A stretch of 64,000 nt of DNA from Loxodes magnus (lineage: Eukaryota > Ciliophora > Karyorelictea > Loxodida > Loxodidae): positions 186,001 to 250,000 of the forward strand of contig CAMPDV010000012.1 in the NCBI GenBank assembly GCA_946699065.1, in the 5' to 3' direction. Shown in pieces: positions 1 to 64,000 of this stretch; position 1 is the first letter of the stretch, and the number at the start of each line of letters is the position of its first letter. Both the position numbers and the translations under genes were made by a program. The notes beneath the pieces were generated by a model, which saw nothing but the letters and a program-made list of their open reading frames with translations, was not told the origin of the DNA and did no database searches.

Positions 1-1823
1 ATTATCATAAGCATTTTCAGGATTATCACCGAAACCATATAAAAGAGCATTTAAATCTCCCATTAGTATATGTGGATTATCATTATATAAATTCAGCAAT
101 GTATTTAGTTGTTCATAAGCTAAATCTTTAACATCTTAACTTTTTCCACTATCAGGCATGTAACAAGACGTGATTAAAATATTATCCAGTTTAATTGTTA
201 TGATTCTATTTATTTCTTTTTCAACTTATATATGTATTTCTGTACTATTAAATTCTTTTCCTACAATTAAGCATACACCTCCTCCTTTTCCTGAGTTCTT
301 AAAATATGTTTTAAATCCATTTATCAATATTGGAGGAAAGTTATCTTTTTATCAGGTTTCGTTTATTGATAAAATATCTATACTGTTATCTCTGATAAGT
401 TCTTCGATATTCAAGCACTTGCTCGCTATTCCATTAATATTTATATGTCCAATCTTTATTTTTTAAATCTATTAGTCCTTTCTAATTTTTTCCGATCCTG
501 CAGGTAGACCACTTTCGTAAATGCAAATGCTTTTCTATCCTTATTGGTTAATCTAAATATGTACTAATCTTTTTCCATACTCAGGATGTTAATGAAAATA
601 TTGTATCAAAATATATATTACTTACGTCGTATATTTTTTAAGTAGTTTTCTATCTATATTAATTTTACTTTTCACACTATCACATGTACCTTATTCTAAA
701 TCTTAAGTAACTGTGACATATCTACCTTATATATTGTACATTTCGTACTATGGACGTCTTCAAGTTTCGGATTTAATAAACTTTTAAAGTTATAGACTAG
801 TCAGATTGAAATAACATATTATTTAATCGCACTCTTTTTTATTATTATGTTTACTCATACGTTTTGCTGGCGGAATTGTTTTATCTTCTTCTTCATGTTT
901 CCTTTTAAGAATATTAAGATTAATATTGGAAGATAAGGTTTAATTCTGATAAATAGCATCGATCGAATCTGTTTAGTTTTATTAATCTTTTTTTCATCTT
1001 TTAGTAGAATAATTAAATATATCTGTTTTCAAATTTTAATTAAGTTTTTAAAACTCTTATATTTTTATCTCAAGTGTCTACATATTTTGGGTAGTTTAAA
1101 TGAATTTTAAGTTGAGTTAGTGATATTAATGCTATAGTAAAACAAAATCTTCATCTGGCAATTTTATTTGACAGTATTAGTTATTATGTAATGTTATAAT
1201 AGTATTAGTTGATGCTTCCTATTAATTATTTTAAGTTTACATTAGCTTGTCTTGCTTGATTATATTTGTTTGAGTAAATTTTTGACACAAAAAAGCTGTT
1301 TATTATTTATTTATATTATCTGTTTAGATAATACTATCCTTTGTTTAAATATTTCCATATAATGTCTAAGTTTATGCCTCTACAAATTACTTCTTCTAAA
1401 ATTACTATTAATTACTAAATTCTTTTGTATGTTAGATTTAGTTCTAAAATAATTCTTTATACATTTGAATTTCCTTATTTTTTAATAGAATTTAATTTTG
1501 AAAAGCTATATTTATTTCATAGTTTTATTATCTTTACTTATCTAATTAGATTTTAAAAGTTAAAATTTCCATTTAAGCTTTCTATTCTTAATCTATAAAT
1601 TACTTATTTTAGTTTTATAATTTTTAATATTAAGAATATAACTCTTGGAGTTAAATTTCGGTTATTATTTTTTATTAGGTAATTTGTTGAAGTAAATATT
1701 AGTTCTATTCTAATATAGTCTATTGATATCCTTGCTAAGTTTTATTTAGAAAGTTATCTATTTCAATTTAAGTAAAATTTATAATTTTATTAAAGTTTTG
1801 GCATACTGAATTATTTGCTCCTA
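1..1823 (-). CDS. Non-LTR retrotransposon ORF2, N-terminal part with APE endonuclease (cut by window edge)
   Basis: This is the 5' part of the long second ORF of a LINE-like element, running off the left edge. The endonuclease domain starts at 456 and continues to base 1 in one frame (152 codons). It shows the APE-type landmarks in order: GHININGIAS, then SINET followed by an in-frame TGA where the family has Trp (ETW), GGGVCLIV, SCYMPDSGKS and MGDLNALL. The SDH motif lies beyond the edge but is visible in the copy at 52578-53302. The same frame continues upstream to about 1480 through a Gln/Asn-rich, coiled-coil-like region and a basic stretch with KRKHEEED near 880-910. TAA and TAG are read as Gln. 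The domain would nick target DNA for target-primed reverse transcription. No in-frame TGA falls outside a Trp-like position in the endonuclease part. The exact start is not resolvable. Confidence 0.75.
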
Positions 1824-2975
1824 TCATTTAAGCTAAGTAAAGCTTTAATTAGCATTGGCTTCAATTTGAATCTTTTAATTAGATTATATTTCATCTATTG
1901 AATTGACTTAATTCTCATAGTTTTTCTATTATATCTAAATTTCTTGAACTATACTAATTATTTCATCTGTTTAAACTATTTAGTTACTGTAATAAGTGGA
2001 GAAGTTTGTTTAAGTAATTTTATGAATTAGTTATTTTGATAGCATTTTTTTGTGATATTGCTATACATCAGATTTGATTGACTAAAAATTGTTCTATAAT
2101 AGTTTATATTTCTAATAAATTTTATTTATATAATGTTTATAATATATTTTGGATATTTCTTAGTTACTTATCAATGTTTCAATATCTTGTTCATATTTTG
2201 CTTTTATATTAATTAGCATTTCATTTAATTATTGGTTCTTATCTATAAGTCTTTATATATTATGTTTAAGTTCTTTTATTTCTAAGGTAAATAAATTCTC
2301 ATTAGACTAATTAATTATTTGATTTTATATTACATTTCTTAAATCAGCAGTTTAATTTTAAGGTTGTTTGCTCTGAAGATCAGGTAAATAATGATTATTT
2401 GAATTATCAGGATTAGTAGTATTATTTTATTTCTGACTAATTTAGTTATTTGAAATTTAATAGAATTGTTAATTAGTATTATTCAAAAATTAATCTTAAG
2501 TTTATGTACTTTTTTTCTATTGTAAAAGGATATCTTTATTTGAATTTTAATTAGGATTTGAAGGTATATCTTTTGAATTCTAACTATCTAAGATAATATC
2601 TTATTTTTGGAAAGATTTCTTAGGTAATCGTTTCGTATCTTCGCGGTATTATTTTAGGCGGTTAATTTGTTCATATATTTAAGGTTGCTTTCACTTTCAT
2701 AATACGCTACAATTAATATCCACGTTGAAGAGAGTTCCTAAGTAGTTTTAATGGGACGCGTATGAATTTGTTTTCTAGTTTTTGACTACAGATATTTAGT
2801 AATTTTCTAAATAGATCCATTATTATGTTTACTTATTTGATTTGTATCAACTCCTTTTCTTTTATTTGGAGGTTTTTATGCACCTGTCTTGCTTGATCTA
2901 TTAGTTTGCAGATTCTTTATAATCAATTAAAGAAGAGTCGCTAGTTAAAACTGTTGAATTTTAAGTATTTTCCAT
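1824..2975 (-). CDS. Retrotransposon ORF1, coiled-coil, Asn/Gln-rich
   Basis: This is the first ORF of the same element, upstream of ORF2 and in another frame, as is usual for two-ORF LINEs. The ATG at 2975 opens MENTQNSTVLTSDSSL. The body has an Asn-rich tract (NNTTNPDNSNNHYLPD) followed by a long Lys/Glu/Ile/Leu coiled-coil-like region around 1950-2340. An in-frame TGA at 1824-1826 is a candidate end. By position it is the nucleic-acid-binding or chaperone ORF1, but I see no RRM or zinc knuckle. The ATG-proximal 70 bases and the body are in different frames (shift near 2905), and this copy differs by small indels near 2515 and 2670 from the copies at 23 kb and 55.5 kb. At least one copy is therefore damaged. 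Confidence 0.55.
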
Positions 2976-2984
2976 TTTTTTAAT

Positions 2985-3260
2985 TTAACCTGGTGCTTAT
3001 AATGAATAATCATTAAACCACAATTATACAGTTTCTTTTGTATACATGTATTAGCGTTACTATCATTCATAATTTCAAGGACATTTAGCAGGAGAAATTC
3101 TTATAATCTATATGTATTATCAAATTATTTTCAGAATTGTCTGCAAAACCTTATAAAAGGGTGTTGAAATCTCCTGTCAGTATATGTGGATTCTCATCAA
3201 ACTTATTTAGCAATGTGTTAAAAAGTTCATAAGCTTAATCGTTGATATCTTAATTTAAAA
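2985..3260 (-). pseudogene. Remnant of a second, diverged APE endonuclease
   Basis: Between ORF1 and the inverted arm the minus strand encodes a second, diverged piece of the same endonuclease. TGDFNTLLQGFADNSENN aligns with MGDLNALLYGFGDNPENA, and a downstream piece matches the region around TCIHKGTGKTYCNDY. The frame breaks between the two pieces. The first half of the domain and everything 3' of it are missing. It is best read as an older retrotransposon fragment. Copies occur at about 23385-23660 and 55832-56105. Confidence 0.6.
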
Positions 3261-3279
3261 GCCCTTGTTAGAAATTTTT

Positions 3280-3954
3280 ATATCTTTCAAAACTCTAACC
3301 CTTTTTTTAATTTATCCATCCCGAAAATCTTCTGTAGTCTAAAACTCGTAGCTAAAACAAAGAATAATTTTTCGCAATTTCATTATTTACTTTCTTTTCT
3401 CTCCTTTTTTATTATGATCTTTTTCAATTAAGTAAATTCTTATAAAATTTAAAATTTTAATTCCAAGTCAAAAAAAATGAATTTTTATCAAAAACATAAA
3501 CAATAACTTTTTTTTTATCATTTCAAAAAAAATTAAACTTATAAAATCTTTTTTCTTGAGTCAAAGGCAACCAAAAATTTGTTCAAATTTTTTCCTTAAA
3601 ACAAAAATAAGTTTTTTCATTTTTACAAAATACCATTTTAACAAAAAAGATTTAAAAATTCTAATTTTGCTGTAAAATTTTTTAAATTCCTATTTTTTTC
3701 AAAAATCTTATATATTTTGAATTTTTTTGAAATTTTATTCCCTTTTTACTTTTTTTCATTCTGAATTAAAAAATCTTATTCCGTCCCAGATATTTCCTCT
3801 AGTGCTAAACTATGAACAAAAAAAGCAAATTTTTATTTTTCATGAATTTCATACTCTTAAATTGAAAAGGTTATGATAACTAAAAAAATCTTACTATCAG
3901 AAAAAAATATTGCCAATCGGAAGCATAACATATTAAACATAAAAATAAAAATTT
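3280..3954. other. Outer A/T-homopolymer segment of left arm
   Basis: I see no gene. The stretch is dominated by runs of A and T with repeated words such as AAAATTTT. It is nearly identical at 23.68-24.36 kb and 56.13-56.81 kb and is present, more diverged and inverted, at 15.4-16.06 kb and 44.0-44.69 kb. Confidence 0.6.
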
Positions 3955-4425
3955 TATAATTATAATTAATAATTAATAATAAATAAATAAAGAATAAATA
4001 AATATTAAATAATTAATAATTAATTAATAATTAATAATTAATAATTAATAATTAATAATAAATAAATAAAGAATAAATAAATATTAAATAATTAATAATT
4101 AATTAATAAATAATAATTAATAATTAATAATAAATAAATAAAGAATAAATAAATATTAAATAATTAATAATTAATTAATAAATAATAATTAATAATTAAT
4201 AATAAATAAATAAAGAATAAATAAATATTAAATAATTAATAATTAATTAATAAATAATAATTAATAATTAATAATAAATAAATAAAGAATAAATAAATAT
4301 TAAATAATTAATAATTAATTAATAAATAATAATTAATAATTAATAATAAATAAATAAAGAATAAATAAATATTAAATAATTAATAATTAATTAATAAATA
4401 ATAATTAATAATTAATAAATAAATT
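3955..4425. repeat. 72-bp tandem array of A/T words
   Basis: This array is built of TTAATAAT/AATAAATA words. The marker AGAAT recurs at 3991, 4070, 4142, 4214, 4286 and 4358, so the first spacing is 79 and the next four are exactly 72. The corresponding sites in units 2 (24360-24475) and 3 (56812-56925) have a single repeat. It lies directly beside the SINE-like module, where a retroposon tail would be expected if the module is read on the minus strand. Confidence 0.9.
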
Positions 4426-4431
4426 TTATTA

Positions 4432-4935
4432 TACAGCGCGTAGCACTCTCGTTGGTGTGCAGCTCTTTAAAAAAAATGTTTCATACTGACAAGAATGTTT
4501 GTTACTGATAAAATTATCAGATACTGATAAACCTTGTTCAATACTGATATAATTATTCAGTACTGATAAAAATGTTCAATACTGATATAATTTTAGAATA
4601 CTCGTAATCTTTAATACTTGCTGGAGGTCCAAGGACATGGTAGGATTGTGTCTCATTGCATCACCAAAGCAGAGGACGACATGTGTCAATTATGGGTACT
4701 TAAATTCCCCACCTCTGATGAAGCTCGCAATATTATTTCTTTTTCGTTCCAGTATTAAAAATAAACGAAACCAAGTCAAGCCAACGTCGAAGGTCTAAGA
4801 ATCTTATGTCTTGAGGCCAAACCAAAGCAGAGGAAGACATAAAGTCGATTATGTGTACTTAACTTCCCCAACCTCTGATGAAGATGGCCTTGTTGTTAAC
4901 CTTCGAACAACTATGGCGGTTTTAAAGAAATATAT
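4432..4935. mobile_element. SINE-like 0.5-kb dispersed module
   Basis: This module is G+C-richer than its surroundings and is absent from the equivalent place in both right arms. It begins with a GC-rich segment near 4433-4466 that can fold (GCG paired with CGC, extended to GAGC/GCTC in the other copies). About seven TACTGATA-like words follow at 4475-4600, then two diverged direct repeats starting CCAAAGCAGAGGA and ending CCTCTGATGAAG (about 4665 and 4825). It ends in AACAACTATGGCGG. An independent copy sits in the interior of unit 2 (30130-30625) with different flanks, which argues for mobility. No protein or clear tRNA-like promoter box is recognised; GTTCGAAGG on the minus strand near 4903 only weakly resembles a B box. 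Confidence 0.55.
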
Positions 4936-5420
4936 ATCAATAATAAATTAATAATAAACAAAGTAAAATAAATACTTCATAAAATTTTTAAAATAATAAT
5001 CAAGATTATAAACTAACTTTGCCATTATAAATAAATTTTAACTACTTCACAAACAAAAATTTAAATTTTTACTTAACTTAAAATTTTTGCGAAACCATAA
5101 TTAAATAAATCAATAAAAAATTTTATGAAATAAAAGCAACTTAAGTTTATTATTTTTCTTCATTCACCAAAAAATAAATTTAATATTTTTAGACATAACC
5201 ACTTTTAAATCAACATACCTCACTAATTTCAATAACCTATATTATCTACTCAACCTTTTTTTAAGTCAAGAATATTTAAGAATCTACAACTTTTTAATAA
5301 ATAAAAAAGTAAACACTTCATAAAATAATAAACATAATTACCATTCAACATTCATTTAAAGGAACTTGTCTAATTAATATCTTTAATCGTAAAATTTAAT
5401 TAAGTCAAATCATAAGTTAC
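4936..5420. other. A+T-rich 3' flank of WD40 gene
   Basis: I see no gene. It is conserved in all arms and carries the downstream region of the minus-strand WD40 gene. In frame past the TGA at 5421-5423 is a TAA 24 bases on, conserved in every copy examined. Confidence 0.5.
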
Positions 5421-6363
5421 TCAACTCGAAACCTTCCACTTTCTAATCGTCTTGTCATCCGCTCCCGATACCAACCATCTATTGTCAACACTAAATTATA
5501 TAGAATTTATATATGAAGTATGCCCTTGCAAAGTCTATATACACTCACCCTTATCAAAGTTCCAGATCTTGATTAGATGGTCATCAGAACCAGAAAATAT
5601 AACACTTGAATCAACACTTAACTGAATACTTGATACATCACTATGACCTTTAAGAGTACGAATTCACCAACCAGAAGAGAAGTCCCATATCTTAATATTC
5701 TTGTCACCAGAACCCGATATTATATACCTATTATGCTTAGACACTATCACCGATGAAACATAATCTGAATGCCCAGTAAGAGTTCGCACAAGCTGACCAG
5801 TCTAGAAATCCCAGATCTTTATGGTTTTGTCATGAGATGCTGATACAATGTAGCTAGAGTCTAGAGAGATTACTACCGATCAAACTGAAGATGTATGTCC
5901 TGTTAAGGTTCTTTGGAGGACACCAGTCTATAAATTTCAGATCTTTATGGTTTTGTCATCAGATGCTGATACGATATAGTTAGAGTATGGGGAGATTACT
6001 ACCGATCTAACTCAATCAGTATGTTCAGTTAAAGTTCTTAAGAGAGCACCTGTCTGGAAATTCCAGATCTTTATCGAATATTCAGGCCATCCTGAACCTG
6101 ATACAATTCAATTCAGGTCACTTGATATGGATACTGAGCAAACAGGTGAAGTGTGACCAGTGATGATTTAGTCTAAAAAATATTAAAGAAATACCTTTAC
6201 TTTGGTCATAACTGATCTTGTTTATTAGCTTTTAGTAACATAAGTTAGGCAGAATTTCATACTTAAAATGAAGGAGAGATATTTTCCCTAAAATGTGGTT
6301 TCTCGCTCTTAAGAGTTTTCTTAAAAAAATACTTTTAGTAAATTGCTTTTCTTTTTTCTCCAT
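5421..6363 (-). CDS. WD40-repeat protein, copy 1 (six blades)
   Basis: This is a two-exon gene on the minus strand: exon 1 6195-6363, intron 6173-6194 (22 nt, GTATTT...TTTTAG), exon 2 5421-6172. The spliced length is 921 nt, an exact multiple of three, with no frame break. The start ATG opens [20 protein letters not shown]. Exon 1 (56 codons) is basic with no recognised domain. Exon 2 is a beta-propeller of WD repeats with GH dipeptides (TLTGHT, TLQGHT) and IKIW termini, ending KWKVSS. This copy has six blades where its relatives have seven. TGA must be read as Trp at DLN-W-IVSGS, TD-W-VRS and SSV-W-SV (5880-5882). WD40 propellers are protein-interaction scaffolds, and the specific partner is unknown. 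The gene lies inside the inverted arm and is transcribed outwards. Confidence 0.88.
6173..6194 (-). other. 22-nt spliceosomal intron in WD40 gene
   Basis: On the minus strand the segment runs GTATTTCTTT to TTTTTTAG between SYDQSK and DQIITGHT. Its removal joins exon 1 to the WD40 frame. Equivalent introns are 14060-14080 (21 nt), 26343-26364, 42494-42515 and 58794-58815 (22 nt each). The lengths of 21 and 22 shift a read-through frame differently while the spliced frame is kept in all five copies, which supports real splicing. Confidence 0.8.
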
Positions 6364-7715
6364 TTTAATTTTTATAACTTACTTTTATAATTTTTTAATT
6401 AAAATAGCTCAATAAATTTTACTTACTAAATTTCAATACAATTAAACAATCAAATTATTTATTAAGCATACTTATAAGTATCTTCTAAAACATTGATTTT
6501 TCTATTTTTTCTTAAAACAAGACAAGATATAAAACTATCTGTACAAGCTTTTACAATTTTAATTATTTTATATCTTTTTACTTTTAAATAAAAGGATAAA
6601 TTATTACATCAAAAGTTTATAACGAAGAATTATATCCTTATTATAATAACTTTAATATACATTTATTTAATTACTACTTATTTTTGTTTTAAATCAAAGA
6701 CTCTTAATAAGAAAATCTTATTTCGTTGTAAACTAATTTAAATGATAAATAAAATATTACTATTTTTTTAAATCTACTGTTATTAATTATTATTTTTCAC
6801 TTACATTTAATCAAAAAAATTATTTATTTAAGCTTTTTACTAATTAAAAAATGAAATAAAATAAGTTTCTTATTAATTAGTTTAAATAGATATTAAAAAA
6901 CATTAAATTATTTAAAACAAAGTATTTTTAGTATTTATAAGATAAAATTTTTTAATTGCCCACTTTCTTACTACTATTTCATTAAAATTTTTTATTTATA
7001 AAAGTCTCTCTTAAAATAATAAACTAATATAATTTATTTTAATGTTGATTCTAAGCAAAATATATAAATGTAATAAATATAAGTAGTAGAAAGTAAATAT
7101 TTAAATATTTAAACTATCTAGAAATGGTGTATTACTAATTTTATCTTACAATTATTAAATAGTAATATTTAATTTTATTATTAAAATAAGCTTTAATATG
7201 TTTAATTATGTCTATTAAATACTTAATATTTTATCCTTTTAGCTTTATTAGTTAATAATTTAAATTTTCTATTTAATTAATAAAGATACTAGATTAGTTA
7301 TAATTAATTTATTTAGATAACTTTCTCTTTTATAGCAAACTAATATTATATTAATTATTTATGTTATTTTTGTAATTATCATTTATAATTAATAATATTT
7401 TAACTATTTTACTTTATATTACACTTACTTCTTTTCTATTATACAAATCTATATTATATTGTTATCACTATTAATACTCTCTTTATTAAAATTAGTTGTT
7501 TGATATAAATAAAATTATAATCTTTTAAGAAAGAAAGTATATTTTAAATATATTATATTATTACTTTCTGAATTAATAGAAAGAGTAAACTTAACATAAC
7601 ATGTTTCTTTGTAGTATTAGATAATATAATTATTAGATTAGCTATTTAAAACTAATCTAATAGATTATTATTTACTCTTAATACATTTTATTAGTCTACT
7701 ATTATTCTATATTTT
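6364..7715. other. A+T-rich spacer upstream of WD40 gene
   Basis: I see no convincing gene. It is extremely A+T-rich and lies between the WD40 start and the cargo. It is present inverted at 12475-13890 and in the other units, with internal deletions in unit 2. It must hold the WD40 promoter, but no defined element is recognisable. Confidence 0.5.
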
Positions 7716-9854
7716 GTTCTTCCTAACAAACTATTCTTCATTATTTGCTTTATAGAACATCATCAATTTGCAAATTCTACAATACTAAAGTATAAGACGA
7801 AATTAATATCATAAGTAGATGCAAATAATATATGGAAGAAAGACAAAGATGTAAATCTTAATTGTATATCATTTACCTCAATAACAGGCAGAAACTAGTT
7901 GATCTATTAAACTTTGAACTAATACAAATAATACGAGGCAGTTACAAAATTTATAGTTAGCTATGTAATCAATAAGAAAAACTAAGTTAATAAATATACT
8001 TTATAGTAAAAGATTATATTAAAGAAATATTAGAAAAAAGGAAGAAAGGATACATTAAAAGAATTTTATCATATTAAAAAGTAATAGGCAACATTTTTTT
8101 GGGATCTAATGAACATACATGATCATATAATGAATTAACTAAAAAAAGGAAATAGAAAATAAGCAAGAGGAATTTAAGAGAAAAGTTGAATATAATCTAA
8201 AATAAGTGAAAAAAAGATTAATGGATAGTGAAAATGAATTAAGAACTAAAATTTAGCGTAAACAAATTATAAAATTAATGATTTATATATATTATGCTTA
8301 ATTAAAAGCCAAGCATAAGCTAAAATTATATCTTATTTTAAGCAATGATTTTATTTAAATTGTATTATATTGCATTATCTCATTTCAACTAATCAAATAC
8401 TCATATCAATTACCATTATAAAATAAATAATTTAAACTAAAATTAAGTTTCTAATTGTTTTAATCAATCTATTTCAAACTAAAATTAAGTCTCTAACTAC
8501 TAAAAACAGGCTACCTTATATAATAGCTATGAATAAATCTTTCAAAATTACTTATTTTTACTTATTTACTATCTCTCTTAATATTAAGCCTTTAGTTTTA
8601 ACTTATTTTACATCTCTTTAACTAAGACTAACAATTTATTCTATTTATAAGCTATTTTACTAAATCAAATTAAGGGTCACATTTTTAATCATGCTAGGTG
8701 TTGCTGTTAAACAATAAAATTGAAGCTAGTTAAGCATTAATCAAGATAAGGCTAACAAGACTAATATGATTAAAAGCTAAATGAAAATATAAAATCTATA
8801 ATCTAATAAAATAAGAACTTCATTAAATCAACCAAAATAAATTACTCCTAGAAAATTTATAACTAAGTAAAAATATTTAAGTTAAAGCTGAAATTTGAGA
8901 TTCCAATTCTTATGAAAATTACCTTCAAAAGCTTAAAAATTGTATGAAATAACTATTACATAATTATATTTTAGGAAAGATAAATAGTATAAAATTAAAA
9001 AATTACATGAGAGGAACAAAAGTAATGAAAAGAATAATTTAGAAAGAGATTAAGTTGCTATAAAATTAAAAGAAGGCATAAATCTATTGATAAAGTTATT
9101 TTGTGTATTTTTTCTGCTATATACAGCGCTAAAGAAAAATAAATATAATGCATGCTTAATATAATCATAATTATGAAAAGAAAACTGGAACAAATTTTTA
9201 ATAGCTATAAATTCAAGCAATACAAATTTAAAATTAGTAAAATTTACATTTTATTTTCACTGTAGAAATTCGCATAAGCATAAAAGAACAAGAATTAAGA
9301 TTCTAATTGTGATTTATAAAGAAGTTATGATAATTTTGAGTGCGTTTTTTAGCTTATTGAAGCCTTTAGAGTTTTTCAAACCTAAATTTTAATTTATTTT
9401 TTGCCTTTATTTATCCTAGCAAAATTAATTGCATTTTTTTTATCTCTTAAGTGTTTCTCAATTAAATTTGTACATTTTCATAGCTCTTCTATTTCTTAGT
9501 TTTAAATATTTTCAAATAACATTTATTTAACTAAGATTTTGGTCTAAAAATAAATTTGTAAAAAAAGATTTAATCTCGGAATATTTCCTGCCATATACAG
9601 TCATATTTAACTTCCTAAAAAGTAAAAAAGTTTAATATAGTTAAAAATAAGCTCATCTTTATGGCCCACTAGAAAAGAATAAGAATGAATATTTGGAGTA
9701 ATATTAACTATTAGAAACTGAAATGGCGAGCAACGGAATTCTTCCCATCGGAAATTGGGAAAATCTGGAAAAAAAGCAAATTCTTAACTCAGACTATTAA
9801 AAAGAGAGAAGTTCAGGAAAAAAAGCACAAGGAACGAACATGCAGGAAAGGTGA
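7716..9854 (+). CDS. Unidentified cargo coding region of unit 1
   Basis: Coding signal is judged from clusters of G-first codons. From 7716 one frame gives a coherent stretch (VDANNIWKKDKDVNLNC, QYKQYEAVTKFIVSYVINKK) up to an A7 run at 8141-8147. The strongest signal then moves to another frame, a Glu/Lys coiled-coil at 8137-8280 (KRLMDSENELRTKIQRKQ), and returns to the first frame by about 8980 (LHERNKSNEKNNLERDQVA). The first frame then persists through hydrophobic stretches to a G+C-richer end at 9640-9854 (MASNGILPIGNWENLEKK). In-frame TGA at 9852-9854 followed by TAA at 9861 is a candidate stop, like the WD40 genes. There is no in-frame ATG near the 5' end. Function is unknown, and frame changes suggest a damaged gene or undetected introns. 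Near-identical copies are at 27633-29421 and 60331-62469. Confidence 0.35.
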
Positions 9855-12474
9855 TTTTATTAATTTAAAACTTCCATTAAGCCAGAAGCCGAAAAGTTAT
9901 TTTAATGATTTAATTTAGATTAAAACTATTTTATAAATGAAAAAATATATTATCTTAATATATAATAAGAAATTTAAGAATTTTATAATATATGAAAAGA
10001 ATCTGATCATGATGTAAAATTGATTATTATTATTTTTATTTGCTTTATAATTTCTTTGTTTAAATTTATTATCTACAAATACATTTTTTATAATGTAAAG
10101 GCTTTAAAATTCTAGTCTTCAATTTTTTAATTTTTATATATATTTGAAAGTATGATAACCAATTGCTATAATATAATTAGAAAGAAATTCTCTTCATTCA
10201 AAGTATAAATATTACTTATCAACTTGATAGAGTTTTTAATTGATTGCAAAATAGATTTTTATAATAAGTTTTGTTGAAAATGTTTAAAAAATAAATTTTA
10301 ATAGAAAGGGATATTTTAAACTAAAAATAAGAAGGGATTTATACTCTATTGATATAATTTATTTTATAAATAAATAAATTTTCCTTATGTACCTATTTTA
10401 AGTAAAAAATAGCATTTTCCAGTCTGTTAAACCTAGAATTAGAAAACTTTGATTTTAATTATAATTAGTACAATTGCATTAGTTATTAAATACTAATTAT
10501 TACTAATTATTTTTCTATGAAATTTAATCTATAAAAATAATAAATATAAGATACGTAAATAAATTATAAATAGTATTATAATAATATTATTTTCACTAAT
10601 AATTAATAACTATAAATGAGTAAGTTTTTATAAAATTTAATAACCAGAAATATTTTAATTAAAATATTTAAATAATATTAAATTTTAAATAAGCAAGAAT
10701 AATATTCAAATTTACTTCATTTATATTTTATTAATAGACATTTATCAAAAAGTTTAATTTTATTTATTTATTGTTCTTAGACAATCTTTAACTCTCCTTT
10801 TAATAAAAAATGCTCCTAGTTTCATATTTTTTTATTTATAGGCATATTTGAATCAATAAAATTAAAAAATAAATATATTTTTAATTCAAAATTTTAATTA
10901 ATTTTGCTACTTTACTTAACATTTAAAGTTAGAATCTTAATATTGATATAAATTAAATTATTTTTAAAAACATTTAGTGGGATTTCATATTAAGTTTAGA
11001 AAAAGAATTAGAAAATAAAAAATTAAATTATTTTTACTTATTTATTCAAATATTTAATAGTTTCCATTAAGAAGAAGTTAAAATTTGAGATTATAAAATA
11101 ACTAGTACTTGTACCATATATATATCCATAATCGATGAAAAATAGTAAAAATAAACTATTTTCGAATAGGCTGATTATAAAAATCTGAGATTTAGAGAAT
11201 TTTTTAACATTTTTAACATTTTTAATTTTTTATATTTTGAAATTGAAAATTTCTAAGAATAATTATTTTTTTGTTGAATTTATTTATTTAAAAAGTCAAT
11301 CTATCTAGATTTGTAAGATTTTATATATTCTTTAATATTTATCTTTTTCTCAAATATTGTTAAATATAAAATTTTAAATTATAATTTTTTTAATTTTTAA
11401 ATTAATTAATTTATACTTTTTTTCTATTTTAGTAATTCTTTTAAATAATTTAATAAAACTGATAGTATCAATTAAATAATTAGTAAATTTTATATTCATT
11501 TTTTATAGAAAAATTTAATTTCTTAAGTTTTCCTTATAATTTTTAATTTAACTTTTAAAAATATTTAACTACATTTCTAAGGTTAAAATAGAGGTTACAT
11601 AATTGATTATATGTTTGATCTAAAGATTAATAAAATATTTTATTTATTTATAATATCATTTATAATTATAAATTTTCTTAATATTTTAATTATATTTAAT
11701 TAATGTTTTTATTTACTTTGGTTTTTTATAAAATATTAAGAGATTTTTATATAATAAATTGTTTTAAATTTTTATTAAACAAAAAGAAAAATATTAATTT
11801 TCCTTATTTTAATTTAAAATATTATTCTTAATTAATAAGAAATGTAATCACAGTTTTATTAAATATTTTATCTAGAGGATAAGAAAATTTCTTATTAGTC
11901 TCTAATTAAACCTTTCTTTAACTAGTTAAAGTACTTAGAATATTTCCAAGTACAGTTAAAGTAAAAAGGAATTTTCTTTTAAGTTTTTATGAATTAATAT
12001 TACTAAATGAGTTAGTGAAGGAGGCTATAATATATTAAACACTTGGTTTTAAGATAAATAGAGGATTTTAGATATATAAATAATTGACTCTATAGAAGAT
12101 TTAAGCTAGCTTTTCTTTATTTAATTATATAAAAGAATAATGTTTTCTTTTGACTATTTATTTTAGTACATATAATTACCTAAATGCTTTTTAGAACTAA
12201 TATCATTAATACTTTAAATATATTCTTATACTCACTAAAATAAACTTAGATAAATTAAGACTAAATATTTTACAAAATGTACCTTTTTATCAGTTTTCCA
12301 AACGAAAGTTAATTGCAAAAAGAAGATAATAAAAAGGAATATATAAATATAATTTAAATTTAGGAAAATTATAAATAATCTAAAATTCAAACTTATTTTA
12401 ATGCCTAAGTTTCAAATAATTCTATAACTATCTATATCATCTTTTTAGGTTTAAATCTATTGTAATAAGATTAA
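9855..12474. other. A+T-rich region between cargo gene and right arm
   Basis: The sequence is very A+T-rich with long A and T runs. I see no motif, no G-first codon clustering and no RNA gene. It is collinear with 62470-64000 as far as that copy is visible. Confidence 0.5.
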
Positions 12475-13890
12475 TAAATGGTGATATGCTATAAAGCAAA
12501 ACATGTAGAATTGTTTATTAGGAACAGAAAGATATAGAATAATAGTAGACTAATAAAATGTATTAAGAGTAAATAATAATCTATTAGATTAGTTTTAAAT
12601 AGCTAATCTAATAATTATATTATCTAATACTACAAAGAAACATGTTATGTTAAGTTTACTCTTTCTATTAATTCAGAAAGTAATATCAGAAGATATTAAA
12701 AATATGCTTTCTTTCTTAAAAGTTTATAATTTTATTTATATCAAACAACTAATTTTAATAAAGAGAGTATTAATAGTGGTAACTATGTTTTTTGGATAAG
12801 TATAGAATAATAGAAAAGAATTAAGTTTTATTTTTAAATAATCTAGAATAATTTAGGTATTATTAATTATAAATGATAATTACAAAAATAACATAAACAA
12901 TAAATATAATATTAGTTTGCTATAAAAGAGAAAGTTATCTAAATGTATTAATTATAACTAATCTAGTATCTTTATTAATTAAAGAGAAATTAAATTAATA
13001 ACTAATAAAGCTAAAAGGATAAAATATTAAGTATTTAATAGACATAATTAAACATATTAAAGCTTATTTTAATAATAAAATTAAATATTACTATTTAATA
13101 ATTGTAAGATAAAATTAGTGATACACCATTTCTATTTAATTTTAAATATTTACTTTCTACTACTTCTATTTATTACATTTATATATTTTGCCTATTTTGC
13201 TTAGAATCAACATTAAAATAAATTATATTAGTTTATTATTTTAAGAGAGACCTTTATAAATAAAAATTTTTAATGAAATAATAGTAAGAAAGTGGGAAAT
13301 TAAAATACTCTATCTTATAAGTACTAAATTTAAATACTTGTTTTAAATAATTTGATTTTTTTTAATATTTATTCAAACTAAGAAACTTATTTTATTTAAT
13401 TTTTTTTAATTAGTAAAAAGCTTAAAGAAATCCTTTTTTTTGATTAAATGTAAGTGAAAAGCAATAATTAATAGCAATAGTTTTTAAAAGAATTGTAATA
13501 TTTTATTTATCATTTAAAAGGGTCTATAAAGAAATAAGGTTTTCTTATTAAGAGTCTTTGATTTAAAGACAAATAAGTTGTAACTAATAAATGTATATTA
13601 AAGTTATTGTAATAAGGATATAATTCTTCTTTATAAAACTTTTGAAATAATAATTTATCCTTTTATTTAAAAGTAAAAGGAAATAAAATAATTAAAATTG
13701 TAAAAGTTTGTACACTATAGTTTAATATCTTGTTTTGTTTTAAGACAAAAATAGAAAAATCAATGTTTTAGAAGATACTTATAAGTATGCTTAATAAATA
13801 ATAAATTGTTTAATTCTATTGAAATTAAATAAGTAAAATTTATAGAGTTATTTTATTTAAATATTTATTGAATTAAGTTATAAAATTAAA
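12475..13890. other. A+T-rich 5' spacer of right-arm WD40 gene
   Basis: This is the inverted counterpart of 6364-7765. No gene is recognised. It contains the presumed promoter of the plus-strand WD40 gene. Confidence 0.5.
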
Positions 13891-14955
13891 ATGGAGAAAA
13901 AAGAAACGCAATTTATTAAAATTATTTTTTTAAGAAAACTCTTAAGAGCGAGAAACAACATTTTAGGGAAAATATCTCTCCTTCATTTTAAGTATGAAAT
14001 TCTGCCTAACTTATGTTACTAAAAGTTAATAAATAAGATCAGTTATGACCAAAGTAAAGGTATTTCTTAATATTTTTTAGACTAAGTCATTACTCACACT
14101 TCACGTGTTTGCTCGGCATCTATATCAAGTGACCTGAATTGAATTGTATCAGGTTCGAACTATCCTGATAAAACCATAAAGATCTGGAATTTCCAGACAG
14201 GTGCTCTCCTAAGAACTATAACAGGGCATACTAAGACAGTTTTCTCGGTAGTAATTTCCTCGGACTCTAGCTATATTATATCAGGATCTTGTGACAAAAC
14301 CATAAAGATCTGAAACTTATAGACTGGTGCCCTCATAAGAACCATAACGGGACTTACTTCTACAGTTAGATCAGTAGTAATCTCCCCTGACTCTAAATAT
14401 ATTATATCGGCATCTAGAGATAAAACCATAAAGATCTGAAATTTCCTCAATGGTGATCTCCGAAGAACTTTAATGGGTCATACTGATATAGTTAGATCGG
14501 TATTAATCTCCTATGACTCTAAATATATTATATCGGGATCTGAAGATACAACTATAAAGATCTGGGATTTCTAGACAGGTCAGCTTGTGCGAACTCTTAC
14601 TGGGCATTCAGACTTAGTTTTATCGGTGATAGTGTCTAAGGATAATAGATACATAATATCAGGTTCTCGGGACAAGACAATTAAGATATGGGACTTCTCT
14701 TCTGGTTAGTGTATTCGTACTCTTTAAGGTCATAGTGGTGTATCAAGTATTCAGTTAAGTGTTGATTCAAGTGTTATCTTTTCTGGTTCTTATGAAGGAA
14801 CAATCAAGATATGAAATTTCGATAAGGGCGAGTGTATATAGACTTTGTAAGGCCATACATCGTATATAAATTCTATATCATTGAGTGTTGACAATAGATG
14901 GTTGGTATCGGGAGCTTGTGACAAGACGATTAGAAAGTGGAGAATTTCGAGTTGA
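13891..14955 (+). CDS. WD40-repeat protein, copy 2 (seven blades)
   Basis: Exon 1 is 13891-14059, the intron 14060-14080 (21 nt) and exon 2 14081-14955. The spliced length is 1044 nt (348 codons), uninterrupted when TGA is Trp. The protein starts [20 protein letters not shown] and runs through seven blades to KWRISS. Trp at the blade ends (IKIW) is TGA in blades 2, 3 and 6 (the last at 12-14 of 14812-14814) and TGG in the others, while copy 4 has TGG at the blade-6 position (43250-43252). The Gln of LQGHTSY is TAA (14848-14850) here and CAA in copy 1 (5526-5528). The final TGA (14953-14955) is followed in frame by TAA 24 bases later. It faces outwards from the unit. Confidence 0.88.
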
Positions 14956-16061
14956 GTAACTTGCTATTTGACTTAATTTAAGTTTACGATTAAAGATATA
15001 AGATATTGGTAATGCATTTAAATGAATGCTGAATGGTAATAATGTTTTTTGTTATATGAAATGTTTGTTTTATATATTTATTAAAAATTTGTATATTCTT
15101 AAATATTCTTGGTTTAAAAAAAAGGTTGAGTAATATAGGTTATTGAAATTAGTGAGGTATGTTGATTTAAAGTGGGTAATGTTTAAAAATATTAAAAATA
15201 TAATTTTGGTAAATGAAGACGTATAATAAATTTAAGTTTAATTTTATTCTTTCGAATTTTATTGATTTATTTTTAGATTTTTTTTAAATTTCAAGTTAAG
15301 TAAAAATTTTTTTTGTGAAGTAGTTAAAATATTATTTATAAGGTTAAAGTTAGTTTATGATTTTTATTATTAATTAAAAAATTTTAATATTTAAGTTTAA
15401 TGTTTTTCGTTTCCGATTGGAAAATTAATTTTTCTGATGGTAAGTTTTTATTTTTCAATTTTAGAGCTTAAATTTTATGAAAATGAAAAAACATTTTTTT
15501 TGCTCAGCGCTTTACCCTACCAAAGATTTTTGGAACGGAATAAATTTGATTATTTCGGGATAAAAAATTCTAAATAGGAATAAAATTAAAAATAAAATTC
15601 TAAATATAAAAAGATTTTTGAGAAAAAATAGGAATTAAAAAAAATTTTATATTAAAGTAGAATTTGGAAATCTTTTTTGTTGAAATGGTATTTTGTAAAA
15701 TTAAAAAAAATTTTTTTATTTGAAAATTTAAAAAAAAATTGTTTTGTTTTTGATTCAAAAATATATTTTTGATAAGATAAATTATTTTTGAAATGATAAA
15801 AAAATTATTGTTTATGCTTTTGAAAAAATACTATTTTTAATTTTGAACTTCTTTTCGAGTAAATGATAAAATTCGCTTTAAAAATTTTTAATGTTATAAA
15901 ATATTTCTTAAATGAAAAGGATTTCAAGAAAAAAGGAGATATAATAAAATAAACCATGAAATCGTGAAAAATTATCCTTTTTTCGCTCTGAGTTATTCGC
16001 TACAAAAGATTTTCGGGTGGATAAATCCTTTTCTTAAAGGGATAGAATTTTAAAAAATTTG
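14956..16061. other. A+T-rich outer part of right arm
   Basis: This is the inverted counterpart of 3280-3954 plus 4936-5420, without the inserted repeat and module. Nothing coding is recognised. Confidence 0.5.
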
Positions 16062-16261
16062 AAAAGTTTTTTAAATGAATTTTAAGAAGTAAATATAAAA
16101 GAATAAATGACAATTTTAGGAAGAAACTAAATCAGTAAAAATTTTTTCTATAAGAGGGCTTAAAACTACCTTTTTAATAAATATTGCGAATTTTTTAAAA
16201 TAACTAATTTAAAAAGAGCTAAAAATCTCTTTATAAAAATATAATCAATCAAATAGAAAAA

Positions 16262-17050
16262 ATGAGGTACAATACATCTGTAATAATAAATTTTAGGTCA
16301 ATTTACAAAGAATCTAAAAAAAGTAATTAAACAAGGATCTAAATAATATATCTAACCTAACTTAAAAAATATAGAAACAAAAAATTTATTAATTAAGTTT
16401 AAAAATATTCTGCTTTATTATAATAATTAGAAAAACATTAAAAATCGAAAAGATGAGTAAAAGAGTTTTGAAAAGAGCTTATTACGACTAACTATCTGTT
16501 TTTAGTTTGCGAAAAGATGTTAATTTAGGAGAGAAAAATTAGTTTTAAAAAAAATATTGCTATATTAAGTATTTTTTCACTTAAAAATTTTTTCTCATTT
16601 CGTAATATTAAAAGAAATAGCTTTAAAGATAAACTTTCTGATTATAAGCAACTTGAAATCTACTATGTATATAGAAAATTGATTTTGTTTATTAATCTTA
16701 AAATTTGAATTTCTAATGAAGCTATTTTATTAAAGTTGAAACATTTGTAAAAATTGATTGATTATTTATCATATAAAAAACATTTGCTAGTAAACTATAT
16801 AAATAATTTGAATATATGCAAAATTATAAAAATCTTCACTTTCTTGTAAAGTATCTTATATTTCCATCTTAAGAATAAAATTATATTCTAATATTAAATA
16901 ATACGAATTACCAAAATGAAAGTGTAAATAATTAAGAAATCAATATAGTTTTCATTATATCAAAAAAGGATAAAAGAAAAGCTTTAATCTTTTGTATTAA
17001 TTAAAATAATATAAAAAGTGTAATTTAATAACTATTATAATTATATCTAT
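16262..17050 (+). CDS. Unidentified ORF flanking unit 1
   Basis: The ATG at 16262 opens MRYNTSVIINFRSIYKESKK, and one frame stays open past 16760 without indels when TGA is Trp (KR-W-VKEF-W-KELITTNY). Residues include LVCEKMLIQERK and FKDKLSDYKQLEIYYVYRK, with modest G-first codon enrichment. The 3' end is not resolvable. No family is recognised. The duplicated copy at about 44880-45650 has lost a base in an A run, so that copy is broken. It could be non-coding A+T-rich DNA that happens to read well. Confidence 0.33.
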
Positions 17051-17689
17051 AAAAAATAGGAAATATTTCGTACAATATAAAAAGAAACATATATAGCATA
17101 ATAAAAAGCAAAGTTTCTACTAAGCCGATAATGTTAATAGTACACAATTTCCCAAATGATCTTAATAATGAGCTATTTTTGTTTTATTCTAAATTATTAG
17201 ACAACTAAATCATAATTTTTAATTTAAGCGTTCCATTAATAAATATTTGCTTTAATATACAATATAGTATTTTTTAATTTAAGATACTAAATATTCATAA
17301 GCATAAAAACATTTAAAGTGGTTTAATAATATGATTTTTAAAAGATTAAGCACTTATTTAAATTTAAAATATCTTATCAAGAAATTAAATTAAAATGTTT
17401 TAATATTCATTTTCTAATTAAATGATCATTGTTTATTGTTCATTTATCTATTTGATTGATATTTAAAGATTGTAATTATATTTATTAATAAAGTATGATA
17501 TTAACTGAAAATTGCTAAATATTTAAAGATAAAAACTTAATTATTAAAACAATTCTTATCTAAGATAAACAGTGATAAGATGATATTATAGCTTAAAAAG
17601 AAAAATTTTTTCTTGCAAATTGATTTATAAAAAAAAAACTTAATTTCATATGAGATTAATTGAAGATGTGCAAGAATTTGAGGAAATAT

Positions 17690-20390
17690 AAAATAAATAA
17701 GTTATAAGATGTAATATATCGTCAAAAATATTTATAATCTTTCCTGCAAACTTATCTAAAATTCTTTTAGATAGTTTAAGATAATCTTGAAGTTTAAAAT
17801 GAATTTATCAAAAATAAAATCTAATAAAATGCTGATTAAACATTAGGATCCTTTATTCCAGACAAGTTATAACAAATTTCCTCGAGATTTTATTAAGAAA
17901 TATGTAGGCCTAAAAGGGCTAACTCAATATATAAGAAGCATACATTATATCTGGAAGAATAAAATAATAAGTAACTAATATTCATGAAAAAGTGAAACGA
18001 CATTTTGAATGACTTCAAGTATAATTTGTGAAAGTTTAAAAAAATAAAGTAAAAAAGAAACTTTTACTTCTAAATGGAGATGCTAAAGAAATATTTTAAT
18101 ATACTAAGAAAATTAAAAACCCTAAAATAATAAATTAAATGAACTTTAATTAAGAAATCAAAAATAAATCCATTGATTCATGGAAGAATTGATTTTTAAC
18201 AAACATTCTAATCTAACTCAATAATAAATAAATCTTAGTAATTAAAAAATAGATAAAATATAAGATAGTATTTAAGAAATTAATGATTATCAACTCTCAT
18301 ATTTATAAGGATTTTATCTTTTTACCATACAAGAAATGCATGAATTATAAAAGAAATTAAAAATGGAAAGGCAGCTGGTCCAGACAGAATAAAAAGTGAA
18401 CTTCTGAAATATGGTGGATAATATGTTAAGATTTGGAAAAATTCCTTAGGAATTAAATACATTGTCGGTAATTCCAATATTTAAAAAAGAAATAAAGATG
18501 ACTGGAAAAACTGACTACCTGTCTCTCTTATTAATATTATTATAAAACTATATGATAAAGCTTTAACAAAAAGACTATACAATCTGATTTATTAGAGTAA
18601 TTTGATTCACCCTACATAAATGGGATTTATACAAATTAGATAAACAATTTAATAAATTTGAATAATATAACAAATAATTGATAACTATCGGAAAAGTACT
18701 AAAAGTAAGACTAAATTGATAGCAACACTGATAGATTTGGAAAAATGTTTGACTCAATAGAAAGAAGACTCTTGTTTGATTAACTTAAGAGAGTTAAACT
18801 ACCACTTGGAATAATAATAGCTTTAAAATCTTTTTACAAAAACCTAAATTCTTCATTTAAAATAGAGGAAAGAACGCCAGAACATTATAATGTAACAATG
18901 GAGTTATGTAAGGAAGTTCGCATTTACTAGTTTTAGCATTGTTGTATTATGACATAATAATTAGATATTTGGAAAGTAAAAGTACTTAATTGGAATTCAA
19001 ATGCTAGGGTTGGAGTATTAGCTTCGCATGCAGATGATGAGCAGATGATCTGATTCTTCTTTCCAGAACTTCAAAGTAAATGCAGGAGTTAATAAATGAA
19101 ACAAGTAAGCAATTTTACATAAACTCACTTAAAGATCAATGTTATCAAATCTGAATGCATCTAAATTTTAAATAAACATTATAAATAATAAAATTTAAAT
19201 TTATGATTAGATAATTAACCAATTATTTAAAAGGAACTAGTTACATATTTAGATGTAATGCTACAATAGAAGAAGAGTTTTAATCCTTATTGTAGAGAAT
19301 TCGTGTTCAAGTATTTAGTTGCAATGAAAAAGCTGTTTTTTAGCTTATAAGATATAAGAATGTAACTTCTTGACATTTTAAAACTTTATGCAGATTTTTT
19401 ACATTACCTAAAGCAGAATATGGAGAGAACTAGTACCATGGTGTAGTCAGAAAGGAATAACTGGAGTTTTGAATAGAATTGAATCACGTATGAGAATGAT
19501 TTCAAGAAAAGCATTTGAAGGAGCAACTTCAACATTAATAAGTTATGTTTCATAGATTTAATCTGGTTATCTTTCAAACACATTATGGCAATAAAGTTTT
19601 TTAAATTCTATTATAAAATTAAATAAGAAATTATTTATTTTCCAACATCGACAGAAGGCTCTCTTTTCATTATCAACTGAAAAAAAGGATTTCGATACTA
19701 TGATCAAGTTTAGCAATTATCATACCTACATAGTATCGACCTGTAGAATTCCAAGATTAGTACAAATTAAAAAATTTATTCTAAATATATAAGAGAACAA
19801 AATACAATAATATTTCTATAATACAGCTACTCAAAAGTTTAAGAGAATGAAAATAGCTAAAATAAATACTGAACAGTTCAGTAATCTTAACCGATTTCCA
19901 GTAATTATTAACACTAAGTTGAACAAATAGTTTAGACAAGAAATTATCAGTATGAAACTAGAATCCAATCTTATAATTTTAGAAAAGATCTTCATTATCC
20001 TATTGATAATCCCTACTGTATGTGTGGAGAATATGATAAAATTGAGCACATTTTTAAATTTATATACTATTCTAATACAAGAGATTGACTATCGTAAAAG
20101 ATGATTAAGGACTTATAAACTCTCTTCCGAATATTTATTTGGGATATTTAGATTTATAAATAAAAATATTTCACAAGAAACTTATATCAAGAAGATTAGA
20201 TTATTAGAAATGGAAAAAGTAAAAAAGGAAGAAATAAATGAGAGACTATAACAAGAGTAATTAAAAATTGATGAGATCGAGATTATAATTAAAAAATATT
20301 AAAAACATTTACTAATGTCTATAATTGAAGGAAGCAATTCATGCAGTTATAGATGTCAAAAACTCTTTTAATTTAAATTTAAATAAACAG
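17690..20390 (+). mobile_element. LINE-like retrotransposon copy, 5'-truncated (plus strand)
   Basis: The sequence matches the 3' half of the retrotransposon starting in the linker just after the endonuclease, so it is 5'-truncated as LINEs often are. Reverse-transcriptase landmarks appear in order: GKAAGPDRIKSELLKYGG near 18366, W-LPVSLINIIIKLYDKALTKRL with TGA as Trp, QMGFIQIRQT, DLEKC (motif A) and ADD near 19033. The C-terminal CMCGEYDKIEHIF zinc-finger-like motif lies near 20020, followed by a Glu/Lys coiled coil. It is inactive: a frameshift splits motif A, an 11-base duplication interrupts the ADD region, and about 36 bases are missing after GGQ compared with the copy at 47 kb. Confidence 0.8.
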
Positions 20391-21542
20391 TTTCTTACAA
20401 TAACTCTTTTATTAAAGTGAAATATTATTACTAAATAGCTAAATATATGCCATTTATTTTTATAAATAAATATTAAAATTTAAGTTCTAAAAACTAATTA
20501 AATTGATTAAAGAAGCCATTTAAAGAACTCTTTATTTAACTATAATTAATAAAAGATGAAGAATATAAAGGAATAAATATTTAAAAGGAATTTAAGTTTT
20601 AAGTAAACCAAAGGAAACTTTAGCTTTATTACTTTACTAGTATAAAATTCTAAATGATAGCAAAATATAATCCTTTATAATAGTAAGATATTAATATTAA
20701 AAAAACTATATCAAAAATCTAAAATAATTAAATAATTATATGCTTAGCTAGAATTAATTATCTTTGTATCAATTTAAAACTAATAAAGAGGATGCTTTTC
20801 ATAATTTTGATAAGAGTTTTAAATAATTGGTTAACAATAAGCATTTGATTACTAGATTATAAAAATATAAAAGTTCACATTTGATAATTAATGTCTACAA
20901 TAATTAAAACAATAATTTAGTTAATTAAAAAGTAAATATAGTTAAACATATCTTTAGAGATAACTGTATAAAATAAAATTAATAAAGAATTATCAATAAT
21001 TATAAATTTAATGAATGTATAATTTTAGTTCTAAATAATATAAGTAATTATAATAATAATCTTAACTAACTTTTATTATATTTTAAAATTAAGTATAAAT
21101 TATTAATTTATATATCAAAATTTAATTAAACTTATTATAATTATGTAAAATTAATTATTTTATAATTGTCAGTTAAATAAATTTAAATATAAGCCATTAT
21201 TATTAATTTGCTAATAATAAGAAAATTATACTTACATAAAATATTTAACTATAATTAAATTACTTTATTTCTTTTATTTAAAAACATATTTTAACTAAAA
21301 ATATCCTTTAATATTATAAATGCTAAAAGATTAAATTTTATTTATCCTATCATTTTTATTATTTATATATATATCAACAATTATATTAGAAAATTTTCTT
21401 AAAATAGTTAAATAAATGATAATTATTAAAATAATTTATTTTAGTTTTTAAAAATTAATAAATAAAAAATCTTATTTACTATTTAAAAGTTTAAATAATA
21501 AGTCATAATAATAAACTATAAGAGTTTAAATATTTTAAGTAT
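20391..21542. other. A+T-rich 3' flank of the LINE
   Basis: No gene is recognised. Up to about 21137 it matches 49046-49797, so it belongs to the duplicated right block. After that it is unique to this junction. Confidence 0.5.
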
Positions 21543-22348
21543 TCAGACATAATTGTATAATTATTGGCATTTAACCAGGCAAATTACGCTAAATTTAAAA
21601 GTTTATATATTTCATTCATGGTTCTCTTTCACTCTCATTTTGAAAACAATTTTTCAGCTCATTAAATCTGTTTATGGGTTTTTAATATAATTTATTTTCT
21701 CTTCACTCTAGTTCTTAAAAATCTTAAATAGTTTTCTAAATATTATTGATGAAATATTTTTTTGTACTTATCTAATTTAATTATCTTATCTTTTGTAAAC
21801 TATTTATTAATATAGTTTTGGTCTTATAAAGCAAGTCTTTTACACTATTTAAATTAATTATTTTAAGTTTATTAAATTTTTTAAAATATATGTAAAAAGA
21901 TTACATTTGAAAGTGTGCTAAAATGTATTAAATTCCTATCTAATTAAGCAAAGTTTATTGAATTGAGTTTTGATATATAGATGATTCAGTTCATATTAAA
22001 AATTATAAGTATAAGTAAATAATTTTTAGATTGAAATAGTTTTTTAAATTAGATGTCTATTGTATTTAGCGCATATCATTAAAGAGAAAACGTTTTATAT
22101 ATTTCTTATTAAATCAGCAAATCATTTTACTGTTGAAATAACTGCAAATCTTTAAAGGGATTCTTAGAATAAATATTTTTTTATTTAAATATTGTTATGC
22201 TTATTAAACTCTTTGAAATCATCAATTATAATATCTATTTGCAAATATTTAATTAAGCAAGGCTTTGATTATCTTGGCAACCCTTTATTTAAAAAAAATA
22301 TTTATCTTACTTCAGATTTATTTCTTTGCTATGATTTTGAGATTAAAG
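21543..22348 (-). CDS. Unidentified ORF, 5' end lost at a junction
   Basis: One minus-strand frame stays intact for about 265 codons from the junction at 22349 to an in-frame TGA at 21543-21545. I checked that 22265, 21992 and 21704 are in the same frame. G-first codons are enriched (IDIIIDDFKEFNKHN, SEEKINYIKNPQTDLM). TGA as Trp appears as VK-W-FADL, MS-W-KIVF and HE-W-NIQ. No family is recognised. The 5' end is cut where the LINE ORF1 fragment begins, so this is a truncated gene at a rearrangement boundary. Confidence 0.42.
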
Positions 22349-23375
22349 TATACTAATTATTTCATCTGTTTAAACTATTTAGTTACTGTAATAAGTGGAG
22401 AAGTTTGTTTAAGTAATTTTATGAATTAGTTATTTTGATAGCATTTTTTTGTGATATTGCTATACATCAGATTTGATTGACTAAAAATTGTTCTATAATA
22501 GTTTATATTTCTAATAAATTTTATTTATATAATGTTTATAATATATTTTGGATATTTCTTAGTTACTTATCAATGTTTCAATATCTCGTTCATATTTTGC
22601 TTTTATATTAATTAGCATTTCATTTAATTATTGGTTCTTATCTATAAGTCTTTATATATTATGTTTAAGTTCTTTTATTTCTAAGGTAAATAAATTCTCA
22701 TTAGACTAATTAATTATTTGATTTTATATTACATTTCTTAAATCAGCAGTTTAATTTTAAGGTTGTTTGCTCTGAAGATCAGGTAAATAATGATTATTTG
22801 AATTATCAGGATTAGTAGTATTATTTTATTTCTGACTAATTTAGTTATTTGAAATTTAATAGAATTGTTAATTAGTATTATTCAAAAATTAATCTTAAGT
22901 TTATGTTATTTTTGACTACCATAAAAGGATATCTTTATTTGAATTTTAATTAGGATTTGAAGGTATATCTTTTGAATTCTAACTATCTAAGATAATATCT
23001 TATTTTTGGAAAGATTTCTTAGGTAATCGTTTCGTATCTTCGCGGTATTATTTTAGGCGGTTAATTTGTTCATCTATTTATAGGTTGCTTTCACTTTCAT
23101 AATACGCTACAATTAATATCCACGTTGAAGAGAGTTCCTAAGTAGTTTTAATGGGACGCGTATGAATTTGTTTTCTAGTTTTTGACTACAGATATTTAGT
23201 AATTTTCTAAATAGATCCATTATTATGTTTACTTATTTGATTTGTATCAACTCCTTTTCTTTTATTTGGATGTTTTTATGCACCTGTCTTGCTTGATCTA
23301 TTAGTTTGCAGATTCTTTATAATCAATTAAAGAAGAGTCGCTAGTTAAAACTGTTGAATTTTAAGTATTTTCCAT
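22349..23375 (-). mobile_element. LINE ORF1 5' fragment left of unit 2
   Basis: It is near-identical to 1950-2975 and 54795-55821. It carries the ORF1 start (ATG at 23375) and the Asn-rich and coiled-coil parts, but stops abruptly at 22349 within the coiled coil. The remaining ORF1, the endonuclease and the reverse transcriptase are missing, having been replaced by unrelated sequence. Confidence 0.8.
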
Positions 23376-23384
23376 TTTTTTAAT

Positions 23385-23660
23385 TTAACCTAGTGCTTAT
23401 AATGAATAATCATTAAACCACAATTATACAGTTTCTTTTGTATACATGTATTAGCGTTACTATCATTCATAATTTCAAGGACATTTAGCAGGAGAAATTC
23501 TTATAATCTATATGTATTATCAAATTATTTTCAGGATTGTCTACAAAACCTTATAAAAGGGTGTTGAAATCTCCTGTCAGTATATGTGGATTCTCATCAA
23601 ACTTATTTAGCAATTTGTTAAAAAGTTCATAAGCTTAATCGTTGATATCTTAATTTAAAA
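23385..23660 (-). pseudogene. Endonuclease remnant, unit 2 copy
   Basis: This is the same relic as at 2985-3260, with the TGDFNTLLQGF-type core, differing by single substitutions. Confidence 0.6.
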
Positions 23661-24359
23661 TCCCTTGTTAGAAATTTTTATATCTTTCAAAACTCTAACC
23701 CTTTTTTTAATTTATCCATCCCGAAAATCTTCTGTAGTCTAAGACTCGTAGCTAAAACAAAGAATAATTTTTCGCAATTTCATTATTTACTTTCTTTTCT
23801 CTCCTTTTTTATTATGATCTTTTTCAATTAAGTAAATTCTTATAAAATTTAAAATTTTAATTCCAAGTCAAAAAAAATGAATTTTTATCAAAAACATAAA
23901 CAATAACTTTTTTTTTATCATTTCAAAAAAAATTAAACTTATAAAATCTTTTTTCTTGAGTCAAAGGCAACCAAAAATTTGTTCAAATTTTTTCCTTAAA
24001 ACAAAAATAAGTTTTTTCATTTTTACAAAATACCATTTTAACAAAAAAGATTTAAAAATTCTAATTTTGCTGTAAAATTTTTTAAATTCCTATTTTTTTC
24101 AAAAATCTTATATATTTTGAATTTTTTTGAAATTTTATTCCCTTTTTACTTTTTTTCATTCTGAATTAAAAAATCTTATTCCGTCCCAGATATTTCCTCT
24201 AGTGCTAAACTATGAACAAAAAAAACGAATTTTTATTTTTCATGAAATTCATACTCTTAAATTGAAAAGATTATGATAACTAAAAAAAAACTTACTATCA
24301 GAAAAAAATATTGCCAATCGGAAACATAACATATTAAACATAAAAATAAAAATTTTATA

Positions 24360-24475
24360 ATTATAATTAATAATTAATAATAATTAATAATAATAAATAA
24401 AGAATAAATAAATATTAAATAATTAATAATTAATTAATAAATAATAATTAATAATTAATAATTAATAAATAAATT
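24360..24475. repeat. A/T-word repeat, single period
   Basis: This is the unexpanded counterpart of the 72-bp array of unit 1. Confidence 0.7.
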
Positions 24476-24482
24476 TTATTAT

Positions 24483-24975
24483 AGAGCGCGTAGCACTCTC
24501 GTTGGTGCGCAGCTCTTTAAAAAAAATGTTTCATACTGACAAGAATGTTTGTTACTGATAAAATTATCAGATACTGATAAACCTTGTTCAATAAAGGTAT
24601 AATTATTCAGTACTGATAAAAATGTTCAATACTGATATAACTTAGAATATTCGTAATCTTTAATACTTGCTGGAGGTCTGAGGACATGGCAGAGTTGCGT
24701 CTCATTGCATCACCAAAGCAGAGGACGACATGTGTCAATTATGGGTACTTAAATTCCCCACATCTGATGAAGCTCGCAATATTATTTCTTTTTTGTTCCA
24801 GAATTAAAAATAAACGAAGCCAAGCCAGTGTCGAAGGTCTAAGAATCTTATGTCTTGAGGCCAAACCAAAGCAGAGGAAGACATAAAGTCGATTATGTGT
24901 ACTTAACTTCCCCAACCTCTGATGAAGATGGCCTTGTTGTTAACCTTCGAACAACTATGGCGGTTTTAAAGAAAT
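24483..24975. mobile_element. SINE-like module, unit 2 left arm
   Basis: The module matches 4432-4935, including the hairpin-forming head (AGAGCGCG paired with CGCAGCTCT through one bulge), the TACTGATA words and the two direct repeats. The next 490 bases to the WD40 gene (24976-25464) are A+T-rich without features. Confidence 0.55.
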
Positions 24976-25464
24976 ATATATCAATAATAAATTAATAATA
25001 AAAAAAGTAAAATAAATACTTAATAAAATTTTTAAAATAATAATCAAGATTATAAACTAACTTTGCCATTATAAATAAATTTTAACTACTACACAAACAA
25101 AAATTAAAATTTTTACTTAACTTGAAATTTTTGCGAAACCATAATTAAATAAATCAATAAAAAATTTTATGAAATAAAAGCAACTTAAGTTTATTATTTA
25201 TCTTCATTCACCAAAAAATAAATTTAATATTTTTAGACATAACCACTTTTAAATCAACATACCTCACTAATTTCAATAACCTATATTATCTACTCAACCT
25301 TTTTTTAAGTCAAGAATATTTAAGAATCTACAACTTTTTAATAAATAAAAAAGTAAACACTTCATAAAATAATAAAAATAATTACCATTCAACATTCATT
25401 TAAATTAACTTGTCTAATTAATATCTTTAATCGTAAAATTTAATTAAGTCAAATAGCAAGTTAC

Positions 25465-26548
25465 TCAACTCGAAACCTTCCACTTTCTAATCGTCTTGTC
25501 ATCCGCTCCCGATACCAACCATCTATTGTCAACACTCAATTATATAGAATTTATATATGAAGTATGCCCTTGCAAAGTCTATATACACTCACCCTTATCA
25601 AAGTTCCAGATCTTGATTAGATGGTCATCAGAACCAGAAAATATAACACTTGAATCAACACTTAACTGAATACTTGATACATCACTATGACCTTTAAGAG
25701 TACGAATTCACCAACCAGAAGAGAAGTCCCATATCTTAATATTCTTGTCACCAGAACCCGATATTATATACCTATTATGCTTAGACACTATCACCGATGA
25801 AACATAATCTGAATGCCCAGTAAGAGTTCGCACAAGCTGACCAGTCTAGAAATCCCAGATCTTTATAGTTTTATCACCAGATCCCGATATAATATATCTA
25901 GAGTCATAGGAGATTACTACCGAGTAAACATAGTGAATATGTCCCTTTATAGTTCTTTGGAAAGCACCATTGTGGAAATTTCAGATCTTTATGGTTTTGT
26001 CATGAGATGCTGATACAATGTAGCTAGAGTCTAGAGAGATTACTACCGATCAAACTGAAGATGTATGTCCTGTTAAAGTTCTTTGGAGGACACCAGTCTA
26101 TAAATTTCAGATCTTTATGGTTTTGTCATCAGATGCTGATACGATATAGTTAGAGTCTGGGGAGATTACTACCGATCTAACTCAATCAGTATGTTCAGTT
26201 AAAGTTCTTAAGAGAGCACCTGTCTGGAAATTCCAGATCTTTATCGAATATTCAGGCCATCCTGAACCTGATACAATTCAATTCAGGTCACTTGATATGG
26301 ATACTGAGCAAACAGGTGAAGTGTGACCAGTGATGATTTAGTCTAAAAAATATTAAAGAAATACCTTTACTTTGGTCATAACTGATCCTGTTTATTAGCT
26401 TTTAGTAACATAAGTTAGGCAGAATTTCATACTTAAAATGAAGGAGAGATATTTTCCCTAAAATGTGGTTTCTCGCTCTTAAGAGTTTTCTTAAAAAAAT
26501 ACTTTTAGTAAATTGCTTTTCTTTTTTCTCCATTTATTTTTTCTCCAT
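25465..26548 (-). CDS. WD40-repeat protein, copy 3 (seven blades)
   Basis: Exon 1 is 26365-26548, the intron 26343-26364 (22 nt) and exon 2 25465-26342. The spliced length is 1062 nt (354 codons) with no frame break. The N-terminus carries a five-codon tandem duplication, MEKKQMEKKEKQ, in which the Gln is TAA (26534-26536). It differs from copy 1 by one extra blade of exactly 126 nt (HYVYSVVISYDSRYIISGS). TGA as Trp is seen at DLN-W-IVSGS, SSV-W-SV (26050-26052) and several IKI-W positions. The end is KWKVSS with TGA at 25465-25467. As in copy 1, TGT-TAG of SGQC is changed to TGG-TGA, reading SGWW. Confidence 0.88.
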
Positions 26549-27632
26549 TTTAATTTTTATAACTTACTTTAATAACTTTTTAAATAAAATAGCTCTATAA
26601 ATTTTACTTACTTAATTTAAATACAATTAAACAATTAAATTATTTATTAAGCATAATTATAAGTATCTTATTTCTTAAACATTTATTTAAAAATTCTATT
26701 TTTGTCTTAAAACAAGACAAGATATAAAACTATCTGTAAAAGCTTTTACAATTTTAATTATTTTATATCTTTTTACTTTTAAATAAAAGGATAAATTATT
26801 ATATCAAAAGTTTATAACTAAGAATTATATCCTTATTATAATAACTTTAATATACATTTATTTAATATCTACTTATTTGTGTTTTAAATCAAAGACTCTT
26901 AATAAGAAAATCTTATTTCTTTATAGACCCTTTTAAATGATAATAAAATATTACAATTCTTTTAAATCTACTGTTATTAATTATTATTTTTCACTTAAAT
27001 TTAATCAAAAAAATTATTTATTTAAGCTTTTTACTAATTAAAAAAATGAAATAAAATAAGTTTCTTATTAATTAGTTTAAATAGAAATCATATATAAAAA
27101 ACATCAAATTATTTAAAACAAGTATTTAAATTTAGTACTTATAAGATAGAGTATTTTAATTTCCCACTTTCTTACTACTATTTCATTAAAAATTTTTACT
27201 TATAAAGGTCTCTCTTAAAATAATAAACTAATATAATTTATTTTAATGTTGATTCTAAGCAAAATAGGTTATATAAATGTAATAAATATAAGTAGTAGAA
27301 AGTAAATATTTAAACTAACTAGAAATTATTCTACTTTATACTTACTTCTTTTCTATTATACAAATCTATATTATATTGTTATCACTATTAATACTCTCTT
27401 TATTAAAATTAGTTGTTTGATATAAATAAAATTATAAGCTTTTAAGAAAGAAAGTATATTTTAAATATATTATATTATTACTTTCTGAATTAATAGAAAG
27501 AGTAAACTTAACATAACATGTTTCTTTGTAGTATTAGATAATATAATTATTAGATTAGCTATTTAAAACTAATCTAATAGATTATTATTTACTCTTAATA
27601 CATTTTATTAGTCTACTATTATTCTATATTTT
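26549..27632. other. A+T-rich 5' spacer, unit 2 left arm
   Basis: No gene is recognised. It is shorter than its unit 1 counterpart by internal deletion and presumably carries the WD40 promoter. Confidence 0.5.
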
Positions 27633-29421
27633 GTTCTTCCTAACAAACTATTCTTCATTATTTGCTTTATAGAACATCATCAATTTGCAAATTCTACAAT
27701 ACTAAAGTATAAGACGAAATTAATATCATAAGTAGATGCAAATAATATATGGAAGAAAGACAAAGATGTAAATCTTAATTGTATATCATTTACCTCAATA
27801 ACAGGCAGAAACTAGTTGATCTACTAAACTTTGAACTAATACAAATAATACGAGGCAGTTACAAAATTTATAATTGACTATGTAATCAATAAGAAAAACT
27901 AAGTTAATAAATATACTTTATAGTAAAAGATTACATTAAAGAAATATTAGAAAAAAGGAAGAAAGGATACATTGAAAGAATTTTATCATATTAAAAAGTA
28001 ATAGGCAACATTTTTTTGGGATCTAATGAACATACATGATCATATAATGAATTAACTAAAAAAAGGAAATAGAAAATAAGCAAGAGGAATTTAAGAGAAA
28101 AGTTGAATATAATCTAAAATAAGTGAAAAAAAGATTAATGGATAGTGAAAATGAATTAAGAACTAAAATTTAGCGTAAACAAATTATAAAATTAATGATT
28201 TATATATATTATGCTTAATTAAAAGCCAAGCATAAGCTAAAATTATATCTTATTTTAAGCAATGATTTTATTTAAATTGTATTATATTGCATTATCTCAT
28301 TTCAACTAATCAAATACTCATATCAATTACCATTATAAAATAAATAATTTAAACTAAAATTAAGTTTCTAATTGTTTTAATCAATCTATTTCAAACTAAA
28401 ATTAAGTCTCTAACTACTAAAAACAGGCTACCTTATATAATAGCTATGAATAAATCTTTCAAAATTACTTATTTTTACTTATTTACTATCTCTCTTAATA
28501 TTAAGCCTTTAGTTTTAACTTATTTTACATCTCTTTAACTAAGACTAACAATTTATTCTATTTATAAGCTATTTTACTAAATCAAATTAAGGGTCACATT
28601 TTTAATCATGCTAGGTGTTGCTGTTAAACAATAAAATTGAAGCTAGTTAAGCATTAATCAAGATAAGGCTAACAAGACTAATATGATTAAAAGCTAAATG
28701 AAAATATAAAATCTATAATCTAATAAAATAAGAACTTCATTAAATCAACCAAAATAAATTACTCCTAGAAAATTTATAACTAAGTAAAAATATTTAAGTT
28801 AAAGCTGAAATTTGAGATTCCAATTCTTATGAAAATTACCTTCAAAAGCTTAAAAATTGTATGAAATAACTATTACATAATTATATTTTAGGAAAGATAA
28901 ATAGTATAAAATTAAAAAATTACATGAGAGGAACAAAAGTAATGAAAAGAATAATTTAGAAAGAGATTAAGTTGCTATAAAATTAAAAGAAGGCATAAAT
29001 CTATTGATAAAGTTATTTTGTGTATTTTTTCTGCTATATACAGCGCTAAAGAAAAATAAATATAATGCATGCTTAATATAATCATAATTATGAAAAGAAA
29101 ACTGGAACAAATTTTTAATAGCTATAAATTCAAGCAATACAAATTTAAAATTAGTAAAATTTACATTTTATTTTCACTGTAGAAATTCGCATAAGCATAA
29201 AAGAACAAGAATTAAGATTCTAATTGTGATTTATAAAGAAGTTATGATAATTTCGAGTGCGTTTTTTAGCTTATTGAAGCCTTTAGAGTTTTTCAAACCT
29301 ATATTTTAATTTATTTTTTGCCTTTATTTATCCTAGCAAAATTAATTGCATTTTTTTTATCTCTTAAGTGTTTCTCAATTAAATTTGTACATTTTCATAG
29401 CTCTTCTATTTCTTAGTTTTA
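27633..29421 (+). pseudogene. Truncated copy of the unit 1/3 cargo region
   Basis: It is near-identical to 7716-9504 but ends abruptly at 29421 inside a hydrophobic stretch. The G+C-richer 3' end (MASNGILP region) is missing. The change KFIVSY to KFIIDY and several synonymous third-position changes relative to unit 1 fit a coding history. The same A7-run frame change is present. Confidence 0.4.
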
Positions 29422-30060
29422 TAATTTTTGTATTAGAAAATTCCATCAGCTGAGAAATATAATATCTAAGAATAGGTCTTAGGATATTAATATTTACTGA
29501 TTAATGAAAACTAATTTATATAAGCAGGCTATTATCAAATATAGTTCCTATAGGTATTAGCTTATTTTCTTAAATTTCTTTAATAATTAACTTCCTCTGA
29601 TTTATTATTAATTTTACTTTCTTTATTAAAACTTTCTTCAATTTATGAACTAATTAGATTTATTATCTTACCAATTAAGATTTTAATTAGCTTTAAGTTT
29701 CTAATTTTTCTAAATTTACAAATACTTGCTCTTTTATTATTTTAAGCCTCGTGCAATATAAATTGTCTTTCATATTCTTACATTTTTTATACAGTTCCGT
29801 CTTTTATAAATTTTACTTCTCATCTAAGCTCCAAAGAGATGATTCTATAGGAATGTTAAGCTGTATAGGTAAATATTCAGGCTAATTTTTTTATAAATTG
29901 AGTTTTCGACTATCTATGTTCTATTTACTTAAAAAGCTAAAATTACTTTATTAATTTTTAATTATTTAAGACTTTATTGTAATGAAGGGTTATTAATGAG
30001 CTTTTTTCTTGGCTCTATTTTAATAAATAAACATTTACATTTATTAATTTTAAAATTAAA
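29422..30060 (-). pseudogene. Unidentified decayed coding segment
   Basis: It starts where the copy of the cargo region breaks off. The minus strand shows G-first codon enrichment with QPEYLPIQLNIPIESSLWS and MKDNLYCTRLKIIKEQ. The signal then shifts frame to QIEESFNKESKINNKSEEV. The frame change suggests decay. No family is recognised. Confidence 0.3.
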
Positions 30061-30129
30061 TTTATTTAAAAAATAAACGATTTTATTAGCTGTAGAGACT
30101 AAATGTTATAAATGAATAAATAAATTTTA

Positions 30130-30625
30130 TTATACAGCGCGTAGCACTCTCATTGGTGCGCAGCTCTTTAAAAAAAATGTTTCATACTGACAAGAATGCT
30201 TGTTACTGATAAATTATCAGATACTGGAAGACCTTGTTCAATACTGGTATAATTAATCAGTACTGATAAAAATGTTCAATACTGATATAATTAAGAATAC
30301 TCGTAATCTTTAATACTTGTTGGAGGTCTAAGGACATGGCAGGATTGTTCTCATTGTATCACCAAAGCAGAGGACGACATGTGTCAATTATGGGTACTTA
30401 AATTCCCCACCTCTGATGAAGCTCGCAAAATTATTTCTTTTTCGTTCCAGAATTAAAAATTATAATAAGTCAGTGCCGAAGGTCTAAGAATCTTATGTCT
30501 CGAGGCCAAGCCAAAACAGAGGAAGACATAAAGTCGATTATGGGTACTTAACTTCCCCAACCTCTATTGAAGATGACCTTGTTGTACACCTTCAAACAAC
30601 TATGGCGATTTTAAAAAATAATATA
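30130..30625. mobile_element. SINE-like module inside unit 2 cargo
   Basis: This is the fourth copy of the 0.5-kb module, at a site unrelated to the arms. It has the GC-rich head (near 30138), TACTGATA words, both CCAAAGCAGAGGA direct repeats and the ACTATGGCGATTT end. It is more diverged than the arm copies, with small deletions in the middle. Its independent location is the main evidence that the module moves. Confidence 0.55.
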
Positions 30626-30639
30626 TATAATAATGAGTT

Positions 30640-32330
30640 ATAGAATCAGTTAAACCTTCTATTTTAGTGGTACTATTCATAAACAAGTTGTGAACAGTTA
30701 ACTTGCAAGATTGAGGAAGATATTTAAATCTTAATAGAATAATATAAACATTAGAAGTAGCAAATGAAGACTAAGTTAAGAACACTTTAATATCATTAAT
30801 ATGTATAATTATAACCTAATTTAAATAAAACTTAAAGGTCTAAATTTCAAGCTCCACTGAAAATTTCTTAAATGGTATCATGCTGATATCGATTCTTAAA
30901 AATGCATAGACTTAATTTAAAGAGATAATTTTTAAGCAGAAAAGAATATTCCAAATAAGATGTTTAAAAGCATTGAAGTTAATTAAAGAGATTAGCTGAA
31001 AGTTGTAATTTAAATTCAAGGATTTTATAGAAGTCAATTCATTGGCTGGAGCGTCGAGAACTTCAAAAAGCAAAAATAACTAAAAGGGAATAGAAGTGGA
31101 AAAAGGAAGAGCTTAGGAACAAGTTATAGATATGAAATAATGATTTAAGCCTTCAAGTGAACTTGATTTTTCTAATACCTTTAACATTCATTGAATTATT
31201 TAGAATAAGAACATTAGTTTGCTTGGTTATCTTTTAATAATATTTAAATTTTAATCTTTCAGCTATTAAGCATTAGAGCAAATCATAGTATCATCTTATT
31301 TAAAAATAAGGAGTGGATTAAAATAATAGTAATAAGACTGAAGTTTAGATAAAGAGAGTTAATATATTTTAAGAAAAAGAAAAATTAGAAGACTTCTTAA
31401 CTAAAAGTATTTCTATTAATATATTAATTGAATATCTTTAATTTAATATAAATCTTTATTAAATAAAAGAAAGCTTCCTATTTCATTTAAATTAAACAAA
31501 TAAAAGACTTAACTAGGAACAATAAATGTTTGAATACCTTCTAAGCTTCAATAAAATCTTAACTCCTTCTATACTGACTGAAAAATTATCAATAAATAAG
31601 GATTTGAGACCTAGCAAGTAAATAAGAATAACAATTATAATTTGGAAATAAGAAATTTTAAGTCATAAATCAAAAAGAAATTAATAGACATCAAAAATAA
31701 AATCTTTAGACTTTAAGGCTTACTGAAGCTATTGGAAATGATTTTTATTGGAGGAGAAAAAGAAATAATAGAGCAGAATAAAAGTAAAACACTATAAAAT
31801 ACCAGCTAAAAATAAAATCTAACAAGTATAAAATAAACAAATAGGAAATATTATAATCAGTTGAATTCTGAATTTGAGAATTCAGAAAAATCTTCGCAAA
31901 ACAAAAGAAATTCCTCATTAAATAATTAAAAAAGTGGCAAAAAGTAGATAAATCAAGATAATTTAAGATCATTGGATGAGCTACAACCTTCAGTTCAATA
32001 AATGAGAAGTGAAAAATAGAATTTAGAGAAAGATCTTTAATGTAGAGAAAAGAACAAATTTAGGAAATAAGACTCAAATAAAAAGCATCTAAAAATCAAA
32101 ATCAATCTAGAAAGGCAATTTTTATTTTGTCTAGTAAAATTTTGTTAACATGTACTGATAGAAAGGGACTGAGAGATTTTTAAGAATGATTTCACTAAAT
32201 TATTTAAGATATCTCAAGCTTAATTAGGAGATTATAAAATTAGCTGTGAATTTGCAAAAAACTGAAGAAATGTAAAAAAGATAAATTCCAGAATATAAAT
32301 CTTTAAAACTATATTTAATTATTATTCTTT
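30640..32330 (+). pseudogene. Unidentified coding-like region, unit 2 cargo
   Basis: This is a G+C-richer stretch with pieces of G-first codon periodicity on the plus strand, for example STENFLNGIMLISILKNA near 30856 and VNIFQEKEKLEDFLTKS near 31352. Frames are not continuous and no conserved motif is identified. The density of readable segments exceeds that of the arm spacers, so a decayed gene is likelier than spacer. Confidence 0.28.
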
Positions 32331-33191
32331 ACAATCTTAAAATATAAATTTTATAAATAATAGATAAAAGCACTAACTAATCTATAACTATTAAATGCAT
32401 TTAATTATAATGAAATGTCTAATACTAAAATAATAAATTATTATAAAATAAATAAAGGAAATTAAAGTTATAAATAACAGCAGTAAGCTTATATAAGTAA
32501 TTTAACTAAGGCTATATAACTAGAATTAAGAAGCTTAGTATTTTAAAAGTAACTAATAAATTAAATAGTCCTTTCTTAAGTTAATCTTAATCAATAGATA
32601 TATTATACTACTACTATATTTATTAGCATTCTATTTATTTTTACTTATTAAACAATATTTCCATTAAAAGAATTGAATGAACTATATTAGCTGAAAATGA
32701 TATTAAAATATTAGAAAGATACAAAAGATTTTAAAATAAAATAAATGAACTACTGAGCTTGATACACAGTTAGAATAAATGAATAAAAGAAATATAGATA
32801 TAATCACTAATATAGCAAACTATGGTAAATTTATTTACCTTAGTATTTAAATAGCGTCTTTATTTTGGATATAAGATTTAATAATAGAATCTACAAGTTA
32901 AAACTTAATTATTTATAGTTCACATAGCTGAAGATTAAAATACAATTAAGCTAGACTTATAAGCTTAGAATAGCAAAAAGAAACTTAGAACATTAAAGCT
33001 AAAGTGAGGTTATTATTTCTAAAGAGCTAAAGTTTTCCTTTAATTTAAGATTATTTTTGATATTAAATATAGTAATATAACTAAATCACTTAATTATCTT
33101 TAACTCTAACTATTTTCATTTACTTAAGATGTAATCTAACTTAATAACTTTTTTAATTTAAGTTAATCTTAAAATTTTAAAGCCAAATAAA
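32331..33191. other. A+T-rich gap in unit 2 cargo
   Basis: No gene, RNA or repeat is recognised. Base composition resembles the arm spacers. Confidence 0.4.
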
Positions 33192-36100
33192 ATGGAAAAT
33201 ATTCAGCCACAACTAAAAAGCACTTATCTATATAAAAATTTAAGACTAGCAAATATTTAGAAAATAAAGAAGAGATGAAAGATGAATCTTTCTATTTAAA
33301 ATAACTAAATTGATACAAGATTCTTATTCTATAGCACATTTTATTCTTTCGCTTGGAAAAAATACTAGGAGGGTTTATCTACGTAAAAAGATCTATAGCT
33401 AAAATAGAAAGAAGAAATAAAGAGAAGTTTTTAAGGTATCTACTTCTGATTAATCAAGAATGGAATTATTTTTTAATCCTAGAAATGAATATTCTTAAAA
33501 GCACAACATTTACAGTATTCAGACTGAAATTACTTTTAATAGCTTAGACCATATAGCATTCTTTATATCTTTTTAATAATCCAAAGGAATATTTAATTTG
33601 TTTAATTTTAATTAAAATATATATTTAAAGGATTAAAAGTAATAAAAAACTGAAAGTATTTAGTTTTGTCTACTTTGGAAAGTTAAATCTAGTTGGGTTG
33701 AAATTACTCCATCCAAATAAGTTAAACTTCTATATTAAATTTCTAGATTAGCATTATAATAGAATTAATTCATTGCTATTAAGATTCAGGTGAGATTGGA
33801 ATTAAAGGAGGTAAATTCCAAAACAGTCTGTTGTATAATTGATTTGTAAAAGGGTACTAAGATTAAATAAAGACTCTTTTGTATGTTTAACTATCACTAT
33901 TTACTATGATTATTTCAAAAGATAGTAAATAGAAATATATATGGATAAAAGTCTAGTACCTATAATCCATTTACTCTTCCAAATTAAATAATACTTAAAC
34001 ATTTAAAGAGAAAGGATTTTCTTTATATGCTAAAACTAAAAAATTGCTTAGGTAGAAGATGTAAATTACATAAAAGCCAAGAAAGGGAGCAAATGCTGAG
34101 TTTAGATCTTAGTAGTCTTTCAACTTTAATCAATGAATTTCAGTTTATAGAAGAGTAATGGTTAAACGTTATGGAAAGAGTGCACAAGAAAACAGTCATT
34201 GAGAAAACCTCTCAAGAGAGTTTCTATCTTTTTTAAGCTATATAATACTTATGAATATTAGATAGTAAGATATAAAACTTTCATAAGTAACTCTAAAATA
34301 ATGCGAAAATTATACTTTCTTATATAATCGTAAAAATAGCTACTCAATACCAAAGATATGACCAAAGAAAGAGTAAATTAATTAAGGAGAGTAAAAGTAA
34401 AGAAGATATTTCTATTTCAGTATAAATAAAAAGCTAAGATTATATATTAAAAATGTTAATGCAAATACCACTGAATCAGGAAGCATATTATTATGTCCTC
34501 TATTTAGGGGTTATATATAAAGCTATAATACAAGGAAACTGGAATGCATACTCTTTTTTACTGGAGATTAGATTTAATATCCTAATATTTTAATTAGAAC
34601 AGAAAAAACGCAGGGTGAGTCAAAAGTGTATTCAAGTTAGAGAGGAAAGATAAAGATATCAAAGCGATAGCTCGTTCTATTGAAGATAATAAATTAAGTT
34701 TGTTGAACAAATATTTTATACAAAGTCTAAAATAAGCATATGTTTCTAGACTAACTCATGATATCTTAATCCAACCACCAATTTATCATTTTCAATATTT
34801 TCTCAAAACTAAAAAATTTCTCTAAGTTCTAAGGATTTAAAAGAGCTATTTAAGGTATCAAAACACTACGCTAAGATTAATTAAGATATTATTGTCTACT
34901 AATTTAAATAAATAGTCTAATAAAAAGAAGGATAGACTTATAGCTGAATAATGTGGTAAATATAAAATTTAATTTGTAGTTAAAACTGAAAGATAAGAGA
35001 TGCTATATAAAGTAATTCACCATAAAAAAGGCTTATAAATATCAAATTAAAGGGAGATAATGCAGAAAGTTTTGAAATCAAGCAAATCAAGAATAAGAGG
35101 AAGAAACTTATGCTTAATAATAGTCGAATTATTTAATAGAAAATACTAACTAGATACTTAAACATAATTTTTATGTTATTAAAGAAACCTTTATATGTTT
35201 GGAATATTACTAGTTGCAAGATAAGAAAGTAGTTAAATTTATGATAATCCAAGTTGTAATCAAGGAAAGAAGGCTGAGCTTTATAGAAATCATAAATCAT
35301 TCAAATCTCATACTTAGAGCTTTCTTAATTTTATTTTTCGAGATTATTGAGTTGAATCTGATGAAGCCAATATATAAAATTCCTTAAAGGGAGATAAATC
35401 TAAGATAGTCAGCATTGTTTTGCTGCATCTAACCATTAACCATAATCAAATTAAACTGAATAATTAAAAGCTTTCTAATTAAATACATCTACAAATGGGA
35501 TGATATAAGAAAGATAGATTAAGGATCTTTTGGAATCAATAAATGTAACTAAAGGATTGAGCATAATAAAAAGGTATATGATAGATAGAAAAAGAGAAGC
35601 TAGTATATAATAAAGGAAGTGCAAAACCAATCCAAGAGTAAGTTCATTTTAAGTAATTTAGAAGCTTACTTATCAAAAATCTGTCAAATTGGAACATAAA
35701 ATAGATACTCTAAAAGACTAAAAGTATAGTCACTTTAGTAAATTTATTAGTAATATTAAAAGTTAAGAAACCAAATAGATCCTAATTAAAAAGCATTTAA
35801 AGAAACTAAAGGTAATAAGTCAAATCTAAAGTAAAGGAATCAATAAGCTAGTACAATCTATTAAAAAGCCAAATATTTGGAAAATGCTTGAAAAATTGAA
35901 GAGCGTTAAATTGATATACTCTAGGAAAGTAAAATATATCTTAGTGCAAAAAAGGAAATATCATAGAAGACTTGTCTTAGCAGTATAATAGATAAAAAAT
36001 ACTCATCCAATAAGTTTCTATAAGCTATATTGATATAAGTAAATATCTTGCTAATATTATGAATAGTCAGATACTATGAAACTGACTTTAATGTTAATAA

Positions 36101-36250
36101 GTAAATTATAATTAAAGTAATGTTTTGTATGTATGTAAAGAGATTATAGTAAAGTATTGCAAGATACACTTAATTAAGAATATTCAAACATAAGGCTCAA
36201 AACTTATATATCCTTGTCTAAAGCAACTAAATAAATAAGTTAACACTATT
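33192..36250 (+). pseudogene. Large unidentified coding-like region, unit 2 cargo
   Basis: The ATG at 33192 opens MENIQPQLKSTYLYKNLRLA, and this frame has strong G-first signal near 33780-33850 (SGEIGIKGGKFQNSLLYN). Further on the best signal moves between frames: KDLKELFKVSKHYAKINQD near 34830, LKGDNAESFEIKQ near 35050 and VESDEANIQNSLKGDKSK near 35351. Many in-frame TGA codons occur, compatible with Trp. Frame switching indicates decay or unrecognised short introns. I looked for a histidine-kinase domain and could not support one. Confidence 0.3.
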
Positions 36251-36399
36251 TTTATTTTAAGAAAGGTGATCAATTAAAACTAAAAACTTACACTTTTATT
36301 AATAAGACAGGATATATACTTATTAGGAAGCATTAGTATAACTTTATATCTAATTATAATATGAGCAATTAATATTAGCCGCCTACTAAGATAATAGGA

Positions 36400-37690
36400 T
36401 GAAGTTAATTATTTTAAAACAATCTAAAGAACTTAGAAAATTAACATTTAATGATAATGGAGACATGATTTGAAGGATAAGAAGCTATGTTGGTAAATTA
36501 AAGGAAAATTGAAAGGAAAGAGAAAACTATTAAATAGTTTCGTTATATTAGTTCATAGGATTGCTGAAAAACTAGAAATTAACAGAGATTCATTCGTTAA
36601 TAAACGCATTGATAGATAATCTTAGATCTATTGTCAGCAATACATTAATTAAAGTAAATTTTAATGGAGTTTGATTAAATAACTTTTGATGCGAAAGATG
36701 ATTGTATATGCTTCCAAACTATCAGAAAAGATAAATGAAATTATAAAGTCAGTTGGATTATGCATAACGTACTTTTAGACATTCATATCTTTCTTGTACT
36801 TTTAAATGTTTAGCCTTATAAACGAGTCGATATATAAAATAATATTCTAGTCTACTACTCTAGTAATTAAAAAATAGGCTTCTCATTTTAGTCCATAAAG
36901 CTGAATTTCTAGCTTTTATTATTATTGCAGTTTAATGTATTTATTTAAAGATATTCCTTCAAGAAACTACCGCTCTTTTAAAGAAAATTTGCTCTATAGA
37001 GAATAAAACTGAAAGAGTAAACCAAAGAAAACCATTAAGTTTTGCAGTAAAAAAGCTTTTAAAACAAAATATTATAATCCACATTAATTCAGAAAAGATT
37101 GACAATAAATAAAGTGAAGCCAAATAAGTTAGCAACAGCTAATAGAATGAATAGCGATATTATAAATATAGATAGAAAGAAATAGAAGAAATTAACATAC
37201 TTTTGAGTAAAAGCAGAGAAAGTAAGCGGGCATTCTTTACATAACTTCTAGAAGGTAATTGAAACTAACTCTGACTATTTAGAAGAGTATAAAAAATTAC
37301 TGAAAAAAGAGCATAAAATATCGTGCATATACAAGATATGAAGGATTAGTAAGAGATAGGTAGAATTTACTATCTAAGGTGTAGATTTCTAAAGTAACCT
37401 TTCATTAGTAAATGAGAGCTAAAATAAAGAAGAACAAAAAAAATTTCTGAAAGGTTTACATATTTGTCGAGGTGATAAACCCTCAGATGTTACGATTCAG
37501 GGAAAAAACACAAGCCAAATGCCAGAAAAATAAAATTATCTTTATTAGTTTTAAGAAGGTAACATCAGAAGACTAAGAGAAGATGAAAATAATACAACTC
37601 TATTATTTACTAACTTTTAGTAAGCAAAAGTCATGCTAAAACTACAATCTTTTAGTCATGGTAATTTTTGTCCTATTACCTGATCTAATA
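36400..37690 (+). pseudogene. Unidentified coding-like region, unit 2 cargo
   Basis: G-first codons are strongly enriched at 37080-37230 (SEKIDNKQSEAKQVSNSQQ, RQKEIEEINILLSKSRESK). In a second frame they are enriched at 37250-37560 (IETNSDYLEEYKKLLKKEH, VEFTIQGVDFQSNLSLVNES, LHICRGDKPSDVTIQGKN). TGA reads as Trp in IYKI-W-RIS. At least one frameshift separates the two parts. No family is recognised. Confidence 0.35.
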
Positions 37691-38792
37691 TATGCCTTAT
37701 ATTAATTAATTAAGTTTATAATTAATAAAAGAAGCTTAATAGCAAATCATCAATCTTCCTTTTCTATTATTATTTTTACTTATTTAAGTTTAACTAATTA
37801 TTACTTTTAACAAAGTGTTTTATACCTTCTCTATATTATATTAAGCAAGCACTATCAAGTTTATAATTATCAAATAAATGCTATTCGATACTTATTAGCA
37901 AATAAGCATTAGTAACCCTCAAAATGTAATTGATATTTTTGCTTTATTCCTAGTTATATTATTTCTTAAGAATCTTACTAATCTTCACTTTTTATCTAAC
38001 CTATTATGATTATTAAGTCGTACAATATTATCCAAGTCTGCTTGCTAATAGCCTATGGATAAAAGAAATAATCATTTAATCTTTATAATTTTCCACCTAT
38101 TGGATAAATCTTTAGCAAAAGTTCCAATATTCATAGAATTTCTATTCCAGGAATTTGTTTGAAGGATAAAATTTTTTATTAGTTTTTTTCAAAAAGTCTT
38201 TAGCCTTTTTAGCATTATATTGCTTAATAACCAAACATATAATAAATTAAGTATACTAACTATTTCCACTTATAACTTAAAAGTTCTACTGTAGTATATA
38301 GATGTGCTATTACTAAGATATATGGTAGACAATCATTTAAATGTTATAAGTATATCTCTTATAGTCTTTAAATTAAAGCACTAAATATATAATACTAATA
38401 ACCTGCTTTGTTAAAATAAAGGGTTGCTAATAGTCTTAGTAACTGTAATATAATAATGCTAGGCTATTAAAATTAGGATATAGTGATTAGTTAATTAAGT
38501 TAGGTTGCTAATCTTATATCCTTGCTACTTTAATATCTAATTATTTGTCTATTTAGGTTAAAATAAGTTGCTACTAAAATAAGAAGCTTTTACTTCTTTT
38601 AAATATATTAAGGCTTAGTATTATTTGTAGTTATAGTGAGTGAGGTTTAATTAGGTTACTACATTTGAATAGCAATCAGTTGAGTAGATTCAAGATAGTA
38701 AGATCTAATAAAAAGTTTAGTCTAGTCTAGTAATATGTGAAGCTTAAAAAGTTACTTGAAGTTGCTGATTGGCAATTCCTTTAGATCTTGAT
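37691..38792. other. A+T-rich stretch, possible membrane segments
   Basis: No firm gene. One plus-strand frame near 38160-38260 reads hydrophobic (LLVFFKKSLAFLALYCLI), which could be a membrane segment of the following ORF or chance. Confidence 0.25.
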
Positions 38793-40330
38793 ATGATGAA
38801 TAAAGGAACATTAAAGAAAAGTCAGCAAGATGAAAAGTTAATTCTATTCTAATAAGAAACAGTGTTCTAAAAGACAGAGTAAGATATAAATTTCTATAGA
38901 CCAAATTTTAGTAAAAAGTAGAGAAAATTGAATGAAGCAAATAATAGACACTAAGAATGTCCTTAAAATTAAGATAAAGTGAGGTATTTGGACAATCTCA
39001 TATTTGTCATTAATTGCTTGACTGGCTTTGTCTATGAATTCATCTAAGAAATATTTGAAAGCCTCAAATACTTCCAAACGAGAGATTCTTTTTAGTGATG
39101 TTAATTTCTCTAAGGATTTCTAAAAATTTGAACTCTTTGATGAAGGCTGCTGAGAACATTAAATTGCTGTCTGATTTCTACTTAACTTCGTTGCTAGAAT
39201 TGCGATATGTTTGTAGTTAGAAATGCTTGATAAACAGAAAAAGAAAATATATAGAAGATTAATCAAGCTTTGGATGTTTTTTTCGCTCTATTTTGATGTA
39301 TATAATATTAAGCTTGATACCCAGATAAAAATCAAAGAAACTGAAAAAGATGAAATACTAAAAATAAAGCATTCCCAGTATGAAACATTATCTTTAAAAT
39401 AAAGCCACATCTTCAAAGATGGAAACAAAATAGACGGTTAGCTTTTAATCCAGACCTCATTTGATATAAACCGGTAGATTTGAAAAGAAGCTAAATATAA
39501 TTTAAAGATTATCTGATAAAACCATCAGAGATTTAGAAGAATTATTACTCTTGAAAAATATTTTGAGCTAAAGGAATTAAAAAAAGAAAAAAGTATAGGA
39601 ATATTCCATCAACGCAAGATATTTAAAATTAAAGAATCCCAATGAGCCTCCTATTGTTTTTAACATGCTGGATATAACTGCCAAGTAAAGCTGACTAGTA
39701 AAAAATGTTTAACCTGCCTGCTTTCAATTTTGTATTCTGCAAGTTTAGTCTCGGAGCTACGCTACAATCAGGAATTTAATCTAGTAGTAAAAAGATTCTA
39801 AGCAACTTTCTTCAAAAGGGAAGAAAAAAAATCAATCTAAGTTATAAGATTTAAAGATTAAGGATCATGTATATAATTTACTTATCTAATAAGTAGAATC
39901 TGGGGATTAAAACGAAAAACATTTGATAGATTTATTTTTAAGCTTTTCGTAAAAGAAAATAGACAACTTCATATTGTTCTTTTTTAGAAGATTTACAATA
40001 TTGAGGCTAGGAAGTAGATTTACCTTCAAAGTAGCTGCTTGGTTATATGAATCAATTAAGATAGTTAAGTTGTTGGTTCAATTTATTTCAGCTTATCAAA
40101 TTAAAAAAATTATGTTAAAGAAAGACAAGCTAAGTGTAAGAGCAAGGAACTACATATCAATGAGCAATAAATTGAAATGATCAGAGAAGAAAGCAAGTTC
40201 AGATTACCAAAAAACAACTTTAAAGTACTAGTCTCAGAGCTAATAAATTCATTAAAGTATTTAATTGATTATTTATTATATTGGAGCATTACTTAGAATA
40301 TAAAAAATAAACGCGTCTGAAAATTTTTGA
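38793..40330 (+). CDS. Unidentified ORF at the 3' end of unit 2 cargo
   Basis: Two ATGs (38793, 38796) open MMNKGTLKKSQQDEKLILFQ in a frame rich in GAA, GAT and GTG codons, through YLDNLIFVINCLTGFVYEF (possible membrane segment) to about 39090. The signal then moves one frame. From 39313 it continues without further shifts through KETEKDEILKIKHSQYETL, KDGNKIDGQLLIQTSFDI and CLTCLLSILYSASLVSELR to about 40330. TGA appears at RQI-W-KEA, II-W-QNH and SQ-W-ASY. No family is recognised. One frameshift makes function doubtful. Confidence 0.4.
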
Positions 40331-41029
40331 TTTAAGATAATTAAGAAAATGAAAACTTAAAGAGTGTGTACAATTATGCTACTTTGAGAATTTAAATCTC
40401 AATTATTGCATGAATATTTCAATCTAAATTTTATAAAGGCCATTGAATACTTGTAGTTCAAGAGAATTTACAATTTTTTGTTTTTTTTCAAAAGGACAAT
40501 TCTTAGATTTATAAATTCAAAGTAAACATTTTGACAACCCCTTTGGACATATACATTTCTCATTTATTCGCCGCTTTTTTATTTATGACTTTGATTAATT
40601 AAATTATAAAGACTTCGTTTTTTAATTTAGAAACACCGGAATTCTATAATTATTTAATTCTGTTTTAAAACTTTTGTTATTCTATTTTATATTAAGAAAC
40701 ATTTGTTAAACCACGCTCAATATCCAATCTGTAACTACTTGCAAACTTTAATATTTTTTAATTATCAAGCATGCCTTTTTGTTGCAATTGATTATTTTAA
40801 TTTATTAAGAAAAGTGATAATTTAGCAGCTATTTCATTCTAGTTCGTAAGTGATAGTCTTGAATCTTTTAATTAATAAACTTCAATTTAAGCTTTAAAAC
40901 TCTTATCTTGTAGATTTAATTTGCTTCTCGCTTTCATTATGTTTATTTAAATCCTTTCTTATTACTACTAAAGACTGTATTCTTTTTAAATCTTATGACT
41001 AAAGTCAACTAGACTAGGATTTATTGTGA
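40331..41029. other. A+T-rich junction before right arm of unit 2
   Basis: No gene is recognised. Similarity to the right arm of unit 1 begins at about 41030. Confidence 0.4.
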
Positions 41030-44000
41030 CATTAATTTTAGTTTTAAATAGCTTATATTAGCTAATCTAATACTTATATTATCTCATACTTATTACAAAG
41101 AAGCATATTATGTTAAGTTTACTCTTTCTATTAATTCAGAAAATAATAATAGAAGATAGTAAAAATATACTTCCTTTCTTAAAAGCTTATAATTTTCTTA
41201 ATAGCAAACAACTTATTTTAAGAAAGAGAGTATTAATAGTGGTAACTATGTTTTTTGGATAAGTATAGAATAATAGAAAAGAATTAAGTTTTTAGCTTTA
41301 AATAATCTAGAATAGTTTAGATATTATTAGATAGAAATGATAATTACAAAAATAACAAAATAATCAATATTAGTTTGCTATAAAAGAGAAACCTATCTAA
41401 ATGTATTAATTATAACTAATAAAGCTAAAAGGATAAAATATTAAGTATTTAATATACATAATTAAACATATTAAAGCTTATTTTAATAATAAAATTAAAT
41501 ATTACTATTTAATAATTGTAAGATAAAATTAGTGATACACCATTTCTAGATAGTTTTAATATTTACTTTATACTACTTATATTTATTACATTTATATATT
41601 TTGCTTAGAATCAACATTATAAGTAATAAATTATATTAGTTTATTATTTTAAGAGAGACCTTTATAAGTAAAAGGTTTTAATGAAATAGTAGTAAGAAAG
41701 TGGACAATTAAAAGATTTTATCTTATAAGTACTAAATTTAAATACTTGTTTTAAATAATTTGATGTTTTTTAATATAAATTCAAACTAATTAATAAGAAG
41801 CCTTATTTTATTTCTTTTTTTTATTAGTAAAAAGCTTAAATAAATCATTTTTTTGATTAAATGTAAGAGAAAAATAATAATTAATAACAGTAGATTTAAA
41901 AAATGGTAATATTTTATTTATCATTTAAAAGGGTCTATAAAGAAATAAGATTTGCTTATTAAGAGTCTTTGATTTAAAGCACAAATAAGTTGTAATTAAT
42001 AAATGCATATAAAGTTATTATAATAGGGGTATAATTCTTCGTTATAAAACTTTTGATTTAATAATCTATCCTTTTATTTAAAAGTAAAAAAATATAAAAT
42101 AATTAAAACTGTAAAAGTTTGTACACTATTAGTTTTATATCTGTCTAGTTTTAAGACAAAAATAGAATTTTTAAATCAATGTTTAAGAAAAAAGATATTT
42201 ATAAGTATGTTTAGTAAATAATTTAATTGTATTGTATTGAAATTAATTAAGTAAAATTTATTGAGTTATTTTAATTAAAAAGTTATTGAAGTAAGTTATA
42301 AAAATTAAAATGGAGAAAAAACAAATGGAGAAAAAAGAAAAGCAATTTATTAAAAGTATTTTTTTAAGAAAACTCCTAAGAGCGAGAAACCACATTCTAG
42401 GGAAAGTATCTCTACTTCATTTTAAGTATGAAATTCTGCCCAACTTATGCTACTAAAAGTTAATAAATAAGATCAGTTATGACCAAAGTAAAGGTATTTC
42501 TTTTATATTTTTTAGACTAAGTCATTAATATCACTTCAGCTGTGTTATCGGTAGCCATATCAAGTGACCTGAATTGAATTGTATCAGGTTCAGGATATCC
42601 TGAAAAATCGATAAAGATCTGGAATTTCCAGACAGGTGCTCTCCTAAGAACTTTAACAGGGCATATACATGTAGTTAGATCGGTGGTAATCTCCCCAGAC
42701 TCTAGATATATTATATCAGGATCTGAAGATACAACCATAAAGATCTGAAACTTGTAGACTGGTTCTCTCATAAGAACTATAACGGGGCATACTTATGATG
42801 TTTTATCGTTAGTAATCTCCCCTGACTCTAAATATATTATATCAGCATCTTCTGACTAAACCATAAAGATCTGGAATTTCCCTAATAGTACTCTCCTAAG
42901 AACTTTAACGGGACATATTGATGAAATTTACTCAGTAATAATCTCCTATGACTCTAGATATATTATATCGGCATCTGATGACAAAACTATAAAGATTTGG
43001 GATTTCTAGACTGGTTAGCTTGTGCGAACTCTTACTGGGCATTCAGAATATGTTTTATCGGTGATAGTTTCTAAGGATAATAGGTATATAATATCTGGTT
43101 CGGATGATAGGACTATTAAGATATGGGACTTCTCTTCTGGTTAGTGTATTCGTACTCTTTAAGGTCATACAGGTGCTGTACGTAGTATTCAGTTAAGTGT
43201 TGATTCAAGTGTTATATTTTCTGGTTCATGGGATAAAACAATCAAGATATGGAACTTTGATAAGGGTGAGTGTATATAGACTTTATAAGGGCATACAAAT
43301 CATATATCTTCTGTAGTACTGAGTGCTGATAATAAATGGCTGGTATCGGGAGCTAATGACAAGACAATTAGAAAGTGTAGGATTTCGAGTTGAGTAACTT
43401 GCTATTTGACTTAATTAAATTTTAAGATTAAAGATATAAATTAATGGTTATTCATTTAAATGAATGTTTAATGATAACTATGTTTTTTGTTATATGAAGT
43501 GTTTGCTTTATATGTATTTAAAAGTTGTATATTCTTAAATATCTTGGTTTAAAAAAAAGGTTGAGTATATAATATAGGTTATTGAAATTAGTGAGGTATG
43601 TTGATCTAAAGTGGTAATGTTTAAAAATATTAAAAATATATCTTTTGGTAAATGAAGACGTATAATAAGATTAAGTTTTATTTTATTCTATAAAATTTTA
43701 TGAATTTATTTTTAGATTTTGTAAAAATTTCAAGTTAAGTAAAAATTTTAATTTTTTTTGTGAAGTAGTTAAAATATTATTTATAAGGGCAAAGTTAGTT
43801 TATAATTTTGATTATTAATTAAAAAATTTAATTAAGTATTTTATTTATTTTATTTTGAATTAAATTTAGTTTTTGATTATTTATTTTTTATGATTGATAT
43901 TTAATACTGGATATTATTATTAATTATTATTTATGTAATATTATCTATTATTTAATAATATTTATTATTATAACTATAAAATTATAATTTTTATGTTTAA

Positions 44001-44690
44001 CATGCATTGTTTCCGATTAGAAATCTTTTTCTCTGGTAGTAAGTTTTATTTATTTTTCAATTTAAGAGTATGAATTTCTTGAAAAATAGTAAATTTGATT
44101 TTTTACTCAGCGCTTTATACTACCAAAGATTTCTTGGACGGAATAAATTTAATTATTTTGGGATAAAAGTACTAAATAGGAATAAAATTTCAAGAAAAAA
44201 TTTCAAATATAAAATATTTTTGAGAAAAAATAGGAATTGAAAAAAATTTTATTTTAAAGTAGAATTTGGAAATCTTTTTTGTTGAAATGGTATTTTTTAA
44301 AATAAAAAACATCTTTTTTGTTAGGAAAATTTTTTGATTTGAAAATTTTGAACAAAGTTTTTTGCTTTTGATTTAAAGAAAAAAACTTTGATAAAGTAAA
44401 TTATTTTTGAAATTATAAAAAATTATTGTTTATGTTTTGGAAAAAATTAAAATTATTAATTTTGAACTTCTTTTCGAGTAAATAAAAAAATTCGCTTTAA
44501 AAATTTTTAATGTTATAAAAATTTACTTAAAAGAAAAGGATCTCAAGAAAAAAGGAGATATAAGAAAATAAACCATGAAATCGTGAAAATATTATCCTTT
44601 TTTCACTCTGAGTTATATGCTACAAAAGACTTTCAGGATGGATAAATCCTATTCTTAAAGGGATAGAATTTTAAAAGATTTGAAAAGTTT
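41030..44690. repeat. Right inverted arm of unit 2
   Basis: It is collinear with 12530-16060 and inverted relative to 23680-27710. The inner spacer (41030-42309) and the 3' flank (43394-44690) are A+T-rich without recognised genes. At 43830-43990 there is an A/T-word tract but no SINE-like module. Confidence 0.75.
42310..43393 (+). CDS. WD40-repeat protein, copy 4 (seven blades)
   Basis: Exon 1 is 42310-42493, the intron 42494-42515 (22 nt) and exon 2 42516-43393. The spliced length is 1062 nt, in frame throughout. It shares the MEKKQMEKKEKQ duplication with copy 3 of the same unit, but with CAA (42322-42324) where copy 3 has TAA. Seven blades include [11 protein letters not shown](TGA)-NLQTG and [16 protein letters not shown]. 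The last blade has TGT in place of the Trp codon (RKC instead of RKW). The stop candidate TGA is at 43391-43393. Exon 1 and the intron match the other copies closely. It is probably functional, and no interaction partner can be inferred. Confidence 0.88.
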
Positions 44691-46289
44691 TTAATTGAAT
44701 TTTAAGAAGTAAATATAAAAAATAAATGACAATTTTAGGATGAAACAAAATTAGTAAAAAAAATCTCTATAAGAGTGCTTACCGTTTATAATAGGTATTA
44801 TGAATTGTTAAAAAACTAATCTAAAGGAGTTTAAAAATCCATTTATAAAAATATGAACAGTCAAATAGAAAAAATTAGGTAATGCATCTGTAACAATAAA
44901 TTTTAGGCCAATCTACAAAGAATCCAAAAAAGTAATTAAACAAGGATCTAAATAATATATCTAACCTAACTTTATCAAATATACTAACAAGAACTTATTC
45001 ATCAAGTTTAAAAAACTGATTTATTATAATAACAAGAAAAATATTAAAAATTTAAAAAGATGAGGAAAAGTGCTTTGAAAAGATCTTACTACGAGCAATT
45101 TATCTGTTTTTTAATTTGCGAAAAGATGTTAATTTAGAAGGGAAAACGGAGTTTTTAAGAAAAATTGCAATATTAAGTATTTTTTATCTTTAAATTTTTT
45201 CTCATTTCGTAATATTAAAAGGAATAGCTTTAAAGATAAACTTTCTGATTATAAGCAACTTGAAATCTACTATGTATATAGAAAATTGATTTTGTTTATT
45301 AATCTTAAAATTTGAATTTCTAATGAAGCTATTTTATTAAAGTTGAAACATTTGTAAAAATTGATTGATTATTTATCATATAAAAAACATTTGCTAGTAA
45401 ACTATATAAATAATTTGAATATATGCAAAATTATAAAAATCTCCAACTTTCTTGTAAATTATCTTATATTTCCATCTTAAGAATAAAATTATATTCTAAT
45501 ATTAAATAATACGAATTACCAAAATGAAAGTGTAAATAATTAAGAAATCAATATACCTTAATTATATCAAAAAGGTTAAAAGAAAAGCTTTAATCTTTTG
45601 TATTAATTAAAATAATATACAAAGTGTAATTTAATAACTATTATAATTATATCTATAAAAAATAGGAAATATTTTGTACAATATAAAAAGAAACATATAT
45701 AGCATAATAAAAAGCAAAGTTTCTACTAAGCCGATAATGTTAATAGTACACAATTTCCCAAATAATCTTAATAATGAGCTATTTTTGTTATATTCTAAAT
45801 TATTAGACAACTAAATTATAATTTTTAATTTAAGCATTCCATTAATAAATATTTGCTTTAATATACAATATAGTATTTTTTAATTTAATATACTAAATAT
45901 TCATAAGCATAAAACATTTAAAGTGGCTTAATAATATGATTTTTAAAAGATTAAGCACTTATTTAAATTTATAATATCTTATCAAGAAATTAAATTAAAA
46001 TGTTTTAATATTCATTTTCTAATTAAATGGTCATTGTTTATTGTTCATTTATCTATTTGATTGATATTTAAAGATTGTAATTATATTTATTAATAAAGTA
46101 TGATATTAACTGAAAATTGCTAGATATTTAAAGATAAAAACTTAATTATTAAAACAATTCTTATCTAAGATAAACAGTGATAAGATGATATTATAGCTTA
46201 AAAAGAAAATTTTTTCTTGCAAATTGATTTATAAAAAAAAAACTTAATTTCATATGAGATTAATTGAAGATGTGCAAGAATTTGAGGAA
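44691..46289 (+). pseudogene. Broken copy of the ORF at 16262-17050 and flank
   Basis: It is collinear with 16061-17690. The ORF corresponding to 16262-17050 has lost its start context and one base of an A run near 44930, with further indels near 45165, so the frame is not kept. The rest up to the LINE is A+T-rich and near-identical to unit 1. Confidence 0.4.
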
Positions 46290-49045
46290 ATATAAAATAA
46301 ATAAGTTATAAGATGCAATATATCGTCAAAAATATTTATAATCTTTCCTGCAAACTTATCTAGAATTCTTTTAGATAGTTTAAGATAATCTTGAAGTTTA
46401 ATATGAATTTATCAAAAATAACATCTAATACAATGCTGATTAAACATTAGGATCCTTTATTCCAGACAAGTTATAACAAATTTCCTCGAGATTTTATTAA
46501 GAAATATGTAGGCCTAAAAGGGCTAACTCAATATATAAGAAGCATACATTACATATGGAAGAATAAACTAATAAGTAACTAATATTCATGAAAAAGTGAA
46601 ACGATATTCTGAATGACTTCTAGTCTAATTTGTGAAAGTTTGAAAAAATAAAGTAAAAAAGAAACTTTTACTTCTAAATGGAGATGCTAAAGAATTATTT
46701 TAATATACTAAGAAAATTAAAAACCCTAAAAAAAATAAATTAAATGAACTTTAATTAAGAAATCAAAAATGAATCCATTGATTCATGGAAGAATTGTATT
46801 TTTAACAAACATTCTAATCTAACTAAATAATAAATAAATCTTAGTAATTAAATAATAGATAAAATATAAGATAGTATTTAAGAAATTAATGATTATCAAC
46901 TCTCATATTTATAAGGATTTTATCTTTTTACCATACAAGAAATACAAAAAATTATAAAAGAAATTACGAATGGAAAAGCAGCTGGTCCAGACAGAATAAA
47001 AAGTGAACTTCTGAAATATGGTGGATAATATTTGTTAATAATTCTTCACTCTTTTCTGAATAATATGTTAAGATTTGGAAAAATCCCTTAGGAATTAAAT
47101 GCATTGTCGGTAATTCCAATATTTAAAAAAGGAAATAAAGATGATTGGAAAAACTGACTACCTGTCTCTCTTATTAATATTATTATAAAACTATATGATA
47201 AAGCTTTAACAAAAAGACTATACAATCTGATTTATTAGAGTAATTTGATTCACCCTTCATAAATGGGATTTATACAAATTAGATAAACAACTTAATAAAT
47301 TTGAATAATATGACAAATAATTGATAACTATCGGAAAAGTACTAAAAGTAAGACTAAATTGATAGCAACACTGATAGATTTGAAAAAATGTTTGACTCAA
47401 TAGAAAGAAGACTCTTGTTTGATTAACTTAAGAGAGTTAAACTACCACTTGGAATAATAATAGCTTTAAAATCTTTTTACAAAAACCTAAATTCTTCATT
47501 TAAAATAGAGGAAAGAACGCCAGAACATTATAATGTCAACAATGGAGTTATGTAAGGAAGTTCTCATGGACTAGTTTTAGCATTGATTTATTATGACATA
47601 GTAATTAGATATCTGGAAAGTAAAAGTACTTAATTGGAATTCAAATGCTAGGATTCAAGTATTAGCTTCGCATGCAGATGATGAGCAGATGATCTGATTC
47701 TTCTTTCCAGAACTTCAAAGTAAATGCAGGAGTTAATAAATGAAACAAGTAAGCATTTTTACATAAACTCACTTAAAGATCAATGTTATCAAATCTGAAT
47801 GCATCTAAATTTTAAATAAACATTATAAATAATAAAATTTAAATTTATGATTAGATAATTAACCAATTATTTAAAAGGAACTAGTTACATATTTAGATGT
47901 AATGCTACATTAGAAGAAGAGTTTTAATCCTTATTGTAGAGAAGTCGTGATCAAGTATTTAGTCGCAACGAAAATAGCTGTTTTTTAGCTTAATAAGATA
48001 TTAGAATGTGACTTCTTGACATTTTAAAACTTTATGCAGATTTTTTACACTACCTAAAGTAGAATATGGAAGAGAGCTAGCACCATGGTGTATTCAAAAA
48101 GGAATAACTGGAGTTTTGAATAGAATTGAATCACGTATGAGAATGATTTAAAGAAAAGCATTTGAAGCAGCAACTTCATCATTAATAAGTTATGTTTCAT
48201 AGATTTAATCTGGTTATCTTTCAAACACATTATGGCAATAAAGTTTTTTAAATTCTATTATAAAATGAAATAAGAATGTATTGATTTTCCAACATCGACA
48301 ATAGACTCTCTTTTCATTACCAACTGAAAAAAAGGATTTCAATACTATGATCAAGTTTAGCAATTATCAGACCTCCATAGTATCGACCTGTAGAATTCCA
48401 AGATTAGTGCAAATTAAAAAATTTATTCTAAATATATAAGAGAACAAAATACAATAATATTTCTATAATACAGCTACTCAAAAGTTTAAGAGAATGAAAA
48501 TAGCTAAAATATATACTGAACAGTTCAGTAATCTTAACCGATTTCCAGTAATTATTAGCACTAAGTTGAACATATAGTTTAGACAAGAAATTATCAGTAT
48601 ATATAAACTAGAATCCAATCTTATAATTTTAGAAAAAAAGATCTTCATTATCCTATTGATAATCCCTACTGTATGTGTGGAGAATATGATAAAATTGAGC
48701 ACATTTTTAAATTTATATACTATTCTAATACAAGAGATTGACTATCGTAAAAGATGATTAAGGACTTATAAACTCTCTTCCGAATATTTATTTGGGATAT
48801 TTAGATTTATAAATAAAAATATTTCACAAGAAACTTATATCAAGAAGATTAGATTATTAGAAATGGAAAAAGTAAAAAAGGAAGAAATAAATGAGAGACT
48901 ATAACAAGAGTAATTAAAAATTGATGAGATCGAGATTATAATTAAAAAATATTAAAAACATTTACTAATGTCTATAATTAAAGGAAGCAATTCATGCAGT
49001 TATAGATGTCAAAAACTCTTTTAATTTAAATTTAAATAAACAGTT
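46290..49045 (+). mobile_element. LINE-like retrotransposon copy, 5'-truncated (second plus-strand copy)
   Basis: It is near-identical to 17690-20390 and in the same position relative to the right arm, so it was duplicated together with it. It retains the sequence after GKAAGPDRIKSELLKYGG (near 46976) that unit 1 lost. The motif-B-like NNGVMQGSSHGLVLALIYYD is readable near 47537-47597, followed by the ADD region with the same 11-base duplication, and CMCGEYDKIEHIF near 48672. The motif A frameshift is shared. It is non-functional. Confidence 0.8.
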
Positions 49046-49807
49046 TCATACAATAACTCTTTTATTAAATTGAAATATTATTACTAAATAGCTAAATATA
49101 TACCATTTATTTTTATAAATAAATATTAAAATTTAGGTTCTAAAAACTAATTAAATTGCTAATGAAGCCATTTAAAGAAATCTTTATTTAACTATAATTA
49201 ATAAAAGATAGAGAATATAAAGGAAGAAGTATCTAAAAGGAATTTAAGTTTTAAGTAAACCAAAGGAAACTTTAACTTTATTACTTTACTAGATAAAATT
49301 CTAAATAATAGCAAAATATAGTTAAAATAATCCTTTATAATAATAAGATATTAATATTAAAAATACTATCTAAAATCTAAAATAATTAAATAATTATATG
49401 TTTAGCTAAAATTAATTATCTTTGTATCAATTTAAAACTAATAAAGAGGATGCTTTTCATAATTTTGATAAGAGTTTTAAATAATTGGTTAACAATAAGC
49501 ATTTGATTACTATATTATAAAAATATAAAGATTCACATTTGATAATTAATGTCTACAATAATTAAAACAATAATTTAGTTAATTAAAAAGTAAATATAGT
49601 TAAACATATCTTTAGAGATAACTGTATAAAATAAAATTAATAAAGAATTATAAATAATTATAAATTTATTGAATATATAATTTTTAGTTCTAAATAATAT
49701 AAGTAATTATAATAATAATCTTAACTAACTTTTATTATATTTTAAAGTTAAGTATAAATTATTAATTTATATATCAAAATTTAATTAAACTTATTATTAA
49801 ATTAAAT
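49046..49807. other. A+T-rich gap between tail-to-tail LINEs
   Basis: It matches 20391-21137 and then meets the 3' end of the minus-strand LINE. No gene is seen. Confidence 0.5.
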
Positions 49808-50189
49808 TTAAACTAAAAGAGTTTTTTGACGTCTTTAATTGCAAGAATTCCTTCTTTCAATTATAGACGTTAGTAAATGTTTTTAAATTGTTTTTTAATC
49901 TTATTTACATCTCATCATTTTTCTTTAATTGATTCTTCTTTCTATTCATCTTTAGCTTCTTCCTTTTTTGCTTTCTCCATTCCTAGAATCTCAAGTCTCC
50001 TTGTCATTAGCTTCTTATGAAATATTTTGATCTATAAGTCTAAATACTCCAATTTAGATCTTGAAAATGAGTTTAGATATTCTTGATCGTATAGTATAAG
50101 GCGCCTTAAGTCATAATTTCCGATCTTTTCCGATAATCAATTCATTATATTAGAATAGTACACACATTTAAAGATATGCTCAAAAGTTT

Positions 50190-52140
50190 CATACTCTCCA
50201 CACATACAAAAGGGATTATCAATGGGGTAATGACGATCTTAAAGATCCTTACGGAAATTATAAGTTTAGGTTCTAAGTTTATATATACTGATAATTTCTC
50301 GTCTAAACTATTTGTTTAATTTAGTATAAGAAATTTGTGGAAATTTTTAAAGATTACCAAATTATTCAGTATATACTTTAGCTGTTTTCATTCTCATAAA
50401 TTTTTTAGTAGCTACTTTGTAGAAATATTGTTGTATTTTTTCTCTTACATGTTTAGTAAAAGTTTTAAGATTGGTATTATTCTATTAATTCTGCAGGTCG
50501 ATATTATAAAGGTCTGATAATTGCTACACTTAATCGTAGTATTGAAATCCTTTTTTCCATATATTAATGAAAAGAGAGCCTATTGTTGATCTTGGAAAAT
50601 CAGTACTTTCTTATTTAATTTTATGGTAAAATCTGAAGAATTTTATACCCATAATGTGCTTAAAGGGTAATCAATTCAGGTCTATATAACATGATTCATT
50701 AACTGTTGAAGTTGCTACTTAAAAAGCTTTGCTTGAAATCATTCTCATACGTGATTCAATTCTATTCAAAACTCCAGTTATTCCCTTTTGAATACTTCAT
50801 GGTACTAAGCCTCCTCCATATTCTGCTTTAGGTAATGTAAAAAGTCTACATAAAGTTTTAAAATGTCAAGGAGTTACATTCTTATATCTTATCAGTTAAA
50901 AAACAGCTTTCTTCATTGCAGCTATATATTTGAATGCAACTTCTTTGCAATGGGGATTTAAGTTCTTCTTCTAATGTAGCATTACATCTAAATATGTAAC
51001 TAGTTCCTTTTTAAATAATTGGTTAATTATCTAATCATAAATTTAAGATTTATTATTTACAATGTTTATTTAAAATTTAGATGCATTCAGATTTGATAAC
51101 ATTGATCTTTAAGTGAGTTTATGTAAAAATGCTTACTTGTTTCATTTATTAACTCCTGCATTTACTTTGAAGTTCTGGAAAGAAGAATCAGATCATCTGC
51201 TCATCATCTGCATGCGAAGCTAATACTCCAACCCTAGCATTTGAATTCCAATTAAGTACTTTTACTTTCCAAATATCTAATTACTATGTCATAATACAAC
51301 AATGCTAAAACTAGTAAATGCGAACTTCCTTACATAACTCCATTGTTACATTATAATGTTCTGGCGTTCTTTCCATCTATTTTAAATGAAGAATTTAGGT
51401 TTTTGTAAAAAGATTTTAAAGCTATTATTATTCCAAGTGGTAGTTTAACTCTCTTAAGTTAATCAAACAAGAGTCTTCTTTCTATTGAGTCAAACATTTT
51501 TTCAAATCTATCAGTGTTGCTATCAATTTAGTCTTACTTTTAGTACTTTTCCGATAGTTATCAATTATTTGTTATATTATTCAAATTTATTAAGTTGTTT
51601 ATCTAATTTGTATAAATCCCATTTATGTAGGGTGAATCAAATTACTCTAATAAATCAGATTGTATAGTCTTTTTGTTAAAGCTTTATCATATAGTTTTAT
51701 AATAATATTAATAAGAGAGACAGGTAGTCAGTTTTTCCAGTCATCTTTATTTCCTTTTTTAAATATTGGAATTACCGACAATGCATTTAATTCCTAAGGG
51801 ATTTTTCCAAATCTTAACATATTATTCAGAAAAGAGTGAAGAATTATTAACAAATATTATCCACCATATTTCAGAAGTTCACTTTTTATTCTGTCTGGAC
51901 CAGCTGCTTTTCCATTCGTAATTTCTTTTATAATTTTTTGTATTTCTTGTATGGTAAAAAGATAAAATCCTTATAAATATGAGAGTTGATAATCATTAAT
52001 TTCTTAAATACTATCTTATATTTTATCTGTTTTTTAATTACTAAGATTTATCTATTCTTGAGTTAGATTAGAATGCTTGTTAAAAATACAATTTTCCCAT
52101 GAATCAATGGATTTGTTTTTGATTTCTTAATTAAAGTTCA
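50190..52140 (-). pseudogene. Reverse transcriptase and C-terminal zinc-finger domain of the LINE
   Basis: From the N-terminal side it reads EIKNKSIDSWENCIFNKHSN and EITNGKAAGPDRIKSELL (near 51914). DDWKN-W-LPVSLIN follows, where TGA stands for the Trp seen in related transcriptases (NWRPISL). Next come QMGFIQIRQTTQQI and TLIDLKKC, where motif A is split by a frameshift near 51505. The GS-rich motif B and the ADD catalytic pair near 51200 follow. The C-terminal motif CMCGEYETFEHIFKC has all Cys/His positions, whereas the plus-strand copies have lost the last Cys. The frameshift and the 11-base duplication at the catalytic ADD make an active enzyme unlikely. Confidence 0.8.
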
Positions 52141-52577
52141 TTTAATTTATTATTTTAGGATTTAGAATTTTCTTAGCTATGTGAAAAAATTTCTTTAGCA
52201 TCTCCATTTAGAAGTAAAAGTTTTTTTTTACTTTTTTTTTTTAAACTTTCATAAATTATACTAAAGTCATTCAGAATGTCGTTTTGCTGCCTCATGAATA
52301 TTAGTTACTTATTAGTTTATTCTTCCAGATATAATGTATGCTTCTTATATACTGAGTTAGCCCTTTTAGACCTACATATTTTTTAATAAAATCTCGAGGA
52401 AATTAGTTATAACTTGTCTGAAATAAAGGATCCTAATGTTTAATCAGCATTGTATTAGATGTTTTTTTGATAAATTAATATGAATCTTCAAGATTATCTT
52501 AATTTATTTAAAAGAATTTTAGATAAGTTTGCAGGAAAGATTATAAATATTTTTGACGATATATTGCATCTTATAAC

Positions 52578-53302
52578 TTATTTATTTTATATTTTTTCTG
52601 AGTTATTTTTTCCCAATATACTATAGAATTATTGATAAAGTCGACAGTGATTGGAATATGATCAGAAAATAAACTATTATTATGAGCAGTGAAATTAGCA
52701 AACTAATTAATGTTTAAATGGTTGTTTATAATGATATAATCATTACAATACGTTTTTCCTGTTCCTTTGTGAATACATGTATTAATGTTGCTATCATTCA
52801 CTATCTCAAGATCGTTTTATAGTAAGAATTCTTATAGTCTAATGCTATTATCATAAGCATTTTCAGGATTATCACCGAAACCATATAAAAGAGCATTTAA
52901 ATCTCCCATTAGTATATGTGGATTATCATTATATAAATTCAGCAATGTATTTAGTTGCTCATAAGCTAAATCTTTAACATCTTAACTTTTTCCACTATCA
53001 GGCATGTAACAAGACGTGATTAAAATATTATCCAGTTTAATTGTTATGATTCTATTTATTTCTTTTTCAACTTATATATGTATTTCTGTACTATTAAATT
53101 CTTTTCCTACAATTAAGCATACACCTCCTCCTTTTCCTGAGTTCTTAAAATATGTTTTAAATCCATTTATCAATATTGGAGGAAAGTTATCTTTTTATCA
53201 GGTTTCGTTTATTGATAAAATATCTATACTGTTATCTCTGATAAGTTCTTCGATATTCAAGCACTTGCTCGCTATTCCATTAATATTTATATGTCCCATC
53301 TT
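52578..53302 (-). CDS. APE-type endonuclease domain of the LINE (complete)
   Basis: This complete domain is in one frame, about 242 residues. It starts KMGHININGIAS, then SINET-W(TGA), GKGGGVCLIVG, TSCYMPDSGKS, HILMGDLNALLYGFG, DLEIVNDSNINTCIHKGTG and SLFSDHIPITVDF. These correspond to the N, E, Y, D-x-N and SDH landmarks of exonuclease III-like endonucleases of LINEs. It continues without a stop into the linker before the reverse transcriptase. It is the best-preserved enzymatic domain in the window. Confidence 0.85.
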
Positions 53303-54668
53303 TATTTTTTAAATCTATTAGTCCTTTCTAATTTTTTCCGATCCTGCAGATAGACCACTTTCGTAAATGCAAATGCTTTTCTATCCTTATTGGTTAATCT
53401 AAATATGTACTAATCTTTTTCCATACTCAGGATGTTAATGAAAATATTGTATCAAAATATATATTACTTACGTCGTATATTTTTTAAGTAGCTTTCTATC
53501 TATATCAATTTTACTTTTCACACTATCACATGTACCTTTTCTAAATCTTAAGTAACTGTGACATATCTACCTTATATATTGTACATTTCGTACTATGAAC
53601 GTCTTCAAGTTTCGGATTTAATAAACTTTTAAAGTTATAGACTAGTCAGATTGAAATAACATATTATTTAATCGCACTCTTTTTTATTATTATGTTTACT
53701 CATACGTTTTGCTGGCGGAATTGTTTTATCTTCTTCTTCATGTTTCCTTTTAAGAATATTAAGATTAATATTGGAAGATAAGGTTTAATTCTGATAAATA
53801 GCATCGATCGAATCTGTTTAGTTTTATTAATCTTTTTTTCATCTTTTAATAGAATAATTAAATATATCTGTTTTCAAATTTTAATTAAGTTTTTAAAACT
53901 CTTATATTTTTATCTCAAGTGTCTACATATTTTGGGTACTTTAAATGAATTTTAAGTTGAGTTAGTGATATTAATGCTATAGTAAAACAAAATCTTCATC
54001 TGGCAATTTTATTTGACAGTATTAGTTATTATGTAATGTTATAATAGTATTAGTTGATGCTTCCTATTAATTATTTTAAGTTTACATTAGCTTGTCTTGC
54101 TTGATTATATTTGTTTGAGTAAATTTTTGACACAAAAAAGCTGTTTATTATTTATTTATATTATCTGTTTAGATAATACTATCCTTTGTTTAAATATTTC
54201 CATATAATGTCTAAGTTTATGCCTCTACAAATTACTTCTTCTAAAATTACTATTAATTACTAAATTCTTTTGTATGTTAGATTTAGTTCTAAAATAATTC
54301 TTTATACATTTGAATTTCCTTATTTTTTAATAGAATTTAATTTTGAAAAGCTATATTTATTTCATAGTTTTATTATCTTTACTTATCTAATTAGATTTTA
54401 AAAGTTAAAATTTCCATTTAAGCTTTCTATTCTTAATCTATAAATTACTTATTTTAGTTTTATAATTTTTAATATTAAGAATATAACTCTTGGAGTTAAA
54501 TTTCGGTTATTATTTTTTATTAGGTAATTTGTTGAAGTAAATATTAGTTCTATTCTAATATAGTCTATTGATATCCTTGCTAAGTTTTATTTAGAAAGTT
54601 ATCTATTTCAATTTAAGTAAAATTTATAATTTTATTAAAGTTTTGGCATACTGAATTATTTGCTCCTA

Positions 54669-55821
54669 TCATTTAAGCTAAGTAAAGCTTTAATTAGCAT
54701 TGGCTTCAATTTGAATCTTTTAATTAGATTATATTTCATCTATTGAATTGACTTAATTCTCATAGTTTTTCTATTATATCTAAATTTCTTGAACTATACT
54801 AATTATTTCATCTGTTTAAACTATTTAGTTACTGTAATAAGTGGAGAAGTTTGTTTAAGTAATTTTATGAATTAGTTATTTTGATAGCATTTTTTTGTGA
54901 TATTGCTATACATCAGATTTGATTGACTAAAAATTGTTCTATAATAGTTTATATTTCTAATAAATTTTATTTATATAATGTTTATAATATATTTTGGATA
55001 TTTCTTAGTTACTTATCAATGTTTCAATATCTCGTTCATATTTTGCTTTTATATTAATTAGCATTTCATTTAATTATTGGTTCTTATCTATAAGTCTTTA
55101 TATATTATGTTTAAGTTCTTTTATTTCTAAGGTAAATAAATTCTCATTAGACTAATTAATTATTTGATTTTATATTACATTTCTTAAATCAGCAGTTTAA
55201 TTTTAAGCTTGTTTGCTCTGAAGATCAGGTAAATAATGATTATTTGAATTATCAGGATTAGTAGTATTATTTTATTTCTGACTAATTTAGTTATTTGAAA
55301 TTTAATAGAATTGTTAATTAGTATTATTCAAAAATTAATCTTAAGTTTATGTTATTTTTGACTACCATAAAAGGATATCTTTATTTGAATTTTAATTAGG
55401 ATTTGAAGGTATATCTTTTGAATTCTAACTATCTAAGATAATATCTTATTTTTGGAAAGATTTCTTAGGTAATCGTTTCGTATCTTCGCGGTATTATTTT
55501 AGGCGGTTAATTTGTTCATCTATTTATAGGTTGCTTTCACTTTCATAATACGCTACAATTAATATCCACGTTGAAGAGAGTTCCTGAGTAGTTTTAATGG
55601 GACGCGTATGAATTTGTTTTCTAGTTTTTGACTACAGATATTTAGTAATTTTCTAAATAGATCCATTATTATGTTTACTTATTTGATTTGTATCAACTCC
55701 TTTTCTTTTATTTGGATGTTTTTATGCACCTGTCTTGCTTGATCTATTAGTTTGCAGATTCTTTATAATCAATTAAAGAAGAGTCGCTAGTTAAAACTGT
55801 TGAATTTTAAGTATTTTCCAT
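54669..55821 (-). CDS. Retrotransposon ORF1, copy in 55 kb element
   Basis: The ATG at 55821 opens MENTQNSTVLTSDSSL. After a frame change near 55750 the body runs QIDEQINRLKQYREDTKRLP and the Asn-rich tract into the coiled coil, with TGA at 54669-54671 as a candidate end. Unlike the window-start copy, the body is continuous through 55530. It is ORF1 by position and composition only. Confidence 0.5.
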
Positions 55822-55831
55822 TTTTTTAATT

Positions 55832-56105
55832 TAACCTAGTGCTTATAATGAATAATCATTAAACCACAATTATACAGTTTCTTTTGTATACATGTATTAG
55901 CGTTACTATCATTCATAATTTCAAGGACATTTAGCAGGAGAAATTCTTATAATCTATATGTATTATCAAATTATTTTCAGAATTGTCTACAAAACCTTAT
56001 AAAAGGGTGTTGAAATCTCCCGTCAGTATATGTGGATTCTCATCAAATTTATTTAGCAATGTGTTAAGAAGTTCATAAGCTTAATCGTTGATATCTTAAT
56101 TTAAA
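55832..56105 (-). pseudogene. Endonuclease remnant, unit 3 copy
   Basis: This is the third copy of the relic seen at 2985-3260, again wedged between LINE ORF1 and the left arm. Confidence 0.6.
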
Positions 56106-56929
56106 AGCCATTGTTAGAAATTTTTATATCTTTCAAAACTCTAACCCTTTTTTTAATTTATCCATCCCGAAAATCTTCTGTAGTGTAAGACTCGTAGCTA
56201 AAATAAAGAATAATTTTTCATAATTTCATTATTTACTTTCTTTTCTCTCCTTTTTTATTATGATCTTTTTCAATTAAGTAAATTCTTATAAAATTTAAAA
56301 TTTTAATTCCAAGTCAAAAAAAATGAATTTTTATCAAAAACATAAACAATAACTTTTTTTTTATCATTTCAAAAAAAATTAAACTTATAAAATCTTTTTT
56401 CTTGAGTCAAAGGCAACCAAAAATTTGTTCAAATTTTTTCCTTAAAACAAAAATAAGTTTTTTCATTTTTACAAAATACCATTTTAACAAAAAAGATTTA
56501 AAAATTCTAATTTTGCTGTAAAATTTTTTAAATTCCTATTTTTTTCAAAAATCTTATATATTTTGAATTTTTTTGAAATTTTATTCCCTTTTTACTTTTT
56601 TTCATTCTGAATTAAAAAATCTTATTCCGATCCAGATATTTCCTCTAGTGCTAAACTATGAACAAAAAAAACGAATTTTTATTTTTCATGAAATTCATAC
56701 TCTTAAATTGAAAAGATTATGATAACTAAAAAAAAACTTACTATCAGAAAAAAATATTGCCAATCGGAAACATAACATATTAAACATAAAAATAAAAATT
56801 TTATAATTATAATTAATAATTAATAATAATTAATAATAATAAATAAAGAATAAATAAATATTAAATAATTAATAATTAATTAATAAATAATAATTAATAA
56901 TTAATAATTAATAAATAAATTTTATTATA

Positions 56930-57425
56930 GAGCGCGTAGCACTCTCGTTGGTGCGCAGCTCTTTAAAAAAAATGTTTCATACTGGCAAGAATGTTTGTTA
57001 CTGATAAAATTATCAGATACTGATAAACCTTGTTCAATAAAGGTATAATTATTCAGTACTGATAAAAATGTTCAATACTGATATAATTTTAGAATACTCG
57101 TAATCTTTAATACTTGCTGGAGATCCAAGGACATGGTAGGATTGTGTCTCATTGCATCACCAAAGCAGAGGACGACATGTGTCAATTATGGGTACTTAAA
57201 TTCCCCACCTCTGATGAAGCTCGCAATATTATTTCTTTTTTGTTCCAGAATTAAAAATAAACGAAGCCAAGCCAGTGTCGAAGGTCTAAGAATCTTATGT
57301 CTTGAGGCCAAACCAAAGCAGAGGAAGACATAAAGTCGATTATGTGTACTTAACTTCCCCAACCTCTGATGAAGATGGCCTTGTTGTTAACCTTCGAACA
57401 ACTATGGCGGTTTTAAAGAAATATA
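56930..57425. mobile_element. SINE-like module, unit 3 left arm
   Basis: It has the same head, TACTGATA words, paired direct repeats and ACTATGGCGG end as at 4432-4935. The stretch from 57426 to 57912 is the A+T-rich WD40 3' flank without features. Confidence 0.55.
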
Positions 57426-57912
57426 TATCAATAATAAATTAATAATAAACAAAGTAAAATAAATACTTCATAAAATTTTTAAAATAATAATCAAGATTAT
57501 AAACTAACTTTGCCATTATAAATAAATTTTAACTACTTCGCAAACAAAAATTTAAATTTTTACTTAACTTGAAATTTTTACGAAACCATAATTAAATAAA
57601 TAAATAAAAAATTTTATGAAATAAAAGCAACTTAAGTTTATTATTTATCTTCATTCAACAAAAAATATATTTAATATTTTTAGACATAATCACTTTTAAA
57701 TCAACATACCTCACTAATTTCAATAACTTATATTATCTACTTTACCTTTTTTTTAAGCCAAGAATATTTAAGAGTCTACAACTTTTTAATAAATAAAAAA
57801 GTAAACACTTCATAAAATAATAAACATAATTACCATTCAACATTCATTTAAATTAACTTGTCTAATTAATATCTTTAATCGTAAAATTTAATTAAGTCAA
57901 ATCATAAGTTAC

Positions 57913-58984
57913 TCAACTCGAAACCTTCCACTTTCTAATCGTCTTGTCATCCGCTCCCGATACCAACCATCTATTGTCAACACTCAATGATATAGAATTT
58001 ATATATGAAGTATGCCCTTGCAAAGTCTATATACACTCACCCTTATCAAAGTTCCAGATCTTGATTGTTCCTTCATAAGAACCAGAAAAGATAACACTTG
58101 AATCAACACTTAACTGAATACTTGATACAGCACCTGTATGACCTTAAAGAGTACGAATACACTAACCAGAAGAGAAGTCCCATATCTTAATATTCTTGTC
58201 ACCAGAACCCGATATTATATACCTATTATCCTTAGACACTATCACCGATAAAACTAAGTCTGAATGCCCAGTAAGAGTTCGCACAAGCTAACCAGTCTAG
58301 AAATTCCAAATCTTTATAGTTTTGTCATTAGATGCCGATATAATATATCTAGAGTCATATGAGAGTACTACCGAGTTAACATATGAAGTATGTCCCGTTA
58401 TAGTTCTTTGGAGAGCACCATTGTGGAAATTTCAGATCTTTATGGTTTTGTCATGAGATGCTGATACAATGTAGATAGAGTCTAGAGAGATTACTACTGA
58501 CCAAACTGAAGATGTATGTCCTGTTAAAGTTCTTTGAAGGACACCAGTCTATAAATTTCAGATCTTTATGGAGTAGTCATGAGATCCTGATACGATATAG
58601 TTAGAGTCTGGGGAGATTACTACCGATAAAACATCTCAAGTATGTCCTGTTATAGTTCTTTGAAGAGTACCTGTCAATAAGTTTCAGATCTTTATCGATT
58701 TTTCAGGATATCCTGAACCTGATACAATTCAATTCAGGTCACTTGATATGGCTACCGATAACATAGCTGAAAAGTGACCAGTAAGGATTTAGTCTATAAA
58801 ATATTAAAGAAATACCTTTACTTTGGTCATAATTGATCTTGTTTATTAGCTTTTAGTAGCATAAGTTAGGCAGAATTTCATACTTAAAATGAAGGAGAGA
58901 TATTTTCCCTAGAATGTGGTTTCTCGCTCTTAAGAGTTTTCTTAAAAAAATACTTTTAGTAAATTGTTTTTCTTTTTTCTCCAT
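57913..58984 (-). CDS. WD40-repeat protein, copy 5 (seven blades)
   Basis: Exon 1 is 58816-58984, the intron 58794-58815 (22 nt) and exon 2 57913-58793. The spliced length is 1050 nt (350 codons), uninterrupted under TGA=Trp. The blades include HT-W(TGA)-DVLSVVIS and SSVWSVVIS, where the Trp is TGG (58501-58503) at the exact site that is TGA in copies 1 and 3. The sixth blade begins GHTGAVSSIQLS, one codon longer than in copy 1. The end is KWKVSS with TGA at 57913-57915. As in the other left arms it is transcribed away from the unit. Confidence 0.88.
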
Positions 58985-60330
58985 TTTAATGTTTTTAACT
59001 TACTTTTATAATTTTTTAATTAAAATAACTCAATAAATTTTACTTACTAAATTTCAATACAATTAAACAATTTATTATTTATTAAGCATACTTATAAGTA
59101 TCTTCTAAAACATTGATTTTTCTATTTTTGTCTTAAAACAAAACAAGATATTAAACTAATAGTGTACTTTTACAATTTTAATTATTTTATATCTTTTTAC
59201 TTTTAAATAAAAGGATAAATTATTATATCAAAAGTTTATAACGAAGAATTATATCCTTATTATAATAACTTTAATATACATTTATTATTTACTACTTATT
59301 TGGGCTTTAAATCAAAGACTCCTAATAAGAAAATTTTATTTCGTTGTAGACCCTTTTAAATGATAATTAAAATATTACAATTCTTTTAAAAACTATTGCT
59401 ATTAATTATTGCTTTTCACTTACATTTAATCAAAAAAATTATTTATTTAAGCTTTTTACTAATTAAAAAAAGTAAATAAAATAAGTTTCTTATTAATTAG
59501 TTTGAATAAATATTAAGAAACATAATTATTTAAAACAAAGTATTTAATTTCAAATTTATAAGATAGATTCTATTATTTATCCGCTTTCTTACTACTAATT
59601 AATTAAAACTTTTTACTTATAAAGGTCTCTCTTAAAATAATAAACTAATATAATTTATTACTTATAATGTTGATTCTAAGCAAAATATATAAATGTAATA
59701 AATATAAGTAGTAGAAAGTAAATATTTAAACTAACTAGAAATGGTGTATCACTAATTTTATCTTACAATTATTAAATAGTAATATTTAATTTTATTATTA
59801 AAATAAGCTTTAATATGTTTAATTATGTCTATTAAATACTTAATATTTTATCCTTTTAGCTTTATTAGTTAATAATTAGTTTCTCTTTAATTAATAAAGA
59901 TATTAGATTAGTTATAATTAATTTATTTAGATAACTTTCTCTTTTTATAGCAAACTAATATTATATTAATTATTTATGTTATTTTTGTAATTATCATTTA
60001 TAATTAATAATATTTAAACTATTTTACTTTATATTACACTTACTTCTTTTCTATTATACAAATCTATATTATATTGTTATCAGTATTAATACTCTCTTTA
60101 TTAAAATTAGTTGTTTGATATAAATAAAATTATAAGCTTTTAAGAAAGAAAGTATATTTTAAATATATTATATTATTACTTTCTGAATTAATAGAAAGAG
60201 TAAACTTAACATAACATGTTTCTTTGTAGTATTAGATAATATAATTATTAGATTAGCTATTTAAAACTAATCTAATAGATTATTATTTACTCTTAATACA
60301 TTTTATTAGTCTACTATTATTCTATATTTT
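58985..60330. other. A+T-rich 5' spacer, unit 3 left arm
   Basis: It is the counterpart of 6364-7715. No gene is recognised. Confidence 0.5.
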
Positions 60331-62469
60331 GTTCTTCCTAACAAACTATTCTTCATTATTTGCTTTATAGAACATCATCAATTTGCAAATTCTACAATAC
60401 TAAAGTATAAGACGAAATTAATATCATAAGTAGATGCAAATAATATATGGAAGAAAGACAAAGATGTAAATCTTAATTGTATATCATTTACCTCAATAAC
60501 AGGCAGAAACTAGTTGATCTACTAAACTTTGAACTAATACAAATAATACGAGGCAGTTACAAAATTTATAATTGACTATGTAATCAATAAGAAAAACTAA
60601 GTTAATAAATATACTTTATAGTAAAAGATTACATTAAAGAAATATTAGAAAAAAGGAAGAAAGGATACATTGAAAGAATTTTATCATATTAAAAAGTAAT
60701 AGGCAACATTTTTTTGGGATCTAATGAACATACATGATCATATAATGAATTAACTAAAAAAAGGAAATAGAAAATAAGCAAGAGGAATTTAAGAGAAAAG
60801 TTGAATATAATCTAAAATAAGTGAAAAAAAGATTAATGGATAGTGAAAATGAATTAAGAACTAAAATTTAGCGTAAACAAATTATAAAATTAATGATTTA
60901 TATATATTATGCTTAATTAAAAGCCAAGCATAAGCTAAAATTATATCTTATTTTAAGCAATGATTTTATTTAAATTGTATTATATTGCATTATCTCATTT
61001 CAACTAATCAAATACTCATATCAATTACCATTATAAAATAAATAATTTAAACTAAAATTAAGTTTCTAATTGTTTTAATCAATCTATTTCAAACTAAAAT
61101 TAAGTCTCTAACTACTAAAAACAGGCTACCTTATATAATAGCTATGAATAAATCTTTCAAAATTACTTATTTTTACTTATTTACTATCTCTCTTAATATT
61201 AAGCCTTTAGTTTTAACTTATTTTACATCTCTTTAACTAAGACTAACAATTTATTCTATTTATAAGCTATTTTACTAAATCAAATTAAGGGTCACATTTT
61301 TAATCATGCTAGGTGTTGCTGTTAAACAATAAAATTGAAGCTAGTTAAGCATTAATCAAGATAAGGCTAACAAGACTAATATGATTAAAAGCTAAATGAA
61401 AATATAAAATCTATAATCTAATAAAATAAGAACTTCATTAAATCAACCAAAATAAATTACTCCTAGAAAATTTATAACTAAGTAAAAATATTTAAGTTAA
61501 AGCTGAAATTTGAGATTCCAATTCTTATGAAAATTACCTTCAAAAGCTTAAAAATTGTATGAAATAACTATTACATAATTATGTTTTAGGAAAGATAAAT
61601 AGTATAAAATTAAAAAATTACATGAGAGGAACAAAAGTAATGAAAAGAATAATTTAGAAAGAGATTAAGTTGCTATAAAATTAAAAGAAGGCATAAATCT
61701 ATTGATAAAGTTATTTTGTGTATTTTTTCTGCTATATACAGCGCTAAAGAAAAATAAATATAATGCATGCTTAATATAATCATAATTATGAAAAGAAAAC
61801 TGGAAAAAATTTTTAATAGCTATAAATTCAAGCAATACAAATTTAAAATTAGTAAAATTTACATTTTATTTTCACTGTAGAAATTCGCATAAGCATAAAA
61901 GAACAAGAATTAAGATTCTAATTGTGATTTATAAAGAAGTTATGATAATTTTGAGTGCGTTTTTTAGCTTATTGAAGCCTTTAGAGTTTTTCAAACCTAT
62001 ATTTTAATTTATTTTTTGCCTTTATTTATCCTAGCAAAATTAATTGCATTTTTTTATCTCTTAAGTGTTTCTCAATTAAATTTGTACATTTTCATAGCTC
62101 TTCTATTTCTTAGTTTTAAATATTTTCAAATAACATTTATTTAACTAAGATTTTGGTCTAAAAATAAATTTGTAAAAAAAGATTTAATCTCGGAATATTT
62201 CCTGCCATATACAGTCATATTTAACTTCCTAAAAAGTAAAAAAGTTTAATATAGTTAAAAATAAGCTCATCTTTATGGCCCACTAGAAAAGAATAAGAAT
62301 GAATATTTGGAGTAATATTAACTATTAGAAACTGAAATGGCGAGCAACGGAATTCTTCCCATCGGAAATTGGGAAAATCTGGAAAAAAAAGCAAATTCTT
62401 AACTCAGACTATTAAAAAGAGAGAAGTTCAGGAAAAAAAGCACAAGGAACGAACATGCAGGAAAGGTGA
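60331..62469 (+). CDS. Unidentified cargo coding region of unit 3
   Basis: It is near-identical to 7716-9854 with the same frame change at the A7 run. It differs by one T fewer in the T run near 62050 and one A more in the A run near 62383. Those are two opposite one-base changes about 330 bases apart that alter the frame only between them. The candidate stop TGA is at 62467-62469. Function is unknown. Confidence 0.33.
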
Positions 62470-64000
62470 TTTTATTCATTTAAAACTTCCATTAAGCCGG
62501 AAGCCAAAAAGTTTTTTAATGATTTAATTTAGATTAAAACTATTTTATAAATGCAAAAATATATTATTTTAATATATAATAAGAAATTTAAGAATTTTAT
62601 AATATATGAAAAGAATCTGATCATGATGTAAAATTGATTATTATTATTTTTATTTGCTTTATAATTTCTTTGTTTAAATTTATTATCTATAAATACATTT
62701 TTTATAATGCAAAGGCTTTAAAATTCTAGTCTTCAATTTTTTAATTTTTATATATATTTGAAAGTATGATAACCAATTGCTATAATATAATTAGAAAGAA
62801 ATTCTCTTCATTAAAAGTATAAATATTACTTATCAACTTGATAGAGTTTTTAATTGATTGCAAAATAGATTTTTATAATAAGTTTTGTTGAAAATGTTTA
62901 AAAAATAAATTTTAATAGAAAGGGATATTTTAAACTAAAAATAAGAAGGGATTTATACTCTATTGATATAATTTATTTTATAAATAAATAAATTTTCCTT
63001 ATGTACCTATTTTAAGTAAAAAATAGCATTTTCCAGTCTGTTAAACCTAGAATTAGAAAACTTTGATTTTAATTATAATTAGTACAATTGCATTAGTTAT
63101 TAAATACTAATTATTACTAATTATTTTTCTATGAAATTTAATCTATAAAAATAATAAATATAAGATACGTAAATAAATTATAAATAGTATTATAATAATA
63201 TTATTTTCACTAATAATTAATAACTATAAATGAGTAAGTTTTTATAAAATTTAATAACCAGAAATATTTTAATTAAAATATTTAAATAATATTAAATTTT
63301 AAATAAGCAAGAATAATATTCAAATTTACTTCATTTATATTTTATTAATAGACATTTATCAAAAAGTTTAATTTTATTTATTTATTGTTCTTAGACAATC
63401 TTTAACTCTCCTTTTAATAAAAAATGCTCCTAGTTTCATATTTTTTTATTTATAGGCATATTTGAATCAATAAAATTAAAAAATAAATATATTTTTAATT
63501 CAAAATTTTAATTAATTTTGCTACTTTACTTAACATTAAAAGTTAGAATCTTAATATTGATATAAATTAAATTATTTTTAAAAATATTTAGTGGGATTTC
63601 ATATTAAGTTTAGAAAAAGAATTAGAAAATAAAAAATTAAATTATTTTTACTTATTTATTCAAATATTTAATAGTTTCCATTAAGAAGAAGTTAAAATTT
63701 GAGATTATAAAATAACTAGTACTTGTACCATATATATATCCATAATCGATGAAAAATAGTAAAAATAAACTATTTTCGAATAGGCTGATTATAAAAATCT
63801 GAGATTTAGAGAATTTTTTAACATTTTTAACACTTTTAATTTTTTATATTTTGAAATTGAAAATTTCTAAGAATAATTATTTTTTTGTTGAATTTATTTA
63901 TTTAAAAAGTCAATCTATCTAGATTTGTAAGATTTTATATATTCTTTAATATTTATCTTTTTCTCAAATATTGTTAAATATAAAATTTTAAATTATAATT
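62470..64000. other. A+T-rich region after unit 3 cargo
   Basis: It is collinear with 9855-11386 and runs off the window. No gene, RNA or repeat is recognised. Confidence 0.5.

Follow-up and report, generated by a model that had tools for sequence, protein, structure and literature searches.

A WD40 gene family in ciliate-like DNA is consistent with the karyorelict genetic code, with TGA as both tryptophan and stop

How can a stretch of 64,000 nt (the window, meaning all of the DNA analyzed here) encode proteins when, under the standard code, none of its frames is open for 150 codons? Five copies of a WD40 gene in it nevertheless keep 306–349 sense codons, and open frames of this length are beyond chance. 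The first-pass annotation had proposed that all three standard stop codons are sense codons, TAA and TAG for Gln and TGA for Trp. Inside genes, this reading was supported by alignment of the masked codons to outside proteins for TGA and TAG, and by CAA/TAA exchanges and one reverse-transcriptase Gln for TAA. We consider it very probable that the DNA of the window is nuclear, comes from a karyorelict ciliate, with Loxodes or one of its close relatives as the likeliest source, and is read with NCBI table 27. This code is already known from karyorelict ciliates; what the window illustrates is that a rare code, recorded so far from few lineages, can be recovered from raw DNA alone, without transcripts.

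All five genes are intact after intron removal, with coding lengths that are multiples of three. Copy 1 (5421–6363, minus strand, 306 aa) has its ATG at 6363, exon 1 at 6363–6195, exon 2 at 6172–5421, and a stop TGA at 5421–5423, placed in part by homology with copy 5; it lacks one repeat unit of 126 nt. The first bases of its in-frame codons are 6110, 6014, 5939, 5882, and 5666 for TGA, 6234, 6170, and 5498 for TAA, and 5930, 5804, and 5537 for TAG, all on the minus strand. Copy 2 (13891–14955, plus strand, 347 aa, stop TGA at 14953–14955) has in-frame TGA at 14140, 14311, 14437, and 14812, and copy 3 (25465–26533, minus strand, 348 aa, stop TGA at 25465–25467) has it at 26280, 26184, 26109, 26052, 25983, and 25710. 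The corresponding positions are 42575 and 42746 in copy 4 (42325–43393, plus strand, 348 aa, stop TGA at 43391–43393) and 58731, 58686, 58638, 58560, and 58434 in copy 5 (57913–58984, minus strand, 349 aa, stop TGA at 57913–57915). Together, the genes hold 22 in-frame TGA (2 to 6 per gene), 18 TAA, and 20 TAG, or 60 among 1,698 codons, and TGA provides 22 of the 56 Trp codons of the family. A comparison of N-terminal residues 1–62 with the protein collection returned 11 candidates, none of them significant.

The exon beginning with MEKK is separated from the WD40 exon by an intron of 22 nt (21 nt in copy 2), which the first-pass annotation had not named. Called by frame and consensus, the introns lie at 6173–6194 (copy 1, minus strand, GTATTT...TTTTAG), 14060–14080 (copy 2, plus strand, one T fewer than the others), 26343–26364 (copy 3, minus strand), 42494–42515 (copy 4, plus strand), and 58794–58815 (copy 5, minus strand). 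If unspliced, the two exons would be in different frames in four of the five copies, and the missing T of copy 2 is harmless to the frame only if the intron is spliced.

Exchanges between the copies bear on the meanings of the three codons. The nine triplets cited previously were exact, those on the minus strand as reverse complements (TGG at 58501–58503 and 43250–43252; TGA at 5880–5882, 26050–26052, and 14812–14814; TAA at 14848–14850 and 26534–26536; CAA at 5526–5528 and 42322–42324), and a codon alignment of copies 1–5 placed them in the columns claimed. In copy order, column 154 reads TGA/AGA/TGA/TTA/TGG, column 303 TGG/TGA/TGG/TGG/TGG, and column 315 CAA/TAA/CAA/TAA/CAA. In copies 3 and 4, a further in-frame ATG 15 nt upstream extends the protein to MEKKQMEKK, the Gln of which is encoded by the cited TAA at 26534–26536 in copy 3 and the cited CAA at 42322–42324 in copy 4. 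Overall, TGG and TGA exchange at four columns (93, 154, 177, and 303), CAG and TAG at column 225, and CAA and TAA at column 315 as well as in MEKKQMEKK. At columns 109, 110, 154, 172, 267, 268, 273, and 325, some of the in-frame TGA, TAA, or TAG codons are paired with other residues in other copies. It had also been argued that the absence of TAG at the Trp of the IKIW motifs indicates synonymous use. The count itself was right, since the seven columns contain 23 TGG, 10 TGA, 1 TGT, and neither TAG nor TAA among 34 codons. As an argument it is weaker, because about four mutations suffice to explain the pattern and column 267 pairs TGG with TAG; with so few mutational events, we no longer use it as a main one.

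A test against outside proteins gave an assessment from beyond the family: all in-frame TGA, TAA, and TAG codons were masked, and the genes were aligned to 120 outside WD40 proteins. At 21 masked TGA sites, Trp ranked first with a log-odds of 25.6 (next, Tyr at 12.3), and at 20 TAG sites, which are not independent among copies, Gln ranked first with 20.1 (next, Glu at 11.3). For TAA, with only 8 sites, the leading residues were Ala (4.8), Thr (4.5), and Glu (3.4), and the test likewise failed for CAA and CAG, its Gln controls. Among the 58 sense codons with usable sites, 39 were assigned correctly and 19 wrongly. In alignments to WD40 structures in the PDB, one masked TGA faced Ser, and TAGs faced Arg or Lys. 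The test with 120 outside proteins replaced one based on the internal repeats, in which the first repeat was two residues out of register; that version had given Trp for TGA (5.4; Cys, 3.9) and Gln for TAG (2.1), with Thr at 2.3 and Gln at 0.0 for TAA. TAA as Gln is therefore the weakest of the three assignments, supported by the CAA/TAA exchanges and one conserved reverse-transcriptase Gln.

That Gln comes from the LINE retrotransposons of the window. The longest copy (49700–53330, minus strand) encodes an endonuclease (PF14529, PF03372) followed by a reverse transcriptase and contains frame breaks; others lie on the plus strand at 46288–49035 and 17684–20382, with 88% and 87% identity to it. 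The first-pass annotation had placed TGA at conserved Trp sites in both enzymes. In the reverse transcriptase, the TGA at 51730 (minus strand), in the motif given as N-W-LPVSL, is opposite the Trp of the R2 motif N-W-R-P in all three R2 sequences among the matches listed. In the endonuclease, the claim for the Trp of ETW was not confirmed: two solved nucleases had listed alignments extending over the site, and both have Lys opposite that TGA. TGA and TGG also exchange between the longest LINE copy and the others at 50799, 50673, and 50559 (minus strand). The Gln of QRGF is opposite a LINE TAA in the two R2 sequences that reach it among the matches listed; of the five LINE TAAs that the R2 alignment contains, the other four are opposite Glu, Gly, Glu, and Asn. 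The Pfam match to RVT_1 (4.3e-05) was below the curated cut-off; of four LINE stretches searched against Pfam, three gave only matches below cut-off and the fourth gave none. The C-terminal part yielded 418 candidates in the protein collection, none significant.

Where do these genes end? A TGA that had been overlooked previously occurs at the same place in all five copies. Because the same TGA ends all five genes, TGA is both sense and stop, and it is the only stop seen in this one gene family, with no copy ended by TAA or TAG. When the copies are compared, the first gap whose length is not a multiple of three appears about 50 nt past it. Pfam found seven WD40 repeats in copy 5, the best at residues 252–289 of 293, and the predicted structure of this copy (pLDDT 97.8) contains 28 strands, of which the final one stops three residues before the terminal TGA, which thus falls where the predicted seven-bladed propeller closes. 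The nearest in-frame TGA and TAA before the stop are 47 and 25 codons away, and the GC content of the two exons is 27.6% and 36.4%, compared with 19.5% downstream.

These features match those published for Loxodes. NCBI table 27, assigned to Loxodes magnus and Parduczia sp., gives TAA and TAG as Gln and TGA as Trp and stop (PMC11441545, PMC4967479), and Loxodes is described as having very short introns, a depletion of TGA ahead of the stop, 3′ DNA of low GC content, and a repetitive genome rich in LINEs (PMC11441545), all as here. The values reported there are a mean intron length of 19.3 nt (mode 17; 25 nt or less in 93% of introns), a GC content of 33.5% in the CDS versus 18.6% in the 3′UTR, and depletion of UGA and UAA about 20 codons before the stop (PMC11441545). 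TGA makes up 0.120% of codons in Parduczia (PMC4967479) versus 22 of 1,698 in the WD40 family, which is Trp-rich, so that its frequency is not a genome-wide rate. By the mechanism suggested in the literature, UAA and UAG would be read by Gln tRNAs and UGA by a Trp tRNA inside genes, and the last UGA, near the transcript end, would be made a stop by its nearness to the poly(A) tail. The 64,000-nt window yielded no tRNA genes and no Rfam match at gathering thresholds.

The earlier guess of a karyorelict or Condylostoma code was thus right in kind. The code of Condylostoma magnum (NCBI table 28) has identical sense meanings (PMC4967479), and the gene ends inspected here are from a single family; under it, or another code of this type, TAA and TAG would also end genes. 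All five copies end with TGA, and the introns are 21–22 nt, versus 15–16 nt in heterotrichs (PMC11441545). On these two grounds, we favor the karyorelict code and regard the Condylostoma type as improbable. A non-ciliate using all three stops as sense codons, such as Amoebophrya sp. ex Karlodinium veneficum, for which the same codon meanings have been inferred (PMC12005148), is less probable still, because comparison with the values for Loxodes shows a detailed fit of the very short introns, the LINE content, and the base composition. Reading TAR as Glu, as in Blastocrithidia, is disfavored for TAG by the scores of Gln and Glu in the masked test.

Could the copies instead be decayed pseudogenes under a standard or ordinary ciliate code, with stops created by C-to-T and G-to-A mutations? 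The window is AT-rich (approximately 78% A+T) and contains near-identical duplicated blocks, the LINE copies have decayed with frame breaks, and one transition is enough to turn TGG into TGA or CAA into TAA. Whole-gene dN/dS, at 0.29–0.80 over ten copy pairs, is only moderately below 1, reaching 0.69 for copies 1/5 and 0.80 for copies 3/5. However, no copy has a frame break, and the one-nt intron difference is harmless. We judged intactness by CDS length and frame rather than by pairwise indels (gaps not of a multiple of three: 24 among coding pairs and 59 among flanking pairs), because the coding gaps offset one another inside hypervariable stretches and resemble artifacts of the alignment. 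Between copies, pN/pS is 0.16 for the N-terminus, 0.36 for the core of the propeller, and 2.74 (95% interval, 1.81–5.25) for four repeat positions on the surface. These are codons 7, 9, 25, and 27 of the WD unit, which have the highest pN among 22 equally spaced sets of positions. The copies thus appear to be under purifying plus diversifying selection, acting also on residues past the first stop, and such selection on the encoded protein argues strongly against pseudogenes. Moreover, seven columns in the WD40 genes and LINEs exchange TGG with TGA versus one with TAG (approximately 0.035 if equally likely), and Trp and Gln were recovered blindly for TGA and TAG, so that we give decay almost no credence. 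Ciliate code 6, which reassigns TAA and TAG alone and would leave the in-frame TGA to readthrough or damage, agrees with TGA as the stop at the gene ends. It is just as remote, given that the five selected genes carry 22 TGA in frame, that TGA makes up 10 of the 34 codons at the WD repeat's structural Trp, and that Trp was recovered blindly. With its heavy use of TGA at structural Trp, the WD40 family would be useful for peptide or ribosome-profiling tests.

In fold, the predicted propeller resembles WDR5-type seven-bladed propellers and the designed v13WRAP-T (7big), with a TM score of 0.95 by query length for 7big and several WDR5 chains; identity is 45% to 7big and 33–34% to the WDR5 chains among the matches listed, and no functional link is implied. 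The pattern of variation recalls HET-D/HET-E (HNWD) of Podospora anserina, where positive selection at the same four repeat positions is reported (PMC1805685, PMC2873952). Like HNWD as described in these papers, the WD40 family has similar WD units within one gene, differs in unit number through loss of an exact unit (copy 1), and gathers its changes at two pairs of propeller-face residues, 7,9 and 25,27. HNWD differs in belonging to a fungus, whereas the WD40 family is in a ciliate-like genome and, unlike HNWD, has an N-terminal exon of 56 residues for which no relatives were found. Pfam detected no NACHT or HET domain in three masked frames over the 3 kb upstream of copy 5, where intron-split domains could escape, and none above cut-off in its first exon or in the predicted protein. 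We tentatively suggest, as a possibility that we consider somewhat less likely than not, that a clustered karyorelict WD40 repertoire diversifies like HET-D/HET-E receptors at the same four positions, with unit loss and apparently without NACHT, and that one-base changes to TGA, TAA, or TAG add Trp or Gln there instead of killing the gene. What is new here is that the WD40 copies differ most at the residues that vary in a fungal self-recognition family; in the open-licence literature, no paper among the matches listed addressed WD40 diversification in ciliates by title. The less expected part is to meet propeller-face diversification, worked out for fungal nonself recognition, in a ciliate-like genome; if true, it would make ciliate recognition systems a testable question.

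In the rest of the window, a gene finder that used codon usage and was trained on the five WD40 genes returned three related stretches of approximately 100 codons in addition to these genes and their shadow frames. Many weak segments in AT-rich DNA were among those listed by a low-stop scan. From these results, we claim no further gene.

The window carries five WD40 (propeller) gene copies, which are numbered by position and alternate in orientation: copy 1 at 5421–6363 (−; 306 residues when spliced), copy 2 at 13891–14955 (+; 347 residues), copy 3 at 25465–26533 (−; 348 residues), copy 4 at 42325–43393 (+; 348 residues), and copy 5 at 57913–58984 (−; 349 residues). Under the standard code, there was no stop-to-stop frame of at least 150 codons anywhere in the 64 kb. 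All five genes share the same layout, with exon 1 of 169 nt, a putative intron (GTATTTC...TAG) proposed from its frame, ends, and length, and a WD40 exon. The spliced coding sequence is a multiple of three in 5/5 copies. Because the intron is 22 nt long in the other copies and 21 nt in copy 2, this difference would be a frameshift if the sequence were left unspliced. Copy 1 lacks one 126-nt WD unit (codon alignment columns 171–212) and would have six blades rather than seven, which resembles the unit-number changes of the fungal HNWD family.

Across the 1698 codons of the five genes, we counted 34 TGG, 22 TGA, 19 CAA, 12 CAG, 18 TAA, and 20 TAG. All nine triplets cited in the first-pass annotation were exact when the window was re-read, and its statement that the IKIW positions hold many TGG and TGA codons but no TAG was borne out, with 23 TGG, 10 TGA, and 1 TGT in the seven structural Trp columns. 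In the codon alignment of the five copies, TGG/TGA exchanges occurred at columns 93, 154, 177, and 303, a CAA/TAA exchange at column 315, and a CAG/TAG exchange at column 225; stop-type codons stood against some other residue at columns 109, 110, 154, 172, 267, 268, 273, and 325.

When TAA, TAG, and TGA were masked in copy 5, solved WD40 structures were still matched. In 2ymu, the TGAs of query residues 79 and 121 faced Trp, the TAGs of 169 and 211 faced Gln, and TGA 53, TAA 217, and TAG 166 faced Ser, Thr, and Arg, respectively; in Tako8, Gln was opposite 169, 211, and TAA 217, Lys opposite TAG 166, and Arg opposite TAG 256. A protein search with the masked copy 5 matched 346 proteins, of which the 120 listed were used to read the residues opposite each codon type, masked in turn in all five genes. 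The top residue was Trp for TGA (21 sites; 25.6, versus 12.3 for Tyr) and Gln for TAG (20 sites; 20.1, versus 11.3 for Glu and 10.4 for Lys), in agreement with the meanings first proposed, with the sites across copies not being independent. For TAA (8 sites, again not independent), Ala (4.8), Thr (4.5), and Glu (3.4) were returned; in the control, usable sites were available for 58 sense codons, of which 39 returned their known residue, and CAA and CAG were among the 19 that failed. The test does not settle TAA; therefore, its proposed reading as Gln is based on the CAA/TAA exchanges together with the Gln of the QRGF motif of R2 reverse transcriptases, which aligned with one TAA of the LINE copies (retrotransposons) in the window.

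The four other TAAs in this R2 alignment were opposite Glu, Gly, Glu, and Asn, and one TAG was opposite Asp. The Trp of the R2 N-W-R-P motif lay opposite TGA, upholding the earlier assignment of a TGA to a conserved reverse-transcriptase Trp; the corresponding claim for the endonuclease (ETW) was not confirmed, as Lys stands opposite that TGA in the alignment. Where in-frame stretches of three LINE copies were compared, TGA and TGG replaced each other at 50799, 50673, and 50559; TAA/TGA, AAA/TGA, and TCA/TGG each occurred once, and TGG/TAG did not occur. These exchanges carry less weight because the LINE copies have decayed. The three copies (17684–20382, 46288–49035, and 49700–53330) are 87–88% identical and contain frame breaks, their TGA/TGG exchanges sit in the C-terminal part, and a fourth piece, a 5′ part, lies at 1–484.

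All five WD40 genes share a terminal TGA after IRKW(K/R)(V/I)SS (IRKC in copy 4), and the first alignment gap that is not a multiple of three lies approximately 50 nt beyond it. Pfam recognized seven WD40 repeats in the copy 5 WD40 exon. The AlphaFold2 model of this exon, built with 31 other sequences (pLDDT 97.8, pTM 0.93), has 28 strands, as expected for seven four-stranded blades, the last of which ends three residues before the terminal TGA; its nearest solved structure is the seven-bladed propeller 7big (TM 0.95). In the five genes, no in-frame TGA occurs within 46 codons of the stop and no TAA within 24, and a TAG lies 38 codons upstream of the stop in each.

Whole-gene dN/dS was 0.29–0.80 among the ten pairs of WD40 copies. 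Pairwise among copies 1, 2, 4, and 5 (ranges by bootstrap), pN/pS was 0.16 at the N-terminus (58 columns, 0.05–0.44). Within the WD repeats, it was 2.74 at four positions (28 columns, 1.81–5.25) and 0.36 in the remainder (262 columns, 0.27–0.49). The four positions were taken from PMC1805685, but their pN peaks had already been seen; their value was 2.75 with copy 3 replacing copy 1 and 2.80 with all five copies. According to that paper, unit codons 7, 9, 25, and 27 of Podospora HET-D/HET-E, flanking consensus residues 8 and 26, are positively selected, and we matched them by description and spacing to −25, −23, −7, and −5, counted from Trp = 0. In our copies, −25/−23 and −7/−5 flank conserved Val/Ile and conserved Asp/Glu. 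A scan without prior hypothesis gave the top pN at −25, −7, −23, −26, and −5 (−26 is variable as well, with pN 0.37 but pS 0.44), and a resemblance to fungal HNWD positions, in a different numbering, was noted before the published codons were applied. The four-position set has the highest pN of 22 sets with this spacing. In the copy 5 model, residues −25, −7, and −5 are in loops and −23 is near the strand start in 7/7 repeats. Such a mixture of constraint and excess change is not expected of decayed genes, and the stop-type codons are thus most likely truly read as sense. The proteins are most likely binding proteins with an exposed face under pressure to change, possibly for nonself recognition; another possibility is that duplicate genes are shifting partners. 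No NACHT-like domain was found within 3 kb upstream of copy 5. For the 56-residue N-terminal exon (6363–6195 in copy 1 and equivalents), the most conserved part, a search of the protein collection found no relatives, and Pfam gave no match above its cut-off.

PMC11441545 describes, for Loxodes magnus, TAA and TAG as Gln, TGA both as Trp and as the stop, introns of around 20 nt, coding sequences with a higher GC content than 3′ DNA, a lack of TGA shortly upstream of the stop, LINEs, and plentiful repeats; the combination of features in the window, where repeats are abundant and the LINEs match Exo_endo_phos_2 and, weakly, RVT_1, is the one described there. The same paper gives introns of 15–16 nt for heterotrichs, the group of Condylostoma. 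According to Swart et al. (2016, PMC4967479), the three codons have identical sense meanings in Condylostoma and Parduczia, and the Parduczia transcripts inspected have UGA at the expected stop site. Following the literature, Gln tRNAs would read UAA and UAG, a Trp tRNA would read UGA, and the last UGA would act as the stop through its nearness to the mRNA end. The 64-kb window contained no tRNA and no Rfam match.

The WD40 copies lie in large duplicated blocks (1–4063 versus 52847–56920, 98.7% identity; 5643–11386 versus 58264–64000, 96.2%; 22343–27326 versus 54789–59742, 95.2%). Downstream of each gene is an AT-rich segment of approximately 0.8 kb (3235–4127, 15237–16106, 23635–24480, 43808–44694, and 56081–56926), with about 71–73% identity between the plus- and minus-strand groups. 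Three related blocks contain an ATAATTA-type short tandem array (3956–4424, 24357–24475, and 56803–56921), the first also readable as approximately six copies of a 72-nt unit. No domain was recognized when the frames of a GC-richer element (about 34–39% per 300 nt) were inspected by eye; it occurs in four copies (4319–5062, 24642–25106, 30020–30751, and 57089–57553), three of which lie between a tandem array and a WD40 gene.
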